A stretch of 64,000 nucleotides of DNA from Azospirillaceae bacterium. Its GTDB lineage: Bacteria > Pseudomonadota > Alphaproteobacteria > Azospirillales > Azospirillaceae. Of the stretch, positions 1 through 64,000 are shown piece after piece. The stretch spans positions 124,001 through 188,000 of the forward strand of contig JAPWJW010000001.1 in NCBI GenBank assembly GCA_028283825.1, given 5' to 3'. Numbering within the stretch: position 1 is the first letter of the stretch; every line of letters starts with the position of its first letter. The position numbers were made by a program, and so were the translations under genes. The notes beneath the pieces were generated by a model. It had not been told where the DNA came from, did no database searches, and worked only from the letters and a program-made list of their open reading frames with translations.

Positions 1-2
1 AC

Positions 3-428
3 ATCACCAAGAACCTGGAACTGATCGGCGCGCTGACGCTGCTGGACACGGCGGTCACGGAGACGACGGTGGCGACGACCTTGGGCAAGCGGCCCCAGGC
101 TGTGCCCGACTACTACGGTTCCGTCTGGGCCAATTACAACATCGACAGCGGCCTGCTGGACGGCCTTAGCCTGGGTGGCGGCGTCCGCTTCGTCGGCAGC
201 AGCTACGCTGACGACGCCAACACCATCAAGGCCGACGGCTATGTCCTGGTGGACGCGGCGGTGCGTTACGACCTGCGGAAGTTCAGCCCCAGCCTGAACG
301 GCATGCAGGCCACGGTGAACGCCACCAACATCTTCGACCGGGTCTACTATTCCAGCTGCACGTCCAACTTCTATTGCCAGTACGGCAATGGCGCGCAGGT
401 GCTGGTCGGCCTGCGCTACCAGATGTGA
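3..428 (+). CDS. TonB-dependent siderophore receptor, C-terminal part (5' truncated by window)
   Basis: This is the last 141 codons of an outer-membrane TonB-dependent receptor, open from the first bases of the window. It shows alternating beta-strand character, a late NATNIFDRVYY segment and a C-terminus ending in a Cys-x6-Cys pair followed by an amphipathic strand, as in the FhuA/ferrisiderophore family. The last residues LRYQM do not end in the usual aromatic residue, but the strand pattern is intact. A siderophore-binding protein gene starts 14 bases downstream, so it is probably the ferrisiderophore receptor of this locus. The plug domain and start lie outside the window. Confidence 0.85.
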   Translation: MTKNLELIGALTLLDTAVTETTVATTLGKRPQAVPDYYGSVWANYNIDSGLLDGLSLGGGVRFVGSSYADDANTIKADGYVLVDAAVRYDLRKFSPSLNGMQATVNATNIFDRVYYSSCTSNFYCQYGNGAQVLVGLRYQM

Positions 429-442
429 GGCGGCGGGATCCC

Positions 443-1606
443 ATGCACCTTCACCGTCGCGCCTTCCTCCTTCTCGGCACGGCCGCCGCCCTCATCCCGT
501 CTTCGGCGATGGGGGCGCCACCCCCGGCCGGAACCGTGATCGATGCGGTCGGCCGCACCGTCACGCTGCCGGGACCGGTGCGGCGGATCGTGCTGCTGGA
601 TGCCCGCGACGTGCTGGGCATGGCGATCCTGCATCCCGACCCGTCGGCCCTGGTGGTCGGCTGGGCGGGGGTCGACACCTTCGACAGCGACCTGGTGCGC
701 CGGCAGTACGAGATGGGGGCCGACGGGCGCCCCATCCCGGCTGTCGGCGGCCAGACCGCCGACACCCTGTCGGTCGAACGCATCCTGGCGCTGGAGCCCG
801 ACCTGGTGGTGGCCACCGCCTATGTGGAGCCGGAACTAGGCAACGGCGCCCTGACCCGGCGCCTCAACGCGGCAGGCATCCCCGTGATCTTCAGCAACGC
901 CGCCAGCAACCGGCCATCCGGCACGGGAACGGCCAGCGATCCTTTCAACGACATGGCCCGGACCTTGAGGATGTGGGGCACCATCCTGGGCAGGGGCGAA
1001 AAGGCCGATGCGTACATCGCCTTTGTCCAGGAACATTTGGCCCGGGTGAAGGACCGGCTGGGTGCCGCGCCACCGACCAAGGCCTATCTTGAGGTCCAAT
1101 CCACCTACGACGATTGCTGCTGGGCGGCGGGGCAACACATCTGGGGCGACCTGTTGGCCCGGGCCGGCGGCGCCAACCTGTCCGCGGTCGCGGCATCCTG
1201 GTACGCCAAGATCGCCACCGAACAGCTGATGGCCGAGGCGCCGGCGGTCTACATCGCGTCGGGCGGGGCGTTCGGGACGGGCATGCGGCCCGGCATCGGT
1301 CCCGGCCTTGACCCCGAAACGGCGCGCGCGGGCCTGCGCCGGCTGACCCAGCGCACCGGCCTGGACACCCTGCCCGCCGTCCGTGACGGGCGGGTGCACG
1401 GCATCTGGACCGGCCTGATCGCCGTCGCCCCGCTCAACATCCTGTTCGTCGAGATCGCGGCCAAGTGGCTGCATCCGGACAAGTTCAAGGACTTCGACCC
1501 CGCCGCCACGCTGGCCGAGATCAACCGGCGTTTCCTGGCAAAGCCGCTGCCGGGTCCCTGCTGGCTGAGCCTGACGCCGCCCGGAACAACGAGCGACGGA
1601 GGCTGA
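443..1606 (+). CDS. Periplasmic iron-siderophore ABC substrate-binding protein
   Basis: A 387-residue protein of the periplasmic-binding type 2 family (FepB/FhuD class). ATG at 443 is chosen because it gives a clean N-terminus with HRRAFLLLG and a hydrophobic stretch ending at AMGA, a signal peptide that may be Tat-type; an upstream in-frame ATG at 374 lies inside the receptor gene. The mature part starts with a typical GTVIDAVGRTVTLP segment, followed by a region around residues 100-130 (ERILALEPDLVVA) characteristic of these proteins. It should deliver ferrisiderophore to the permease at 2907 and ATPase at 3986. The exact ligand cannot be read from sequence. Confidence 0.88.
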   Translation: MHLHRRAFLLLGTAAALIPSSAMGAPPPAGTVIDAVGRTVTLPGPVRRIVLLDARDVLGMAILHPDPSALVVGWAGVDTFDSDLVRRQYEMGADGRPIPAVGGQTADTLSVERILALEPDLVVATAYVEPELGNGALTRRLNAAGIPVIFSNAASNRPSGTGTASDPFNDMARTLRMWGTILGRGEKADAYIAFVQEHLARVKDRLGAAPPTKAYLEVQSTYDDCCWAAGQHIWGDLLARAGGANLSAVAASWYAKIATEQLMAEAPAVYIASGGAFGTGMRPGIGPGLDPETARAGLRRLTQRTGLDTLPAVRDGRVHGIWTGLIAVAPLNILFVEIAAKWLHPDKFKDFDPAATLAEINRRFLAKPLPGPCWLSLTPPGTTSDGG

Positions 1607-1805
1607 TACCAGCGGTGCGAGCCTTCAGCCCGTACCGCTGTAGGACGCGATCGCGTCCGCCGGAAGTTTTCGGGGAGCGTAGCGGACTGAAAACTGAGGA
1701 AGCCCAGCCCGCGGATGCGGGCGCCCGGCGCTTGAGGGGCAACTGAATAAACCCCTACCGCCACCGCATTGGCGGATGACGCACTGAACACGAAAGAAAA
1801 AACGC
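1607..1805. repeat. Intergenic REP-like region with palindromes
   Basis: No gene is seen here. A 7-bp inverted repeat (CAGCGGT at 1610-1616, ACCGCTG at 1634-1640) is followed by a perfect 16-bp palindrome GGACGCGATCGCGTCC at 1643-1658 and a smaller GC-rich hairpin near 1710-1725. Dense palindromes between co-directional genes resemble a REP/BIME-type element and may also act as a partial terminator or mRNA stabiliser within the transport operon. No second copy was noticed in the window, so repeat status is inferred. Confidence 0.4.
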
Positions 1806-2910
1806 ATGCCGCATCTCAAGGCCCAGGCCACCATCCATTTCCCCAACATCGCCAAATATTTCGACACCCTCATCCACTCTTTCTCCGCCCATAACATGGA
1901 ACTGCAGGCCGATGGCGACGGCCACGCCATCACCTCGTCCTTCGGTGCCGCGCGCATGCGCGCCAGGCCGGCGGCGCTGGATTTGTTCGTGGAGGCATCG
2001 GACGCGGACCGACTTCAACCGCCTGAAGCATGACCTGACCGGCCTGCTCGATTTCGTCGCCCGCCCGGAAAACCTGGAGATCGCCTGGACGGGCGACACG
2101 GCCGGCGCGGCATTGCCGCCGGACTTGCGCGTCCTGACCGTGGCCCACGTCCAGGCGCCGACACCACGCCTGCGCCGCGTCACCTTCCATGGCGACGATC
2201 TGGCGCGTTATGCCGCCCCCGACCAGATCCACTGCCGCCTGATGTTCCAGGCCAAGGGTGTCGCCACCCCGCAATGGCCGCACCTGGACGACAACGGCCG
2301 CATCGTCTGGCCCGACGCCGGCAAACTCACCTCCCGCATCTTCACCATCCGGCGCATCGACGCGGCGGCGGGGACGCTGGACGTCGATTTCGTCATCCAT
2401 GAGGGGACGGGCCCGGGCTCATCCTGGGCGGCGAACGCGGCACCGGGCGACATCGTCGGCATACTGGGGCCCGCCGCCTATGGCCTGCGGCCGGCGGCTT
2501 GGTACCTGCTGGCGGGGGATGAGACGGGCCTGCCCGGCATCGCCCGCATCCTGGAAGGGTTGCCCGCCACCGCCACGGGCGTAGCGCTGGTCGAGGTCGC
2601 CGACGCGGCGGAGGAACAGATGATCGCCGGGCCGCCGGGCGTGGAGATCCGCTGGCTGCACCGGGATGGCGCGGCACCGGGCACCACCCCGCTGCTGTCC
2701 GATGCCTTGCGGGCCGTGGCCTTTCCGGCCGGCCGCGACGACGTCTTCTGCTGGGTGGGGGCCGAATATTCGACCTTCCGCGACATGCGGACTTATCTGC
2801 GCACCAACATCGGCGTGCCCGCATCCCGCATGATCGCCTTTTCCCACTGGCGGCGGGGGATGAGCGAGGAGACCATCGCCGAGGTCGGCATATCGGCCGT
2901 CACCGCATGA
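1806..2910 (+). pseudogene. Siderophore-interacting protein (DUF2218 + FAD/NADPH ferric reductase), interrupted by a 1-base insertion
   Basis: As written, the gene is in two frames. ATG 1806 starts a DUF2218-type N-terminal domain (HFPNIAKYF, then a segment ending FVEASDAD), and the frame is lost at an extra C around 2009-2010. Reading on in the other frame gives DFNRLKHDLTGLLDFVARPE and then a complete siderophore-interacting flavoreductase: an FAD-binding barrel with the SRIFTIRR motif and a C-terminal SIP domain ending near FSHWRRGMSEE. Removing one base gives 367 residues. Such proteins release iron from ferrisiderophores in the cytoplasm with NAD(P)H. The stop overlaps the permease start by ATGA. 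Whether the break is genuine or a sequencing error is open; I favour error. Confidence 0.8.
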
Positions 2911-3989
2911 CCCCGGCACGAATGACCCAGGTGATCGACATGCACCAGGCAACGCCCCCGGAACCCGCGACGGGCTATCGCCGGATGCTGCGCCGCCGCC
3001 GACTGCTGATCGCGGCATTGGCCGGTCTGCTGCTCATCGCCCTGATCCTCGACATCGCCACCGGTCCCGCCAGCCTAGGCGTGGAGCAGACGGTCAAGGC
3101 ACTGCTGGGACTGGATGGGGCCAGCCGGACCGGGCGCCTGATCCTGTGGGGCGTGCGGGTGCCCCAGGCGCTGACCGCCATCCTGGTGGGTGCCGCCCTG
3201 GCCCTGGCGGGGGCGGAGATGCAGACCATCCTGGACAACCCGCTGGCCTGTCCCTTCACCCTGGGGGTCTCATCCGCCGCCTCTTTCGGGGCGGCGCTGG
3301 CCATGATCCTGGGTGCGGGCCTGCCCTTCCTGCCGGCGAGCTGGCTGGTTCCCGCCAACGCCTTCGTCTTCGCCTTCGGATCGGTGCTCCTGCTGCAGGC
3401 GGTGGCCTCGCGGCGCGGGGCGCGGGCGGAACGGCTGGTGCTGTTCGGCATCGCCATGGTCTTCACCTTCAACGCCCTGGTGGCGCTGGTCCAGTTCGTG
3501 GCGTCCGACACGGCGTTGCAGCAGTTCGTGTTCTGGACCATGGGATCGATCTCGCGGACCGGCTGGCCGGAAATCGCCCTGCTGGCCGTGGCGCTGGCCA
3601 TCACCTACCCCGCCGCGTTCCGCGCACGGTGGCAGCTGACGGCCCTGCGCTTTGGTGAGGACAGGGCGCGCAGCTTCGGCGTGCCGGTGGCGCGGCTGCG
3701 CTTCGTCACCCTGCTGCGGATCAGCCTATCGGCGGCACTGGCCGTCGCCTTCGTCGGCACCATCGGTTTCATCGGCCTGGTCGGCCCCCATATCGCCCGG
3801 TTCCTGGTGGGGGAGGATCACCGCTTTTTCCTGCCGGCCAGCGTGCTGACGGGCGCCATCATCATGTCCCTGGCCTCATTGGCCAGCAAACTGATCGTGC
3901 CCGGCGTCCTGCTGCCCATCGGCATCGTCACGTCCCTGGTCGGCATTCCCCTGTTCGTCACCCTGATCCTGAGGGAGCGTCCGGCATGA
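2907..3989 (+). CDS. Iron-siderophore ABC transporter permease, FecCD family
   Basis: A 360-residue polytopic membrane protein. After a charged N-terminal tail of about 35 residues come roughly nine to ten hydrophobic segments. The family motif TIGFIGLVGPHIAR lies near residues 285-298, and the PGVLLPIG segment near the C-terminus is also typical. It forms the channel for ferrisiderophore import with the adjacent ATPase. Only one permease gene is present, so it probably acts as a homodimer. Its start overlaps the upstream stop by ATGA and its stop overlaps the ATPase start by ATGA, so the three are translationally coupled. Confidence 0.92.
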   Translation: MTPARMTQVIDMHQATPPEPATGYRRMLRRRRLLIAALAGLLLIALILDIATGPASLGVEQTVKALLGLDGASRTGRLILWGVRVPQALTAILVGAALALAGAEMQTILDNPLACPFTLGVSSAASFGAALAMILGAGLPFLPASWLVPANAFVFAFGSVLLLQAVASRRGARAERLVLFGIAMVFTFNALVALVQFVASDTALQQFVFWTMGSISRTGWPEIALLAVALAITYPAAFRARWQLTALRFGEDRARSFGVPVARLRFVTLLRISLSAALAVAFVGTIGFIGLVGPHIARFLVGEDHRFFLPASVLTGAIIMSLASLASKLIVPGVLLPIGIVTSLVGIPLFVTLILRERPA

Positions 3990-4792
3990 CGGAAAAGGCC
4001 CTTCACGTCTCAGGCCTGGGTGTCGGTTATCCCCGGCGGCAGGTCATCCACGACCTGTCGCTGCCACCCCTGCCGGCGGGCACGATCACGGCGCTGATCG
4101 GTCCCAATGGTGCCGGCAAAAGCACGCTGTTGCGCGCCCTGGCAGGCCTGCTGCCGGCCAAGGGGGAGGTCGGCTACGACGGACAATCCCTGCTGGGGCT
4201 GGCGCCCCGCGACCTGGCGCGCCTTGTCACCTACATGCCGCAGAGCCTGCCCCAGGGCGTGGCGCTGACGGTGATCGAGTCCGTCATCACCGCGCTGCGC
4301 GTGTCCCCGCCGCCCGGGGAACGGTCGGACACCCGTTTCCACGCCGAGGCCGACGCCGTGCTGCGACGGCTGGAGATCGGCCCCCTGGCGCTGGCCACCC
4401 TGGATGAGCTGTCCGGCGGCCAGCGCCAGCTGGTGAGCCTGGCCCAGGCCATCGTGCGCCGCCCCCGCATCCTGCTGCTGGATGAGCCGACCAGCGCGCT
4501 GGACCCCCGCCACCAGATCGATGTGATGGCGGCGGTGCAGGAGACGGCGCGGGCGGAGGGCATGATCGTCCTGGTCGTGCTGCACGACCTGAACCTGGCG
4601 CTGCGCTGGGCGGATCTGGTCGTCCTGCTGGCCGACGGCGCGCTGGTGTCAACCGGCCCGCCGGAAGCGGCGGTAACGGCGGAGACCCTGGCTGCCTGCT
4701 ATCACGTCGCGGCCCGGATCGAGCGCTGTTCCCAGGGCCGGCCGCATGTCCTGTTCGACGGTAAAATCGATGGCCCCGCCCCCACGACGTGA
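3986..4792 (+). CDS. Iron-siderophore ABC transporter ATP-binding protein (FecE/FhuC class)
   Basis: A 268-residue ABC ATPase, complete in length for the family. Walker A GPNGAGKS is at residues 39-46, the signature LSGGQRQL near 142, Walker B ILLLDEP with D-loop SALDP near 162, and an H-loop (VLHDLNLAL) near residue 200. It powers ferrisiderophore import through the 2907 permease. It overlaps that gene by ATGA and is the last gene of the uptake unit; a 329-base gap follows before the biosynthetic genes. Confidence 0.92.
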   Translation: MTEKALHVSGLGVGYPRRQVIHDLSLPPLPAGTITALIGPNGAGKSTLLRALAGLLPAKGEVGYDGQSLLGLAPRDLARLVTYMPQSLPQGVALTVIESVITALRVSPPPGERSDTRFHAEADAVLRRLEIGPLALATLDELSGGQRQLVSLAQAIVRRPRILLLDEPTSALDPRHQIDVMAAVQETARAEGMIVLVVLHDLNLALRWADLVVLLADGALVSTGPPEAAVTAETLAACYHVAARIERCSQGRPHVLFDGKIDGPAPTT

Positions 4793-5121
4793 CGGGTGCG
4801 CAACCCTGGGGGGAGAGACGCGGGACGGCGCGCGATTTTCGCAACGCCCCGCATGAATTATCTAGACGGAACCGTCCCGTTTGCATTATAGAATAGTGAT
4901 AGTAATTCGCATTTGCATTCATAATGGGATTGCGATCACGCTTCTGACGCCAGTGCCCGACCATGCTTCCGGTGCGGGGCCATGTCTCCCCCAAGGCCTT
5001 CGAGATAAATCCACCCGGATTTCACGGACCGGCGTTCCCCCATATCCCCAGCCCCGAAAACCAGGTTGGCCCGACTTCAAGTGTGATCGCCCTGAAACCC
5101 GCCGCCCCGTAGGAGGCCGAT
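4793..5121 (+). other. Intergenic region carrying the promoter of the siderophore biosynthesis genes
   Basis: I see no convincing gene here. The stretch around 4850-4925 is markedly AT-richer than its surroundings and holds the Fur-like site annotated separately. A strong ribosome binding site AGGAGG lies at 5111-5116, placed for the GTG start at 5122. The leader between the Fur-like site and the gene is about 200 bases. Confidence 0.6.
4897..4911 (+). promoter_or_regulatory. Probable Fur box
   Basis: TGATAGTAATTCGCA matches the 7-1-7 Fur model (TGATAAT-N-ATTATCA) at 11 of 14 positions and sits in an AT-rich island upstream of siderophore biosynthesis genes. Iron repression by Fur is what would be expected for this locus. 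The match is by eye, and the right half-site is imperfect. Confidence 0.5.
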
Positions 5122-6537
5122 GTGACGTTTCTTCCGACTGACGCCGCAAGCCGCGAAACGAACGGACCCCACATGCCCCGGACTGAGGAATTTGCCGTGC
5201 GCGCCATACCGTCAGATCAGGCGCCGAAGGGCGCCGGCCTTCCCGACGTCGACCTGCTGGGCATCGGGTTCGGCCCGTCCAATCTGAGCCTGGCGATCGC
5301 CATCGAAGAGGGCAACCAGGAACTGCCGCGCGATCAGCGGCTGACCGCCCGCTTCATCGAATCAAAACCCCGCTTCGGTTGGCACAACGGCATGCTGCTG
5401 CCGGGAACGACCATGCAGATCAGCTTCCTCAAGGACCTGGTGTCCCTGCGGACGCCCACCAGCCCCTACACCTTCCTGAGCTATCTGCACGACCGGAAAA
5501 GACTGTCGGACTTCATCAACCTCAAGACCTTCTATCCGACACGCCAGGAGTTCCACGACTATCTTGTCTGGGCGGCCGAACGGGTGTCCCTGCCGGTGTC
5601 CTATGGCATGGCGGCGACCCGCATCGATTGGCAGGCCGGTCGTTTCGTGGTGACGACGGCCACCCGCGCCGGTGCTGCGGAGACCGTCACGGCGCGCAAC
5701 ATCGTCATGGGCATGGGCCTGCGCGCCGTCCTGCCGCCGGGCATCGTACCCGGCCCCCGAATGTTCCATAATCATGAGCTGCTGCCCAACCTGGCCAAGA
5801 TTCCGTCCCGCACCAACCGGCGTTTCCTGGTCGTCGGATCCGGACAGAGTGCGGCCGAGGTCGCGGCATACCTGCATGAGACCTACCCCGATGCGGAGGT
5901 CCACGCCGCCCTCCGGCGCTTCGGCTACTCCACCTCCGACGACACGCCCTACGCCAACCGCATCTTCGATCCCGCCGCGGTGGATGAGTTCTATACCGCC
6001 CCGCCGGACCTGAAGCAGCGGCTGCTGGAATGCCACTGGCTGACCAACTACTCCGCCGTCGATGCCGACCTGATCAACGAGCTTTACCGGCGGGAATATG
6101 ATGAATCCGTCCGGGGAACCCGGCGCCTGCACATCCACCGGACCACGGAAATCGGGCGGTTCGAGGAGGCGCTCGACGGGGTGACGGTCACCCTGCGTGA
6201 CCTGGGCGACCGGCACAGCGCGCAGATCAAGGTCGATGCCGTCGTGCTGGCCACCGGGTTCCAGCCGTCCAGCGTCCGTGACCTGCTCGGCCCCACCATC
6301 GACGCCGCCGGGGCATTCGATGGGGACCTTCCGGTGGTGGATCGCGACTATGGCCTGCGTCTTCCCGTGGCCGGGCGCATCTACCTCAACGGCGGCGTGG
6401 AGCACAGCCACGGCCTATCCTCGGCACTGCTGTCCAACGTGCCCATGCGGTCCGCCGACATCCTTAACGCCGTCGTGGCCGACGGCGGGCGCGGCACCCA
6501 GGGGGCCCACGCCCCCTACGCCACCGTCATGGCCTGA
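5122..6537 (+). CDS. L-ornithine/L-lysine N-monooxygenase (siderophore hydroxamate synthesis)
   Basis: A 471-residue flavin monooxygenase of the PvdA/IucD family, which N-hydroxylates the side-chain amine of ornithine or lysine for hydroxamate siderophores. GTG 5122 is chosen because AGGAGG lies five bases upstream. The FAD motif GIGFGPSN is at residues 47-54, the NADPH motif GSGQS at 239-243 and the late ATGFQP motif near 377. The region containing WHNGMLLPGTTMQISFLKDL resembles PvdA more than IucD, favouring ornithine, but this is a judgement by eye. It is the first gene after the Fur-like site and is co-directional with mbtH and the salicylate genes. Confidence 0.88.
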   Translation: MTFLPTDAASRETNGPHMPRTEEFAVRAIPSDQAPKGAGLPDVDLLGIGFGPSNLSLAIAIEEGNQELPRDQRLTARFIESKPRFGWHNGMLLPGTTMQISFLKDLVSLRTPTSPYTFLSYLHDRKRLSDFINLKTFYPTRQEFHDYLVWAAERVSLPVSYGMAATRIDWQAGRFVVTTATRAGAAETVTARNIVMGMGLRAVLPPGIVPGPRMFHNHELLPNLAKIPSRTNRRFLVVGSGQSAAEVAAYLHETYPDAEVHAALRRFGYSTSDDTPYANRIFDPAAVDEFYTAPPDLKQRLLECHWLTNYSAVDADLINELYRREYDESVRGTRRLHIHRTTEIGRFEEALDGVTVTLRDLGDRHSAQIKVDAVVLATGFQPSSVRDLLGPTIDAAGAFDGDLPVVDRDYGLRLPVAGRIYLNGGVEHSHGLSSALLSNVPMRSADILNAVVADGGRGTQGAHAPYATVMA

Positions 6538-6575
6538 TCCTCAAAGCCAAACCACCACGCCAGGGACGCACCCCC

Positions 6576-6818
6576 ATGAGCAGCAACCCGTTCGACGACG
6601 CCACCGGCACCTTCTACGCCCTCGCCAACGCTGAAGAGCAGCATTCCCTCTGGCCGGCCTTCAAGGCCGTTCCCCAGGGCTGGACCATCGTCTACGGCGC
6701 GCCCGACGGCGCCCCGCGACAGGAGGTCCTGGACTGGATCGACCGGACCTGGATCGACATGCGTCCCAAGTCGCTGCGTGACCGGATCGCCCAGGGCCCG
6801 TCGGGCCGGGCCAATTGA
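6576..6818 (+). CDS. mbtH: MbtH-family NRPS accessory protein
   Basis: An 80-residue protein matching the MbtH family along its whole length: the opening NPFDD, NAEEQHSLWPAFKAVPQGW in the middle and WIDMRPKSL near the end. MbtH proteins bind and activate adenylation domains of non-ribosomal peptide synthetases. Its presence implies a partner NRPS, yet none is encoded in this window. It lies 38 bases after the N-monooxygenase and 43 bases before the salicylate synthase. Confidence 0.93.
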   Translation: MSSNPFDDATGTFYALANAEEQHSLWPAFKAVPQGWTIVYGAPDGAPRQEVLDWIDRTWIDMRPKSLRDRIAQGPSGRAN

Positions 6819-6861
6819 CGCCAGTCCCAATAATCCCAATAAGAGGAAGGAGGATCCCGAG

Positions 6862-8256
6862 ATGGCCGTGAACAGCTTTGGTGCGACCCAAGCCAGAGCC
6901 CGCCATGTCGTCCCCTTGGAAGTCGACATCATCACCGCGGCCGGCGCCCTGGCCGCGACGATGCAGGAAAACCCGCCGGCAGCGCCCGATGCGGCGTCGA
7001 TGCCCTACGTCCTGTATGAGAAAGATGGGGAGATCCTGTTCGCGGCGGGTGAGGCCGTGGTGCTGACGCTGGACCAGACCGGCCTGCACCTCAGGACCTC
7101 CCGGGGCACACGCACCGAACCGCTGGGCGACCGCCCCCTCAAACAGATCCAGGCGGCACTGGCGGGCCTGGCCGAGGCTGACGGCCTGCCGGACCCGCAG
7201 TGGCGCGCCTACGGCTGGGCCGCGTTCGAATTCTCCTGCCTGCTGCACGGCCTGCCGATCCCGAAGGACGCCGGCACGCTGCTGCACCTGTCGGTGCCGC
7301 GCCATGAGGTCCACCTGCAATCCGGACAGGCGGAAATGCGGGTGGCCGATCCGGCCCTCGCGACCCTGTGGGAACAGGCGCTGCGCGACGCGCGGCCGGA
7401 GGAGCGTCCCGAGCGCGTCCTGGTCGATGAGGTCAGCGACACCAGTGGATATCTGGCCGCCGCCGCCGACACCATCCGAGTGATCGACGGCACCCGGTTG
7501 CGCAAGGTCATCCTTTCCCGCTCCGTGCCCGTGGCGGGGGAGGTCGACCTGGTCGGCAGTTACCAGGCGCTGCGCCGCAACAACACGCCGGCGCGCTCAT
7601 TCCTGCTGCGGCTGGGCGGCATCGCCGCCGCCGGCGTCAGCCCGCAGGCCATCATCGAGGTCAGCCCGGCCGGCGCCATCGCCACGCAGCCGCTGGCCGG
7701 AACCCGGGCGCTCACCGGCCAGCCCGCCACCGACGCAACCCTGCGCGACGAGTTGCTGGCCGATCCGAAAGAGATTTACGAACACGCCCTGTCGGTGAAG
7801 CTGGCGCAGGATGAGATCGCCAGCGTCAGCGCCGACGGCAGCGTGGTCGTGGAAGATTTCATGCACGTCGTGGCACGGGGCAGCGTCCAGCACATGGCCT
7901 CGTACGTCCGTGGCCGGCTGCGCCCCGACGCCAGTTGCTGGGACGCGTTCGGCAGCGTCTTTCCCGCCGTCACCGCCTCCGGCATTCCCAAGCGCCAGGC
8001 GTGCGTGGAGATCGTCCGGCGCGAGCAATCCCCCCGGGGCCTTTACAGCGGCGCCGTGCTGACCGTCGATCACCAGGACGCGCTGGACGCGGCCCTGGTG
8101 CTGCGGTCGGTGTACCAGCGGGCCGGCGCCACCTGGCTGCGCGCCGGCGCCGGCCTGATCTCGCAATCCAACGCGGAGCGCGAGTTGGAGGAAACGCGGG
8201 AGAAGCTGCGCAGCGTCAGCCGCTTCCTGGTGCCCCGCTTGAGGAAACCGGCATGA
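6862..8256 (+). CDS. Salicylate synthase (MbtI/Irp9-type chorismate-utilising enzyme)
   Basis: A 464-residue chorismate-binding enzyme. ATG 6862 is preferred because a GGAGG-rich ribosome binding site lies just upstream (AGGAAGGAGG), while the in-frame ATG at 6778 lies inside mbtH. Conserved features include QPLAGTRA near 276, LADPKEIYEHALSVK, RGSVQH, FPAVTASGIPK near 371 and RGLYSGAV near 392. The layout matches MbtI/Irp9, which convert chorismate to salicylate in one protein, rather than EntC-type isochorismate synthases that need a separate lyase. No EntB or PchB homologue is nearby, consistent with this. It overlaps the next gene by ATGA. Confidence 0.85.
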   Translation: MAVNSFGATQARARHVVPLEVDIITAAGALAATMQENPPAAPDAASMPYVLYEKDGEILFAAGEAVVLTLDQTGLHLRTSRGTRTEPLGDRPLKQIQAALAGLAEADGLPDPQWRAYGWAAFEFSCLLHGLPIPKDAGTLLHLSVPRHEVHLQSGQAEMRVADPALATLWEQALRDARPEERPERVLVDEVSDTSGYLAAAADTIRVIDGTRLRKVILSRSVPVAGEVDLVGSYQALRRNNTPARSFLLRLGGIAAAGVSPQAIIEVSPAGAIATQPLAGTRALTGQPATDATLRDELLADPKEIYEHALSVKLAQDEIASVSADGSVVVEDFMHVVARGSVQHMASYVRGRLRPDASCWDAFGSVFPAVTASGIPKRQACVEIVRREQSPRGLYSGAVLTVDHQDALDAALVLRSVYQRAGATWLRAGAGLISQSNAERELEETREKLRSVSRFLVPRLRKPA

Positions 8257-9119
8257 CGGTCGCACAGATCAACGGCATCCGCATCGCCTATGAGGATACG
8301 GGCGGGACGGGTGAGACCATCCTGCTGGTGATGGGCACCGGCAGCCCGGGCCGCGTCTGGCACCTGCACCAGGTGCCGGCCTTCCGGGCGGCCGGGTTCC
8401 GGGTCGTCACCCTCACCAACCGGGGCATCCCGCCCAGTGATGAGTGCGCGCAAGGCTTCACCATGGATGACATGGTGGGCGACGTCGTCGGGCTGATCCA
8501 GCATCTGTGCTGCGGCAAGGTTACCCTCATCGGCACCTCGCTGGGTGCCCGGATCGTGGTCGAAACGGCGCTGGCCCGGCCCGACCTGGTCGCCCGCGTG
8601 GTGGCGCTGGCCGCCCACGCCCGGCTGGAACCGGTGCAGCGGGCCATGACACTGGGGGAGATCGCCTTGGCCGACCAGGCCGTCCCCCCGCCGGCGGACT
8701 ATCGCGCTGCCATCGATGCGTTGCAGTACCTGTCGCCGGCCACCTTGCGCGATGAGCGCACCGCCCAGGATTGGCTAGACATGTTCGCCTTCAATGACGG
8801 CCGCATCAGCGCCGGCCACAAGGCCCAGCTTCAGATCTCGGCGGACCTGGGCGACCGCCGCCCGGCCTATCGCAAGGTGGCGGTGCCGCTGCTGGCCGTC
8901 GGCTTCGCCGATGACGCCGCCATCCCGCCCCGGCTGAGCCGGGAGGTGGCCGACGTCGTCCCCGGCGCTCGGTACGTGGAGGTGCCGGACACGGGGCACT
9001 ACGGCTACCTGGAGAGGCCGGAGGAGGTCAACCGCCTCATCCTCGACTATCTGCGCGGCGCGCCCGCGACAGCCGACACGCCCGCGGCATCCGTGAACCT
9101 TAGGATTCATCATGGCTGA
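8253..9119 (+). CDS. Alpha/beta hydrolase in siderophore operon
   Basis: A 288-residue alpha/beta hydrolase. The nucleophile elbow GTSLG places Ser at residue 96, the oxyanion region VMGTGSPG is near residues 27-34, and the likely catalytic His is residue 249 (DTGHYGYLE). It overlaps the salicylate synthase by ATGA and the AMP ligase by 8 bases, so it belongs to the siderophore operon. It could be an editing or releasing type II thioesterase or a siderophore esterase; sequence alone does not decide. The hydrophobic GSPGRVWHLHQVP stretch resembles polyketide/NRPS-linked hydrolases. Confidence 0.75.
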   Translation: MTVAQINGIRIAYEDTGGTGETILLVMGTGSPGRVWHLHQVPAFRAAGFRVVTLTNRGIPPSDECAQGFTMDDMVGDVVGLIQHLCCGKVTLIGTSLGARIVVETALARPDLVARVVALAAHARLEPVQRAMTLGEIALADQAVPPPADYRAAIDALQYLSPATLRDERTAQDWLDMFAFNDGRISAGHKAQLQISADLGDRRPAYRKVAVPLLAVGFADDAAIPPRLSREVADVVPGARYVEVPDTGHYGYLERPEEVNRLILDYLRGAPATADTPAASVNLRIHHG

Positions 9120-10749
9120 AATCGCCCCCTCGACATGGCCGGCCGAGTTGGCCGCACGGTATCGCGCGCTGGGCTATTGGCGCGGGATCGACCTGACCGC
9201 CCCCGTGCGGGAACGGGCCCGGACTACGCCTGACCGCATCGCGCTGATCGATTCCGCCGGACGCCGGCTCAGCTACGCCGAACTGGACCACACAGCGGAC
9301 CGGGCGGCGGCGGCGCTACGCCAGTGGGGATTGAACGCCGGCGACCGCCTGATCCTGCAACTTCCCAACGTCGTCGAACTGGTGGCCCTGCTGCTGGGCT
9401 CCATCCGCGCCGGGATCATCCCCGTCATGGTATTGCCCACACACCGGGAGCAGGAAGTCGGCCACCTGGCGCGCGCATCGGGTGCCGTCGCCTACGCCAT
9501 CCCCGACGTCATGGCCACCTATGACTTCCGGGCGCTGGCGCGGCGCGTGCGCGAGGCGGCACCGACGGTGCGTCAAATCCTGGTGGTCGGCGACCCTGGT
9601 GACGACCCGGCGGCGACCCGCTACGACGATCTGCTGGGCCGGGCGGTGGACGCCGAACGGTTCGCGGCGCCGGACCCGGCTGCGGTCGCGCTGTTCCTGC
9701 ATTCCGGTGGCACGGGGGGACTGCCCAAGCTGATCCCGCGCACCCATAATGATTATGAGTACAACGCCCGGGCCAGCGCCGAGCTGTGCGGCCTGGATGA
9801 GGACACCGTCTATCTGGTCAGCCTGTCGGCGGCGCACAACTTCCCCCTCGCCTGTCCCGGCATCCTGGGCACCTTCGCGGCCGGCGGCACCGTGGTGCTG
9901 GCCCGCGACCCCAGCCCGTCGTCGGTCTTCACCCTGATCGCGAAACACCGGGTGACGATCACCGCCGCCGTTCCCACCCTGGCGGCGCTGTGGCTGGAAG
10001 CGCGCGAATTCGACGACACCGACCTTTCCAGCCTGCGTGTCATCCAGGTGGGCGGGGCGAAACTGGCCCCGTCCCTGGCGGCGCGCCTGCACGAGGTCTT
10101 CGGCATCCGGGTGCAGCAGGTCTTCGGCATGGCGGAAGGGTTGCTGAACTTCACGCGCGACGACGACGCCATCGACCTGGTGGAAACCACCCAGGGCCGG
10201 CCGCTGTCGCCCGACGATGAAATCCGTATCGTCGATGAGGCGGGGGCCGAGGTGGCGGCCGGCGAGGTCGGCGAACTGTGGACCCGTGGCCCCTACACCA
10301 TCCGCCGCTATGCGGCCTCACCCGAGGTGAACGAGCGCGCCTTCACCCCGGACGGTTTTTACAAGACCGGCGACATGGTGCGCCGCCTTGCCGCCGGACA
10401 TCTGGTGGTGGAGGGCCGCGCCGGCGACCAGATCAACCGGGGGGCGGAGAAGTTCTCCGCCATCGAGATCGAGGACCATCTGATCGACCATCCCCTGGTG
10501 CGCGAGGTCGCCGTGATCGGCGTGCCCGACCCGGAACTGGGCCAGGCGTCCTGCGCCTTCATCCGGCCGCTGGAAGCACCACCCAGCCTGCGCGACCTGA
10601 AGGGTTTCCTGCGGGCGCGGGGTGTCGCGACCTACAAGCTGCCCGATCACATCCGCACGGTGGCCGAAATACCGCTGACCCGCTTCGGCAAGATCGACCG
10701 TAAGCGCCTTCTGGTCCAGTACAGCGATGCGATCGAGGCACAGCAATAA
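9112..10749 (+). CDS. Salicyl-AMP ligase (stand-alone aryl-acid adenylating enzyme)
   Basis: A 545-residue acyl-adenylating enzyme of the EntE/DhbE/MbtA/YbtE family, which activates an aryl acid for loading onto a carrier protein. The P-loop SGGTGGLPKLIPRTH lies near residues 198-212, the pocket segment HNFPLACPG at 242-250 and the C-terminal Lys motif FGKIDRKRL near 525. In dihydroxybenzoate enzymes the residue here read as Cys 248 is Ser; Cys is known in salicylate activators, which agrees with the adjacent salicylate synthase. It is the last gene of the operon. Confidence 0.87.
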   Translation: MAEIAPSTWPAELAARYRALGYWRGIDLTAPVRERARTTPDRIALIDSAGRRLSYAELDHTADRAAAALRQWGLNAGDRLILQLPNVVELVALLLGSIRAGIIPVMVLPTHREQEVGHLARASGAVAYAIPDVMATYDFRALARRVREAAPTVRQILVVGDPGDDPAATRYDDLLGRAVDAERFAAPDPAAVALFLHSGGTGGLPKLIPRTHNDYEYNARASAELCGLDEDTVYLVSLSAAHNFPLACPGILGTFAAGGTVVLARDPSPSSVFTLIAKHRVTITAAVPTLAALWLEAREFDDTDLSSLRVIQVGGAKLAPSLAARLHEVFGIRVQQVFGMAEGLLNFTRDDDAIDLVETTQGRPLSPDDEIRIVDEAGAEVAAGEVGELWTRGPYTIRRYAASPEVNERAFTPDGFYKTGDMVRRLAAGHLVVEGRAGDQINRGAEKFSAIEIEDHLIDHPLVREVAVIGVPDPELGQASCAFIRPLEAPPSLRDLKGFLRARGVATYKLPDHIRTVAEIPLTRFGKIDRKRLLVQYSDAIEAQQ

Positions 10750-10750
10750 A

Positions 10751-10766
10751 AATGAAACGTTTCATT
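10751..10766. promoter_or_regulatory. LacI-family operator (perfect palindrome)
   Basis: AATGAAACGTTTCATT is a perfect 16-bp palindrome with a central CG, the hallmark of LacI/GalR operators, 120 bases upstream of the lacI-type gene. The 14-bp core ATGAAACGTTTCAT recurs exactly at 12018-12031. A TTGACA hexamer at 10787-10792 may be a -35 element for the regulator, but no good -10 follows. Autoregulation is likely. Confidence 0.75.
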
Positions 10767-10886
10767 CGTTCTTGCCACCACATCGCTTGACACCGGCCCC
10801 GCCAGCTCACCCAATGGGCGGGCCGGCGGGGGTGGGTGGTACGTTCGTCCCGGCCCGGATCGAACGATTAAGGACCGTGCATTCAG

Positions 10887-11894
10887 ATGAACCGGGATGA
10901 AGGAACGGGCGGCAGGCGCCCGACCTTGAAGGACGTGGCCCTGGCCGCGGGGGTGTCGGTCGCCACGGTCTCATACGCCTTGAACGATGCGGGTTCCGTC
11001 GGGGGCGATACCCGCCGGCACGTGCTGGAGGTGGCGGCCCGCCTGGGCTACCGTCCCAACCTGAGCGCCAAGGCCATGCGCACCGGCAAGACCGGCGCCA
11101 TCGGCCTGATCCTGCCCGACCTGACCAACCCCTTTTTCCCCGCCCTGGCGCAGAACGTGGTGCACGCCGCGCGGGAAAGCGCCTACAGCGTCTTCGTCAC
11201 CGACACCCAGGGCTCGCAAGAGGCGGAGCGGGCGGCGGCCGAGGCACTGGTCCAGCGCGGCGTCGATGGCCTGATCTGGTTCCCCATCAATGATGAGGAC
11301 ACGCTGTCCGGCCTGGTCGACACCATCCCCGTGGTGGTGCTGGACCGCGACAACCCCCGGCACGACATCATCCAGATCGACGTGGCCTCCGGCGGCCGCA
11401 TGGCGGCGGAACGCCTGATCCAGGCCGGCCACCGTCGCGTCGGCGTCATTTCCGGCCCTGCCGACGTGCGCAGTTCGCGCCAGCGCTCCGACAGCAGCGC
11501 GGAGGTGCTGCGCCACCACGACGCCCTGGCCTGGCACCTGCACAACTCCTATTCCTTCGACCTGGAGCCGTCGGTGGCCGCCGCCGTCACCGACGGGTCG
11601 GTCACGGCCTTGTGCGTCGGCGCCGACCTGATCGCCCTGGGCGCCATCAAGGCCCTGCACCAGCGCGGCCTGCGCGTGCCGGACGACATCTCCATCATCG
11701 GGTTCGACAACATCCCCTACGCGGCCCTGACCTTCCCCGGCCTGTCCACCATCAACATCCCGGTGGAGGAGATGGGGATAGAGGCGGTGAACACCCTGCT
11801 GCGGCGCATCGCCCGGCCCGGCGAGTCCCGCCGCCGCCTGGTGTTCGACGTCGCCTATGTCGAGCGCGGCAGCGTGGCCCCGGCCCGACTTTAA
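10887..11894 (+). CDS. LacI-family transcriptional regulator
   Basis: A 335-residue regulator with an N-terminal LacI helix-turn-helix (residues about 13-35, TLKDVALAAGVSVATVSYAL), the hinge segment RPNLSAKAMRTGKT, and a periplasmic-binding-like sensor domain from about residue 70 (IGLILPDLTNPFF; IGFDNIPYA). It is flanked by two identical 14-bp palindromes, one upstream of itself and one on the promoter of the following TonB-nucleoside operon, so it very likely represses that operon and itself. The inducer is probably a nucleoside or ribose derivative, judged only from the target genes. Confidence 0.9.
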   Translation: MNRDEGTGGRRPTLKDVALAAGVSVATVSYALNDAGSVGGDTRRHVLEVAARLGYRPNLSAKAMRTGKTGAIGLILPDLTNPFFPALAQNVVHAARESAYSVFVTDTQGSQEAERAAAEALVQRGVDGLIWFPINDEDTLSGLVDTIPVVVLDRDNPRHDIIQIDVASGGRMAAERLIQAGHRRVGVISGPADVRSSRQRSDSSAEVLRHHDALAWHLHNSYSFDLEPSVAAAVTDGSVTALCVGADLIALGAIKALHQRGLRVPDDISIIGFDNIPYAALTFPGLSTINIPVEEMGIEAVNTLLRRIARPGESRRRLVFDVAYVERGSVAPARL

Positions 11895-11972
11895 GCGCCC
11901 TTCACCCCCAGGCGTCCCCTTCCCGCCCGCCGCGCGGGCTAAAACCTACCGGTTACCGTCCGTGACATTTAG

Positions 11973-12031
11973 ATGAAACGTATAAGTTGCTAATTGACCA
12001 TATCCCGAATCCAACTTATGAAACGTTTCAT
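11973..12031 (+). promoter_or_regulatory. Promoter of TonB/nucleoside operon with overlapping LacI operators
   Basis: A -35-like TTGACC (11994-11999) and a -10-like TATGAA (12017-12022) are separated by 17 bases. The perfect palindrome ATGAAACGTTTCAT at 12018-12031 covers the -10, so repressor binding would block RNA polymerase. A second site, ATGAAACGTATAAG at 11973-11986, keeps one intact half-site 45 bases upstream and could support cooperative binding. The TonB receptor start at 12108 follows after about 75 bases of leader. Confidence 0.65.
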
Positions 12032-12107
12032 CAAATCGCGCCGCATTGGGGTGGCGCTGGCGGCCGCGGGGCAGTCGCAGGCCGGGACCAGGAAGGGGAT
12101 TGGGGAA

Positions 12108-14609
12108 ATGAACCGGAAAATGGCGCGGCGGGGCATGGGGTTAGGTGGGTGGTGGCTGGCGGGGGTGTCGCTGTGGGCGCTGGCGGCAGGTGCTGCCCAT
12201 GCCGCCGATGGCGCGGCGTCGCCGGCGGGCGACGACAGCGGCCTGGATGAGATCGTCATCACCGCCCACAAGCTGGGCCTGGGGGAGACCCGGGCCAACA
12301 GCGTGGTGGATGAGGACGCCATCAAGGAACAGCCGCCTGGGCTGGATCCGCTGAAGATGATCAACCGGGTGCCCGGCGTGCTGGTGGGGTCCAGCGACGC
12401 CATGACCGGCAGCTTTTCCATGCGCCTCAGCATGCGCGGCCTGAACAAGGAACAGATCGGCATTTCGGTCGACGGCATCCCCAACGGGTCCACCCTGTCC
12501 AACGGCGGCACCATGCCGTCGCGCCTGCTGGATGGCGGCAACCTGGAGCACATCTCCGTCTCACAGTCGGCGGGGGAGATCGGCACGCCGTCGAACCAGG
12601 CGCTGGGCGGTTTCATCGACTACCAGACGCGCGATCCTAGTGACACGGCCGGCGGTGCCGTCGAACTGTCGGCCGGCGACGTGGGTTATCGCCGCGCCTT
12701 CGCCCGGCTGGACACGGGCGAAATGGCGCGCGGCCTGACGGGTTACCTCAGCGTATCGCATGAGGAACTGAACACCTGGCCCGGCGCGCAATCCGGCCAA
12801 AGCCGGCGCGACCATGCCGACCTCAAGCTGGTGAAGGAATTCGACAGCGGCGTGAAGGTGAAGGCCAGCCTCAGCTACAACAACCTGGCGGACAACGACT
12901 ATGACGCGGTCGCCCTGCGCGCCGTCACCGCCCCTTATTACAAGGCCAATTTCGAGAGCAATCCCAACACCGACGGGCTGACCGACACCTGGACCGGCAA
13001 TCCCAGCATCGACCAGAACAACCGCGGCACCCGCGGCATCGACAGCCGGGAATACTTCACCCACGTCGATGTCTATGTGCCCGTGACGGACAACATCTCC
13101 TTCACCGTCAAACCCTATTACCACCATGAGGAGGGGGCGGGCTGGTTCTACGTGCCCTACGTCCAGCTGCCCGCCAACGGCCAGCTGTACAGCGCCGTGC
13201 CCCAGGGCGGCAGCGTCACCGGCACGGTGCAGGAATGCTACGCCAACCAGTACGCCCACAGCGCCAGCGGCGCCCTGATCCCCCTGGCGGCCGTGACCTA
13301 CCCCACCGGCACCAGCGCCGCGGCGCTGAAGGCCGCCGGCTGCCCCGCCGCCGCCAAGTACCAGATGAACCCCACCAGCCAGTGGGGCGACCGCGAAGCC
13401 TCCCGCCGCAAGGGTGGTTACGAGATGAACCGCGAAGGCATGCTGAGCGAGGCCAAGGGCAGCATCGGCGACAACCAGGAGGTGCGCGTCGGCATGTGGT
13501 TCGAACACATCGACCGCTCCAAGACCCGCGACTGGTACAAGGTCACCGACGCGGCGCAAAGCGACGTCTACAGCGACAGCGGCCTGTATTCCATCACCCA
13601 GGACCGCCATTACGCATCCGACACGCACATGTATTACGGCCAGTACAAGCTGCGCTTCCTCGATGACAAGGCGGAACTGTCGGCCGGCCTGACCTACCAG
13701 GATTTCGATGAGACCTACCGCTCACCGGTGGAGTTCTACGGCACGCGGGGATTGAGCGTGCATTCCGACATCCTGCCCAAGGCCGGCCTGCTGTACCACC
13801 TGACCGACAATCTGGAACTGTTCGCCAGCGGGTCGCAGAACTTCAGCGCCCTGCCCGACACGGTGTTCGAGGGCACCGCCGCCATCGACAGCAAGAAGGG
13901 CATCCAGCCCGAGACGTCGAACAACTACGACATCGGCGCCCGCTGGGCCCTGGGCAATTTCGGCTTTTCCGTCCAGGGCTACTGGATCGACTACAACAAC
14001 CGCATCTCCATCCAGTACGGCAACCCGGACGGCGACATCTTCAGCCGCGATGCCACCACCACCTTCCTGAACCAGGGCGGCATCACCTCACGCGGGGTGG
14101 AGGTGACGGCGACCGCCCAGTTCGGCGCAGTCGACCTGTATGGCAACTACGCCTTCAACGACGCCTTCTACAAGGTGGCGACCCCGGCGGAGGGCATCGC
14201 CGCCGGCGACCCGGTGCTGGGCCAGCCGCGCCACAGCCTGTATGGCGAGGTGGGCTGGCGCCCGCTGGATCCCCTGCGCCTGATGGTCAACGCCCGCTAC
14301 GTCGGCCGCCAGGCTGGCACCTATGGTGCCGTGCAGAACACCGTCGTCACCGGCGGGCCCGCCTATTACCCCCGCGAATACATGCCGGCCTATACCCTGG
14401 TGGGCCTGTCGGCGACATACCGCCTGCCCGATGATTGGGTGGGGCCGCTGCACGACACCGAAATCGCCGTCAACGTCGACAACCTGCTGAACGAACATTA
14501 CCTGTCCGGCATCGGGATGGAACTGACGACCACCAACCCGCTGAGTTCGGGCCGCTATTTCCTGGGCAGCCCGCGCACCTTCGTCGTCACCCTGCGCGCC
14601 AAGTACTGA
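12108..14609 (+). CDS. TonB-dependent receptor, first gene of LacI-regulated nucleoside operon
   Basis: An 833-residue outer-membrane receptor. ATG 12108 is preferred because GGGGAA lies just upstream and the protein then starts with a signal peptide (hydrophobic core GWWLAGVSLWALAAG, cleavage near AHA). Upstream in-frame starts at 11994 and 12018 fall on the promoter and operator. The plug domain contains LDEIVITAHK and the IKEQPPGLDPLKMINRVPGV segment; the barrel ends in FVVTLRAKY with an aromatic last residue. The neighbours suggest it imports a nucleotide or nucleoside-like compound across the outer membrane; a metal chelate is not excluded. Confidence 0.88.
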   Translation: MNRKMARRGMGLGGWWLAGVSLWALAAGAAHAADGAASPAGDDSGLDEIVITAHKLGLGETRANSVVDEDAIKEQPPGLDPLKMINRVPGVLVGSSDAMTGSFSMRLSMRGLNKEQIGISVDGIPNGSTLSNGGTMPSRLLDGGNLEHISVSQSAGEIGTPSNQALGGFIDYQTRDPSDTAGGAVELSAGDVGYRRAFARLDTGEMARGLTGYLSVSHEELNTWPGAQSGQSRRDHADLKLVKEFDSGVKVKASLSYNNLADNDYDAVALRAVTAPYYKANFESNPNTDGLTDTWTGNPSIDQNNRGTRGIDSREYFTHVDVYVPVTDNISFTVKPYYHHEEGAGWFYVPYVQLPANGQLYSAVPQGGSVTGTVQECYANQYAHSASGALIPLAAVTYPTGTSAAALKAAGCPAAAKYQMNPTSQWGDREASRRKGGYEMNREGMLSEAKGSIGDNQEVRVGMWFEHIDRSKTRDWYKVTDAAQSDVYSDSGLYSITQDRHYASDTHMYYGQYKLRFLDDKAELSAGLTYQDFDETYRSPVEFYGTRGLSVHSDILPKAGLLYHLTDNLELFASGSQNFSALPDTVFEGTAAIDSKKGIQPETSNNYDIGARWALGNFGFSVQGYWIDYNNRISIQYGNPDGDIFSRDATTTFLNQGGITSRGVEVTATAQFGAVDLYGNYAFNDAFYKVATPAEGIAAGDPVLGQPRHSLYGEVGWRPLDPLRLMVNARYVGRQAGTYGAVQNTVVTGGPAYYPREYMPAYTLVGLSATYRLPDDWVGPLHDTEIAVNVDNLLNEHYLSGIGMELTTTNPLSSGRYFLGSPRTFVVTLRAKY

Positions 14610-14620
14610 GCCTGGAACCC

Positions 14621-14644
14621 GCCCCCGCCACCAACGGCGGGGGC
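14621..14644 (+). terminator. GC-rich hairpin after TonB receptor gene
   Basis: Perfect 9-bp arms GCCCCCGCC (14621-14629) and GGCGGGGGC (14636-14644) enclose a 6-base loop. The downstream tract ACTTTCCC is only weakly T-rich, so this may be a partial terminator or an mRNA-stabilising hairpin that lowers expression of downstream genes relative to the receptor. Confidence 0.55.
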
Positions 14645-14661
14645 ACTTTCCCGTTGGGGGC

Positions 14662-15750
14662 ATGATGTTCAACCGCCGATCCCTGCTGGCTGGCACCGGA
14701 GCCGCCCTGCTGACCCGCACGCGGCTGGCCCGGGCGGGCCTGCGTGAGGGCAGCCCGCTGCTGACCCGCATCGCCTTCGGCTGCTGCGACCATCCGGAAA
14801 TGGCGCAGGACATCTGGCCGGCCATCGCCGCCGCCGATCCCGACCTGTTCCTGTTCCTGGGCGACACCGTTTATGCCGACGACGCGGTGACGGCCAAGGT
14901 GGGCATCATCCCGGCCCTGGCGAAGATGTACCGCCTGCTGGACGGCAGCCCGGAATTCCGCGACTTCCGCGCCCGGGTGCCCATCGAGGCCACCTGGGAC
15001 GACCATGATTTCGGCGTCCACGACGGCGGCGGCGATTTCCCGCAGAAGGACGCGGCCCGCACCCTGTTCCTGGATTTCTTCCAGGCGCCGGCCGACGACC
15101 CGCGCCGCACCCGCCCCGACGGCGTCTATCGCGCCATCGAACTGGGCGCGCCGGAGCGGCGGGTGCAAATCCTGCTGCTGGATCTGCGCTACAACCGCGA
15201 CCCGCTGTTGCGGCATGCGGAGCCGGAACGGACGGCACCCAGCGGCTTCGGTCCCTATCTGCCCAACCTGGACCCGGCCGCCACCATGCTGGGCGGGGCG
15301 CAGTGGCGCTGGCTGGAGGAACAGCTGCGCCGACCGGCCAAGGTCCGGCTGATCGGGTCCAGCGTGCCCTACGCCGCCGGGCATCGCGGTTATGAGGCCT
15401 GGACCAACTTCCCCTTGGAACGCCAACGCCTGGCCGACCTGATCGGCCGCACCCGCGCCGGCGGTGTCGTCTTCCTGAGCGGGGAAATCCACTATGGCGA
15501 GATCAGCCGCCTGGACCAGCACACACCCTACCCACTTTACGACATCACCAGCAGCGGCCTGACCCATTACTGGCCCCTGCCCGGCCCCAATTCGAACCGC
15601 CTGCCCATCGGCACCGTCACCCAGCGCAATTTCGGCATGATCCACATCCTGTGGGAACCGCCGGAACCGCAGGTGGTGATGGAGGTGCGATTGGCGGACG
15701 GCACCATCGGCATCCAGCACACGGTGGCGCTGGACCGCCTGCACGCCTGA
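14662..15750 (+). CDS. PhoD-like metallophosphatase/phosphodiesterase, exported
   Basis: A 362-residue protein with an N-terminal NRRSLLAG segment and hydrophobic stretch, suggesting Tat export. PhoD-family metal-binding features are present: FGCCDHP, GDTVYAD at residues 67-73, WDDHDFG at 112-118 and SGEIHYGEIS from 273. PhoD-type enzymes hydrolyse phosphomonoesters or phosphodiesters in the periplasm using Fe/Ca. Placed between an outer-membrane receptor and a nucleoside importer, it probably dephosphorylates or cleaves the imported nucleotide-like substrate. It starts 53 bases after the receptor stop, after a GC-rich hairpin. Confidence 0.8.
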   Translation: MMFNRRSLLAGTGAALLTRTRLARAGLREGSPLLTRIAFGCCDHPEMAQDIWPAIAAADPDLFLFLGDTVYADDAVTAKVGIIPALAKMYRLLDGSPEFRDFRARVPIEATWDDHDFGVHDGGGDFPQKDAARTLFLDFFQAPADDPRRTRPDGVYRAIELGAPERRVQILLLDLRYNRDPLLRHAEPERTAPSGFGPYLPNLDPAATMLGGAQWRWLEEQLRRPAKVRLIGSSVPYAAGHRGYEAWTNFPLERQRLADLIGRTRAGGVVFLSGEIHYGEISRLDQHTPYPLYDITSSGLTHYWPLPGPNSNRLPIGTVTQRNFGMIHILWEPPEPQVVMEVRLADGTIGIQHTVALDRLHA

Positions 15751-15784
15751 CACAAATCTCTGTTTTGCTTCACGAAAGACCTAA

Positions 15785-16690
15785 ATGCCTTCCACAGCGG
15801 TAGTGATTGATTGCGATCCCGGCATTGACGACGCCCTGGCCCTGGCCCTGGCGGTGGCCTCACCCGAGTTGGACGTGCGAGCGGTGACCTGTGTCGCCGG
15901 CAACCGCCCCGTGGCCGTGACCACCCGCAACGCCCGGCGCCTGCTGGACCTGTTCGGCCGGCCGGACATCCCGGTCCATGCCGGTGCGGCCCGCCCCCTG
16001 CTGCATCCCGAGCCGCGCACCAACCTGGTGCACGGCGCCGACGGCCTGGGCGGGGTGGATCTGCCGCAGGATGGGGACGCGGTGGAGGATGAGCACGCCG
16101 CCGACGCCCTGGCCCGCCTGCTGCTGTCGCCGACCGGCCCCGAGCTGGCAGTGGTGGCCATGGGGCCCCTGACTAACCTGGCGCTGGCGGAGATCAGGCA
16201 CCCCGGCCTGCTGGCCCGGGCGCGCAGCGTCCACATCATGGGGGGTGCCGCCTTCTGCCCCGGCAACGTGACGCCGGCGGCGGAGTTCAACTTCTGGGCC
16301 GACCCGGCGGCGGCGCACGTGGTGATGACCGCCGGCGCACGGCTGGACCTGTTCCCCCTGGACGTCACCGCCCAAGCCGCCATGACGCCCGATTGGCTGA
16401 AGGACTTGGCTGCCGGACCCGGCCGTTCGACCCAGGCGCTGGCCGCCATGCTGGCGGTCTATGGCACGCAAGACCCGCTGCTGCACGACGCCTGCCCGGT
16501 CGCGGCCCTGCTGCGCCCCGGCCTGTTCCAGGGCGGCACCGGCGCCCTCACGGTGGATTACCGGCCGGGGGATGAAGAGGGCCGCTGCCATTTCACGCCC
16601 GCGGCGGAGGGTGCCGTGATGCTGAACACCGGCCTGGACGCGCCCGGCCTGCTGGCGCTGATGGCCGAACGGCTGGCGCGCCTGCCATGA
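15785..16690 (+). CDS. Nucleoside hydrolase (inosine-uridine preferring family)
   Basis: A 301-residue nucleoside hydrolase that splits nucleosides into ribose and base. The calcium-binding motif DCDPGIDDA is at residues 9-17, a central MGPLTNLALA and MGGA segment follows, and the family His is at 234 (HDACPVA). Length is normal. No signal peptide is seen, so it acts in the cytoplasm after import. It overlaps the next gene by ATGA and belongs to the nucleoside operon. Confidence 0.92.
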   Translation: MPSTAVVIDCDPGIDDALALALAVASPELDVRAVTCVAGNRPVAVTTRNARRLLDLFGRPDIPVHAGAARPLLHPEPRTNLVHGADGLGGVDLPQDGDAVEDEHAADALARLLLSPTGPELAVVAMGPLTNLALAEIRHPGLLARARSVHIMGGAAFCPGNVTPAAEFNFWADPAAAHVVMTAGARLDLFPLDVTAQAAMTPDWLKDLAAGPGRSTQALAAMLAVYGTQDPLLHDACPVAALLRPGLFQGGTGALTVDYRPGDEEGRCHFTPAAEGAVMLNTGLDAPGLLALMAERLARLP

Positions 16691-17730
16691 GAGGATGGAT
16701 CGTCCTGGCACTTGTCCTGCTGATGATGCCGGCCGGCGCCGGGGCGGAAACGCCGCCACGCGTGGCCTTTTTCGTCAACGGCGTGCTGGGCGACAAATCC
16801 TTCTTCGACAGCGCCGCGCGCGGCCTGCGCCAGGCGGGCGACGAACTGCATCTGCCGGTGCGCACGGTGGAGGGCGGTTTCGACCCGACGCGGTGGGAAA
16901 GCGGGCTGGTCGACCTGGCCGACAGCGGCGACTTCCCCATCATCGTCACCGGCACCTACACCATGGGCCCGCTGGTGCAGAAGGTGGCGCCGGACTATCC
17001 GGAGGTCACCTTCATCCTGTTCGACGGGGCGGTGGACTTCACCAAGTGCGCCTGCCGCAACGTCCACACCATCCGCTTCCGCCAGAATGAGGGCGGTTAT
17101 CTGGCCGGCGTGCTGGCGGCGGGACTGGCCCAGGCGGGCGCCGTGCCGGGTGCCGATCCCGGCACGGTGGGCCTGATCGGCGCCATGCCCATCCCGGTGA
17201 TCAACGACTTCGCCGCCGGCTTCATCGCCGGTGCCGCCGCCACCGCGCCCAATGTCACCGTGCTGCGCCAGTACGCCAACTCCTTCTCCGACCCCGCAAC
17301 GGGCAAGGAGATCGCCAAGGCCCAGTACGGCCAGGGCGCCGGAATCATCTTCCAGGTGGCGGGGGCCACCGGCCAGGGCGTGATCGAGGCGGCGGATGAG
17401 GCCGGGCGTTATGTCATCGGCGTGGATTCCGACCAGGCGGCGCTCTATCGGACATCCAACCCCGGCCGGGCGGCGCACATCCTGACCTCCGTCCTCAAGA
17501 ACGTGGATGCCACCGTGCTGCGCGCCCTGCGCCTGCTGGTGGCCGGCCGCCTGCCCCTGGGCACCACGGAATCCTTAGGATTGAAGGAGGGCGCCATCGG
17601 CCTGGCCGACAACCCCGATGCCGCCCTGCCCATACCGCCGGCGGTCAGGGCCGCCGTGGACCAGGCACGGGACGACATCATCAGCGGCCGCGTCACCGTA
17701 CCCACCGCCTTCGCAGGAGGGCCGAAATGA
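16687..17730 (+). CDS. BMP-family (nucleoside) ABC substrate-binding protein
   Basis: A 347-residue periplasmic binding protein of the BMP/PnrA/Med family, usually specific for nucleosides. The signal peptide covers about residues 1-20 (cleavage at AGAGA-E); there is no lipobox Cys. Typical segments are VNGVLGDKSFFDSAARG, FILFDGAV and NEGGYLAGVLAA. It precedes matching ATPase and two permease genes with ATGA overlaps on both sides. The ligand is probably a nucleoside, given the neighbouring hydrolase. Confidence 0.9.
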   Translation: MRGWIVLALVLLMMPAGAGAETPPRVAFFVNGVLGDKSFFDSAARGLRQAGDELHLPVRTVEGGFDPTRWESGLVDLADSGDFPIIVTGTYTMGPLVQKVAPDYPEVTFILFDGAVDFTKCACRNVHTIRFRQNEGGYLAGVLAAGLAQAGAVPGADPGTVGLIGAMPIPVINDFAAGFIAGAAATAPNVTVLRQYANSFSDPATGKEIAKAQYGQGAGIIFQVAGATGQGVIEAADEAGRYVIGVDSDQAALYRTSNPGRAAHILTSVLKNVDATVLRALRLLVAGRLPLGTTESLGLKEGAIGLADNPDAALPIPPAVRAAVDQARDDIISGRVTVPTAFAGGPK

Positions 17731-19250
17731 CCCCCGCCCTGACGCTGGAAAACGTCACCAAGCGTTATGCCAACGGCACGCTGGCCAACAGCGATGTCAG
17801 CTTCACCGTCGTCGCCGGGGAAATCCACGCCCTGGTGGGGGAGAATGGCGCCGGCAAATCCACAATCATGAAGATGCTGTACGGGCTGGAGCGGCCGACC
17901 GCCGGCACCCTGCGCGTCGATGGCCGACCGGTGGATTTCCGCCACCCCGCCGACGCCATCGCCGCCGGCATCGGCCTGGTGGCCCAGCACCTGAACCTGG
18001 TGCCGTCGCTGAGCGTGGCGGAAAACGTGGTGCTGGGCCAGGAACCCCGACGGCCGGGCGGACGGCTGGACCGGGCCGCGGCCCTGGCGCGCGTGGCGGA
18101 GTTGGCCCGGCAGTCCGGCCTGGAGGTCGATCCGGCCGCGACGGTGGCAAGCCTGCCCCTGGGCATCCGCCAGCGGGTGGAGATCCTGAAGGTGCTGCAT
18201 CGTGGCGCCCGTTTCCTGCTGCTGGACGAGCCGACCGCCGTCCTGACCCCGCCGGAGGTGGCCGGCCTGTTCGACGCCCTGCGCCGCATGGCGGCGGCGG
18301 GCCGCACCGTCCTGATCATCACCCACAAGCTGGATGAGGTGCGGGCCCTGTCCCACCACGTCACCGCCCTGCGCCAGGGCCGGGTGACGGGTGGCGGCCG
18401 TACCGCCGACCTGGACGGGGACGCGCTGGCCCGCCTGGTCATGGGTGTCGATCCGGCGCCGCCCGTCACGGGTCGCGACCGTCCGGTGGGCGCCCGCCGC
18501 CTGGCCGTGCGCAACCTCACCCACGTTAACGCGGCAGGATCGATCCGCCTGCGCAACGTTTCCTTCGAGATCGCCGCCGGTGAAATCCTGGGCGTCGCCG
18601 GGGTGGAGGGCAACGGCCAGAACACGCTGGCCCGCCTGCTGTCGGGGACGGAGGCGCCCAGCGCCGGCGAGGCACTGCTGGACGGCCGGCCCATCACCGG
18701 CCGGGGCGTGCGCGCAGCCCGCGCAGCCGGCGTGGCCGTGGTGACGGAGGACAGGCTGCATGACGGCGTGGCCCCCGCCCTCAGCATCGCCCAGAACCTG
18801 ATGGCGACCCGCCATGACCGGGCGCCGCTGGCCCGCCACGGCCTGATCGACCGGGGCGCCGTCCATCGCTGGGCGACGGGGGTGATCCAGGCCTTCGGCG
18901 TGCGCGCCACCGGGCCGGACCAGCCCATGGGCGCGCTGTCGGGCGGCAACATGCAGAAGCTGATCCTGGCGCGGGAGGTGGCGGACAACCCGGCCCTGCT
19001 GCTCGCCAGCCAACCCACGCGCGGCGTGGACGCGGCGGCGTCCGCCAGCCTGCGCCAGCGCCTGCGAACCTTGCGCGATCAGGGGGCGGCCATCCTGCTG
19101 ATCTCCGCCGACCTGGAGGAGATATTGGCCCTGTCCGACCGTGTGGCCGTGCTGTATCGCGGGTCCATCGTCGCCACCTTCGCCACCGGCACGGTGGATG
19201 CCCACACCCTGGGCCTGCACATGACGGGCCTGGCGGAGGGTGTGGCATGA
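17727..19250 (+). CDS. Nucleoside ABC transporter, double ATP-binding protein
   Basis: A 507-residue fusion of two ABC domains, as in RbsA/YufO/NupA-type importers. Domain 1 has a full Walker A (GENGAGKST, residues 38-46). Domain 2 has a degenerate Walker A (GVEGNGQNT at 292-300, no Lys), usual for this family, together with an intact LSGGNMQK signature. It energises import with the permeases at 19247 and 20336. It overlaps both neighbours by ATGA. Confidence 0.92.
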   Translation: MTPALTLENVTKRYANGTLANSDVSFTVVAGEIHALVGENGAGKSTIMKMLYGLERPTAGTLRVDGRPVDFRHPADAIAAGIGLVAQHLNLVPSLSVAENVVLGQEPRRPGGRLDRAAALARVAELARQSGLEVDPAATVASLPLGIRQRVEILKVLHRGARFLLLDEPTAVLTPPEVAGLFDALRRMAAAGRTVLIITHKLDEVRALSHHVTALRQGRVTGGGRTADLDGDALARLVMGVDPAPPVTGRDRPVGARRLAVRNLTHVNAAGSIRLRNVSFEIAAGEILGVAGVEGNGQNTLARLLSGTEAPSAGEALLDGRPITGRGVRAARAAGVAVVTEDRLHDGVAPALSIAQNLMATRHDRAPLARHGLIDRGAVHRWATGVIQAFGVRATGPDQPMGALSGGNMQKLILAREVADNPALLLASQPTRGVDAAASASLRQRLRTLRDQGAAILLISADLEEILALSDRVAVLYRGSIVATFATGTVDAHTLGLHMTGLAEGVA

Positions 19251-20339
19251 CCGCCGCCCACGAGATCACCCGCGTGGTCCTGGCCATCGCCCTGGCCCTG
19301 CTGCTGGGTTTCCTGCTGACCGCCTGTGTCAGCGCGGAACCGCTGACTGCCTTCCGCGCCCTGCTGACGGGGCCCCTGCCCACCCTGGCGCACGCGCCCG
19401 ACGGTCATATGGTGGTGCGCCGCCTGGTGCGGTTCGGCGCCTGGCTGGAGGATGCGACCACCCTGACCCTGGTGGGCCTGGCGGTCGCCATCCCCTTCCG
19501 CGCCCGCCAAATTCTCCCTGGGCGCCGACGGCCAGCTGTTCATGGGGGCACTGGCAGCGGCAGCGGTCAGCCTGGCGCTGGACGGCGCGCCCGCCGTCAT
19601 CGCCCTGCCCCTGGCCCTACTGGCGGCGGCCCTGGGTGGTGCGGCCTGGGGCCTGCTGCCCGGCCTGCTGAAGACGGCGGTGGAGGCCAATGAGATCGTC
19701 ACCACCCTGATGCTGAACGTGGTGGCGGTGCAGATCTACCGCCTGGTGGTGGGGCATGTGCTGAACGATCCCACGGCCGGCTTCATCACCACCCCGGCCC
19801 TGCCCGACGCCGCCACCCTGGCGCCCCTGATCCCCCGCACCAACGTCACCGCCATGGCGGGCCTGGCGCTGGCCGCCACCGCCGCGGCCGCCTTCCTCCT
19901 ACACCGCACAACCCTGGGCTTCGCCATCGACCTGGTGGGGGCCAACCCATGGTTCGCGGCACGGGCCGGCGTGGCGGTGCCGCGCGCCATCGCCCTGTCC
20001 TTCGCGCTGGGCGGCCTGTTCGCCGGCCTGGGCGGCTTCCACGTTTCCAACGCCCTGCTGCAACGCCTGCCCATCGATCTGACGCCGGGCATCGGCTTCG
20101 ACGGCATCGTCGTGGCCCTGCTGGCCCGCAACCGGGTGGCCGCCATCCCCCTGGCCGCCCTGGCCTACGCCTATCTGCGGGTGGGCGCCCAAGCGATGGA
20201 GCGCACCACCGATGTCCCGCGTGAGATGGTGCAGGTCATCCAGGCGCTGATCATCCTGTTCGTCGTATCGGACCGCCTGTGGCCCCTGGCGCGCCAGGGG
20301 GCCGCCGCCCTGCGCCAGCGATGGGGGGCCGCGTCATGA
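19247..20339 (+). pseudogene. Nucleoside ABC transporter permease 1, interrupted by a 1-base insertion
   Basis: ATG 19247 starts a polytopic permease of the NupB/YufP class, but after VAIPFRARQ the frame shifts at an extra A in the AAA run at 19509-19511. Removing one A restores RARQFSLGADGQLFMGA, a hallmark of this family (the first frame continues in nonsense), and then the rest of the membrane protein to 20339, 363 residues in total. The preserved downstream frame, ATGA overlaps on both sides and intact neighbours suggest a sequencing error or a very recent mutation. If real, import would be lost unless translation restarts near ATG 19542. Confidence 0.82.
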
Positions 20340-21337
20340 GCCTGGACCTGATCGCCAGCGGCACCATCGCCGCCACCCTGGCCGTGGCCGTGCTGCGCGC
20401 CGCGACACCGCTGGTGTTCGCCGCCCTGGGCAGCCTGGTGTCGGAACTGGCCGGCTGCATCAACGTGGCGCTGGAAGGGTCGATTCTGGTCGCCGCCTTC
20501 TGTGGCGTGGTGGTGTCGGCCTATTCCGCGCAGTGGTGGCCGGACGCACCCCTGTGGCTGCACCCCTGGCTGGGGGCGGCGGCCGGGCTGGCGGCGGGGG
20601 CCGCGCTGGCCGGCATGCTGGCCGTCTTCCACCTGGAACTGGGCGCCGACCTGATCGTGGCCGGCGTGGCCCTGAACATCCTGGCCCAGGGGCTGACCGT
20701 CCTGCTGATGGCGGCGCTGACGGGTGACAAGGGATCGACGGCCAGCCTGGCCAGCTTCGCCCTGCCCAGCCTGCATTGGCCGGGGGTGGACGAGGTGCCG
20801 GTGCTGGGCGTCCTGCTGAACGGCGACGGCGGCGGCCACAACGTGCTGGTCTATGGCGTCCTCCTGGCCCCCCTGGCCATCGGCTGGACCCTACGCCACA
20901 CCCTCTTCGGCCTACGCCTGCGCGCCACGGGGGAGAATGCGGAGGCGGCCCTGGCCGCCGGCCTGGCCGTGAAGCGCCTGCGCTACGCGGCCCTGCTGTT
21001 GAGCGGCCTGCTGGCCGGGGCCAGCGGCGTCTTCCTGGGCATGGGCTACCTGACCCTGTTTCAGGCCGACATGGCGGCCGGGCGCGGCTATCTGGCGCTG
21101 GCGGCCGTCTTCCTGGGCGCCCGCCGGCCGCTGGGCACGGTGATCGCGGCCCTGGTGTTCGGCGCCAGCGGCGTGGCTGCCGCCCAGTTGGGCCTGCTGG
21201 CCATCCCGGCGGAGGTGGTCTTCATGATCCCGCCGCTGGTCACCATCGCCGCCCTGGTCCTGGTCAATGTGCGCCGCCGCCGGGCCCAGCGCCGTCGCAC
21301 CGCCGCGGTGCTGGCCACCCTTTCCAACCCGACATGA
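20336..21337 (+). CDS. Nucleoside ABC transporter permease 2
   Basis: A 333-residue membrane protein of the NupC/YufQ class with about eight to nine hydrophobic segments and the family pattern AATPLVFAALGSLVSELAG followed by INVALEG. It pairs with the 19247 permease to form a heterodimeric channel. ATG 20336 is chosen from the ATGA overlap with the upstream stop; its own stop overlaps the next start the same way. Confidence 0.9.
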   Translation: MSLDLIASGTIAATLAVAVLRAATPLVFAALGSLVSELAGCINVALEGSILVAAFCGVVVSAYSAQWWPDAPLWLHPWLGAAAGLAAGAALAGMLAVFHLELGADLIVAGVALNILAQGLTVLLMAALTGDKGSTASLASFALPSLHWPGVDEVPVLGVLLNGDGGGHNVLVYGVLLAPLAIGWTLRHTLFGLRLRATGENAEAALAAGLAVKRLRYAALLLSGLLAGASGVFLGMGYLTLFQADMAAGRGYLALAAVFLGARRPLGTVIAALVFGASGVAAAQLGLLAIPAEVVFMIPPLVTIAALVLVNVRRRRAQRRRTAAVLATLSNPT

Positions 21338-22407
21338 GTTTCCCCATGAGCGCTGACATCCTGCACGACAAGATCGCCGGTTCCCTGCTGTTGGCCGGCA
21401 TGGGCGACGCCCTGGGTGCCCCTACCGAACAATGGTCGATGGCGGAGATCCTGGCGGCCCACGGCGGACCGCTCACCCGCTTCGTCGAACCCACGCCGGA
21501 CACCTTCGCCGGCGCCAATGCCGGCAAGACGGGGGAGGTCACCGACGACGCCAGCCAGATGTATTACCTGGCCCGCGCCCTGGTGCGGGGCGGCGGCGAC
21601 CTGGATCAGGCCGGCTGGATCGCCTGCCTGCTGGACTGGGCCGACACCTCGCCCAAGGCCGGCTTCATGGGGCCCAGCACCGTGGGCGTGGTGGCGGCGC
21701 TCCGCGCCGGCACCGACCCCGCACTGGTGGGTGTCATCGGCCGGTCGCGGCGCAAGATGACCACCATCGGCACCACCAACGGTGCCGCCATGCGGGTGGC
21801 ACCGGCCGGCCTGGTGCATCCCGGCGATATCGAGGGCGCCTGCGCCCAGACGCTGGTGACCTGCCTGCCGTCCCACGACACCGACGTCGCCATCGCCGCC
21901 GCCTGCGCCATCGCCGCCGGGGCCGCCCAGGCGCTGGTGACGGACGACATCGCCGCCGTGGTCGCCGCTTGCGTGGAGGGCGGCCGACGGGGGGCCGCCC
22001 TGGCCGCGACCCATGCGCGGGTGGGCCCCGGCCCGCGTTTCCAGGCCCGGCTGGAGCAAGCGCTGGACATCGCCGCCACCGCCGGCGACGACCTGGCCTT
22101 CCTGCGCGCCCTGGATGAGCGCATCGGCGCATCCGTCCTGGCGGCGGAATCCGTGCCCGCCGCCATCGCCATCCTGGCCTACGCCCAGGGCGACCCGCTG
22201 CGCACCATCGCCCTGTCGGCCACGGTGGGCAACGACACCGATTCCATCGCCACCATGGCCGGCGCGCTGGCCGGCGCGCTCAAGGGTGCCACGGCGCTGC
22301 CGGCCGACCTGACGGTGGAATTCCGGGCGGTGAACGGGCGGGAGTATGACCTGGACGGGCTGGCGAACGGGCTGGCGGCCATCGCCCGCCGGCGGCTGGC
22401 CGCATGA
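21334..22407 (+). CDS. ADP-ribosylglycohydrolase-family protein
   Basis: A 357-residue protein of the DraG/ARH family. The opening region carries GSLLLAGMGDALGAPTE, followed by a TDDASQMYYLA metal-binding motif and a late GNDTDSIATMAGALAGA motif whose Asp residues normally hold two Mg ions. ATG 21334 overlaps the upstream stop by ATGA; ATG 21346 is an alternative. Family members remove ADP-ribose from proteins or small molecules or hydrolyse related N- or O-glycosidic bonds. In this catabolic operon it more likely cleaves a ribosyl bond of the imported substrate than controls nitrogenase. Confidence 0.85.
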   Translation: MSFPMSADILHDKIAGSLLLAGMGDALGAPTEQWSMAEILAAHGGPLTRFVEPTPDTFAGANAGKTGEVTDDASQMYYLARALVRGGGDLDQAGWIACLLDWADTSPKAGFMGPSTVGVVAALRAGTDPALVGVIGRSRRKMTTIGTTNGAAMRVAPAGLVHPGDIEGACAQTLVTCLPSHDTDVAIAAACAIAAGAAQALVTDDIAAVVAACVEGGRRGAALAATHARVGPGPRFQARLEQALDIAATAGDDLAFLRALDERIGASVLAAESVPAAIAILAYAQGDPLRTIALSATVGNDTDSIATMAGALAGALKGATALPADLTVEFRAVNGREYDLDGLANGLAAIARRRLAA

Positions 22408-23456
22408 CGGTCGTCGACGACATCATGCCGCTAGCCGCCACGGCGGCGGAGGTCGCGGACACCCCGGCAGCCATTGGCCGGGCCCTGGCGCGGCTGGCCG
22501 ATCCGGTGGCCGGGCTGGCGGCCGCGCTGACGGCACACGGCATCACGCGCCTGATCATAACCGGATCGGGCGACAGCCTGTCCGCCGGCCACATGGCGGC
22601 GCCGGCCTTCGCCGCCTATGCCGGCATCCCCTGCCAGGCGGTCCCGGCCCATGAGCTGGTGGCCTACGGCCATCCGGACCTGGGGCCCGGCACCGCCGTG
22701 GCGGTGGTCAGTTCCAGCGGCCGGCCGGGCCCAGCCCATGACGCGCTGGACCGCGCCCGGCACAGCGGCGCCTTCGTCATCGGCATCAGCGACCGGGACA
22801 CGCCCGGCAACCCTTTCCTGGCAGTGTCGGCAGGCAGCCTGTGCCCCGGTGCCGCCAAGGCCGGCATCCCCACCCAGGCGACCAGCGCCACCCTGGCCAC
22901 GCTGTTCCTGTTGGCGATCGACTGGGGCGGCGCGCGGACACCGGCGGGCGTCCGCGCGCAATTGGCCGCGATGCCCACCCTGCTGGAACAGGTGCGCCAT
23001 CGGGGCCGTGACGCCGCAGGCACCCTGGGCGTCACGCTGCCGCGTCATCGCATGCTGCACATCGTGGGCGCCGGACCCAACGCCGGCACGGCGCACGCGG
23101 TGGCCGACCTGTTGACCGCCGCAGCGGCATTGGCCGCCCTGCCGCATGAGGCGGAGGAGTTCCAACACGCGCTGCGCCCCTGGGCCCTGGGGCGGGACGA
23201 TCTGGTGCTGGCACTGGTGCCGCCCGGCGCGCGAACCGCCCCCCGGCTGCTTGACGCCATACGGGTGGCGGAGGCGGCGGGCGCCCGTGCCGTGACGCTG
23301 GGTGGTCCCGACCATCCCCTGCCGGTGGTGGATGAGTTCCTGTCACCCCTGCCCCTGCTGATGCTGGCGCAGGAGATGACGCTGGCGGCCGGCGATGCCG
23401 TGGCACAGGCTGGTAGCGGCTTCCGCACCTCATCCAGCCAGGCAAGGCTTCCATGA
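22404..23456 (+). CDS. Double-SIS sugar isomerase/deglycase-like protein
   Basis: A 350-residue protein with two SIS (phosphosugar-binding) domains, like the isomerase half of GlmS, AgaS or FrlB. The first domain shows GSGDSLSAGHMAAP near residue 53 and VSSSGRPGPAHDAL; the second begins near HIVGAGPNAGTAHAVADL. It lacks a glutaminase domain. In this operon it could isomerise or deglycate the phosphosugar made by the adjacent PfkB kinase. The exact reaction is unknown. ATGA overlaps occur on both sides. Confidence 0.78.
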   Translation: MTVVDDIMPLAATAAEVADTPAAIGRALARLADPVAGLAAALTAHGITRLIITGSGDSLSAGHMAAPAFAAYAGIPCQAVPAHELVAYGHPDLGPGTAVAVVSSSGRPGPAHDALDRARHSGAFVIGISDRDTPGNPFLAVSAGSLCPGAAKAGIPTQATSATLATLFLLAIDWGGARTPAGVRAQLAAMPTLLEQVRHRGRDAAGTLGVTLPRHRMLHIVGAGPNAGTAHAVADLLTAAAALAALPHEAEEFQHALRPWALGRDDLVLALVPPGARTAPRLLDAIRVAEAAGARAVTLGGPDHPLPVVDEFLSPLPLLMLAQEMTLAAGDAVAQAGSGFRTSSSQARLP

Positions 23457-24406
23457 TGTTTCCCGGCGCCCGGCGTTTCGACCTGCTGGCCTTTGGCGAC
23501 CCCACCATTGACCTGGTGTTCGCCGTGGAACACGCCCCGGCGGCGGATGAAAAGGTCCTGGGCCGGCGCCTGCCCCCCCAGGCCGGCGGCACGGCGGCCA
23601 ATGTCGCCTGCGCGGCGGCCCGCCTGGGGGCCGGTGCCGCCGCCTACGGCCGGGTGGGGGCGGATGCCGACGGCGATTTCCTGGTACGGGAATTCCAGCG
23701 TTTCGGCGTTGACACCAACCTGGTCCGCCGGGTGCCCTGCCCCTGCGCCACCGCCGCCGTCATGGTCGATGACGCGGGTGAGAAGGCCCTGGTCTACGCG
23801 CCCATTCCGGGACCGGTTCTGGACGGGACAACCCTGCCCGCCGCCCTGGGCCAGGCACGCCTGGTCTACGCCATGCCTTATGACCTGGCGGAGTTCACGA
23901 CGCTCAGCACGCTGGCCCGCGCCGCCGGCACCACCGTCGCCATCGATGTGGAGGCGGCGGTCGCCCCCACGCCCGCCGCTTTCCAGGCCTTGGCCCCCTG
24001 GGCCGACATCGTGTTCTTCAACGAACGCGGCTTCCGGGCTGCGACCGGCCAGCCGCCCGGCCTTGACACGTTGCGCGCCGTGCTGGGCGGCACGGGGCGT
24101 CCGGGGCCGGCCCTGGCGGTGGTGACCCTGGGCGCGCGGGGCGCCCTGGCGGCCACCCGGGACCAGACCGTCGAACAGCCGGCGTTCCCAACCCGCCTGG
24201 TGGATGCGACCGGTGCCGGCGATTGTTTCAACGGGGCCTGCCTGGCCGCCCTGCTGCAAGGGCATTCCTTGACCGCCGCCCTGCGCTTCGCCGCCGCCGC
24301 CGCCGGCCTGGCGGTCACCGCCCTAGGCGCCCGATCCGCCATCCCCGGCAGGCAGGCGGTCGCCACACTCATCTCAAGGGGCCCCGGCCCGGACCCAACC
24401 GCATGA
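23453..24406 (+). CDS. PfkB/ribokinase-family carbohydrate kinase
   Basis: A 317-residue sugar kinase. The N-terminal Gly motif GGTAANVACAAARLGAG and the C-terminal DATGAGDCFNGACLA motif (catalytic Asp in GAGD) are both intact. It would phosphorylate the sugar released by the nucleoside hydrolase or ADP-ribosylglycohydrolase-like enzyme, for example ribose or a nucleoside. It is the last gene of the LacI-regulated operon, which ends at 24406. Confidence 0.85.
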   Translation: MMFPGARRFDLLAFGDPTIDLVFAVEHAPAADEKVLGRRLPPQAGGTAANVACAAARLGAGAAAYGRVGADADGDFLVREFQRFGVDTNLVRRVPCPCATAAVMVDDAGEKALVYAPIPGPVLDGTTLPAALGQARLVYAMPYDLAEFTTLSTLARAAGTTVAIDVEAAVAPTPAAFQALAPWADIVFFNERGFRAATGQPPGLDTLRAVLGGTGRPGPALAVVTLGARGALAATRDQTVEQPAFPTRLVDATGAGDCFNGACLAALLQGHSLTAALRFAAAAAGLAVTALGARSAIPGRQAVATLISRGPGPDPTA

Positions 24407-24631
24407 CCAATGGGGCGCACACGCAGGCAAGATTACTGGCGACGTTGGACGAGCAAGTGCGAAGTCCCAAGATAGCGTCCCCGGAGTGTGTCTCACGCGC
24501 CTTGGACATGGGCGTATTTCCTGATCAAGATCAGTTACTTATACCAAGAGTGCGGGGCTGTTGAGATAAAGTCCGATGAAGCAGTGGCTTGAGGAGGCGA
24601 GCGGCGGCTGCATCGTCGTGTGTCATTTTGG

Positions 24632-26456
24632 CTACTCCACGGATCGCATAGATAGGGCGGCTGTCCCGCCGCCGGCGTCGGAAACCGCGACAGCACTGTC
24701 CGCGCGTCGTTCCGCCCAGTGCGCTTTGGCTTGCCCAATGAAGTCTTGGAAGCGCGGGAAATGTGCCCGCATCGCGAAGCCGGGAACCGCGTCGTCCATC
24801 TGCCGCCATAGCTTAGGCCAATCCTGCCGTCGCAAGATATCTCCCAAAAAGCGGGCTTGAGAAACATTGAAGGGAATGGCGCAACCGGCTGGGAACAGGC
24901 CAGCGACCTCATGCAGGATATTGCTGTAAATAATTGGCAGCCCCGCAGAACCGAAGGCAAGCGCGCGTGATGGAACCGTTGTCCGTGGAAATAGAGAATA
25001 AAAATCACGTACCCTCGCGGCTTTCCATTTTAACGACGATATCATCGAAGACGTCAAAATTGCCAACGCACCAGCCTGCGTGGTAGCGAGATATTTCCCA
25101 AATCAATTCCTGCTGATCAATGATCTGGCGATGCACATGCAAATGACGGGCCTCTTCTTCGGGAAGACTATCCCTGAAGACCCAGCTAGCTGGAGAACCG
25201 GTATAGTAATGTAGATCCAAACCCTGCCGCAGCAGTTCACGAATAACCGCGCGCAAGTCCGTCCCCGGGTCCGACACCTCGTCCGCGATGGGACTTACCA
25301 GGGCAAGCGAGAACGATTCCGTTCGGGGTGGCCGCCGCTTATGAGCGGGGAGATTGTAGCGCAGGAAGCCGATGAAGGGACAGCGCCCACCCGATTGCCG
25401 TATCATGAAGTCGACGAGATGTTGGTTGGCGCATCCGACATGCACGCCGTCAGCCCGGCGAATGGCAGCGGCCCAGGCCGCCAGCGCCGGTTGCTCGTAT
25501 TCCCAGTCCTTAATGGCCGGTTTGATCGGATCATAAAGACACAATATCCGCGGCGCGTTGATCATTTCCAACATCGCCGCCGTATAAGCATAGTGCCAGG
25601 TCGCCCGCTCAAAACTCCACGACGCGTGAAGAAAGCCGTCATTGAGGAACCACCACGGACAGTGGTCGAGAACTTGCGCCAGGTACAGGTTTTCAATCAG
25701 ATTGACGGGATAGACGGCTTTGGCTCCGAGCAGGTGAAGATCTGTCTGCTTGATGCCCAAGCCAGCGTTTTCCTTGAATCTGGATAGAATAACGACGTCA
25801 TAACCGGCATCGCGCAAAGCCGAGACCGTTGAGACGTAAGGAGGCGTAAAACGATGGCAAAGAATAATAAATGGATTATCAAATTCCCTTATCACCCCTT
25901 CTAATTCGCGCGCATTTCTTATTGAGTTCTCCGAAACAATTACCGAATCATCCAAAATGTCATAGATGCTTATAGTTTTTTCTGCGGGCAATTGGGCTGA
26001 AAATAATCCACGGATTTTTTGATCCACCGTGCCAATCAGAATGCAATCCACGTCATCGAGTTGCGCTTGCAGGGAGGGTAGGTCGATGACGGCCGGTGCG
26101 TCGGACATCTGCTTGCCGACCTTGAAATTGTCACAAAGAACGATTTGATCGAATTGCTTCTCGAAAAGCGGGATCAGGGGCTCGAAATAGCCAGGCACGG
26201 GCGCGATGGCTAATTTTCCGACCGGCCGACCAACCGCTGCCTCCACCAATTCCCGCAACCGGCCAGCGTTACCGAGCAGGTGATAAATCGCCCAAATGTC
26301 CAAAGAGTCGGCCTCTGCCGTCCGGATTACGAGGCGCACCCGCTCAACGCATTCCTCGGCAGCCACGCCGGCTTCACGCAGGGCTGTCGCCAGGCGCTGT
26401 TCGAATTCCGCGCGTAGACGATGTGCCAGCGACGGGAGGGGAGTCTCTAACGGCAT
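24632..26456 (-). pseudogene. Glycosyltransferase-like protein of sugar cluster, interrupted by a 1-base insertion
   Basis: From ATG 26456 the frame runs to a stop at 25005, ending MESREGT. An extra base in the CCC run at 25012-25014 explains this: without it the sequence reads MESREVRDFYSLFPRTT and continues through RALAFGSAGLPIIYSNIL to a stop at 24632, 607 residues in total. The restored C-terminal segment (VPSRALAF followed by GLPIIYS) resembles the acceptor end of GT-B-like glycosyltransferases, as in the 37516 gene (YLACGLPVLI). I do not recognise a precise family. It is the last gene of the minus-strand cluster, and local composition near 25.85-26.0 kb is unusually AT-rich. Confidence 0.65.
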
Positions 26457-26493
26457 CACTGTATTCCCGCATCAAGGTGTTTCGGAACGATGA

Positions 26494-27528
26494 TCAGTAC
26501 GGCCCTTTGAAATCATCGGGCCGATCTGTGGTTTCGACCTGATCGGCCTTTCCCAGAAGGGAAAGGGCCGCGCGGACGAGCGTCGACGCCCTTGGATAGA
26601 AACTGGCCTCCAGAACCTGTGATACGGGAGCCGGACAGTCCGCCAGAGCAATGCGCCGCACCGGCGCTTTCAGGAACCCGAACGCCTGCTCCGCCGCCAG
26701 AGCCGCAACCTCGCTCGTGACGCCACACAATTCCCAGCTTGTATCCGCGACAAGCAGCCGCCCGGTCTTGCGCACGGAAGCGAGGATGGTCTCGGAATCA
26801 AGGGGGCGAATGGAACGGAGATCAACCAACTCCGCCTCGACGCCCAGTCTCGCGAGGTCTTTGCAGGCTTGCTCCGCCTCAATCGTCATCAGGGACGTGG
26901 TTACGATGGTGATGTCGCGGCCGGGCCGCAAAACGGCGGCTCGGCCCAGAGGGGTCGGTTCCGGTTCTGACGGCACCGGCCCGGAAACATTGTAAAGAGC
27001 CCGGTGTTCCAGAAGGACCACGGGGCCATCGGCCTGCAGGGCAGCCAGCAGCAGCCCCTTGGCATCGCGGGGCGTCGCCGGCATGGCGACGGTCAGGCCA
27101 GGAAAATGTGCGAGCGGCGCCTGCAGACTCTGGGAGTGGGTCGCCCCCTGTCCCCAGCCTTTACCGATCACGGCGCGCACGACGATGGGTACCGATCCCG
27201 CTTGCCCGCCGTACATGTATGACCACTTCGCCGCCAGGTTGATGAGGTTATCAAAGGCGAGGAACATGAAGTCGTTGCGGGGATGGACGATTAGCGGTCG
27301 CTTGCCAGATGCCGCGGCACCAATGGCGATCCCGGTTAGCGCGTTTTCCATGGCCGGCGCGTCGAAAACCCGGGCGGAGCCGAACCGCTGGTATGCCGCC
27401 GTCGTCGTCCCGAAAATGCCGGACGGATAGTCAACAGCGATGCCCGTGATAAAAATATTCGGATCGCGTTCCATCGCCTGGACAGTCGCCTCGGAGATGG
27501 CTTCGGCATAGGTCAGTATACGGCTCAT
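26494..27528 (-). CDS. TPP-dependent dehydrogenase/transferase E1 beta subunit-like
   Basis: A 344-residue protein of the transketolase C-terminal/E1-beta family (PdhB, AcoB, AviB2-like), starting SRILTYAEAISEATVQAM. It contains the pyrimidine-binding domain with DAPAMENALTGIAIGAA and a transketolase C-terminal domain (ITIVTTSLM). It pairs with the E1-alpha gene upstream, overlapping it by ATGA (ATG 27528). No E2 or E3 subunit is present, so it probably transfers an activated acyl/acetaldehyde unit to a sugar rather than making acyl-CoA, as proposed for E1-like pairs in branched deoxysugar pathways. Confidence 0.82.
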   Translation of the reverse strand: MSRILTYAEAISEATVQAMERDPNIFITGIAVDYPSGIFGTTTAAYQRFGSARVFDAPAMENALTGIAIGAAASGKRPLIVHPRNDFMFLAFDNLINLAAKWSYMYGGQAGSVPIVVRAVIGKGWGQGATHSQSLQAPLAHFPGLTVAMPATPRDAKGLLLAALQADGPVVLLEHRALYNVSGPVPSEPEPTPLGRAAVLRPGRDITIVTTSLMTIEAEQACKDLARLGVEAELVDLRSIRPLDSETILASVRKTGRLLVADTSWELCGVTSEVAALAAEQAFGFLKAPVRRIALADCPAPVSQVLEASFYPRASTLVRAALSLLGKADQVETTDRPDDFKGPY

Positions 27529-28577
27529 GCTACGTTCCCCGCTGTGGCGCGCCAAACATGGTCGAACAGGCTATCCGGTGAGGGCCAAGGGGCGGCACGG
27601 GCCCGCTCGATTTCCGCCGCGACATGGGTGGCTGTCGTATCCGCCATGGTGTTCACGTCATCGACACCCGCCTGCCCGGTACGAACCAGATGGGCTGCCG
27701 CCCGACGAACCGGACAGCGCTCCAACCACAGGTCCAGTTCAGCTTTTGAACGATAGGTTCGTCCGGACTCATGGTCGAAAGCCGGGCCCACATGTTCCCG
27801 CCAGCGATACGTCATGCATTCCAGAAACACTGGCCCTCCGCCTGCGCGCGCGCGCAGCCGGGCCGCCGCCGCCGCTTTGAATACGGCCGCCACGTCGTTT
27901 CCGTCCACCTGGTCCGCCGTCACGCCAAAGCTGCGCACCCGGCCACAGAGGCTTGATCCCGGGGGTTGCCGCACGTCGGCCGGGCTCTCGGTCGAATACA
28001 GATTGTTTTCGCAGACCAGCAGGACCGGCAGGTGATGAAGGGCCGCGAAATTAAGGCTTTCATAGAACACGCCTTCTTCCAGCGTGGCGTCACCAAAAAA
28101 GCTGACCGCGACGGCGTCGGTGCCATCCATGGCGAAAGCCAGGGCACTCCCCACGGCTGTCGCCACCGTTTGGCCGAGGATGGCGCTGGAAATAATGAAG
28201 CCGCTATCGCGGGCGGTGAGGTGCACGGAACCGCCGCGCCCTCGGGAACATCCATCCTCACGGCCATAGATTTCCGCCGCCAGACGATAGACGCTGCCGC
28301 CACGAGCCAGATAATGATTGTGTGATCGATGGTGGCTGTACACGGCATCCGCCGGCGCCAGCGCTTGGCACACGCCCACCGCCACGGCTTCCTGGCCAGT
28401 GCCGAAATGGGTGGGCGTGCGCATCTCCTGTTCCTTGTAGCGGGATGCCAGCGTCTCCTCCGTCAGGCGCACCCGCAACAGGTCCTGGAAGGCCCGCGTC
28501 AGGTCGAGCCCCTCGCCACCGTCCACCAGGGGCGGCAGTTTCGAAAGGTCGGACGGGGTGGCAAGGGGGGGAAGCAT
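27525..28577 (-). CDS. TPP-dependent dehydrogenase/transferase E1 alpha subunit-like
   Basis: A 350-residue E1-alpha family protein. The region HFGTGQEAVAVGVCQAL, the SHHRSHNHYLARGG segment and the TPP-binding GDATLEEGVFYESLNFA followed by LVCENN are all present. A ribosome binding site AGGAG precedes ATG 28577. It needs the beta subunit at 26494 for activity. Sitting in a nucleotide-sugar cluster without E2/E3 genes, it is best read as part of a ketol-type C2 transfer enzyme. Confidence 0.82.
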   Translation of the reverse strand: MLPPLATPSDLSKLPPLVDGGEGLDLTRAFQDLLRVRLTEETLASRYKEQEMRTPTHFGTGQEAVAVGVCQALAPADAVYSHHRSHNHYLARGGSVYRLAAEIYGREDGCSRGRGGSVHLTARDSGFIISSAILGQTVATAVGSALAFAMDGTDAVAVSFFGDATLEEGVFYESLNFAALHHLPVLLVCENNLYSTESPADVRQPPGSSLCGRVRSFGVTADQVDGNDVAAVFKAAAAARLRARAGGGPVFLECMTYRWREHVGPAFDHESGRTYRSKAELDLWLERCPVRRAAAHLVRTGQAGVDDVNTMADTTATHVAAEIERARAAPWPSPDSLFDHVWRATAGNVA

Positions 28578-28873
28578 ATCATCTGCTCCTGTTTAAGCCG
28601 AACTTCACGACTGCCGGGGGGCAGCCGAAATATTGCGCCATGGGGTGGCATTTGATCGGTGAAGAACCAATCCATTGTACGTGTTGAGCCCGTCTCCAGG
28701 CCCCTGAACCCATAATCTTCGCAAGACATCGGGTATCCTGGAATCGACGAATGACAGGGCACCGATCCCGCGGTTGCGGCGTGGGCAAAGCCCATCCCTG
28801 TTTTGCATTCCCGTCCTCGACAGCGAATTGGTCGCTCGCCCTTTCAAATCGTCGGGCGATGCAATCGGTCGGG
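28578..28873 (-). other. Unassigned stretch between methyltransferase and E1-alpha genes
   Basis: This gap is unusual for such a tightly packed operon. All three minus-strand frames are largely open. The frame starting at ATG 28877 overlaps the methyltransferase stop by ATGA but gives a basic, low-complexity-like 90-residue product I do not recognise. Another frame ends in GAIFRLPPGSREVRLKQEQM next to the E1-alpha start. A decayed or frameshifted small gene is possible. Confidence 0.3.
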
Positions 28874-29560
28874 TCATGGCTGCCGCCCTATCACCTCAGG
28901 CCCCGCCTCCATGACTGTCCAATACCAATCCCCCCTGTACCCGGCCTCATCGAACAGCGCCCGCCACTCTTCAGGGCGGCACCAGGTCTTTGCGGCCAGC
29001 ATCCAGTCCTGAAAGATCTGCCGCTCGACCTCGGTACGGTAGGCGTCGACCTGAACAAATCCCCCGCCGGGCGCCACCCGCCGCATCTCGCGCAGCGCAG
29101 CCAAACAGCCCTCAGGCTCAAGATTATGGATGGTGTTGATGGACAGGGCCAAAGTGAAGGCACCGTCGGGAAACGGAAGCCGATCGCAATTGCCGCGGAC
29201 CAGTCGTCCACGGACATCGGGGTGGCTATTGGCCAGAGCGTAAGCAGAGATATCCAGGCCCCAAACCTCCAGGCCAGGCAGTTGGTCCGCGAGGTCCTTG
29301 ACCAAAAAGCCTTTGGCGCAGCCAATGTCCAAGACCCGGTCGCCCGGCTTCAAATCCCAGCGCTCAATGATGTCGTGGGCAACCTGCACCCAGCGCCCGT
29401 CGTAATGATAACCGCCATATCCCCGGCTGCGCGGCCCATCGAAATAGTCAAATCCGAACTGCAAAGACAGACGCCGATTTTCCTCTTTATCGATTAAACG
29501 GGCGCCGACATCACGAACGACTTTCGGAACCGATCGCAGCAGGTTGAATTCCTCCGCCAT
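28874..29560 (-). CDS. SAM-dependent class I methyltransferase
   Basis: A 228-residue Methyltransf_11/25-type enzyme. Motif I VLDIGCAKGFLVKDL is near residues 75-90, an acidic residue follows at LEVWGLDISAYAL, and the post-motif segment has LREMRRVAPGG. An N-terminal extension of about 55 residues contains YGGYHYDGRWVQVAHDI. In this cluster it probably O- or C-methylates a nucleotide sugar or glycan. It starts one base after the stop of the 81-residue gene upstream. Confidence 0.8.
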   Translation of the reverse strand: MAEEFNLLRSVPKVVRDVGARLIDKEENRRLSLQFGFDYFDGPRSRGYGGYHYDGRWVQVAHDIIERWDLKPGDRVLDIGCAKGFLVKDLADQLPGLEVWGLDISAYALANSHPDVRGRLVRGNCDRLPFPDGAFTLALSINTIHNLEPEGCLAALREMRRVAPGGGFVQVDAYRTEVERQIFQDWMLAAKTWCRPEEWRALFDEAGYRGDWYWTVMEAGPEVIGRQP

Positions 29561-29561
29561 T

Positions 29562-29807
29562 TTACCCCCGTGCCGTCAGACGGTCGCGGTGCATGTGCAA
29601 CCAAAGCGCATACCCGTCGTAGGGCGCCACCAGAGCCTCCGTCTGTAGCGACCGGGCGTCAAATACGCCAAGGCCCTGCCCTTCGCGCACCGTCAGCCGC
29701 GTCTCTTCGCCAGGCGGCAGCCGAGCCAGGAAAAAGGCCCGCGAAATGCCCGGTCGCCCACAGAACGCCATCTGAAAATCAAACCGGGTATCGAAGGCCT
29801 CCATCAC
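29562..29807 (-). CDS. Small hypothetical protein of sugar cluster (81 aa)
   Basis: An 81-residue protein whose ATGATGG start overlaps the stop of the SDR gene upstream, arguing that it is translated. It is not recognised. The pattern AFFLARLPPGEETRLTVREG and the C-terminal GYALWLHMHRDRL resemble the C-terminal half of a Nudix-like fold, but no Nudix box is present. It could be a truncated Nudix protein or a small accessory subunit. Confidence 0.5.
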   Translation of the reverse strand: MMEAFDTRFDFQMAFCGRPGISRAFFLARLPPGEETRLTVREGQGLGVFDARSLQTEALVAPYDGYALWLHMHRDRLTARG

Positions 29808-30682
29808 TCTCCTTCCATCATGTCGGCGTGAACCTTGGCCAAGCCCTGATCCAGCGGCGTGAAACGGAAATCGGGGAACGCGCGGCGCAAGGCGGAGATA
29901 TCAAAATGCCGATGGGTAGCCGGCGTTTTCCGCGGCGTGCAAATGATGTCGACGGGACGTGTGAAGCAGGCCGCGACGCGGTTCGCCAGGTCGTGATAGG
30001 AAACCGATTGCCCGGTCGCAAGGTTGAGCAAGCCGGTGCTCCTGGCGGCCAGGGTGCGTAAAATCAGTTCCACGACATCATCGACCAGGATGTGGTCCCG
30101 GCGTTCCTCCCCATCGCCAAAAAGGGTGATGCGGCCGTCCGCGCGCGCAACACGGCGTAGGCGATTGGGGCCGTATGAGTTGTGTGTGTCGGCAGCGCCA
30201 TAGATCAAAGTAGGGCGGAGAATGGCCAGGGGCGTATCCAACGGCTTCAGCATCAGTTCGCGCGATAGATGCATGGCCGCATAGAGGTCACCCGGCTCCG
30301 CCGCGGTCGCTTCGTCCACGGGGCTGTCAGCAAAAGGATACACCGCGTCGCTGCTGACATAGACGAGATGGGCCGAAGGCACTGTCTCCAGCGCGCTGGC
30401 CACGGCGGCCCCCATCCGCAAATTGGCCATGAAGGGCGGAACACCCCGCCCCTTGTCGGGCGTCAGGGCAGCCAACAGGACGAGACTATCGCGCGGCTGT
30501 AGCCGGTCAGCCAGCAGCCGTCCGGCGTCGGGCGCCGCAAGATCCAGCTCCTGACGACCAGGCGCCAGAACCGGGACGCCCTGCTCCCGCAATCGCTGCG
30601 TCAGGAGACGGCCGACAAAGCCCCCCCCACCCAGGATTACAACGCGATCGAGATGAACCGGCAGGGGAGAATGGATCAGCAT
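29804..30682 (-). CDS. NAD-dependent epimerase/dehydratase-like SDR with altered active site
   Basis: An extended SDR (about 292 residues from ATG 30682; ATG 30700 is an alternative that overlaps the upstream gene). The Rossmann motif is ILGGGGFVGRLL. The active-site region reads LVYVSSDAVYPF and then LYAAMHLSREL, so the YxxxK catalytic Lys appears to be replaced by His. C-terminal elements NLATGQSVSYHDLANRVA are typical of nucleotide-sugar SDRs. It may be a reductase or epimerase of unusual mechanism, or a binding protein. It belongs to the sugar cluster. Confidence 0.75.
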   Translation of the reverse strand: MLIHSPLPVHLDRVVILGGGGFVGRLLTQRLREQGVPVLAPGRQELDLAAPDAGRLLADRLQPRDSLVLLAALTPDKGRGVPPFMANLRMGAAVASALETVPSAHLVYVSSDAVYPFADSPVDEATAAEPGDLYAAMHLSRELMLKPLDTPLAILRPTLIYGAADTHNSYGPNRLRRVARADGRITLFGDGEERRDHILVDDVVELILRTLAARSTGLLNLATGQSVSYHDLANRVAACFTRPVDIICTPRKTPATHRHFDISALRRAFPDFRFTPLDQGLAKVHADMMEGE

Positions 30683-30683
30683 T

Positions 30684-31985
30684 TCACTTTTCTCGTGCAT
30701 CCAGAGGGTCGGACGGTGGAGCGCCCAATACGAAGTGGCGTAGGCCCGCCGCGCGCACGGCCGAGGTGGAAAGCAGCCGCCATGGGTCTATTACCGTCCG
30801 CCCCCCCAGCCTTTCAGCGATCCGCATCGGATCCAGGCGGCGGAATTCGGGCCAGGGGGTCATTATCACCAGGGCGCACGCCCCCTCGCAGGCATCCAGA
30901 GCATCGGCCGCACCGCGAAGGCCGGGGCGGGCCACCGCATCCGCCGGCACTTCCGGGTCCCACACCGCCACTTCCTTCCCGCCCAAGGCGTTCAGCAGGG
31001 CCAGGGCCGGCGAATTCCGGGTGGATCGGGTATTTTCCTTATAGGCCAGTCCAAGAACGGCCAGGCGCCCGCCGGGATCATCACGGAAGACATGCTCGTG
31101 CAGTATCCTCAACGCCCAGTCGCGCCGGCGGGCGGCGTCGCGGATCCAGACGTCGATCGAAGCAGCGCCGGCACCCGTTTCCCCAGCCAGGCGGCGAAAC
31201 CCGGCAAGGTCCCGTTCCAGATTGCCACCAGCGATGCCCAGGCCCGGCGTCAGATAGGCGTGCGGGCCGATACGCCTGTCCAGACGAAGCGCCGGCGCGA
31301 TTTCTCCCCAATCAGCCCCGATCCGTTCACAGAGGTCAGCCACCATGTTGGTGGTGGAGATGGACGAAACCAGGAATAGATTGATGGCGATCTTGCTCAG
31401 TTCCGCGCTTTCCCAGCCCATGGGCAGCAAGGGGCACCCGAACGCCGCCAGGAAATCGGCAAGGACGGAAGGCAAGGGGGCTGCCGGATCGGCGCAGCCA
31501 AGGATGAAACGCTCCGGCTGAAGGGCGCGCTCCACTGCCCGGCCAAAAATCAGCGTCTCGACCTGATAGAAGCGCTTTGCAACTGGGTGGGACAGTCCAC
31601 GGGTGAAACCGGGAGGCACCTGGCTCAACACCACCAGCACGGCTTCGGACGTCAGATTCCGCTCCGCAAGCGCGATCAGTTCCAGCAATATGGTCAGGTC
31701 GCTACGCCCTTGGGCATCCGTAGCCACATCGGGCGCCACATAGCAGAGCGGGACTGTTTCCAGATCCGATGGGTCGGAGGTGAAGCGCAGCCGAGCGGCA
31801 TGCGCCGCCAACAACTCCGGCAGATCCGGCTCCAACACCGGCAACCGTCCCGCCACCAGATCAGCAACCCGTTGCGCATCCTGGTCAAATGCCACAACGT
31901 CAAACCCCTTCGCGGCGGCAGCGGCGGCGTGGACGATGCCAAGATGGGTCATGCCCACAAAGGCGATGGACGGCCGTGTCGTCAT
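30684..31985 (-). CDS. UDP-glucose/GDP-mannose dehydrogenase homologue lacking the catalytic Cys
   Basis: A 433-residue protein with the three-domain layout of nucleotide-sugar 6-dehydrogenases: an N-terminal NAD domain (AFVGMTHLGIVHA), a central helical domain with ELSKIAINLF (Lys 197, Asn 201 conserved) and a C-terminal nucleotide-sugar domain (LAYKENTRSTRNSPAL). The motif normally GxGFGGSCFPKD reads GLGIAGGNLERD at 247-258, so the catalytic Cys is Asn 254. Without it, four-electron oxidation to a uronic acid is unlikely; a single oxidation of a secondary alcohol is more plausible. ATG 31985 overlaps the upstream stop by ATGA. Confidence 0.82.
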   Translation of the reverse strand: MTTRPSIAFVGMTHLGIVHAAAAAAKGFDVVAFDQDAQRVADLVAGRLPVLEPDLPELLAAHAARLRFTSDPSDLETVPLCYVAPDVATDAQGRSDLTILLELIALAERNLTSEAVLVVLSQVPPGFTRGLSHPVAKRFYQVETLIFGRAVERALQPERFILGCADPAAPLPSVLADFLAAFGCPLLPMGWESAELSKIAINLFLVSSISTTNMVADLCERIGADWGEIAPALRLDRRIGPHAYLTPGLGIAGGNLERDLAGFRRLAGETGAGAASIDVWIRDAARRRDWALRILHEHVFRDDPGGRLAVLGLAYKENTRSTRNSPALALLNALGGKEVAVWDPEVPADAVARPGLRGAADALDACEGACALVIMTPWPEFRRLDPMRIAERLGGRTVIDPWRLLSTSAVRAAGLRHFVLGAPPSDPLDAREK

Positions 31986-32917
31986 TGTGTCAAAGCCTCC
32001 CGCACCAGCGCGCTGAGCCGGGTCGCGATCCAAATATCGTTGTCAGTGTTGCTGCCGCCGGTGCGGCAGAGACGACGGAAGTGACCGTACTCGGCCTCCC
32101 AGGTCGGGTCGGAACGTACGAGTACGGTACTTTCCTCGTCCGGGCGACCGCTGGGCAGCACGCGCTCACGATGAATGAAGCTGGACGGCCCCCACTTGCA
32201 GAGCGAGCGGATGTGCGCGGACCCGGCTTCGCCGACGATGTCGCAGGTGAAGTCGTTCCGCCAGGATAGCAGGCTCATTTCCAATTCTATCCCGGGAACG
32301 CCGTCGCTCGCGATCACCACATGGTCGAAAGCGTTGTTCTCATACCGCCGGGCCGTGACCACGCGAAAAGGACCGCACTGGTCGCCGAACCAGAACAGCA
32401 CCGTGTCCAACAGGTGCGAACCCAGGTCTGCCAGAACGCCTGGGTCCTTGTCCCGCCAGGCGGAGTTTCGGACGTCCCGCGCGGTGCCGTTGCCATAAGA
32501 CATGCGGCAGCGGTAGATCCGCCCCAGGCCACCGCCGTCCAGTAGCGCCTTCATGCGAACGAAGTGCGGCTCGAAGCGATGGTTGTACGCCGTGTAGAGC
32601 GTTAGATTCCGCCGACTGGCCTCAGCCGCCAGTTCCGTCAACGCGTCCGGGTGGTCACCTACCAGCGGCTTTTCCACCAGGACATGCTTGCCAAGCCGCA
32701 GCAGATGGCGCAGCAGGTCCGGCTTCACGACATCTGGGGTGCAAACCAGGGCGGCGTCGTAGGCATCAGCCGGGATTTGGCCGACGTCGCGCCAGTCCGC
32801 CCGGTCATTGACCGGGTCGACCGTGCCGATACAGTCCTTGCCGGCGACCCGGCGGCGCTTTTCACCTTGGACGCCCAGGCCGATGACCACACAGCGGAAG
32901 GCGGCCGGTTCAGTCAT
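31982..32917 (-). CDS. Gfo/Idh/MocA-family oxidoreductase
   Basis: A 311-residue NAD(P)-dependent oxidoreductase. It has an N-terminal Rossmann segment VVIGLGVQGEK and the family motif EKPLV at residues 82-86, then a C-terminal sugar-binding domain with YGNGTARDVRNSAW and DLGSHLLDTVLFWFG. Members oxidise, reduce or eliminate at ring carbons of sugars and nucleotide sugars. It overlaps the HldE-like gene by 8 bases and the dehydrogenase-like gene by ATGA, so the three are probably used together. Confidence 0.85.
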   Translation of the reverse strand: MTEPAAFRCVVIGLGVQGEKRRRVAGKDCIGTVDPVNDRADWRDVGQIPADAYDAALVCTPDVVKPDLLRHLLRLGKHVLVEKPLVGDHPDALTELAAEASRRNLTLYTAYNHRFEPHFVRMKALLDGGGLGRIYRCRMSYGNGTARDVRNSAWRDKDPGVLADLGSHLLDTVLFWFGDQCGPFRVVTARRYENNAFDHVVIASDGVPGIELEMSLLSWRNDFTCDIVGEAGSAHIRSLCKWGPSSFIHRERVLPSGRPDEESTVLVRSDPTWEAEYGHFRRLCRTGGSNTDNDIWIATRLSALVREALTQ

Positions 32918-34457
32918 AGCTGATGTCCCGTTCAGCCTTGTCGATGCGGCTTAACAGTTCCTTGGGCGTGATCGGCATGTTGCCATCGTGCTGGCATTCC
33001 AGACCCGCGGCGAAGCATCCGAGGATACTGGCGATGACCTCGCTGCCGGTTACCGCCATGGCCAACGACGCGTATGCCAGCAAGGCGTCACCCGCCCCAA
33101 CCGGATCCGTTATCTGGTCGGCGAAGCTGTCCAGTATGAAAAAGCTCCTGGTGTCGTGGCCGGCCTGACGGAAGGTGATCATGCCCCGCTCGCCCAGCTT
33201 CAGCATCAGGGTTTTGCAATCCGCCCGTTTGAACAGTTCCGAGCCCAGAGGGCGGACGGTCGCGTCCTGGTCCCCCAGGGCGAACCGGGCCTCCCGTTCA
33301 TTCGGCGTGATGAGGTCGAATCCCGGGAAATCGAGGATATTCCCCCACCGGCTGGCGACCTGACTGTCGGCAACGCGATACGCGCCCTCCGGAATCGCAT
33401 CGATGAAGGCGGGAATGCTATCCCGGTTGAACACGCCGTGACGGAAATCCGAGAAGATGACGACATCGGCCGGCACCTCGCGAAGCTGGGCCGTCAGTTG
33501 CCGCAAAATCCGCTCGGATATGGGGCGGTTATCCAGCGTATCGATCTTCAACATGCGATAGCCACCGACCACGACGGCGTTCTTGTTGGTGGTCGGCCGG
33601 GTGGGGTCGATCACCGCGCGGCAGTCCACGCCGGCGGCATCGAGATCGTTGAGCAGATGGTCCCGAAATGCATCATCCCCCAAGACCGTGGAAAAGGTCA
33701 CTTTCGCACCCGCCGCCTGCAGGTGCTTGGCAACGATTGCCGCCCCGCCGGAAAAGTCCTGCTTGCTCTCATAGCGGACGCTCATTGTCGGGGTCTTGGT
33801 CATGCCTCCAATCATGCTGCATTGGGTATAGCTGTCGATGATGGTGTCACCCAGCACATGCACCCGCAGCCCGGCCATCCGCGTCAAGGCGCCGCGCAAA
33901 TCCTGAAAACCGATCTGCTCCGCCTCCATTAACAACATCAGCTTTTCCAGGGCGATGTTGGGCGGAGCCATCTCGATAAGCGCGCTGGAGGAATAGACGA
34001 TATCCCCTGGCGTGAAGATCATCTCCCCGCCATAGTTTTCCAGCGCATTAATTTCTTCCTGGGTCTTGGGATGGACCGATCCCTTGACGTATTCGTATCC
34101 CTTCGCGAAATAATCCGGCTGTATTTTCCTAATATTCTCGATCGGCGTTGGATTCTGGTCAACCAACACCCAGTCGACCAGTTCGAAAGCAGCGATATTC
34201 AAGGCCCGCAGGTCTTCGGGCACATAGGGCCGAACGTTCCCTTTGCTGATATGCTGATCCGCCGTCAGGCTGACAATCAATACGTCGCCCTTCGACTTCG
34301 CGTAGATCAGATGCCGCAAGTGTCCAGGATGGACGACATCGAAGACGCCGTGACACATGATGACTTTCTGGTCGCGCGGCCGATCACCGATAAGCGCACG
34401 CAGTTCGTCCGCCGTCTTGATCTTCTTGCGATAGCGAAAAAGCGTCGCTTCTTCCAT
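32910..34457 (-). CDS. HldE-like bifunctional sugar kinase/nucleotidylyltransferase with reversed domain order
   Basis: A 515-residue two-domain protein. Residues about 28-165 form a cytidylyltransferase-like domain (CHGVFDVVHPGHLRHL, HPGH at 43-46). From about residue 195 a PfkB-type kinase follows (GDTIIDSYTQC, then DPVGAGDALLAYA near 455). In E. coli HldE the kinase is N-terminal and the nucleotidylyltransferase C-terminal; here the order is swapped. Expected chemistry is phosphorylation of an aldose-phosphate at C1 and, after dephosphorylation, coupling to ADP, CDP or another nucleotide. It fits with the SIS isomerase and GmhB-like phosphatase in the same operon. Confidence 0.87.
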   Translation of the reverse strand: MEEATLFRYRKKIKTADELRALIGDRPRDQKVIMCHGVFDVVHPGHLRHLIYAKSKGDVLIVSLTADQHISKGNVRPYVPEDLRALNIAAFELVDWVLVDQNPTPIENIRKIQPDYFAKGYEYVKGSVHPKTQEEINALENYGGEMIFTPGDIVYSSSALIEMAPPNIALEKLMLLMEAEQIGFQDLRGALTRMAGLRVHVLGDTIIDSYTQCSMIGGMTKTPTMSVRYESKQDFSGGAAIVAKHLQAAGAKVTFSTVLGDDAFRDHLLNDLDAAGVDCRAVIDPTRPTTNKNAVVVGGYRMLKIDTLDNRPISERILRQLTAQLREVPADVVIFSDFRHGVFNRDSIPAFIDAIPEGAYRVADSQVASRWGNILDFPGFDLITPNEREARFALGDQDATVRPLGSELFKRADCKTLMLKLGERGMITFRQAGHDTRSFFILDSFADQITDPVGAGDALLAYASLAMAVTGSEVIASILGCFAAGLECQHDGNMPITPKELLSRIDKAERDISYD

Positions 34458-35465
34458 TCAACTCTCCTGGGAAAGCATGGCGAACCAGGTGCGGGTGGCT
34501 TCGGCGATCCGATCCGGGGTCCAAAGCGGAGCGTCGCGCCAATAGTCGATGTCAGCCAAAACCTTGGCCACCCCTTCCTCGAATGAAACCAAGGGTGCCC
34601 ATCCCAGATCATCACGGATGCGGCGGGTGTCGGCCCACGTGCAATCAGGCTCCCCGGGGCGCTTGGGCAGGTGCGTGACCGATCCACCCCCCATCAGCTC
34701 GACCAGCCGATTGACGGACTGGGGCGCCGACGCCCCAAGATTCCAAATATGGCCAACCAGATCAGTACGGGCAGCCGCCAGGAATGCGGCCGCCACATCG
34801 CTCACGTACAGAAAATCCCGGGTCTGGGCGCCATCACCCACGACGGTAAAGGGATGGTTGGCCAGCTTTTGGCGCAGGAACACCCCGAATACGGCGCCAT
34901 AAGCTCCGGAAGTCCGGGAGCGCGTGCCATAAGCGTTGAAAATGCGAATGCTGTTGACCGGCAGCCCATAGACCCGGTGCCAATGCAAACAAGCCTGCTC
35001 GCCCTGGTACTTGCTCAAAGCGTACGGGTAGCAGGGGTCGATCGGGTGGTCCTCATCCGTTGGCACGGTCGCCAGCCCATAGCAGGACGACGACGCCGCA
35101 TATACCAACTTGCCCACACCAGCCGCCCGGGCCGCCTCCAGCACCGCCACCGTTCCCTGGACGTTGACTGACATGTATTCGGCCGGCCGTTCGATCGACG
35201 GAACGATGTCACCGATACCTGCGAAATGCAGGACGATCTCGGCGCCGCGGAACAGGGCATCATCGGGTGCAAGTTGACGGATGTCGCGGGAGTCCACGCG
35301 CAAATCGGGATTATGGTGATGGGCGGCCAAGTTTTCCAGCCGCCCGCCCGTCATGTTGTCGATGACATGGACACGATAGCCCGCAGCCAGGGCGGCATCG
35401 ACGGCATGGCTGCCGATGAAGCCCGCGCCACCAGTAATAACGGCGAGGGGGTGGGATGCGCTCAT
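34458..35465 (-). CDS. Nucleotide-sugar epimerase/dehydratase (extended SDR)
   Basis: A 335-residue extended SDR. The Rossmann motif TGGAGFIGSH starts near residue 11, the catalytic area reads YAASSSCYGLA with YPYALSKYQGEQ (YxxxK intact), and the nucleotide-sugar-binding part has FNAYGTRSRTSGAYGAV. ATG 35465 overlaps the stop of the preceding SDR by ATGA. It resembles UDP-glucose 4-epimerases and related enzymes. Substrate is presumably the NDP-higher-sugar made by this cluster. Confidence 0.85.
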   Translation of the reverse strand: MSASHPLAVITGGAGFIGSHAVDAALAAGYRVHVIDNMTGGRLENLAAHHHNPDLRVDSRDIRQLAPDDALFRGAEIVLHFAGIGDIVPSIERPAEYMSVNVQGTVAVLEAARAAGVGKLVYAASSSCYGLATVPTDEDHPIDPCYPYALSKYQGEQACLHWHRVYGLPVNSIRIFNAYGTRSRTSGAYGAVFGVFLRQKLANHPFTVVGDGAQTRDFLYVSDVAAAFLAAARTDLVGHIWNLGASAPQSVNRLVELMGGGSVTHLPKRPGEPDCTWADTRRIRDDLGWAPLVSFEEGVAKVLADIDYWRDAPLWTPDRIAEATRTWFAMLSQES

Positions 35466-36466
35466 TTGGCGTTCCCACTTTTCAGGACCTTGACGTTGAC
35501 ATAACGCTCGTCGGTCATGCTGTCCGGCAACAGCCCTTGCTTGAACGCGTGACAAAGGTCCCGGACTGCGTCGCCGATCCCCCGCTTTGGACGGAAACCC
35601 AGGTGGTGGGAGATCTTGTCGGAATTGATGTGGTAGCTGCGCAAGTCATTGGACGGCGTATAAATTACCTCGATCGGAGCTTTCCCTGGAAACTCCTTCT
35701 CGACTTCTTCCCGTACCATCTGGGCAATGTCGGCGATGGTGTGGTTCTGGTAGCCGGCATTGAAAGTCTGTCCTGCGATAGCCTCGTCAGGCACGTCCAG
35801 CAACAGCAGGTACAGGTCGACCATATCCTGCACATGCAGGTTGGGGCGTTTCTGGCTACCGCCAAAAACCGTGATCCTGCCATTATTGATCGCGTGATTG
35901 GTAAGGATGTTGACGCTGAGGTCCAGACGCATGCGCGGGCTATAGCCACACAGCGTGGCCGGCCGAATGGTGACGCACACGAAATCCGGCGACTGGTGGC
36001 GGAACAACAGCGGTTCGCACATCCCCTTGAACTTGTTGTAAAGGGTCAGCGGCACCAGCGGATGTTCCTCAGTAACGTCCGGCGCGTCCGAGACACCGTA
36101 GACCGAACTGCTGGAGGCATAGATGAAGCGCCGCACCCCCGCGGCTTTTGCCGCAACGACCATTGGCTCGAAACAGTCGAAGTTGATGCTTTGGCTTAGG
36201 CCCTCGTCCAGATCAAAACTGGGGTCATTGGAAATGCAGGCCAGGTGGATGACCGTGTCCACGCTCCGGAACGCTTCCGCCAAACGGGCCGTGTCGCGGA
36301 TGTCCCCCTGAATGACCCGGAGGTTGGGATGGTCAAGCGGCAATCCCGGTGTGCCAAAATAGAGAATATCGTAGACCGTGACCTTGTAGCCGCGCTCCAG
36401 GAGCGCCGGGGTCAGAAGGGCGCCGACGTAGCCTGCCCCGCCAGTGACTAAGACATGTTTATTCAT
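35462..36466 (-). CDS. Nucleotide-sugar epimerase/dehydratase (extended SDR)
   Basis: A 334-residue extended SDR distinct from its neighbour. TGGAGYVGALL is near residue 8; the active site reads FIYASSSSVYG and TLYNKFKGMCE (YxxxK intact). A late segment YHINSDKISHHLGFRPKRG is common in LPS and capsule epimerases. Its start is well supported by the N-terminal Rossmann strand MNKHVLVTGG. It is one of three SDRs in the cluster, which implies several stereochemical changes on the product sugar. Confidence 0.85.
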   Translation of the reverse strand: MNKHVLVTGGAGYVGALLTPALLERGYKVTVYDILYFGTPGLPLDHPNLRVIQGDIRDTARLAEAFRSVDTVIHLACISNDPSFDLDEGLSQSINFDCFEPMVVAAKAAGVRRFIYASSSSVYGVSDAPDVTEEHPLVPLTLYNKFKGMCEPLLFRHQSPDFVCVTIRPATLCGYSPRMRLDLSVNILTNHAINNGRITVFGGSQKRPNLHVQDMVDLYLLLLDVPDEAIAGQTFNAGYQNHTIADIAQMVREEVEKEFPGKAPIEVIYTPSNDLRSYHINSDKISHHLGFRPKRGIGDAVRDLCHAFKQGLLPDSMTDERYVNVKVLKSGNAK

Positions 36467-36494
36467 GGGTCCGGTTCCTAAGGATTAGGGATGC

Positions 36495-36728
36495 CTATGC
36501 ATCCACGCAGGCGGTTTGGGTCACGCCGGTCGAATAATGCAGATCGATGTTGCGTTCTGCGGCGCTGGCCGCAACGGTCGCCGCGCGCCAGTGAACTTCC
36601 CGATGGCAGGAAAGAAAGTTCACGCCGACGATACCAAGCCCTAGGAGGACAGGAGCCCCTAACCCACCGGCCGGTAGCGCCTTCGTTTTCCACGGCTCTT
36701 CCGCCATCATTCCCTCCGTACACATCAT
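36495..36728 (-). CDS. Small predicted membrane protein, weak
   Basis: A 77-codon frame whose ATG overlaps the stop of the GmhB-like gene by ATGA. An internal ATG pair at about 36713-36708 sits directly after GGAGGG. One hydrophobic segment (APVLLGLGIVGVNFLSC) suggests a single membrane helix. Not recognised. Overlap and ribosome binding site argue for translation; lack of family similarity argues for caution. Confidence 0.35.
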   Translation of the reverse strand: MMCTEGMMAEEPWKTKALPAGGLGAPVLLGLGIVGVNFLSCHREVHWRAATVAASAAERNIDLHYSTGVTQTACVDA

Positions 36729-37282
36729 AGGGCGCCCCGGGTATCGCCCGTCGATAGGATCGCCTCGATAGCCGCCGACAGGCTGTCAACGACCAGATCA
36801 GGACAGCCGCCGGCGCTGTCACCGGTGCCGTGGTCGATCATGATCGTGCGGCACCCGACGGCTTGACCGGCGACAATGTCGCTGGCGCGATCACCGACCA
36901 TCCAGCAGTCAACGAGATCAGCAATTTCCAGGCCAAGTGCCGCCGCCGCCTGCAACAGCAGCCCTGGCGCCGGCTTGCGGCAAGCGCAGCCCTCCTCCTG
37001 GCGGTGGGGGCAGATGAAAATGCCCGTGATTCCGATCTGCGCGGTCAACATCTGGTGCATCCGATCCAGGGTGGACCAATCCATCAGCCCATTTCCCAGG
37101 TCCGGCTGATTGGTGACCACCGCCACCTGCCAGCCGGCCGCGCGCAGCTCGGCGACTGCGGCGCCCGCGTTGTGATAAAGAGAAAATTCCGCCAACTGCC
37201 GTGGCGCAAGGTATCGGCCATCACGCACCACGTTGCGCACCAGGACGCCATCGCGATCCAGGAAAACCATCTTGGCCGTCAT
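36725..37282 (-). CDS. HAD-family sugar bisphosphate phosphatase, GmhB-like
   Basis: A 185-residue HAD phosphatase from ATG 37282. Motif I FLDRDGVLV places the nucleophile Asp at residue 9. The zinc-binding loop CPHRQEEGCACRKP is the hallmark of the GmhB/HisB-N group, and GDRASDIVAGQAVG supplies the late acidic motif. GmhB removes the distal phosphate from heptose-1,7-bisphosphate before nucleotide activation, and a matching role is likely here for the bisphosphate made by the HldE-like kinase. GGAGG lies about ten bases upstream. Confidence 0.85.
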   Translation of the reverse strand: MTAKMVFLDRDGVLVRNVVRDGRYLAPRQLAEFSLYHNAGAAVAELRAAGWQVAVVTNQPDLGNGLMDWSTLDRMHQMLTAQIGITGIFICPHRQEEGCACRKPAPGLLLQAAAALGLEIADLVDCWMVGDRASDIVAGQAVGCRTIMIDHGTGDSAGGCPDLVVDSLSAAIEAILSTGDTRGAL

Positions 37283-37515
37283 GTCGAACGGAACCTCCGC
37301 GACAGCGGGAGCCCAACCCGCGGCCATCGAGCGGGCACACATGCCTCATCGGCTTCGACGGCATCGCAGGCGCTGATCACAGACGCCGGCTCCGTCCCCA
37401 CATGGGGATAGGGAAAGGTGGTTCCGCGCGCCGTCACCTTCCAGTCCCCCGGAATGGCGGGCGCCCGACGCTGTGCCCAAGCGGCTGCGACAACAATGAC
37501 AACGATAATGTCATC
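37279..37515 (-). other. Open frame between glycosyltransferase-like and phosphatase genes, no ATG
   Basis: The frame directly after the stop of the 37516 gene, in the same phase, stays open for about 78 codons and ends at a TGA overlapping the ATG of the GmhB-like gene. Protein-like segments are seen (WKVTARGTTFPYPHVGTEP) but there is no ATG; a GTG inside this segment is the only common start and would give about 52 residues. It could be a lost C-terminal extension after a point mutation to TAA, or chance. Confidence 0.25.
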
Positions 37516-39153
37516 TTATCCCCCGGCCAGAAGCGTCATGACATGCCCCCGCGACGTGGCGTTGACCGCCCGCATCATGGCGATCAACCTCTGTCCGCCC
37601 AGCCGCAGATGTTCACGATCCACAGCCCCGAGGCGCTGGGGTAATGTTGGAAGGTCCGCAGGTGCGACAACCAACCCCGCACCGTAGGCGCGGACCAAAT
37701 CGGCCATGAATTGGAACTGGGGGTCGATCAGGACGGGCAGACCACACGCCAGGTAGGTGGTGAACTTATTGCCAATGCCGACGCGGGACACGGGTTCGGC
37801 GTCCGCCTCGTCGCCATGCATGATGTGCCATCCCCAGCCATAGTCCGGCAGGCGCTGGATCATGCGATCGAATGGCAGCCCCGGGTGATACCGTAGCAGT
37901 TGTCCCGCACCAGCCAAGGCGTGGTAGGGCGCGAACAGCGCGTCATGCCCCGGCAAGCGGTGAGCGGCATTGAAGAGATCGATCCTTAATCCAGAGTCCG
38001 CCGGCAGCCGCTGGATCATCTCGACATAGCGCATGTCCAGATGATCGCTTTCCTGGTCGACAGTCGACGGTATGGGAAGCGTGCCCGCGAAAATGATCGC
38101 CTCGGGATCGGGCGTCCCTGCCACCGGCAACGGGAGGTCGACCCGCGGATAGATCAAGCATTGCGGCGCCCCCAATCCATGGCAGGCATCTTCCCACAGG
38201 AGCCCGCCGTTCTTCACCAGGACCAGATCGCAGAGTTCAAGGGATGCCAATTCAGAAAGACGGGCGAGATAAATATCCTCGGCGTCGCAATCATACGCCC
38301 GCATCAGCTTCTCATCGGTCAGCATCAGCGTCTGATCATACATTTCCTGCACGACGACGATGTCGGGGTGGCGCAGCTTTAGCCAGCCACTGAGGAACTG
38401 GCCTGCAAAATGCGCTGATACCCGGACATAGACGCTCCGCAGGGGCAAACTCCTGATCAACGCATCCAACAAGGTCAGCGAGAGATGCGCGTCGAAGAGC
38501 GGAAAATGGTCATCAAGCCGGCCAGCCTGCGGGGATTCCGGTCTACCGAACCAGACATGCAAGGTCTTGTCCCGCGGCAGGGCGTCCAGCTCGCAATCGC
38601 GCAGCAACGACCATTGGGGCTCCGCGCAGGACACCACAAGGTGTTCAATACCCCTGCCCTGCCAAGAACGGATTTCGGGCATGTGCTGGGCAAGAGCGAA
38701 CGCGACATAGTCAGGGTCGGCGAGGACGTCACGGATGTGGGACGGCGCGCATCCCAGCTGATGGAGGGCTGCCGCTATCGACTGCCCCCTGTGGTGGTGC
38801 AAAACCAGGATGCCATCCACCACCTGTGCGGATGCGGCCTCAGGCGGCAGGACCGGCCGGCCACAAAATTCTCCGATATCCTGAGCCCGGCGATCGAGAA
38901 AGCCTTGAATCTCGACATCGGACCGATCGGAGACGGCCTGGCACAGTGTCGCCCCCATGGTTCCAGCGCCATAAATGACGTACCGCCCCGCAGGAAGGCG
39001 CTCCCGCGCCCAGGCAGCAAGCGTTTGCTGGTCACGGGGCGCGCTGTAAAGCCGCTGAAGTGTGGGCAGCGCCTGCGCGAAAGCCGCCAGGGTGGCCTTG
39101 CCGTCGAGCTCCGCCCGCAGGCGCTGGAGCGGCCATGGCAGATCCCCAGTCAT
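37516..39153 (-). CDS. Large glycosyltransferase-like protein with N-terminal Rossmann domain
   Basis: A 545-residue protein. Residues about 55-145 look like a nucleotide-binding Rossmann domain (RYVIYGAGTMGATLCQAV, then GFLDRRAQDIG), similar to domains found in sugar-modifying proteins. The remainder resembles a GT-B glycosyltransferase: ILVLHHHRG near the junction, IIFAGTLPIPS in the middle and NKFTTYLACGLPVLIDPQ near the C-terminus. The family is not identified precisely. It overlaps the methyltransferase gene by ATGA and probably transfers or modifies the sugar made by this cluster. Confidence 0.65.
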   Translation of the reverse strand: MTGDLPWPLQRLRAELDGKATLAAFAQALPTLQRLYSAPRDQQTLAAWARERLPAGRYVIYGAGTMGATLCQAVSDRSDVEIQGFLDRRAQDIGEFCGRPVLPPEAASAQVVDGILVLHHHRGQSIAAALHQLGCAPSHIRDVLADPDYVAFALAQHMPEIRSWQGRGIEHLVVSCAEPQWSLLRDCELDALPRDKTLHVWFGRPESPQAGRLDDHFPLFDAHLSLTLLDALIRSLPLRSVYVRVSAHFAGQFLSGWLKLRHPDIVVVQEMYDQTLMLTDEKLMRAYDCDAEDIYLARLSELASLELCDLVLVKNGGLLWEDACHGLGAPQCLIYPRVDLPLPVAGTPDPEAIIFAGTLPIPSTVDQESDHLDMRYVEMIQRLPADSGLRIDLFNAAHRLPGHDALFAPYHALAGAGQLLRYHPGLPFDRMIQRLPDYGWGWHIMHGDEADAEPVSRVGIGNKFTTYLACGLPVLIDPQFQFMADLVRAYGAGLVVAPADLPTLPQRLGAVDREHLRLGGQRLIAMMRAVNATSRGHVMTLLAGG

Positions 39154-39884
39154 CGATTACCTGCGCCGCCTGATTCCAAGGCCGGCGGACACCGGGGGCC
39201 ACAGCCGATGGCCAGAAGATACTGCGCCATCCGGCCGTATCCGACGTGCAGAACCTCGTCATTCATGGAAAAGACGAAAACAGTGTGGAAGTGCTCGGCC
39301 ATCGTAGCGCGGAGTTGCTCCAGCGTCTGGCAGTTGACATGCCCCTCCTTGCTAATGGGCGAGGCGTAGGCCTGGCTCTCCAGGGACGGCATGCCGATGA
39401 TCAGACTACCCTGGGGATCCAACGAATCCACGAGATGGCCAAGGAAACGATGCTGAAGCTCCGGCTGAATATGCTCCAGCACATCCAGCGCGTAGATGCC
39501 CCGCCACCGCCCCGGTGGCGGGCCATCCAGGACATCGTGCCTGAACACCCCGGCGAACGGCCAATCCACCTCAGCCCTGGAATTGATGTCGTCGATGAAG
39601 GTCTGGTCGAAATCGCAAACAGAGAGCCTTTTCACGGCTTGCTGAACGATCCGGCTGGGGAATGCGTCGCCACAACCAACTTCAAGAACCTCGTCCCATC
39701 CGTCGAACATCTTCGCCACGAACTTATAGCGGGCCAAGGTGAACCCCAGCCTTCTGGGGTCATCGTGCCAAGTCTGGTTCATCATCAGACCCAGCTTGCT
39801 CCGGCCGACTTGGTCATCAATATCGAGGAGGCGCTGATACTGCGCTTCCTTCGTGGTCGGCGGCACTGTGTTGGAATTGGTCAA
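39150..39884 (-). CDS. SAM-dependent methyltransferase
   Basis: A 244-residue class I methyltransferase. I prefer the TTG start at 39884 because GGGAGGGG lies just upstream; an in-frame TTG at 39899 would add five residues. Motif I reads VLEVGCGDAFPSRIV, followed by LSVCDFDQTF and the post-motif YALDVLEHIQPE. The C-terminal half (SKEGHVNCQTLEQLRATM) is common in polysaccharide-cluster methyltransferases. It lies between transaldolase and the glycosyltransferase-like gene. Confidence 0.78.
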   Translation of the reverse strand: MTNSNTVPPTTKEAQYQRLLDIDDQVGRSKLGLMMNQTWHDDPRRLGFTLARYKFVAKMFDGWDEVLEVGCGDAFPSRIVQQAVKRLSVCDFDQTFIDDINSRAEVDWPFAGVFRHDVLDGPPPGRWRGIYALDVLEHIQPELQHRFLGHLVDSLDPQGSLIIGMPSLESQAYASPISKEGHVNCQTLEQLRATMAEHFHTVFVFSMNDEVLHVGYGRMAQYLLAIGCGPRCPPALESGGAGNR

Positions 39885-39899
39885 GGCTTCCCCTCCCAA

Positions 39900-40634
39900 T
39901 CAGTGTGAGCCGGACGTTGGGATGCTGAAGCCGGCGCTGCTGGCGTCGCGGTAGAACATCTGAACGGTCTCCAGCGAATACTGGTCCAGGTCCTTACCCA
40001 CCAACGACAATTTGGCCAGGACATCATGGGTTACGGTGATGATATGGCACCCGATATGGTCAGCCTGGAAGATATTCAACAGTTCGCGGGGGCTGGCCCA
40101 GATCAACTCCGCGCGGGGTAAATCGCGCAGGATTTCGACGGCTTCCGCCATCTGCGGAACCGGATCCCGACCGGTATCGGCCACGCGGCCGGCGAAGACC
40201 GAAACGAGCGCCGGGACATCGGGCTGGAGGCAGTCGCGAACCTGTCGCACTTGCTCGTTCGTCATCAGGGCGGTGACGTTGACGGTCACACCGGCTGACG
40301 ACAAGCGTCGGATCACCGGGCCAGTAAATTCCCCCTGGGTGTTGGTGATCGGGATTTTGACGTTCACGTTGGCACCCAACGCCGCGATGACCAGAGCCTG
40401 CCGCTCCATCCCGTCGAAGTCATCGGCAAAGACCTCGAAGGACACGGGCCGGTCCGGCACCAGATCAAGGACACTACGCGCGAAGGCGATGTAGTCCGTG
40501 ATTCCCGCCTTGCGCATAAGTGTAGGATTGGTGGTGAAGCCCTTGATCAACGGGTTTCTCGCCAAACTGGCAATCCCTTCAAGGTCGGCGCCATCGGCAA
40601 AAATTTTTACCGACAGATCCTCCGTTTGCCGCAT
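39900..40634 (-). CDS. Transaldolase-family enzyme
   Basis: A 244-residue small transaldolase (TalC/Fsa-type length). The Schiff-base Lys is residue 93 in NVKIPITNTQG; GFTTNPTLMRKAG near residues 32-44 and a late FADGADL/QADHIGCHIITV are typical. ATG 40634 is chosen with GGAGAG just upstream. Transaldolases move dihydroxyacetone units and can build heptulose or octulose phosphates. Having one inside a nucleotide-sugar cluster points to a dedicated supply of a higher-carbon ketose phosphate. Confidence 0.88.
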   Translation of the reverse strand: MRQTEDLSVKIFADGADLEGIASLARNPLIKGFTTNPTLMRKAGITDYIAFARSVLDLVPDRPVSFEVFADDFDGMERQALVIAALGANVNVKIPITNTQGEFTGPVIRRLSSAGVTVNVTALMTNEQVRQVRDCLQPDVPALVSVFAGRVADTGRDPVPQMAEAVEILRDLPRAELIWASPRELLNIFQADHIGCHIITVTHDVLAKLSLVGKDLDQYSLETVQMFYRDASSAGFSIPTSGSH

Positions 40635-40691
40635 GTTCACTCTCCATCTTTTCTTGCCGGCTTTTCTTGCCGATAGGTTGCCGCCTGGGTC

Positions 40692-40967
40692 TCACAGCCC
40701 TGGCTGCGGGTGGCGCACGATCACGATTTGGCCCGGAACAGGCGACCGCCATTTCCGATGGCGTCGGCCTCCAGGGAAGGGATGACGCCGTATCCCACGG
40801 ATGATATCGGCGAAAAGCGGACCATCGGCGCCCCCGGGCAGAATCCAACGCAAGAAGCACGCCATAAGCCAGGTGATCAGCCGCCGTAGACTGATCCGGT
40901 CTCCTGGGCGCCGGGAAATTGATTGCGGGCGATACAGCCCCCCGCGAAGGCATGGGGTGGCGCGCAT
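40692..40967 (-). CDS. Possible small basic protein in a 346-base gap, weak
   Basis: The gap between the SIS gene and transaldolase (40635-40980) is out of character for this operon. One 91-codon minus-strand frame starts 14 bases after the SIS stop, with a hydrophobic patch (LITWLMACFLRWILPGG) and an Arg-rich tail. It is not recognised and has no clear ribosome binding site. Otherwise the gap holds nothing I can identify. Confidence 0.25.
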   Translation of the reverse strand: MRATPCLRGGLYRPQSISRRPGDRISLRRLITWLMACFLRWILPGGADGPLFADIIRGIRRHPFPGGRRHRKWRSPVPGQIVIVRHPQPGL

Positions 40968-40980
40968 CGCGGCCCCGGCA

Positions 40981-41583
40981 TCAAGCCGGCCCCAATCCTT
41001 CCCACTTGTTCTCTTGGCGCATCAGCACCGGATGACAAACCAGACAGTGCCAGACCACAGCCTGGAACGCCTCGGTATGGGGTGTAACCATCCGCTCATC
41101 GACGGTTGGGATTATGATGACGGTATCGCCGCGTTCGGCCGTATGGCCCCCGGCGCGCCCCACGACCCCGAACACCTTCAGGCCACGGGATTTGGCCTCG
41201 TCGATCGCACGCACCAGGTTGGTGCTAACGTTGCGCTCGGCGTCACCGCCACCAACGGAGAAAATCAACAGCGCGTCGTCGGAATTGGCGCGGCTCGTCC
41301 GGAGCCAGGCAGCGAACACCGTCTCCCACCCCTCATCATTGGTGCGGGCGGTCAGTTCCGATACATTGTCCGTGGGCGCGTAAGCCTCAATTCCGCATAA
41401 CTTGCGAAAGTCATTGACGGCATGGCCGCAATTACCGGCACTTCCGCCAACCCCCATCAAAAATAGGCGTCCCCCGCGCTCGCGAAGCGCCGCCAAGTCA
41501 TGGGCGAGGCGGTCTACGGCCGCATAATCAATCCGCTCGGCGATCAGACGCGCCTGGGCGAAATACTGTTCAACATAGCTCAT
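40981..41583 (-). CDS. SIS-domain phosphosugar isomerase, GmhA-like
   Basis: A 200-residue single-SIS protein of the GmhA (sedoheptulose-7-phosphate isomerase) type. LFLMGVGGSAGNCGHAVNDF holds the phosphate-binding loop, SVGGGDAERNVSTNL the second loop, and a late HTEAFQAVVWH the likely catalytic His/Glu/Gln region. It would convert a ketose phosphate to the aldose phosphate. It is the first gene of the minus-strand cluster; ATG 41583 is preferred over an in-frame GTG at 41595. Confidence 0.83.
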   Translation of the reverse strand: MSYVEQYFAQARLIAERIDYAAVDRLAHDLAALRERGGRLFLMGVGGSAGNCGHAVNDFRKLCGIEAYAPTDNVSELTARTNDEGWETVFAAWLRTSRANSDDALLIFSVGGGDAERNVSTNLVRAIDEAKSRGLKVFGVVGRAGGHTAERGDTVIIIPTVDERMVTPHTEAFQAVVWHCLVCHPVLMRQENKWEGLGPA

Positions 41584-41627
41584 TTGAGCCTGCACCGTTA
41601 AGTAATTGGTCCTTCATGACCTACTTG

Positions 41628-41656
41628 AATCTAGAGCAACCTTCTACGGTGTTCAA
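41628..41656 (-). promoter_or_regulatory. Candidate sigma-70-type promoter of the sugar cluster
   Basis: On the minus strand TTGAAC (41656-41651) and TAGATT (41633-41628) are 17 bases apart and about 45 bases upstream of the first gene. Both hexamers match the consensus at four of six positions. Placement at the head of the operon supports it; sequence match alone is moderate. Confidence 0.35.
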
Positions 41657-41942
41657 GCAGCAAGTTCTCGGCGGCATGGGCTCAGACCATCTGAACTGAT
41701 GGTGTGGGCGCCGCAGGCAACAAAGCCGAATCATCTCTCGGGAGATCGGCGTCCCTATACCATGCGGTGGGACGTGCCCCCTTCCTCGCAACCGAACTTG
41801 GCGAAGGTGCCCACGAACTCGGAAGAGGCCTGTATCGGCAGAAGCCGCAAAGTGTTGATATTCGTGGGACTGTTGACGCTATACTCCACCGCTTTTCCCA
41901 AGGAACCGGTATTCCTCAGTGACCAAGGCGGGACCACAAATC

Positions 41943-42098
41943 ATGATGGATCAAGGCCTCAACGTTGCCAGCGGCGAGGCCGGCTTCATCGGCAGCCACC
42001 TGGGGGGCGCGTTTTTGGCTGCGGCGCGCCGGGCGGTGGCGATGGACAAGGTGGCGCTGGACAATATCGCCGATGCGGCCAAGGATTGGTTCCGTTAG
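41943..42098 (+). pseudogene. N-terminal fragment of a nucleotide-sugar epimerase (SDR)
   Basis: A 51-codon frame reads like the first 50 residues of an extended SDR: GEAGFIGSHLGGAFLAAAR followed by VAMDKVALDNIADAAK, aligned with the GGAGFIGSHxxxxLLxxGxxVxxxDNL pattern of epimerases such as the one at 34458. The glycine motif is damaged and the protein stops after the first beta-alpha-beta unit. It is a remnant of a lost or moved sugar gene next to the cluster. The rest of 41584-42253 holds the candidate promoter above and nothing else I can support. Confidence 0.6.
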
Positions 42099-42253
42099 AC
42101 TGAAGAGGATGGCCCGGAGAACGGTATGATAATGACCGGAACAAACAGACAAAACGCCCCTTCTTCGTGACTTCCATTAAGAGCCGGCCCCGCATCCAAG
42201 ATGCGCTGGTGCGTCATATCCGGCCAAAACAGCAGGTGGACAGGATATAATCC

Positions 42254-42844
42254 ATGGATATTGATGGCTGGCGGGACCGCATTCGCCGCTCCACCTTCGC
42301 TAATTACCATTTCCACATGGGGGAGGCGCTGGCCCGCGACGGCGCCACCGAGGCCGCCAAAACCCATTACCGGAGCGCCATCGAACTTTATGCGGAAGCG
42401 ATGGCCCCCCGGCTGCAGCTGATACAGCTTTTGCAACGGATTGGGGACGCCCCGGCGGCTGCCGAAGCCATGTCGGCGGCACGACAGGTGGATCCGGACT
42501 TTCCGGCGAGCGGTTATGTCGAGTTGGCCGCAAGCGCGATGGTGGCGGGCAACCCATCCCGCGCCGAGGAGTTGGCACGGGATGGCCTGTCCCAAAGCCC
42601 AGACCATCCCGAGCTTTCCGGACGACTGGGATTGGCCCTTTATCGACAGGGAAAAGGCGACGAAGCCCTGGAGCCTTTGGAGCGGGCATGGCGGCGGGGG
42701 TGCCAGGATGCGGCCGTGCTGGCGACGCTGAGCACGTTGTTCGCCGAACGGGGGGACAACGCCCAGGCGAGTGCCCTGTGGTCCCGCGCCCTTGAGGTGA
42801 ATCCCGATCTGGAGGCCGAACGTGCCGCACTCGGCCTCCCTTGA
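42254..42844 (+). CDS. TPR-repeat protein
   Basis: A 196-residue protein made of tetratricopeptide-like repeats: FANYHFHMGEALARDGATEA, a DAPAAAEAMSAARQVDPDFP unit, LSGRLGLALYRQGKGDEALE and a final unit ending in RALEVNPDLEAERAALGLP. There is no signal peptide. TPR proteins are scaffolds; the role is unknown. It is transcribed away from the sugar cluster and may be linked to it through glycan or cell-surface work, but this is only positional. AGGA precedes ATG 42254. Confidence 0.75.
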   Translation: MDIDGWRDRIRRSTFANYHFHMGEALARDGATEAAKTHYRSAIELYAEAMAPRLQLIQLLQRIGDAPAAAEAMSAARQVDPDFPASGYVELAASAMVAGNPSRAEELARDGLSQSPDHPELSGRLGLALYRQGKGDEALEPLERAWRRGCQDAAVLATLSTLFAERGDNAQASALWSRALEVNPDLEAERAALGLP

Positions 42845-42951
42845 GGCCCCAGCGCCGCCGCCCCCTGAGAACCCGGCCCACAAATAAGCTGAGTGATATC
42901 AGTCGCTTGTGATTCGTTCGGTTTGCGAAGACCAGAATGGATCGCAAGCCT

Positions 42952-43172
42952 ATGTGGACTGATACAGCCCATCGTCAGTATCGGCGGGGCCATCTGAAGT
43001 ATGCAAGCGAGGTCATCCTCGAAAGGTGGAACTGCGGTCGGTTGTGCAGGCGATTTTCCATGTGCTGGAAGACGGCTGCCAAGACAGGTCCAGGCGCCCG
43101 AATTGCGGCTTGAACCAATTGCGACCGGAGATTGAGGTGGATCATTTTGCCAACGACCGGGATGGCGAATAG
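42952..43172 (+). mobile_element. Decayed IS5-family transposase remnant
   Basis: ATG 42952 starts MWTDTAHRQYRRGHLKYASE, the characteristic N-terminus of IS5-group transposases. A short distance on, a different frame reads LRSVVQAIFHVLEDGCQ, matching the next conserved block of the same family. The middle is deleted and the catalytic DDE part is missing. The wider non-coding stretch 42845-43244 has no intact gene. It marks past IS activity at the edge of the sugar cluster. Confidence 0.6.
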
Positions 43173-43244
43173 TTAGGTCATGAACGGATGGGCCGGACAG
43201 GTGCTGGAACCATCCGAATGATCGTGACAAGGACGCCCGCCACC

Positions 43245-44090
43245 ATGTCCCGCGATGTGCCAGAGCCCAAGCCCGCCAACCGGGCGCAAATGGCGTCCCC
43301 GGCCTACCGCCTTCCCATCCTGGACCCGGAATTCCTGCTGGGCGACAGCATGCGCGGCGCCCGCCTGATGCTGGAATATGAGAAGGCGGAGGAAGGCCTG
43401 CGGACCTGGGGGGTGCGTTCCACCCTGGTCGCCTTCGGCAGCGCGCGGGTACGCCCGACAGGTTCGGCACCAGCCACGACGGAAGAGGTCGCGCGCGCCG
43501 CGGAATTCCCCGGCGCGGATCGCTGGTATGCCGAGGCCCTGGCCTTCGGCCGCCTGGCGTCCCTGCGCGGCGGCGCGCTGGACGGTGTGGCGGGCGGCGT
43601 GCGCGACAACGTCATCGCCACCGGCGGCGGGGGCGGCCTGATGGGTGCCGTCAACCGTGGCGCGTGGGAGGTGGGCGCCCCCAGCATCGGTTTCAACATC
43701 GCCCTGCCGCAGGAGCAGGAGCCCAACCCCTACACCACGCCGGAACTGACCTTCCAGTTCCATTACTTCGCCATGCGCAAGCTGCACTTCGCCATGCGGG
43801 CGGCCGGCCTGGTGATCTTCCCCGGGGGTTTCGGCACCCTGGATGAGATGTTCGAAATCCTGACCCTGCGCCAGACGGGCAAATCCCCTGCCATTCCGGT
43901 CGTGCTGATGGACAAGGCCTATTGGACGCGCGTCCTGGACTTCAGCACGCTGGCCAGGACCGGCATGATCTCCCCCCGCGATCTGGAGCTTTTCAGCTTC
44001 GCCGACGATGCGGAGGGGATATGGCGCGCCCTGCTGGCGCACGGCCTGAAGGTGCCCCAATCCCCTTCCCCCAGCACCCCCGCCGCCTGA
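43245..44090 (+). CDS. LOG-family (TIGR00730-type) nucleotide 5'-monophosphate phosphoribohydrolase-like protein
   Basis: A protein of about 281 residues from ATG 43245 (in-frame ATGs at 43188 and 43218 are alternatives with no better ribosome site). The phosphate-binding motif GGGGGLMGAVNRGA and the PGGFGTLDEMFE motif are both intact, defining the LOG/YvdD 'lysine decarboxylase-like' family. These enzymes release ribose 5-phosphate from nucleoside monophosphates or cytokinin ribotides. An N-terminal extension of about 60 residues is longer than usual. It is followed 25 bases later by the MBL nuclease. Confidence 0.82.
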   Translation: MSRDVPEPKPANRAQMASPAYRLPILDPEFLLGDSMRGARLMLEYEKAEEGLRTWGVRSTLVAFGSARVRPTGSAPATTEEVARAAEFPGADRWYAEALAFGRLASLRGGALDGVAGGVRDNVIATGGGGGLMGAVNRGAWEVGAPSIGFNIALPQEQEPNPYTTPELTFQFHYFAMRKLHFAMRAAGLVIFPGGFGTLDEMFEILTLRQTGKSPAIPVVLMDKAYWTRVLDFSTLARTGMISPRDLELFSFADDAEGIWRALLAHGLKVPQSPSPSTPAA

Positions 44091-44115
44091 CATTCCCAAG
44101 CCTGAGGCCTGCCCC

Positions 44116-45708
44116 ATGATCCCCACCGTCACCTTCCACGGTGCCGCCGGCACCGTTACCGGTTCGTGCAGCCTGATCCGCCACGACGGCGGCGTCCTGC
44201 TGATCGATTGCGGGCTGTTCCAGGGGCCGAAGACGGTCAAGGAACTGAATTACCGCGATTTCCCCTTCGATCCCGCAGAGCCTGCGGCCCTGGTGCTGAC
44301 CCATGCCCACATCGACCACAGCGGCCTGGTGCCCAAGCTGTGCCGCCAGGGCTTCCGGGGGCCCATCCACTGCACCGCCGGCACCCGCGACCTGCTGACC
44401 TTCATGCTGCCGGACAGCGGCTTCATCCAGGAAACCGAGGTTGAGCACCTGAACCGCCGCAACCGCCAGCGCGGCCGGGCGGAGGTGCAGCCGATCTACA
44501 CCCGCAAGGATGCGGAAGCCTGCCTGGACCAACTGATGCCCGCCGGCTACGGCGTCTGGGTGGACGTCATGCCCGGCGTGAAGATCCGCTTCTGGGACGC
44601 GGGGCACCTGCTGGGCTCGGCTTCCGTGGAATTGCGGGTGGCGGGTGACGGCGGGGACCGGACGCTGCTGTTCTCCGGCGATCTGGGGCCGGGCGACAAG
44701 CCGTTCCACGGCTTGCCCGAGGGGCCTGCCGGCGTGGACTGGGTATTCTGCGAGTCCACGTACGGCGGCACCGTCCGTCCGCCGGTGGACAATGAGGAAC
44801 GGCGGCGCCAGCTGGGCGTGGAGGTGGCCGCGGCCCTGAAGACCGGTGGCGCCCTGCTGATCCCGGTGTTCGCGGTGGAGCGGACGCAGGAGCTTTTGTA
44901 CGATTTGGACCTGCTGATGGACGGCGGCGCCCTGCCGCGTGCCGACATCTTCCTGGACAGCCCCCTGGCCGTGAACGTGACGGAGGTGTTCCGCCAGCAC
45001 CTGCCGGACATCAACCACGCCGCCGTGGCCAACCCGTTCGACCGCCCCTATTTCCACCCCGTCACGGAGGTGGATGACAGCAAGCGCCTGAACCGCCTGG
45101 GCGGCGGGGCCATCATCATGGCGGCCAGCGGCATGTGCGACGCCGGCCGCATCCGCCACCACCTGAAGAACCATCTGTGGCAGCGCGACACCACGGTGCT
45201 GTTCGTGGGCTACCAGGCGCCGGGCACCCTGGGCCGCCTGTTGGTCCAGGGTGCCCGCCACGTCCGCATCCAGGGTGAGGAGATCGAGGTGCGGGCCCGC
45301 ATCCGCACCCTGGACAGCTATTCCGGCCATGCCGACCAGGCCAACCTGCTGGCTTGGCTGGCGGCGCGCGGCCCCATCCGGGGCGGCGTCACCCTGATGC
45401 ACGGCGAGACGGCGCCCCGCCAGGCACTGGCGGACGCCCTGGCCGCCACCGGCCTGACCGTGCCCATCCACCAGCCGGCGCTGGATGAAACCATCGTCCT
45501 CGACCCCGGCAAGGCCGAGCGGGTTCCGGCGGCAGCACCACGCCTGGCCGCCGTGCCGGAGGAGGACTGGCACAACCTCTACGCCGCGACGGTGCTGGAC
45601 CTGGGCGAGGCCCTGCGCGGCGCCGACGACGCCCGGCGCCTGGCCCTGCTGCACCGTATCGCCGCCCTGCTGAAACCCGAGACCGGCGCCCCGGCATCCA
45701 ACCGCTGA
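44116..45708 (+). CDS. Beta-CASP metallo-beta-lactamase RNA-processing exonuclease-like protein
   Basis: A 530-residue MBL-fold protein. The metal site HAHIDHSG starts near residue 61, with further ligands in GHLLGSASV and SGDLG. The beta-CASP part carries FCESTYGG, the IIMAASGMCDAGR segment and a late SGHADQ motif, as in YSH1/CPSF-73-like archaeal and bacterial nucleases. It probably cleaves RNA. The extra C-terminal 60 residues are not assigned. It precedes the HlyD-ABC exporter genes by 18 bases and probably shares their transcript. Confidence 0.83.
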   Translation: MIPTVTFHGAAGTVTGSCSLIRHDGGVLLIDCGLFQGPKTVKELNYRDFPFDPAEPAALVLTHAHIDHSGLVPKLCRQGFRGPIHCTAGTRDLLTFMLPDSGFIQETEVEHLNRRNRQRGRAEVQPIYTRKDAEACLDQLMPAGYGVWVDVMPGVKIRFWDAGHLLGSASVELRVAGDGGDRTLLFSGDLGPGDKPFHGLPEGPAGVDWVFCESTYGGTVRPPVDNEERRRQLGVEVAAALKTGGALLIPVFAVERTQELLYDLDLLMDGGALPRADIFLDSPLAVNVTEVFRQHLPDINHAAVANPFDRPYFHPVTEVDDSKRLNRLGGGAIIMAASGMCDAGRIRHHLKNHLWQRDTTVLFVGYQAPGTLGRLLVQGARHVRIQGEEIEVRARIRTLDSYSGHADQANLLAWLAARGPIRGGVTLMHGETAPRQALADALAATGLTVPIHQPALDETIVLDPGKAERVPAAAPRLAAVPEEDWHNLYAATVLDLGEALRGADDARRLALLHRIAALLKPETGAPASNR

Positions 45709-45726
45709 GCCAGGAGGACGGCCCCC

Positions 45727-46722
45727 ATGCGTTTCCTGAAGTTCCTGTTGGCGCTGATCCTTTTGGCGGGTACCGCCAGTGGCGGCTACGTGTACTGGCT
45801 GCGTTCCCAGGGCAGCAAGCTGCCGGCGGGCTTCGTCTCCGCCGATGGCCGCATCGAGGCGCAGGAGGTGGACATCGCCGCCAAATATGCCGCCCGCGTC
45901 CTGTCCATCGCGTTCGAGGAGGGGCAACTGGTGCAGACCGGCGCCATCCTGGCCCGCCTGGACGTCCGCGACGTGCAGTCCCAGTATCGCGCCGCCCAGG
46001 CCACCCTGGCCCAGGCCAGGAAGACCCGGGACCAGGCGGCCAGCCTGGTGGTGCAACGGCAGAGCGACCTGGATTTCGCCAGCAAGGAGATGAACCGGGC
46101 GACGGAGCTGTTTTCGCGTGGCAACGTCTCGCAACAGCGGGTGGACACCAACCGCAACCAATTGCGCAGCGCCAGCGCCGCCCTGCAATCCGCCAAAAGC
46201 GGCCTGAGCGCCGCGGACGAGGCCATCCACGCGGCGGAGGCGGACGCCGACCGGATGCGCGACTTGGCGGACGACGGCATCCTGCGGGCACCCGTCACCG
46301 GCCGCGTCCTCTACAAGCTGGCGCAGCCGGGCGAGATGCTGGGCGCGGGCGGCAAGGTCGCCACCCTGCTGGACCTGTCCGACGTCTACATGACCTTCTT
46401 CCTGCCCACCGAATACGCCAACCGCGTGGCCCTGGGCGCCGACGTCCGCCTGCTGCTGGACGCCCTGCCTGGCCTGGCCATCCCGGCGTCCGTCAGCTTC
46501 GTGGCGCCCAAGGCGCAGTTCACGCCCAAGCAGGTAGAAACCAGGGCGGAACGTGACCGCATGATGTTCCGCCTGAAGGCCCGCATCCCCCAAGCCCTGG
46601 TGACCGGCCATATCGAACAGGTGAAGACCGGCGTCAGCGGCACGGCCTATGTCCGCCTGGATGCGCAAGCCCCCTGGCCCGACTGGCTGCAGTCGCGCCT
46701 GACCGGGCCGGCGGCAAAATGA
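45727..46722 (+). CDS. HlyD-family membrane fusion protein (YhiI-like)
   Basis: A 331-residue periplasmic adaptor anchored by an N-terminal membrane helix (FLKFLLALILLAGTASGGYV). It has an AKYAARVLSIAFEEGQ lipoyl half-motif, a long alpha-helical hairpin rich in Ala/Gln (residues about 85-180) and a second lipoyl half with GRVLYKLAQPGEMLGAGG. It should bridge the ABC exporter to an outer-membrane channel. AGGAGG precedes the start; its stop overlaps the next gene by ATGA. Confidence 0.87.
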   Translation: MRFLKFLLALILLAGTASGGYVYWLRSQGSKLPAGFVSADGRIEAQEVDIAAKYAARVLSIAFEEGQLVQTGAILARLDVRDVQSQYRAAQATLAQARKTRDQAASLVVQRQSDLDFASKEMNRATELFSRGNVSQQRVDTNRNQLRSASAALQSAKSGLSAADEAIHAAEADADRMRDLADDGILRAPVTGRVLYKLAQPGEMLGAGGKVATLLDLSDVYMTFFLPTEYANRVALGADVRLLLDALPGLAIPASVSFVAPKAQFTPKQVETRAERDRMMFRLKARIPQALVTGHIEQVKTGVSGTAYVRLDAQAPWPDWLQSRLTGPAAK

Positions 46723-49436
46723 CGGCATCCCCGCCGCCCGCCGTACGCGTCGCGGGTGTCAGCCACCGCTATGGCCGCACCCAGGCGCTGGACGCCGTGG
46801 AATTGGTGGTGCCGGCGGGCGGCACCCTGGCCCTGATCGGCCCCGATGGCGTGGGCAAGTCTACCCTGTTGGGCCTGATCGCCGGCGCCAAGCGCCTGCA
46901 ACGGGGCGACCTCGCGGTACTCGGCGGCGACATGGCGCGCGGCCGGGACCGCCGGCGCCTGCAACCCCGCGTCGCCTTCATGCCCCAGGGCCTGGGCCGC
47001 AACCTCTATCCCGACTTGTCGGTGCGGGAAAACCTGGAGTTCTTCGGCAAGCTGTTCGGGCAAGGCACGGCGGAGCGCCGCCGCCGCATCGCGCATCTGC
47101 TGGCGGCCACCGGCCTGGCCCCCTTCCCCGACCGGCCGGCGGGCAAGCTGTCGGGCGGCATGCGGCAGAAGCTGGGCTTGTGCTGCGCCCTGATCCATGA
47201 CCCCGACCTGCTGATCCTGGATGAGCCGACCACCGGCGTCGATCCCCTGTCGCGCCGGCAGTTCTGGGACCTGATCGACGGCATCCGCGCGGACCGGCCG
47301 GGCATGACCCTGCTGGTGGCCACGTCCTACATGGACGAGGCGCAACGTTTCGACCGGGCGGTGATGATGGACGGCGGCCGCGTCCTGGCCGACGGCACGC
47401 CGGCCGACCTGATGGCGCGCACCGGCACGACCGACCTGGAGGCGGCCTTCGTGGCGCTGCTGCCGGCGGACCGGCGGGGACCGGGCGCAGCACCACCCGT
47501 GCCGCCGCTGCCCCCCGGCCGTGCGATCGCCATCGAGGCGCGCGAACTGACCTGCCGCTTCGGCGATTTCGTCGCCGTCGACCGGGTCAGCTTCGCCATC
47601 CCCAAGGGGGAGATCTTCGGCTTCCTGGGCTCCAACGGCTGTGGCAAGACCACCACCATGAAGATGCTGACCGGCCTGCTGCCGGCCAGCGCCGGCACGC
47701 CCCTGCTGTTTGGCCAGGCGGTGGATCCTGGTGACATCGCCACCCGCCGGCGGGTCGGCTACATGGCACAGTCCTTCTCGCTCTACGGCGATCTGTCGGT
47801 GGCGCAGAACCTGGACCTGCACGCCACCCTGTTCGGCCTGACCGGCAAGGCCGCCGCGGAGCGCATCGCCGAGGTGGTGGCGGACTTCGGCCTCGGCCCC
47901 TACCTGCCGGCGCTGGCCGACAGCCTGCCGCTGGGCGTGCGCCAGCGCCTGTCCCTGGCGGTGTCGGTGCTGCACAAGCCGGAAGTGCTGATCCTGGATG
48001 AGCCCACCTCGGGCGTGGATCCGGTGGCGCGCGACGCCTTCTGGCGGCAATTGACCGCCCTGTCGCGCGACCAGGGCGTCACCATCTTCGTCTCCACCCA
48101 CTACATGAACGAAGCAGCGCGCTGTGACCGCGTCGCCTTCATGCAGGCCGGCCGCGTGCTGGCGGTGGGCGCCCCGGAAGATTTGCGCCAGGCCAAGGGC
48201 GCCGCCAGCCTGGACGACGCCTTCGTCGCCTATATGGGGGAGAACGCGGCCGCCGAACCGGCCGCACAGCCGGCGCCCCTGGCCCCGGTGGAAACCGCGC
48301 CGGCCGCATCCGGCGGCTTCTCCCTCCGCCGGCTGTCGGCCTACGCCCTGCGCGAGGGGCTGGAACTCAGGCGCGACCCCGTCCGGCTGACCGTCGCCCT
48401 GCTGGGCACCCTGATGCTGATGCTGGTCTTCGGTTTCGGCATCAACTTCGATGTGGAGAACCTGCGCTACACCGTGCTGGACCGCGACCATTCCCCCCTG
48501 TCGCGCGCGGTGGTGGAGGCGTTCTCCAGCTCCCGTTATTTCCAGGCGACACCACCAGCCACGGATGCGGCCCAGGCGCTGAGGCGGCTGCAGGCCAACG
48601 ACGTGGCCCTGGTGGTGGACATCCCGCCGGATTTCGGCCGCGACGTGAAGAAGGGCACGCCGACCGAGGTGGCGGTGCGCATCGACGGCGCCATGCCCTT
48701 CCGCGCCGAAACCATCGAGGGGTATGTCGAAGGCCTGTTCAGCCGCTTGCAGGAGGATTGGCGGACGGAGGCCGGCATCGACGCCGCCCCCGGCCTCAGC
48801 CTGGTGCCGCGTTTCCGCTACAACCAGGCCTTCCGCTCCGCCGATGCCATGGTGCCCTGCGTCATCGGCCTGCTGCTGGTGTTCATCCCGTCCATCCTGA
48901 CGGCCCTAGGCGTGGTGCGGGAGAAGGAACTGGGCTCCATCACCAACCTGTACGTCACGCCGGTGTCGCGACTGGAGTTCCTGCTGGGCAAGCAGGCGCC
49001 CTATATCGCCATCGCCCTCTTCAACTACGCCATCATGGTGGTCATGGCCCTGGTCATCTTCCAGGTGCCGCTGAAAGGCAGCCTGGCGGGCCTCAGCCTG
49101 GGGGCGCTGGCCTATGTCATGGCCACCACCGCGCTGGGCCTGCTGGTATCCTGCTTCGTCGCCACCCAGACGGCCGCCGTGTTCGGCACGGCCATCGCCA
49201 CCATGCTGCCGGCCATCCAGTTCTCCGGCATGATGCAGCCCGTCTCCACCCTGTCGGGCATGCCCCACCTGCTGGGCGCCGTCTTCCCCACGACCTACTT
49301 CGTGAAGACGGTGGTGGGGGCCTTCACCAAGGGGCTGGGCTTCACGGACCTGATGCCCTTCATCCTGACGCAGGCCGCCTTCTTCCCCGTCCTGGTGCTG
49401 GCGGCCGCCGTGCTGCTGCGCAAGCAGGAGGCGTGA
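46719..49436 (+). CDS. rbbA: RbbA-like ABC exporter: two ATP-binding domains fused to a permease
   Basis: A 905-residue fusion, close to E. coli RbbA (about 911). ABC domain 1 has Walker A GPDGVGKSTLLGLI and LSGGMRQKLGL; ABC domain 2 has GSNGCGKTTTMKML and a SLPLGVRQRLSLAV signature in which the usual SGG is altered. From about residue 540 an ABC-2 type permease domain follows (LGTLMLMLVFGFGINFD, later FIPSILTALGVVREKELG). It works with the HlyD protein and the YhhJ-like permease. The name reflects similarity to RbbA/YhiH; whether it touches ribosomes is unknown. Confidence 0.87.
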   Translation: MTASPPPAVRVAGVSHRYGRTQALDAVELVVPAGGTLALIGPDGVGKSTLLGLIAGAKRLQRGDLAVLGGDMARGRDRRRLQPRVAFMPQGLGRNLYPDLSVRENLEFFGKLFGQGTAERRRRIAHLLAATGLAPFPDRPAGKLSGGMRQKLGLCCALIHDPDLLILDEPTTGVDPLSRRQFWDLIDGIRADRPGMTLLVATSYMDEAQRFDRAVMMDGGRVLADGTPADLMARTGTTDLEAAFVALLPADRRGPGAAPPVPPLPPGRAIAIEARELTCRFGDFVAVDRVSFAIPKGEIFGFLGSNGCGKTTTMKMLTGLLPASAGTPLLFGQAVDPGDIATRRRVGYMAQSFSLYGDLSVAQNLDLHATLFGLTGKAAAERIAEVVADFGLGPYLPALADSLPLGVRQRLSLAVSVLHKPEVLILDEPTSGVDPVARDAFWRQLTALSRDQGVTIFVSTHYMNEAARCDRVAFMQAGRVLAVGAPEDLRQAKGAASLDDAFVAYMGENAAAEPAAQPAPLAPVETAPAASGGFSLRRLSAYALREGLELRRDPVRLTVALLGTLMLMLVFGFGINFDVENLRYTVLDRDHSPLSRAVVEAFSSSRYFQATPPATDAAQALRRLQANDVALVVDIPPDFGRDVKKGTPTEVAVRIDGAMPFRAETIEGYVEGLFSRLQEDWRTEAGIDAAPGLSLVPRFRYNQAFRSADAMVPCVIGLLLVFIPSILTALGVVREKELGSITNLYVTPVSRLEFLLGKQAPYIAIALFNYAIMVVMALVIFQVPLKGSLAGLSLGALAYVMATTALGLLVSCFVATQTAAVFGTAIATMLPAIQFSGMMQPVSTLSGMPHLLGAVFPTTYFVKTVVGAFTKGLGFTDLMPFILTQAAFFPVLVLAAAVLLRKQEA

Positions 49437-49441
49437 GGCCC

Positions 49442-50569
49442 ATGACCTTCCTGCGCAACCTGCTGACCCTGGCGCGCAAGGAACTGGCGGGCCTGCTGCG
49501 CGACCGCTTCATGCTGTTCTTCGTGCTCTACGCCTTCACCGGCATGATCTATCTTCAGGCCACCGGCATCAGTCACGAACTGCGCAACGCCTCCATCGCC
49601 ATCGTGGATGAGGACCAGTCGCCCCTGGCGCTGCGTTTCCGGTCCGCCTTCCGCAAGCCGGACTTCCAGGCCCCGGCCCTGATCACCAAGGGCGAGGTGG
49701 ACCGGGCCATGGCGGAGGCGCGCTACACCTTCGTGCTGGATGTGCCGCCGAACTTTCAATCCGACCTGCTGGCCGGCCGGGGGGCCGAACTGCAAATCCT
49801 GGTGGACGCCACCGCCATGATGCAGGCCGGCATCGGCGCCGCCCAGATCCAGTCGGTGCTGAGCGACGAGGTCACCCGCTTCCTGGCGCGCGACCGGACC
49901 GCCACCACGCCGGATGCGGTCAGTGTCCAGTTGCGCTTCGCCTTCAACCAGACGCTGGAAACGACGCGCTTCACCGGCCTGATGGCCATCCTGTTCAACG
50001 TCACCATGCTGTCGGTGCTGCTGACCGGCGCCGCCGTCATCCGCGAGCGCGAGCACGGCACGCTGGAGCACCTGCTGGTCATGCCCGTGCGCCCGCTGGA
50101 GATCATGGGCGCCAAGGTGCTGGCCAACGGCCTGGTGGTGCTGGGCATGACGGCGCTGTCCCTGGCCGTCATCATCCGCTGGGCCCTGGGCATCCATCTG
50201 GCGGGGTCCCTGCCACTGTTCATGATGGGCACGGCCGTCTATCTGTTCTTCACCACCGCGCTGGGCATCTTCCTGGCCACGGTGGCGCGGTCCATGCCCC
50301 AGTTGGGCCTGCTGTTCATCCTCATCGTCCTGCCCCTCAACCTGCTGTCCGGCGGCAACACGCCGCTCGAGAGCATGCCGGTGTGGCTGCAGCACATCAT
50401 GCAATTCTCCCCCGCCACCCAGTTCGTGGCCTTCGCCCAGGCCATCCTGTACCGGGGGGCCGACATCACCCTGGTGTGGCCGCATTTCGCCGCGGTGGCG
50501 GGCATGGGGGCGCTGTTCTTCTGCCTCAGCCTCTGGCGCTTCCGCCGCCATCTGGCGGCCGTGCACTGA
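49442..50569 (+). CDS. yhhJ: ABC-2 type permease (YhhJ-like)
   Basis: A 375-residue permease with an N-terminal helix (FMLFFVLYAFTGMIYLQ), a large periplasmic loop (residues about 45-180, including DEDQSPLALRFRSAF) and five C-terminal helices (GTAVYLFFTTALGIFLATV). The VIREREHGTLEHLLVMPV segment is the ABC-2 family hallmark. It would pair with the permease half of the RbbA-like protein. ATG 49442 is five bases after the upstream stop. The converging alcohol dehydrogenase ends three bases later. Confidence 0.87.
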   Translation: MTFLRNLLTLARKELAGLLRDRFMLFFVLYAFTGMIYLQATGISHELRNASIAIVDEDQSPLALRFRSAFRKPDFQAPALITKGEVDRAMAEARYTFVLDVPPNFQSDLLAGRGAELQILVDATAMMQAGIGAAQIQSVLSDEVTRFLARDRTATTPDAVSVQLRFAFNQTLETTRFTGLMAILFNVTMLSVLLTGAAVIREREHGTLEHLLVMPVRPLEIMGAKVLANGLVVLGMTALSLAVIIRWALGIHLAGSLPLFMMGTAVYLFFTTALGIFLATVARSMPQLGLLFILIVLPLNLLSGGNTPLESMPVWLQHIMQFSPATQFVAFAQAILYRGADITLVWPHFAAVAGMGALFFCLSLWRFRRHLAAVH

Positions 50570-50572
50570 CCG

Positions 50573-51556
50573 TCAGGGGACCAGCACCGCCGCCCCTTGC
50601 AAGCGACCGGCGCGCAAGTCGGCCACCGCCTGGTTGGCCTGGGCCAGGGGATACGTCGTGACCTGGGGCCGGACACCGGCCAGGGGCGCCACGCGCAGGA
50701 AATCCAGGGCATCAGCCCGCGTGAGGTTGGCAACGGAAACGAGTTGCCGTTCGCCCCACAGCCAATCGTAGGGGAAGGCCGGGATGTCGCTCATGTGGAT
50801 GCCGGCGCAGACCACCCGGCCCCCCTTGCGCACGGCGCGCAGGGCCGCCGGCACCAGGGCGCCCACCGGCGCGTAGATGATGGCCGCGTCCAGCGCCTCG
50901 GGCGCCGGACCGTCCGATCCACCGGCCCAGACCGCCCCCAGCGACAGGGCGAATTCCTGCGCCACCAGATCATCGGGGCGGGTAAAGACGTACACCGCCG
51001 CCCCCTGCCAGCGGGCCACCTGCAGGATGATGTGGCCGGCGGCGCCGAAGCCGTAGATGCCCAGCGTGCGGTGGGGCCCCGCCATCACCAGCGACCGCCA
51101 GCCGATCAGGCCGGCGCACAGCAAGGGGGCCGCCGTCGCGTCGTCCAGGTCGATGCCGTCCAGCGGATAGACATAACGCGCCTCGGCCACCGTGTGCGTG
51201 GCGAAGCCGCCATCCCGGGTGTAGCCGGTGAAGCCCGGGGCGTCGCAGAGATTTTCGTGTCCCGACAGGCAGTAGGGGCAATGCTGGCAGCTGTGCCCCA
51301 GCCAGCCCACACCCACCCGCTGGCCAAGCCGCAGGCTGGTGACGGCGGGGCCCAGCCGGTCGACGACGCCCACGATCTCATGGCCCGGGATGCGGGGCAG
51401 CCCGCCCGGCGGCAGGTCCCCGTCGATCACGTGGAGGTCGGTGCGGCAGACACCGCAGGCCCGGACGGCGATGCGCACCTCGCCTGCGCCGGGCTGCGGC
51501 TCCGGCAACTCCATCTCCTCCAGAGTACCTGATCGTCCCAGCACCATGGCGCGCAT
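50573..51556 (-). CDS. Zinc-dependent alcohol dehydrogenase
   Basis: A 327-residue MDR-family dehydrogenase. ATG 51556 has a strong ribosome site (GGAGGTGA) and fits the family N-terminus (RAMVLGRSGTLEEMELPEPQ). The catalytic zinc region has GVCRTDLH and PGHEIVGVVDRLG; the structural zinc Cys set is in SCQHCPYCLSGHENLC. The NAD site reads GIYGFGAAGHIILQ. It oxidises alcohols or reduces aldehydes; substrate is not determined. It is convergent with the exporter and divergent from the reductase. Confidence 0.88.
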   Translation of the reverse strand: MRAMVLGRSGTLEEMELPEPQPGAGEVRIAVRACGVCRTDLHVIDGDLPPGGLPRIPGHEIVGVVDRLGPAVTSLRLGQRVGVGWLGHSCQHCPYCLSGHENLCDAPGFTGYTRDGGFATHTVAEARYVYPLDGIDLDDATAAPLLCAGLIGWRSLVMAGPHRTLGIYGFGAAGHIILQVARWQGAAVYVFTRPDDLVAQEFALSLGAVWAGGSDGPAPEALDAAIIYAPVGALVPAALRAVRKGGRVVCAGIHMSDIPAFPYDWLWGERQLVSVANLTRADALDFLRVAPLAGVRPQVTTYPLAQANQAVADLRAGRLQGAAVLVP

Positions 51557-51738
51557 GACGTCACCTCCACCTGGATGGTTTCCGGCCAATTTCCATCAGA
51601 CATCACAACCCCGCATCCCGGCATTGATCAGCCGCAATTCCGTTTCAACCAGATGGCGTCTTGACGCACCGCAAGGAGGCACCGGCCTCCCGCGTGTTTC
51701 CATCCCTCCGCACCGACACTCACGGGATGGAGGTTCCA

Positions 51739-52465
51739 ATGGCACGCGTCGCTTTGGTCACGGGCGGGGTCACCGGCATAGGGGCCGCCATCAGCCTTGC
51801 CCTGAAGGCCGCCGGCCACACGGTGGTGGCCACCTGTCCCCCTGCGGAGGAGGGCGCGGCCACGGCCTTCCGGCAGGCCACGGGCTTGTCCACCGCCACC
51901 TGGGACGTCGCTGACTTCGCCGCCTGTGCGGACGGCGTGGCGCGGGTCACCGCGGCGCACGGTCCCGTGGACATCCTGGTCGACAACGCCGGCATCACCC
52001 GCGACGCCATGGCTGCACAAGATGACGGCCGAGCAGTGGCGGTCCGTCATCGACGTGGACCTGGGCGGCTGCTTCAACATGTGCCGCGCCGTCATCGAAA
52101 GCATGCGCGAACGCCGCTACGGCCGCATCATCAACATCAGTTCCGTCAACGGCCTGTCCGGCCAGGCGGGGCAGACCAACTATGCCGCCGCCAAGGCCGG
52201 CCTGATCGGCTTCACCAAGGCCTTGGCCCTGGAAGGCGCCTCCCGCAACATCACCGTCAACGCCGTGGCGCCGGGCTATACCAGGACCGCCATGGTCGAT
52301 GCCGTCCCGCCCGACATCCTGCAAACCATCGTCAACGGCATCCCGGCCAAACGCCTGGCCCTGCCGGAGGAGATCGCCCGCGCCGTGGCCTTCCTGGCGG
52401 CGGAGGACTCCGGCTTCATCACCGGTGAAACCCTGTCGGTGAACGGCGGCAAGTACATGCAATAA
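51739..52465 (+). pseudogene. phaB: PhaB-like acetoacetyl-CoA reductase (SDR), interrupted by a 1-base insertion
   Basis: ATG 51739, with GGAGG eight bases upstream, starts a short-chain dehydrogenase (TGGVTGIGAAI; DNAGITRDAM). An extra G around 52011-52012 then shifts the frame. Deleting it restores DAMLHKMTAEQW and continues with TNYAAAKAGLIGFTKALALEGA (YxxxK active site), NAVAPGYTRTAM and NGGKYMQ at the end, 241 residues in all, the normal PhaB length. PhaB reduces acetoacetyl-CoA with NADPH for polyhydroxybutyrate. No other pha gene is nearby, so a FabG-like role remains possible. Confidence 0.78.
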
Positions 52466-52542
52466 AAAGGATAGCGCCGCGCAGGGACAGCGGCCGCCCC
52501 AACCCTCCGGCGCCAATCAGGCGCCCTTGTGCACATTCGCTT

Positions 52543-52597
52543 GATCCTGACCGAGGATTACTGAAGCTTCGCAACCTCAGTCTCCTCGGTCAGGATC
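52543..52597. terminator. Long inverted repeat between converging genes (likely bidirectional terminator)
   Basis: Perfect 15-bp arms (GATCCTGACCGAGGA at 52543-52557 and its complement at 52583-52597) enclose 25 bases that contain a second inverted pair ACTGA/TCAGT (52560-52564, 52577-52581). It lies between the ends of the converging reductase and autotransporter genes, the expected place for a bidirectional terminator. There is no T-run, so it may work with Rho or protect mRNA ends. Confidence 0.6.
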
Positions 52598-52625
52598 GGG
52601 TGGAGGACCTATTGGCGTCTCACTT

Positions 52626-55600
52626 TCAGAAGGCCCAGGTGGCACGCAGCATCCCGCCATGGGACTGGTAGCTGCGGCGCAGTTCGCCCGTGTACTCCAG
52701 CCGCAGGCTGACACCTTCGCCCTGCTGCAGGGTGGCGCCCAGACCCAGTGCCACGCCATCGGCCTCCGGACGGCCGGTGGTGCTGACGAAGCTGACGCCG
52801 CCCAGCGCGCCAGTGGTGGCAATGGGGCCGTTCAGGTAGTCGTGCACCCAGGCCACCCGCAGGTCGGGTGCCAGGCGGCCCAGGCCGGTGTTGAATGCCG
52901 TGTCCAGTTTGGCCCCCACTTCCTGGGTCAGGCTGTCCACCTTCAGGGCGCCGACCGCCATGTCGGCGGCACCGGCATCATGCTCGTCATAGGCATGGTT
53001 GGTCAGGCGCACGGCCCGCAGGCTGTACTGCGGCGTCAGGGTCAGGCCCGACGCCACCGGCAGGTCATAGCCCACCGTCACCTTGCCCAGATACTGCTCG
53101 CCGCCATAGTTGGCGTTGGCCCGGGCCCCCAGGAAAGCGATGATGCGGCGCTGGTCGTAATGGTTGTAGCCGAAGCCCACCTGGCCATCGACCGACAGGC
53201 GCTTGTCCGCCCAATCCGGACGCCACACGCTGTAGGCCGTCAGCTGGTAGCTGCCCACCCGCGTCAGGCTGCCGGCCATAACATCCTGGCCCACGGCGGC
53301 ACCGTTCAGCCAGCTGAACGCCAGGCCCGCCATGACCTCGGGATCGGCGAACCAATCCGCCCCCAGCACCAGGCCGGCGCTGCTGGCGCGATAGCCGGCG
53401 GCGTCGGTGGTGGTGCCACGCAGCACGCCGCCCCCCAGGATCTCACCCCAGATAGCACCCTGCTGGCCGCCGGAACCGGCCGCCGCCCCGGTGCCACCGT
53501 CCATCAATCCCGCCACCGTCTGCTGGTGCTGGCTGATGGCCGAGGTGGTGGGCGTGACGACGGCGGTGGAGACCTGCGGCGTCAACTGGCTGGGCGACAA
53601 CTGCGCCACCGCCACCTGCTTGGCCGCGGCACTGAGGGTGGACAGCGGCGTCAGCACCGCCGTCTGGACGGCCTGGGCCGCGGCACTGGTGCCGGCCGCG
53701 ATCCGGTCCAGGGCGGCACCGGTGCCCACCGCCGCACCACCCTGCGCCGCGCCGACGGCGGCATAGTTGGTGCTGGCGCTGGCAACCTTGAGCACCAGGT
53801 CGGTGTCGCCGCCCACCGCCACGGTGGATGAGGTGACCGTGTAGCCGGCGGCGTTGAACGTCACGCCGCTGACCGACAAGCCGTCGCCCGTCGAGACGAT
53901 GGTATAGGTGCCGACCGAAAGGCTGCCGCCGTTGGTGGCCTTCAGCGTCACGGTGCCACCCGTCAGGCTGGCGCCGCCCGAGATCACCAGGCTGCCGTAG
54001 TTGCTGGTGGAGGTCACGCCGATCACCAGGCTGCCCGCCGTCTGGCTGTAGCTGCCGGTGATGTTGACGGCGCTGTTGACCAGCAGCGTGGCGCCGCTGT
54101 TCACCACACTGTGGCTGCCGACGTTGATGACATCGTTCAGCAGCACCGTGCCGCCGCTGAAGCGCAGGTTGGCCAGGCTGCTGGTGATGGTGCCCATGGA
54201 ACCGTTGGTGCCGGTCAGCACGCCCGGCGCGCTGTCGGTGCCGCCGGTGATGGTCAGCTCATTGCCGGAGTGGTTGGCGATGTCGCCGGCGATAGTGCCG
54301 GTGACCGCCAGGCCGCCCAGGCTGCCCGTGCTGGCGATGTAGAGCGCCGTGGCCCCGCCCGCCAGGTTGGAGAGGGTGCCGCCGACCGCCAGGCTGGCAA
54401 GGGTGCCACCGATGTAGTCGTTGCCGGCCACCACCAGCAGGTTGGTACCGCTGGTGACGCCGCTGACGTCCAGGCCACCCAAGCCGCTGACCACCGTGGC
54501 CCCGGCATAGCTGGAGCCCGTACCGCCGCTGACCAGCGTCGCGCTGTCACCGGCCAGGTGGTTGGTCGTGCCGGTCAGGCCGGCATCGACCACGCCGCCG
54601 CTGATGCCGGCAGCCCCGCTGACGCTCAACACATGGCCGTTGGCCGCCAGGGTGCCCGCCGTCTGGCCATAGTTGCCGGTGACGCTGACGTTGGCCACCA
54701 GGGTCACGTTGGCGCCGGCGTTGCTGACCGTGTGGTTGCCGACGTTGATGGCATCGGCCAGGCTGATGGCGCCGCTGCCGAACACCACGTCGGAGGATGT
54801 GTTGGCGATGGTGCCGCCGGTGAACAGGCCGCCGCCACCAATGACCGTCAGGTCATGGGCCGACAGGTTGGTGATGGTGCCGCTGATGGTGCCGCTGTTG
54901 ACCAGCGAGCCCAAGGTGCCCGAGGCCGCGATGTAGAGTGCCGTGGCCCCGCCGGCGGTGTTGGCGAGGGTGCCGGTGACGCCGAGGCTGGCGAGGGTGC
55001 CGCCGACATAGTCGTTGGCCGCCACGGCCAGCAGGCTGGTGCCGCTGGTGCCGCCGCTGACATCCAGGCCTGTGACGCCGCTGGTGACCGTGGCACCTGA
55101 GTAGTTGGACCCGGCACCGCCGCTGATCAGCGTGGCGCTGTCGCCCACCAGGTAGTTGGTCGCGCCGGCAAGCCCGGCATCGACCACGCCGCCGCTGACC
55201 ACCGCAGCGTCGCTGACGCTCAGGCCATGGCCCGCCACGGCCAGCGTGCCCGCCGTCTGGACATAATTGCCGGTGACGCTGACGATGCTGGACAGCAGCA
55301 CCATGGCGCCGCTGTTGACCAGCGTGCCCGTGCCGACGTCCACGGCGTCGTTCAGCACCAGGTTGCCCCCGGCCAGGACCACGTTGGCCAGTGTGCTGGC
55401 GATGGTGCCCTGGGCGCCAGCCAGGCCGGTGAAGGTGCCGTAGGCCGTGCCGTTGGCACCGGCGAGAACCAGGGCGTTGGCGCTGGTGTTGACGATGTTG
55501 CCGGCGATGGTGCCGCTGTTGGTCACCGTGCCCAGGACGCCGCCGTTGTACAGCGCCGTGGCGCCGCTGATCGTCCCGCTGTTCACCACCACGCCGACGG

Positions 55601-55979
55601 TGCCGAGGTTACGGACCCCGTACAGGTCGCCGCTGAGCGTGCCGCTGTTGGACACCGTCCCCAGGCGGCCGGTCGCCGCCACGTACAGCGCGGTATCCAC
55701 CCCGCTGAGGCTGGCGCTGTTGCCCAGGCTGCCCAGCGTGCCGCCGACATAGTCGTTGACCACCCCCAGCAGCAGATCCACCGTCGATCCGATGGTCGCC
55801 GTGCCGCTGGCCAGCGCCAGGCCGGTGATGCCGGAGACCACGTCGACGCCGGTATAGCTGGACCCCAGCCCGCCCTGCACCAGCGTCGCCGCGTCACCCA
55901 CCAGATAGTTGGCAGTGGCCGACACCAACTGGGTGGTGGAAACCGTGCCGCCCGTCAGGCTGGCGACCCCCGTCACCAC
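52626..55979 (-). CDS. Giant autotransporter, C-terminal part (passenger repeats and beta-barrel), downstream of a frameshift
   Basis: This is the last 1,117 codons of the autotransporter begun at 63069. It holds the last three full repeat modules (each with an NDYVGGTLxSL-type unit), a linker rich in Thr/Gln, and a C-terminal autotransporter domain of about 270 residues starting near GAIWGEILGGGVLRG and ending RATWAF with the terminal Phe of the outer-membrane beta-signal. As written it is out of frame with its N-terminal part because of an extra base at 56012. Alone it has no signal peptide, so as written it would not be secreted. Confidence 0.85.
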   Translation of the reverse strand: MVTGVASLTGGTVSTTQLVSATANYLVGDAATLVQGGLGSSYTGVDVVSGITGLALASGTATIGSTVDLLLGVVNDYVGGTLGSLGNSASLSGVDTALYVAATGRLGTVSNSGTLSGDLYGVRNLGTVGVVVNSGTISGATALYNGGVLGTVTNSGTIAGNIVNTSANALVLAGANGTAYGTFTGLAGAQGTIASTLANVVLAGGNLVLNDAVDVGTGTLVNSGAMVLLSSIVSVTGNYVQTAGTLAVAGHGLSVSDAAVVSGGVVDAGLAGATNYLVGDSATLISGGAGSNYSGATVTSGVTGLDVSGGTSGTSLLAVAANDYVGGTLASLGVTGTLANTAGGATALYIAASGTLGSLVNSGTISGTITNLSAHDLTVIGGGGLFTGGTIANTSSDVVFGSGAISLADAINVGNHTVSNAGANVTLVANVSVTGNYGQTAGTLAANGHVLSVSGAAGISGGVVDAGLTGTTNHLAGDSATLVSGGTGSSYAGATVVSGLGGLDVSGVTSGTNLLVVAGNDYIGGTLASLAVGGTLSNLAGGATALYIASTGSLGGLAVTGTIAGDIANHSGNELTITGGTDSAPGVLTGTNGSMGTITSSLANLRFSGGTVLLNDVINVGSHSVVNSGATLLVNSAVNITGSYSQTAGSLVIGVTSTSNYGSLVISGGASLTGGTVTLKATNGGSLSVGTYTIVSTGDGLSVSGVTFNAAGYTVTSSTVAVGGDTDLVLKVASASTNYAAVGAAQGGAAVGTGAALDRIAAGTSAAAQAVQTAVLTPLSTLSAAAKQVAVAQLSPSQLTPQVSTAVVTPTTSAISQHQQTVAGLMDGGTGAAAGSGGQQGAIWGEILGGGVLRGTTTDAAGYRASSAGLVLGADWFADPEVMAGLAFSWLNGAAVGQDVMAGSLTRVGSYQLTAYSVWRPDWADKRLSVDGQVGFGYNHYDQRRIIAFLGARANANYGGEQYLGKVTVGYDLPVASGLTLTPQYSLRAVRLTNHAYDEHDAGAADMAVGALKVDSLTQEVGAKLDTAFNTGLGRLAPDLRVAWVHDYLNGPIATTGALGGVSFVSTTGRPEADGVALGLGATLQQGEGVSLRLEYTGELRRSYQSHGGMLRATWAF

Positions 55980-55989
55980 CAGCGTGCTG

Positions 55990-58900
55990 TCACCCAGCGC
56001 CAGCGTGCCGGACCGTCTGGCTGTAGTTGCCCGTCACCGTCTGGCTCTGCGCCAGGCTGACCGAGGCACCGGTGTTGCCGAGCGTGCCGCCGCCGACATT
56101 GACCGCATCGTCCAGCAGCACGTTGCCCGAGGCCAGCACCACGTTGCCGCCCGTGCTGGTGATGGTGCCGCCCGTCAGCGTGCCCACCACCGTGCCGGCC
56201 CCGCCGGCGATGGTCAGCACGCCCGACGCGGCGTTGACGATGTTGCCGCTGATCGTGCCGCTGTTGGCCAGCGTACCCAGGCTGCCGCCGGCGGCGATGT
56301 AGACCGCCGTGGCGGCGCTGAGCGCGCCGGTGACGTTCAGGCTGGCCAGGGTGCCGCCGATGTAGTCGTTGAGCACCGTCAGCACCAGCGCGTCGCCGCT
56401 GGCGCCGCCGGTGCTGATCAGGCCGGTCACGCCGCTGCTGACCACGGCGCCATCGTAGCGGGAACCGGCGCCACCATTGACCAGCGTCGTGCTGCCGCCC
56501 GCCAGGTAGTTGGCCGTGCCGGCCAGGCCGGCCGCCACCGTGCCGCCGCTGATGCTGGCCGCCCCCGAAACCGTCAGCACCTGGCCCGCCAGTGCCAGCG
56601 TGCCGGCCGTCTGCGCGTAGTTGCCCGTGATCGTCGTGGCCGGCACCCCCAGCGTGACGCTGGCGCCGGTGTTGCTGATCGTGGCGCCGCCCACCGTGAC
56701 GCTGTCGGCCAGCAACAGGTTGCCGGACGCCAGGACCACGCCGCCCAAGGTGCTGACGATGCTGCCGCCGGTCAGCGTGCCCACCGTGCCGTCGCCGCCA
56801 CCGGTGAGCACCAGTGCCTGGGCGCTGGTGTTGATCAGGTTGCCGGCGAGAGTGCCGCTGTTGGCCACCGTGCCCAGGACGCCGCTGTTGTACAGCGCCG
56901 TGGCGCCGCTGATCAGCCCGCTGTTGGAAAGGTTGCCCAGGCTGCCGCTGTTATACAGGCCGTAGCTGGCGCCGCTGATGGTGCCGCTGTTGGCCACCGC
57001 GCCGATGGATCCCGCGTTGTTCAGGCCGGCGGCCGCCACCTCGGGAGAGTCCAGCAGACTGCCGCTGTTCAGTACCGTGCCGATGCTGCCCTGATTGTAC
57101 AGCCCCACCCGGCCCGTGGCGGTGCCGCGGTTGTCCACCAGGGCGACATTGCCCAGGTTGCGGATGCCGTAGAGCGTGCCGTCCAGCAAGCCGGTGTTGG
57201 ACAGGCGGCCCAGGCTACCGGTCGCCGCCACGTACAGCGCGGTGTTCACGCCGCTGATGGTGCTGGTGTTGGAGAGGGTGCCCAGCGTGCCGCCGACATA
57301 GTCGTTGGCCCCGGCCAGCAGCAGGTCCACCGTCGACCCGATGGTGGCGACGCTGGTGGTCAGCGTCAGGCCGGTGATGCCCGACAGCACACCGACCGCC
57401 GTGTAGCTGGAGCCCAGGCCACCCTGCACCAGGGTGCCGGTGCCGCTGCCCACCAGATAGTTGCCGGTGGCGTCCACCTGGGTGGTGGTGATGGCGCCGC
57501 CGCTGATGTTGGCCACACCGCTGACCACCAGGCTGTAGCCGCCCAGCGCCAGCGTGCCCGAGGCCTGGGCGTAGTTGCCCGTGATGCTGAGGGTGTTCAG
57601 CAGGCTGATGACCGCCCCGCTGTTGATCACCGTATGGCTGCCGACGTTGAGGACGTCGGCCACGGCCTGGGTGCCGTTGGTGAACACCAGGTTGGAGGCG
57701 GTGTTGGTGATGGTGCCGCCGGTCAGCATGCCGGTGACGCCGACGGTGCCGCCCACGGTCAGGTCGGCCGCCGACAGGTTGACGATGTTGCCGGAGATGG
57801 TGCCGCCGTTGGACAGCACGCCCAGGGTGGCGGAGGCACCGTTGTAGATGGCGGTGACGCCGCTGATCAGCCCGCTGTTGGCCAACTGGCTGATCGTGCC
57901 GGTATTGCGGATGCCGGTCTGGACGCCGGCGATGGTGCCCAGGATGGTGCCGAAGGCGATGTTGCTCAGCGCGGCGATGGAACCGGTGTTGTTGATACCG
58001 ATGGAGCCGGAGACCAGGCCCGCATTGGTCACGATGGCCATGCTGCCACTGTTGTTCAGGCCCGCCGTCACGCCGGTCATGGTGCCGGCGTTGCCCAGGC
58101 CGAACAGCGCGCCCTGGTTGTCCACCGCCGCACCCGTCGTGCCCCGGATGGTGCCGTAGCTGGTGAGCGTGCCGACGGTGCCGCTGTTCTGGATACCGAC
58201 GCCGCCGATCATGGTGCCCAGGCTGGTGCCGATCGTCAGGGGGCCGTTCTGGATGCTGGTGAGGCTGCCCACGACGTTGATCGCCGCCGTGACGCCCACC
58301 AGGGTGCCGGTGTTGAACAGCGTGCCCAGACGCGCGCCACCCGCCACGTAGACGGCGTTTCCGGCGCTGACGGTGCCGCTGTTGGACAGCGTGCCCAGGG
58401 TGCCGCCGACATAGTCGTTGAGCGCCAGCAACGCCAGGTTGGTGCCGCTGGTGGTGCCGGTGCCCTCAAGCCCGGCCACGTTGCTGACCACCGTGGCGCC
58501 CGAATAACTGGACCCCGCACCGCCGGTCACAAGCGTGGCCGCCGCCGCACCAGCCAGATAATTGCCGGTGCCGGACAGACTGCCCACCACCGTGCCGCCA
58601 CCGATGCTGGCCACGCCGCTGACCACCAGCCGGGCGCCAAGGTCCAGGTTCAGCGTGCCGGCCGACTGGCTGTAGCCGCCGCTAACGCTGACGATACTGG
58701 CCAGTGTCAGCGCAGCACCGGTGTTCGACACCGCGTTCGTGCCGACATTGATGTTGTCGTTCAGCAGCAGGTTGCCGGCCCCGAGCGTAATCGCGCCCGC
58801 GCTGACGATGGTGCCCTGGTTGGTCAGGGAGGCACCCGTCAGGGTGCCCACAATCGTGCCACTGCCGCCATTGATGATAAGCGGCGCACCGGAAGTGAGG

Positions 58901-61900
58901 CTGAGATTGCCGGCGATGACACCGCTGTTGAGAATTGTCCCGACATAGTTGCCGCTGTAGACGGCCGTGGGCCCGACGATGGTGCCACCAGCGTTATTGA
59001 TCAGTGTCTCGACGGCGCCCTGGTTGTTGATCGCCATGGTCGTGCCGGCGATCAGGCCGGCATTGACCAGCGTTCCCAGGAGACTGTCGTTATAGAGGGC
59101 CGTGGCCCCGGTGATGGTGCCGCCGGCGTTGTTGATCAGTGTCTGGAAGTTGCCGTGGTCTCTGATGCCGATGGTGGTGCCGGCGATCCGGCCACTGTTG
59201 GCCAGCGTATAGAGGACGCTGTTGATGCTGACGCCGGTGGCGCCCGTGATGGTGCCATCCGCCAGGTTCGACACCAGGGACATCACCCCGCTATCGACGA
59301 TGCCGGCCTGGATGCCGGTGATGAGACCCGCGTTGGTCAGGGTGAGCAACTGGCTGGTGTCACGGATGGCGGTGACACCAGCGATGGTGCCGCCGGCCAG
59401 GTTCGACACCAGGGTCATGGTGTTATTGTTGAGCAGGCCGTCCTGTCCGCCGGCGATGACGCCGCTGTTGCCGACCGTACCGATCAACCCGTTGTTGGCA
59501 ACGCCATAGGACGTGCCGGACAAGGTTCCGGTGTTGCCCAGCGTCCCCAGCACGCCGGCCGCCGCGACGTAAACGGCGGTGTTGGCTGACAGCGTGCCGC
59601 TGTTGGTCAGGGTCGCCAACGTGCCGCCGACATAGTCGTTCAGGGCCACCAGCACCAGGTTGTTGCCCACGACTGTGCCCAAGCCGGCCAGGCCGGTGGA
59701 GGCGCTGAGCACCGTGGCGCCCTGATAGGTGGAGGCGGCACCGGCCGCCACCAGGGTGGCGAGCCGGTCACCCGCCAGATAGCTCGTGGCGGTGGCCGCG
59801 CGCCATGTCACCGTGCCGCCAGTGATGCTGGCCGCACCGCTGAGCACCAGTCCAGCACCTGCGCCAATGGCCAGCGTGCCGTCCGTCTGGGTGTAGCCGC
59901 CGGTGATGCTGACGGTGTTGGCCAGCGTCAGCGCGGCACCGGTGTTCGACACCGCGTTCGTGCCAACATTGATGTTGTCGTTCAGCAGCAGGTTGCCCGC
60001 CCCGAGCGTGACCGCGCCCGCGCTGACGATGGTGCCCTGGTTGGTGAAGGACGCGCCCGTCAGGGTGCCCACCGTCGTGCCACTGCCGCCGTTGATGATA
60101 AGCGGCGCACCGGAGGTGAGGCTGAGGTTGCCGGCGATGACGCCGCTGTTGAGGATCGTCCCGAGATAATTGCCGCTGTAGACGGCCATCGGCCCGACGA
60201 TGGTGCCACCAGCGTTATTGACCAGTGTCTGGATGACAAGCTGGTTGTTGATGGCGATGGTCGTGCCGACGATCCGGCCGCTGTTGACCAGTACGTCCAG
60301 GGAATTGTTGTCGTAGATGCCGGTGGCACCCGTGATGGTGCCGCCAGCGTTGTTGGTCAGAGTCCGCAGAGGGCCTTGGCTGTTGATGGCGATGGTGGAA
60401 CCGGCGATCAGGCCGCTGTTGACCAGCGTCTCGATGACGCTGGTGTTACGGATGCCGGTGGCACCCGTGATGGTGCCGCCCGCCAGGTTCGACACCAGGG
60501 ACACCACCCCGCTGTCGACGATACCAGCCAGCGTCCCGGTGATGAGACCCGCGTTGGTCAGGGTGAACAACGAGCCGCTGGCACGGATGCCGGTGGCGCC
60601 GGCGATGGTGCCGCCGGCCTGGTTGGACAGCAGGGTCAGCTCGCCGGGGTTGAGCAGGCCGGCCTGCGTGCCGGTGATCAGGCCGCTGTTGCTGAGCGTG
60701 CCGATGATTTTGTTGTTGGAGATGCCGTAGGATGTGCCCGCCAGGGTGCCGGTGTTGCTAAGCCCGCCCAGCGTGCCGGTCGCGGCGACATAGACCGCCG
60801 TCCTGGCCGTCAGGGTTCCGGCGTTGGACAGTGTTCCCAGCGTGCCGCCGACATAGTCGTTCAGGGCCACCGCCAGCAGGTTGTTGCCGATCACCGTGGC
60901 GCCGCGGCTGAGGCCGGTGGTGGTGCCGATCGCCAGGGTGGCGCCGCTGTAGCTCAGGCCCCCGGCGGCGGACAGCAGGGTCGACGTCGCGCCGGCCAGA
61001 TAGTTGCCCGCCACGGAGGAGACGACCGAGAGGGTGCCACCGGTGATGCTGGCCGCCCCGGTGATGGTCAGCGCCGCCGCCGGGCCCAGCGCCAGGGTGC
61101 CCGCCGACTGGCTGTAGGTGCCGCCGATGGTGACGCCGCTGTTCACCAGCAGGCTGGCGCCAGCGTTCACAACCGCGACCGAAGAACCATTCAGATAAAC
61201 CGATGCGTCCAGCCGGGTGTTGCCGGCGGCGAAGACCAGGCTGGAATTGCTGCTGATATAGCCGTTGGTGAACGTGCCGACGGTGGTCCCGCCGCCGCCG
61301 ATGATGGTGAGGGCGCTGGCGGAGCTGGAGGAGTAGAGGACGTTGCCGCTGATGGTGCCGCTGTTGACCAGGGTGCCGATGGAGCCGATGTCGTACAGCG
61401 CCAAGGAGTTGCCCGACGACGCGAGCAGGCCGGCGTTGATCAGCGTCTCGATCGTGCCGCTGCTGAAGATGCCGCGCCGTCCCTCAATGGTTCCCGTGTT
61501 GGTGAGTTGGCCGATGCTGCCACGGTTCGACAGGCCGGTGCCGCTGCTGACGATGCTGCCGCTGTTCGTCAGGGTACCCACGGCACCCACGCCGGAGACG
61601 TAGATGCCGGTGGTGGCCGTGATGGTGTGGGTTTCGTTCAGCGCCGCCAGGGTGCCGAAAATGTAGTCGTTGGCCACCTGGGCCTGCAGCGCCTGGCCGG
61701 TGGTCACACCCGACAGCGCCAGGCCGTACAGGTTGCCGCGGATGGTGGCGCCGGTGTAGTCGCTGCCGGCCCCGCCCTGCACCAAAGTGGACGCGATGGT
61801 CTGGCCGTACAGGTAATAAGCGCTGCTGGCGACCGAGGCCAGGATGGTGCCGCCGGTGATGCGGGCAGCACTGCTAACGGTCAGGGCGGCGCCGTTGCTG

Positions 61901-63069
61901 AGGTCCAGCGTGCCCCCGCTTTGCAGATAGGTGCCGGTGACGCTGGTGTTGGCGGTCAGCTTCAGCAGGGCGCCGATGTTGTTGAGCGCGCGGCCCGAAA
62001 CCTTGACGTCATCATCCAGCAGCAGGTTGCCGCCGGACAGGACGATGTCGCCGCCATAGCTGGAAAGGATGCCCCGGCTGCCGACGCTGGTACCGGTCAG
62101 GGTGCCGAACGCACCGGAAACCGTGTTGCCGGCGATGGTCAGGGCGCGGGAACTGCCGTTCAGGACGGTGCCGGCGATGGTGCCGGTGTTCACCAGCGTG
62201 CCCAGGGTCCCGGTTCCATCCACGAAAACCGCGGTGCGCGCCTGGATCAGCCCGCTGTTGTTGATCAGGCCGATGCTTCCGGTGATGTCGATACCGACGA
62301 CGCCAGCCCCGGTCGTGGGCGCCAGGATCGCGCCGCTGTTGTTCAGGGTCCCGATGGTCCCCGCGTTCATCACCGCGGCCGCACCGGACGGCCCCACGGT
62401 GGTGGCCCCGGACAGGATGGTCCCTTGGTTGTTGATCACGCCGATGGACGCGATGGAACTGTTATTGGCCAGGCCCACGACGGCGTCGGCGCCGATGATT
62501 CCTGTGTTGGTGAGGGTCTGGATGGACCCGGCGTTCATGAAGGCCATCGCGGTACCGGCCAGGATGCCGCCGTTGGTGATGGCGGTGATGGAGCCACTGT
62601 TCCCGAAGCCGAAAAAGCCACCCTTGATGTAACCGGCATTGCTGACACTGCCGATGGTGCCGGAGTTGGCGACACCGGCGAGGCTGCCGATGATCGACCC
62701 GGTGTTGCTGAACAGGCCGACGGACGGATTGAGGGTGGTGGAGGAAACGCCGATGGCGACCCCGACACCGCCGTTGCCATCGACGGTGCCGTTCACCAAT
62801 CCCGCGTTCGCGAATGTCCCGATGGTGATGTTGCCGCTGATGCTGACCGGAAACGTTCCGCTGACCGTCGCACCGCTGGTGATGGTGAGCAGGTCCAGCG
62901 CCTGATTGATCAGCAGGTTCGAATTGGCGCCGGAAATGGTCTGGGCGGCCTGGGCCGGCTGGGGGGATGCGACGGCGACGCCCAGCATCAGCAGCGAAGA
63001 ACCAGTCAGCAGCGAGCGCCGCAGGCCAGCGGTACCGCGCGTTACATTTCCATTCAGCATCTTGACCAT
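55990..63069 (-). CDS. Giant autotransporter, N-terminal part (signal peptide and repetitive beta-helical passenger)
   Basis: Start taken at ATG 63069 (ATG 63060 is equally possible, GGGGGA nine bases ahead). A long signal peptide (GLRRSLLTGSSLLMLGVAV, cleavage near PAQA) is followed by more than 2,300 residues of Asn/Gly/Thr-rich repeats such as NSGTISG, NAGLITG and NNAGGTIxGATxIY, typical of beta-helix passengers. About six large modules are seen here, each marked by a GNYxQTAGTL-type start and an NDYxGGTL centre. An extra A on the + strand at 56012 changes the frame and stops it at 55990; without it the protein runs on to 52626, about 3,480 residues. Probably a surface adhesin. Confidence 0.85.
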   Translation of the reverse strand: MVKMLNGNVTRGTAGLRRSLLTGSSLLMLGVAVASPQPAQAAQTISGANSNLLINQALDLLTITSGATVSGTFPVSISGNITIGTFANAGLVNGTVDGNGGVGVAIGVSSTTLNPSVGLFSNTGSIIGSLAGVANSGTIGSVSNAGYIKGGFFGFGNSGSITAITNGGILAGTAMAFMNAGSIQTLTNTGIIGADAVVGLANNSSIASIGVINNQGTILSGATTVGPSGAAAVMNAGTIGTLNNSGAILAPTTGAGVVGIDITGSIGLINNSGLIQARTAVFVDGTGTLGTLVNTGTIAGTVLNGSSRALTIAGNTVSGAFGTLTGTSVGSRGILSSYGGDIVLSGGNLLLDDDVKVSGRALNNIGALLKLTANTSVTGTYLQSGGTLDLSNGAALTVSSAARITGGTILASVASSAYYLYGQTIASTLVQGGAGSDYTGATIRGNLYGLALSGVTTGQALQAQVANDYIFGTLAALNETHTITATTGIYVSGVGAVGTLTNSGSIVSSGTGLSNRGSIGQLTNTGTIEGRRGIFSSGTIETLINAGLLASSGNSLALYDIGSIGTLVNSGTISGNVLYSSSSASALTIIGGGGTTVGTFTNGYISSNSSLVFAAGNTRLDASVYLNGSSVAVVNAGASLLVNSGVTIGGTYSQSAGTLALGPAAALTITGAASITGGTLSVVSSVAGNYLAGATSTLLSAAGGLSYSGATLAIGTTTGLSRGATVIGNNLLAVALNDYVGGTLGTLSNAGTLTARTAVYVAATGTLGGLSNTGTLAGTSYGISNNKIIGTLSNSGLITGTQAGLLNPGELTLLSNQAGGTIAGATGIRASGSLFTLTNAGLITGTLAGIVDSGVVSLVSNLAGGTITGATGIRNTSVIETLVNSGLIAGSTIAINSQGPLRTLTNNAGGTITGATGIYDNNSLDVLVNSGRIVGTTIAINNQLVIQTLVNNAGGTIVGPMAVYSGNYLGTILNSGVIAGNLSLTSGAPLIINGGSGTTVGTLTGASFTNQGTIVSAGAVTLGAGNLLLNDNINVGTNAVSNTGAALTLANTVSITGGYTQTDGTLAIGAGAGLVLSGAASITGGTVTWRAATATSYLAGDRLATLVAAGAASTYQGATVLSASTGLAGLGTVVGNNLVLVALNDYVGGTLATLTNSGTLSANTAVYVAAAGVLGTLGNTGTLSGTSYGVANNGLIGTVGNSGVIAGGQDGLLNNNTMTLVSNLAGGTIAGVTAIRDTSQLLTLTNAGLITGIQAGIVDSGVMSLVSNLADGTITGATGVSINSVLYTLANSGRIAGTTIGIRDHGNFQTLINNAGGTITGATALYNDSLLGTLVNAGLIAGTTMAINNQGAVETLINNAGGTIVGPTAVYSGNYVGTILNSGVIAGNLSLTSGAPLIINGGSGTIVGTLTGASLTNQGTIVSAGAITLGAGNLLLNDNINVGTNAVSNTGAALTLASIVSVSGGYSQSAGTLNLDLGARLVVSGVASIGGGTVVGSLSGTGNYLAGAAAATLVTGGAGSSYSGATVVSNVAGLEGTGTTSGTNLALLALNDYVGGTLGTLSNSGTVSAGNAVYVAGGARLGTLFNTGTLVGVTAAINVVGSLTSIQNGPLTIGTSLGTMIGGVGIQNSGTVGTLTSYGTIRGTTGAAVDNQGALFGLGNAGTMTGVTAGLNNSGSMAIVTNAGLVSGSIGINNTGSIAALSNIAFGTILGTIAGVQTGIRNTGTISQLANSGLISGVTAIYNGASATLGVLSNGGTISGNIVNLSAADLTVGGTVGVTGMLTGGTITNTASNLVFTNGTQAVADVLNVGSHTVINSGAVISLLNTLSITGNYAQASGTLALGGYSLVVSGVANISGGAITTTQVDATGNYLVGSGTGTLVQGGLGSSYTAVGVLSGITGLTLTTSVATIGSTVDLLLAGANDYVGGTLGTLSNTSTISGVNTALYVAATGSLGRLSNTGLLDGTLYGIRNLGNVALVDNRGTATGRVGLYNQGSIGTVLNSGSLLDSPEVAAAGLNNAGSIGAVANSGTISGASYGLYNSGSLGNLSNSGLISGATALYNSGVLGTVANSGTLAGNLINTSAQALVLTGGGDGTVGTLTGGSIVSTLGGVVLASGNLLLADSVTVGGATISNTGASVTLGVPATTITGNYAQTAGTLALAGQVLTVSGAASISGGTVAAGLAGTANYLAGGSTTLVNGGAGSRYDGAVVSSGVTGLISTGGASGDALVLTVLNDYIGGTLASLNVTGALSAATAVYIAAGGSLGTLANSGTISGNIVNAASGVLTIAGGAGTVVGTLTGGTITSTGGNVVLASGNVLLDDAVNVGGGTLGNTGASVSLAQSQTVTGNYSQTVRHAGAG
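58690..59050 (-). repeat. Near-identical direct repeat, copy 1 (inside autotransporter)
   Basis: This stretch is almost identical to 59911-60271, exactly 1,221 bases away (407 codons). Both encode the segment containing LLLNDNINVGTNAVSNTGAA and SGAPLIINGGSGT. Such high nucleotide identity, beyond what protein constraint requires, indicates recent duplication or gene conversion. Confidence 0.8.
59911..60271 (-). repeat. Near-identical direct repeat, copy 2 (inside autotransporter)
   Basis: Second copy of the 58690-59050 unit, offset by 1,221 bases. Recombination between the copies would delete or duplicate exactly 407 codons and keep the frame, giving an easy route to passenger length variation. 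Confidence 0.8.
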
Positions 63070-63446
63070 TCCCCCGAACCCAAGCGCACGCGCAGTCGCC
63101 GGGCGACATTGGCCGCCCGCTGCAAATTCCTGTGATGACTGCCGCCAGAGCAGTAATACTTCCGTATAGGAGCGGGGCGACGATAGCCGATTTGCAAGCA
63201 CGCGATCAACGACACAATGAATTCAAATAACGATGGAATTTGTCGAAATGAAAACGACAACGCGTCAAATAATGACAATCCTGATGATCCGACCGTCAGG
63301 ATTGTCTGTTTCCCCCGAAAGATCGCTTGGATCGCGCGATGGTCTTGCACGGCCATGGCATGGGCAGGTACATGCGGTGTGGCGGTGGGTGAAATAATGG
63401 ACCAACCGCCACCCTTCGCCACGGACCCGGCGGAAAGATACGGACG
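63070..63446. promoter_or_regulatory. Divergent intergenic region with an 11-bp inverted repeat
   Basis: No gene is seen. It separates the autotransporter (-) from the response regulator (+) and is clearly AT-richer than its flanks at 63180-63290. A perfect inverted repeat GACAATCCTGA (63274-63284) and TCAGGATTGTC (63296-63306) with an 11-base spacer is a candidate binding site, possibly for the adjacent regulator. Promoters for both genes should lie here; I could not assign them with confidence. Confidence 0.5.
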
Positions 63447-64000
63447 ATGCCGCGCCTGCTGATTGTCGAGGATGAAGCTTCGTTGCGGGACGACCTCGTC
63501 GTCTTCCTGGAGGCGAAGGGCCATGCCACCATCGGCGTCGGCTCGCTGGCCGAGGCCCTGCACCGCATGGCGACGGACACCTTCGACCTGATCATCCTCG
63601 ACCTCGGTCTGCCCGATGGCCATGGCGTGCAGCTGCTGTCCGACATCCGCGCCCATCGGGGCCTGCACTGCGGCGTGGTCGTCCTGACCGCGCATCAGGA
63701 TTTGGAAGACAAGCTGCAAGCACTGGAGGCCGGAAGCGACGCCTACCTGGTGAAGCATGCGAGCCTGCGCGAGATCGAGTATACGATCCGCAATGTGCTG
63801 AAGCGCCTGCCGGAGGGGCCGCCACCGCCCGGCGCGGCGCCGGGGCCGGAATGGACGCTGGCCCCCCGCGGCCGGCTGCTGATCGCCCCTGGCGGCGAAA
63901 ACGTGCCGTTGACCCCCAGGGAACTGACGTTCATGACCCTGTTGGCGGAAGCCGGCACGAATGTCTGCGACCATGCCCGGTTGGCGCAGGGCTTGGGCGA
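63447..64000 (+). CDS. Two-component response regulator, OmpR-like (3' truncated by window)
   Basis: 184 codons are visible. The receiver domain starts RLLIVEDE (acidic pair at 9-10), with phospho-acceptor Asp 52 in LIILDLGLPDGHG, Thr 81 and Lys 103 all in place. After a Pro-rich linker (about residues 115-125) a winged-helix DNA-binding domain begins with LTPRELTFMTLLAEAG. GGAAAG lies nine bases upstream of ATG 63447. It is divergent from the giant autotransporter and may control it. The end of the gene and any partner kinase lie outside the window. Confidence 0.88.
   Translation, partial: MPRLLIVEDEASLRDDLVVFLEAKGHATIGVGSLAEALHRMATDTFDLIILDLGLPDGHGVQLLSDIRAHRGLHCGVVVLTAHQDLEDKLQALEAGSDAYLVKHASLREIEYTIRNVLKRLPEGPPPPGAAPGPEWTLAPRGRLLIAPGGENVPLTPRELTFMTLLAEAGTNVCDHARLAQGLG

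Follow-up and report, generated by a model that had tools for sequence, protein, structure and literature searches.

The closest described system is the lincosamide pathway, in which LmbN is given the role of octulose 8-phosphate isomerase (accessible part of PMC4351081) and LmbM, LmbL, CcbZ and CcbS are said to convert GDP-octose to GDP-lincosamide (accessible part of PMC12945683). It is also, in the literature accessible to us, the only case of a nucleotide-activated octose built by a transaldolase, whereas the locus described here shows the same logic, and its relatives extend it across many phyla. A second line of comparison is the branching of keto sugars: according to the accessible text of PMC12247030, C2 units are attached to keto sugars by alphaKADH2 pairs, a role also proposed for split transketolases. 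Among the literature matches listed, which consist mostly of titles and the beginnings of abstracts and leave most subscription journals outside their scope, we found no recognisable account of the cassette that we describe.

The operon and its relatives

The window (the whole stretch of 64,000 nucleotides that was analysed) carries on its minus strand, from 25005 to 41595, a single low-GC operon of 15 cluster genes. This block has a GC content of 61.4%, while its flanks have 69.9% and 68.7%, which makes it a compositional island, and the operon was probably acquired horizontally. Starting from the high-coordinate end, and with all genes on the minus strand, it encodes a SIS-family ketose/aldose phosphate isomerase (40981..41595; PF13580) that is LmbN-like by its grouping and its diagnostic residues, a transaldolase of the TIGR02134 type (39900..40640), and a class I SAM methyltransferase, MT1 (39150..39899; PF13489/PF13649). 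The product of the next gene (37516..39153) is a weak candidate for a glycosyltransferase with an N-terminal Rossmann-like stretch: its matches to DapB_N (9e-4) and Glyco_trans_1_4 (0.037) are both under the Pfam cut-off, a search for PDB relatives up to E 1 found none, and an AlphaFold2 model made without alignment is unusable (mean pLDDT 36). It is followed by a HAD-IIIA phosphatase resembling GmhB and LmbK (36725..37342; TIGR01656, 131.1 bits) and by two members of the NAD-dependent epimerase/dehydratase family, SDR1 (35462..36466) and SDR2 (34458..35555), both with PF01370; the real start of SDR2 probably lies inside this last reading frame.

The following gene of the operon (32910..34457) encodes a fusion of an N-terminal HldE2-like nucleotidyltransferase (PF01467, 35-160) with a C-terminal HldE1/PfkB-like sugar kinase (PF00294, 201-492). 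Next to it are a Gfo/Idh/MocA oxidoreductase with a putative LmbZ-like role (31982..32917; PF22725, PF01408), an LmbL-like homologue of UDP-glucose dehydrogenase (UGD) in which the catalytic Cys is replaced by Asn (30684..32033; TIGR03026, 197 bits), the RmlD-like SDR3, in which the catalytic Lys is replaced by His (29804..30700; PF01370/PF04321), and a further class I SAM methyltransferase, MT2 (28874..29560; PF13649), which is kept in the type A loci defined below. The operon continues with the alpha (27525..28577; PF00676) and beta (26494..27555; PF02779/PF02780) subunits of a ThDP enzyme of the PDH E1 type, and ends with a gene (25005..26459) whose product is glycosyltransferase-like by eye only; Pfam and NCBIfam profile searches with this protein gave zero matches, and its AlphaFold2 model, again without alignment, is unusable (mean pLDDT 41).

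An earlier note on this DNA had placed a set of sugar-pathway enzymes here, and profile matches bear out every activity that it named, together with the strand and the coordinates. Its remark that a PLP aminotransferase is lacking agrees with our profile searches, in which aminotransferase families match none of the 15 cluster proteins. The note was silent on the ThDP pair and on the two methyltransferases, and the operon extends beyond the span that it covered, to the gene starting at 25005.

Relatives were sought in genome contigs by a scan seeded with nine SIS proteins picked beside transaldolases, and of the SIS relatives, at least 541 in number, the best 80 were retained; the neighbourhood counts use the 35 of these 80 that have at least 9 kb of sequence on both sides. 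Of these 35 loci, 28 have within 10 kb a transaldolase that shares at least 45% identity with that of the window, 22 contain the fusion protein, and 25 combine transaldolase, UGD homologue and Gfo/Idh protein. Because of the seeding and of the restriction to the best 80, these rates are valid for the nearest relatives only, among which the gene set recurs beyond chance. Such a transaldolase is lacking in seven loci (L070, L071, L073, L083, L090, L108 and L113), of which L070, L071 and L108 have a remoter one (31-33% identity).

Cassettes like that of the window, which we call type A, are found in many phyla; the relative L041 has two DegT genes. In a sister cassette, type B, which contains SIS, HAD, transaldolase, SDR, UGD and Gfo/Idh genes, a GHMP kinase and an NTP transferase replace the fusion, as in lmbP/lmbO; one example lies on a plasmid of Lawsonia intracellularis. 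Our lmb reference is a cluster from Streptomyces whose genes follow the lmb order and take their Lmb names from their position, and it contains a homologue of each type B component (for SIS and transaldolase, the proteins of the window were used as query). Conversely, the type B cassette has a homologue of every lmb octose enzyme save the aminotransferase.

Kinship with the lincosamide enzymes

The SIS protein of the window has an SVGGG loop and the residues H58, D62, E175 and H183. In a tree that contains long branches, a starred branch (98/93) separates the cassette SIS proteins, LmbN and L174-L178 from GmhA and six other SIS proteins, and the alignment reveals an SVxGG loop insertion common to cassette SIS and LmbN. 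Against the gmhA model the window protein scores 51.6 bits, under the equivalog cut-off of 209.45. On GmhA-type models LmbN reaches up to 87.9 bits and the window protein 52.7, so that the cassette SIS is distant from both. The grouping, the shared residues and the loop support the view that the window protein is of the LmbN type, away from GmhA, with a predicted isomerase activity.

The same cannot be said of the transaldolase. The window protein exceeds the curated TIGR02134 cut-off (359.6 versus 281.95 bits), retains the Schiff-base Lys and has Glu and Phe at the positions of Gln59 and Tyr131 of E. coli FsaA, whereas the top model of LmbR is fsa_talC_mipB, of the FSA/TalC type (133 versus 88 bits). 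In the transaldolase tree it is separate from LmbR and intermixed with transaldolases from other gene contexts. Of the rows labelled FSA in this tree, L001_FSA and L013_FSA are disregarded because of a wrong reading frame; four of the other five also have Glu and Phe, and are probably TalC-like transaldolases, judging from these residues. As a proof of kinship with LmbR the transaldolase phylogeny failed, since the window protein falls outside the subfamily of LmbR.

When the motif of the UGD homologue is set against those of PDB entries 4a7p, 3gg2 and 3vtf, the catalytic Cys of GGSCFPKD is found to be Asn. At this column Asn occurs in all 44 type A copies, and Thr in all nine type B and all five LmbL-type copies, so that none of the 58 cassette or Lmb-type proteins examined keeps the Cys, which all 11 ordinary dehydrogenases have; at this residue, the window protein departs from UDP-glucose 6-dehydrogenases. 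Trees built on subsets of the 44 type A rows (17 in the first, 11 in a relabelled repeat) group it with the LmbL-type proteins in a Cys-less set, whose branch support, taken from the repeat with 11 type A rows, is 100/99 when the motif is masked, 100/96 when the Lmb rows are left out and 100/99 when the type A rows are left out.

The HAD protein shares 40% identity, over 173 aa, with the protein in the LmbK position and can be assigned, from its sequence, to the LmbK-type phosphatases. The YxxxK motif is intact in all aligned copies of SDR1 (53/53) and SDR2 (51/51), and the catalytic Lys of SDR3 is His in 40 of 41. In quick trees of subsets, LmbM pairs with the type B SDR (99*), away from SDR1-3, and the type A Gfo/Idh proteins form one clade; the window protein is 29% identical to LmbZ, and the deep branches of that quick tree of subsets are weak. 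The fusion protein scores 164.5 bits against the HldE model (cut-off 521), and is not an HldE equivalog.

These results split the checks that the earlier note had proposed. Of its comparisons with the Lmb families, the LmbN-like and LmbL-like assignments stood, and the LmbR-like and LmbM-like ones did not. Its phylogenetic test, by which a placement of transaldolase and SIS protein in unrelated central-metabolism clades would speak against the idea, puts the SIS with LmbN and the transaldolase outside the LmbR subfamily; because of the latter result, half of this test counts against a common origin.

Proposed product and alternatives

The two E1 subunits score under the cut-offs of their models (262.1 bits for E1 alpha against the PDH E1 alpha model, cut-off 393.85; 289.2 bits for E1 beta against NF006667, cut-off 321), and E2 or E3 partners are encoded by none of the 15 operon genes, so that the pair does not qualify as a pyruvate dehydrogenase E1. 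Leaving out the window, there are 22 type A loci that have at least 7 kb of downstream sequence. A ThDP pair, of the E1 or the split transketolase kind, is present in 18 of them, seven of these (L147, L210-L215) being near-copies from a single genus; the pair is downstream on the same strand in 17, and elsewhere in the locus in L039. It is missing from the other four, L217 (G254) among them, and from all 15 type B loci in the available sequence. The presence of the pair in 18/22 type A loci suggests that a keto-octose receives a C2 branch, and taking it into account changes the product predicted by the earlier note.

We consider it reasonably probable that the operon makes a nucleotide-activated octose, probably C2-extended, for a surface glycan. 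The data behind this reading are the gene content, its conservation, the loss of the Cys, the kinship of SIS and UGD homologue with LmbN and LmbL, and the linkage of the ThDP pair; substrates, chain length, order of steps and destination are all proposed from family chemistry and by analogy with the lincosamide pathway. The transaldolase would transfer a dihydroxyacetone unit from fructose-6-P or sedoheptulose-7-P to ribose-5-P, giving octulose-8-P, the donor and acceptor of LmbR serving as the model for this step. The LmbN-like SIS would convert octulose-8-P to octose-8-P, the PfkB half of the fusion would phosphorylate O-1, the HAD phosphatase would take off the 8-phosphate, and the nucleotidyltransferase half would yield the NDP-octose. 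The Cys-less UGD homologue, for which the acid would be out of reach, may then, as LmbL is expected to do, carry out a single two-electron oxidation that yields a ketone or an aldehyde, with epimerisation or reduction by the SDRs and the Gfo/Idh protein. Finally, E1alpha/E1beta could add a pyruvate-derived acetyl unit to the carbonyl, producing a branched C10 sugar to be capped by one or both methyltransferases. For the carriers of the cassette found here, no glycan structure is known to us.

Several other readings must be weighed. The pair might be a passenger or serve another step, the product being a linear octose in methylated, keto or deoxy form. This is a serious though doubtful alternative: it agrees with the lack of the pair in type B and in four type A loci, and the octose of lincosamides is itself linear, but within the operon, in the window as in many relatives, the pair directly follows MT2, and this same slot is filled by two kinds of enzyme, E1 and split transketolase. 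That the product is a modified heptose seems to us unlikely. The transaldolase would then top up sedoheptulose-7-P, which transaldolases also form in central metabolism, the SIS would be a divergent GmhA, and the NDP-heptose made by the fusion would be oxidised, branched and methylated. Nothing in the sequence fixes the chain length, and our tests do not separate C8 from C7; moreover, the models closest to kinase and nucleotidyltransferase are those of HldE, and GmhB models match the phosphatase. However, the SIS sides with LmbN and has its altered loop, the window proteins are below the GmhA, HldE and GmhB equivalog cut-offs alike, a separate HldE kinase domain, over its cut-off, is encoded elsewhere in the same genome, and the Cys-less UGD and the Gfo/Idh protein have counterparts in the octose pathway.

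In other bacteria, TIGR02134-like transaldolases adjoin PTS, transporter or oxidase genes, which could point to a catabolic or pentose-phosphate operon. We regard this as very improbable: profile searches found a transporter or regulator among none of the 15 genes, the fusion, the nucleotide-sugar dehydrogenase and the SDRs are enzymes of activation and modification, and the genes are conserved as a set. Equally hard to credit is that the cassette makes bradyrhizose, a C10 sugar of photosynthetic bradyrhizobia; its genes were unknown in 2016, and the photosynthetic strains have a conserved 11-gene cluster (accessible part of PMC4743980). An octose plus C2 gives the right carbon number and the photosynthetic relative G289 has the cassette, yet among 27 PufL/M genomes of its genus (Bradyrhizobium by inference) the fusion protein or the cassette SIS (E <1e-90) was found in G289 and G453 only, although the cassette would be expected in photosynthetic bradyrhizobia, and this reading was dropped for that reason.

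Returning to the branched octose, we would tentatively extend it to a wider and possible, if less than probable, view of type A as a modular factory present in many phyla, in which an NDP-octose, one Cys-less oxidation and an interchangeable C2 unit (acetyl from E1, hydroxyacetyl from split transketolase) would lead to branched C10 surface sugars; the octose chemistry would be the older one, from which lincosamides branched off as antibiotics. If true, bacterial glycans would contain a class of C8-C10 sugars of which we found no description, the SVxGG SIS and the GG[NT]LxRD dehydrogenase would serve as sequence marks for gene finding, and the origin of the lincosamide sugar would become testable.

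Comparison with known systems

The earlier note had likened the logic of the cluster to that of the lincosamide octose branch, a view that the profiles, the SIS and UGD trees and the sister cassette support at the level of sequence. With the lincosamide pathway (lmb/ccb: LmbR, N, P, K, O, M, L, Z, S) the window shares the set of transaldolase, SIS, kinase, phosphatase and nucleotidyltransferase, as well as an SDR, a Cys-less UGD homologue, a Gfo/Idh protein and the LmbN-like SIS loop. It differs by another transaldolase subfamily, other SDR clades, an added ThDP pair, the lack of an LmbS-type aminotransferase, and an HldE-like fusion in place of the GHMP kinase LmbP and the NTP transferase LmbO. 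Since transaldolase, SDRs and fusion differ, the logic is the same and the parts are partly different: the cassette follows the working principle of the lincosamide octose branch but does not belong to it.

The ADP- and GDP-heptose pathways (GmhA, HldE, GmhB, HldD; HddA/HddC) share with it the HldE-like kinase and nucleotidyltransferase domains and the HAD-IIIA phosphatase, but in the window the domain order of the fusion is reversed, the equivalog cut-offs are missed, and a transaldolase of its own, the Cys-less dehydrogenase, the Gfo/Idh protein and the ThDP pair are added. A two-subunit enzyme beside a putative keto-making oxidoreductase is also found with the alphaKADH2 pairs of aldgamycin and kibdelomycin and the split transketolases of miharamycin and amipurimycin, a likeness drawn by enzyme class; those known belong to secondary metabolites (accessible text of PMC12247030), whereas here the front end is of the octose type. 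Finally, YerE-type O-antigen sugars such as yersiniose and caryophyllose likewise involve carbon branching of a keto NDP-sugar and surface glycans (same source and extent), but YerE is a ThDP enzyme of the decarboxylase class, whereas the pair of the window is an E1, and those of its relatives are E1 or transketolase.

Gene content of the operon

Fifteen close-set genes, some overlapping, run along the minus strand of the window from 41595 down to 25005 and encode a SIS isomerase, a transaldolase, a methyltransferase (MT1), a possible glycosyltransferase, a HAD-IIIA phosphatase, two SDRs (SDR1, SDR2), a nucleotidyltransferase-PfkB fusion, a Gfo/Idh oxidoreductase, a UGD homologue, a third SDR (SDR3), a second methyltransferase (MT2), E1alpha, E1beta and a protein without family. 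The GC content of this block is 61.4%, against 69.9% and 68.7% in its flanks. The coordinates and gene calls of the earlier note for this cluster were correct, and our gene-by-gene family matches agree with them; the E1 pair, which falls inside the same range, had been left out.

Of 41 aligned copies of SDR3 (29804-30700 in the window) and its homologues, 40 have His at the position of the catalytic Lys and 28 have His at that of the Tyr, a conserved departure from SDR chemistry. Elsewhere in the window, a plus-strand run at 14662-24406 (PhoD-like phosphatase, nucleoside hydrolase, PnrA-like binding protein, ABC transporter, permease, SIS, PfkB kinase) resembles an uptake system for nucleosides or sugars with no relation to the operon, and 52626-63201 holds a 1117-aa autotransporter-domain protein and a 2403-aa open frame on the minus strand.

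Isomerase, transaldolase and dehydrogenase

The earlier note had likened the cluster to the lincosamide octose branch. For these comparisons, Lmb-type proteins were assigned from gene order and function, not from named lmb sequences. The isomerase falls on the LmbN side: cassette SIS proteins, LmbN and those of five further loci (L174-L178, with a transaldolase gene also nearby at L176 and L177) are split from GmhA and six other SIS proteins by a branch supported at 98/93. Because this tree has long branches, the grouping also rests on a shared phosphate loop with insertion, SVGGG in the cassette and SVHGG in LmbN; the loop is STSGN in E. coli GmhA and SGSGN, TASGN or SASGR in other SIS proteins (one truncated there). 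H58, D62, E175 and H183 are retained in 94/94 cassette and 5/5 LmbN-type rows.

The transaldolase speaks against a common origin, not being of LmbR's subfamily. It exceeds the TIGR02134 cut-off, retains the Schiff-base Lys and, like all rows used of the window's cassette (type A, 15/15) and of a sister cassette (type B, 15/15), has Glu/Phe at the positions of E. coli FsaA Gln59/Tyr131, which we take to be those separating transaldolases from the aldolase. LmbR-type rows have Gln/Leu there, and the two tested score higher with the FSA/TalC model. Type A and type B transaldolases are moreover intermixed in the tree with ones from other gene contexts, so that the cassette front end is analogous, not orthologous, to LmbR.

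The second oxidation step of UGD enzymes depends on a Cys (GGSCFPKD). Aligned to three solved structures, the window homologue reads AGGNLERD at this motif. The catalytic column is Asn in 44/44 type A, Thr in 9/9 type B and 5/5 LmbL-type, and Cys in 11/11 other dehydrogenases (five plasmid-derived, six from the same loci). A branch supported at 100/99 still sets the Cys-less proteins apart when the motif is masked; support is 100/96 once the Lmb rows are removed and 100/99 once the type A rows are. Given the loss of this Cys, oxidation should end at a ketone or aldehyde.

Distribution of the two cassette types

Within the family, 9 of 82 genomes, counting that of the window, have the window-type transaldolase (E 3.2e-87 or better). 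It is absent from all six others of the same genus, where the best match is of a more distant kind (about 1e-22). The fusion protein occurs in 19/296 genomes of one family sample (E 1e-120 or better) and 10/265 of one genus (E 1e-100 or better). A contig scan seeded with nine aligned SIS proteins gave at least 541 confirmed relatives, of which the best 80 were retained; by record titles, which may err for metagenome bins, these 80 are spread over many phyla. Type A has the order SIS-HAD-transaldolase-SDR1-SDR2-fusion-Gfo/Idh-UGD-SDR3-MT2; type B has SIS-HAD-transaldolase with SDR-UGD-SDR-Gfo/Idh-GHMP kinase-NTP transferase, and lies on a Lawsonia intracellularis plasmid (by annotation) and two Rhizobium plasmids (by alignment). 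Among the best 80, 35 loci have at least 9 kb on each side; the cassette transaldolase is found at 28 of these and absent at seven, the fusion is found at 22, and transaldolase, UGD and Gfo/Idh occur together at 25, rates that are valid for near relatives only since the seeds came from cassettes.

The Lawsonia plasmid locus (L033, 4538-21087) is a complete type B cassette enclosing a lysylphosphatidylglycerol-synthase-like membrane protein, with glycosyltransferase family 2 genes close by. Three Omnitrophota loci (L070, L071, L108) have the same SIS with a different transaldolase (31-33% identical) and a different Gfo/Idh. In a same-family relative (L041, 6080-9045), the E1 pair is separated from the cassette by a PIG-L deacetylase and two aminotransferases of the DegT family, and the sugar may therefore have an amino variant there.

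Proposed carbon branching, inferred product and the lincosamide clusters

We propose that the operon would make an NDP-octose and then add a C2 branch. E1alpha and E1beta fall short of PDH cut-offs, and none of the fifteen genes encodes an E2 or E3; the slot after MT2 often holds a split transketolase in relatives. Besides the window, 22 type A loci extend at least 7 kb past the fusion gene on its downstream side. A ThDP pair of either kind is found at 18 of them, in 17 downstream on the same strand, seven of the 18 being near-copies from one genus; it is absent from L149, L150, L202 and G254 (L146 and L217), and from all 15 type B loci in the available, partly short, sequence. According to a 2025 review (PMC12247030), alphaKADH2 pairs put C2 units on keto sugars in secondary metabolites, and split transketolases are proposed to move hydroxyacetyl units in miharamycin and amipurimycin. 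By analogy, the cassette pair is probably a branching enzyme of these kinds: the Cys-less dehydrogenase would supply the acceptor carbonyl, to which the ThDP pair would then add C2.

The chain length is one that we infer, and the product might instead be a modified heptose. We think this less likely. The window genome carries a separate HldE kinase domain, so the operon is not required for core heptose. The branched octose would be destined for a surface glycan, as we infer from weak glycosyltransferase signals in the window and from transport and glycosyltransferase genes near some relatives.

No description of the cassette was recognised in the literature searched, most subscription journals being outside its scope. 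Eight SIS matches were found among 392 genomes whose genus was taken as Streptomyces (seven SsgA-family matches in G780). One of these genomes (G1318, 10.3 Mb) has the cluster PmbA/TldD-methyltransferase-HAD-UGD-SDR-SIS-Gfo/Idh-GHMP-NTP transferase-DegT aminotransferase-transaldolase-PmbA/TldD-glycosyltransferase, which matches in order and functions the lmb table of PMC4351081 (lmbIH, J, K, L, M, N, Z, P, O, S, R, Q, T); similar clusters occur in four more. Octose genes of lmb-like type are also seen in other Streptomyces-like clusters (L194-L197), three of them mutually close and far from G1318; these clusters possibly make unknown octose natural products.

Identities between the window and G1318 are 30% for SIS, 31% for transaldolase, 40% for HAD, 31% for UGD and 29% for Gfo/Idh, whose deep branches, including any kinship to LmbZ, are weak in quick trees; for the fusion, MT1, MT2 and E1alpha the comparison gave no match. 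Type B is nearer to G1318 for UGD (36%), Gfo/Idh (33%) and SDR (33%). The lincosamide octose branch is the closest known system, and the cassette is a variant of it with partly different enzymes in a different setting: LmbL-type proteins have the catalytic Cys changed too, but SDR1-3 fall outside LmbM's clade in quick trees, and the cassette probably adds a carbon-branching step.
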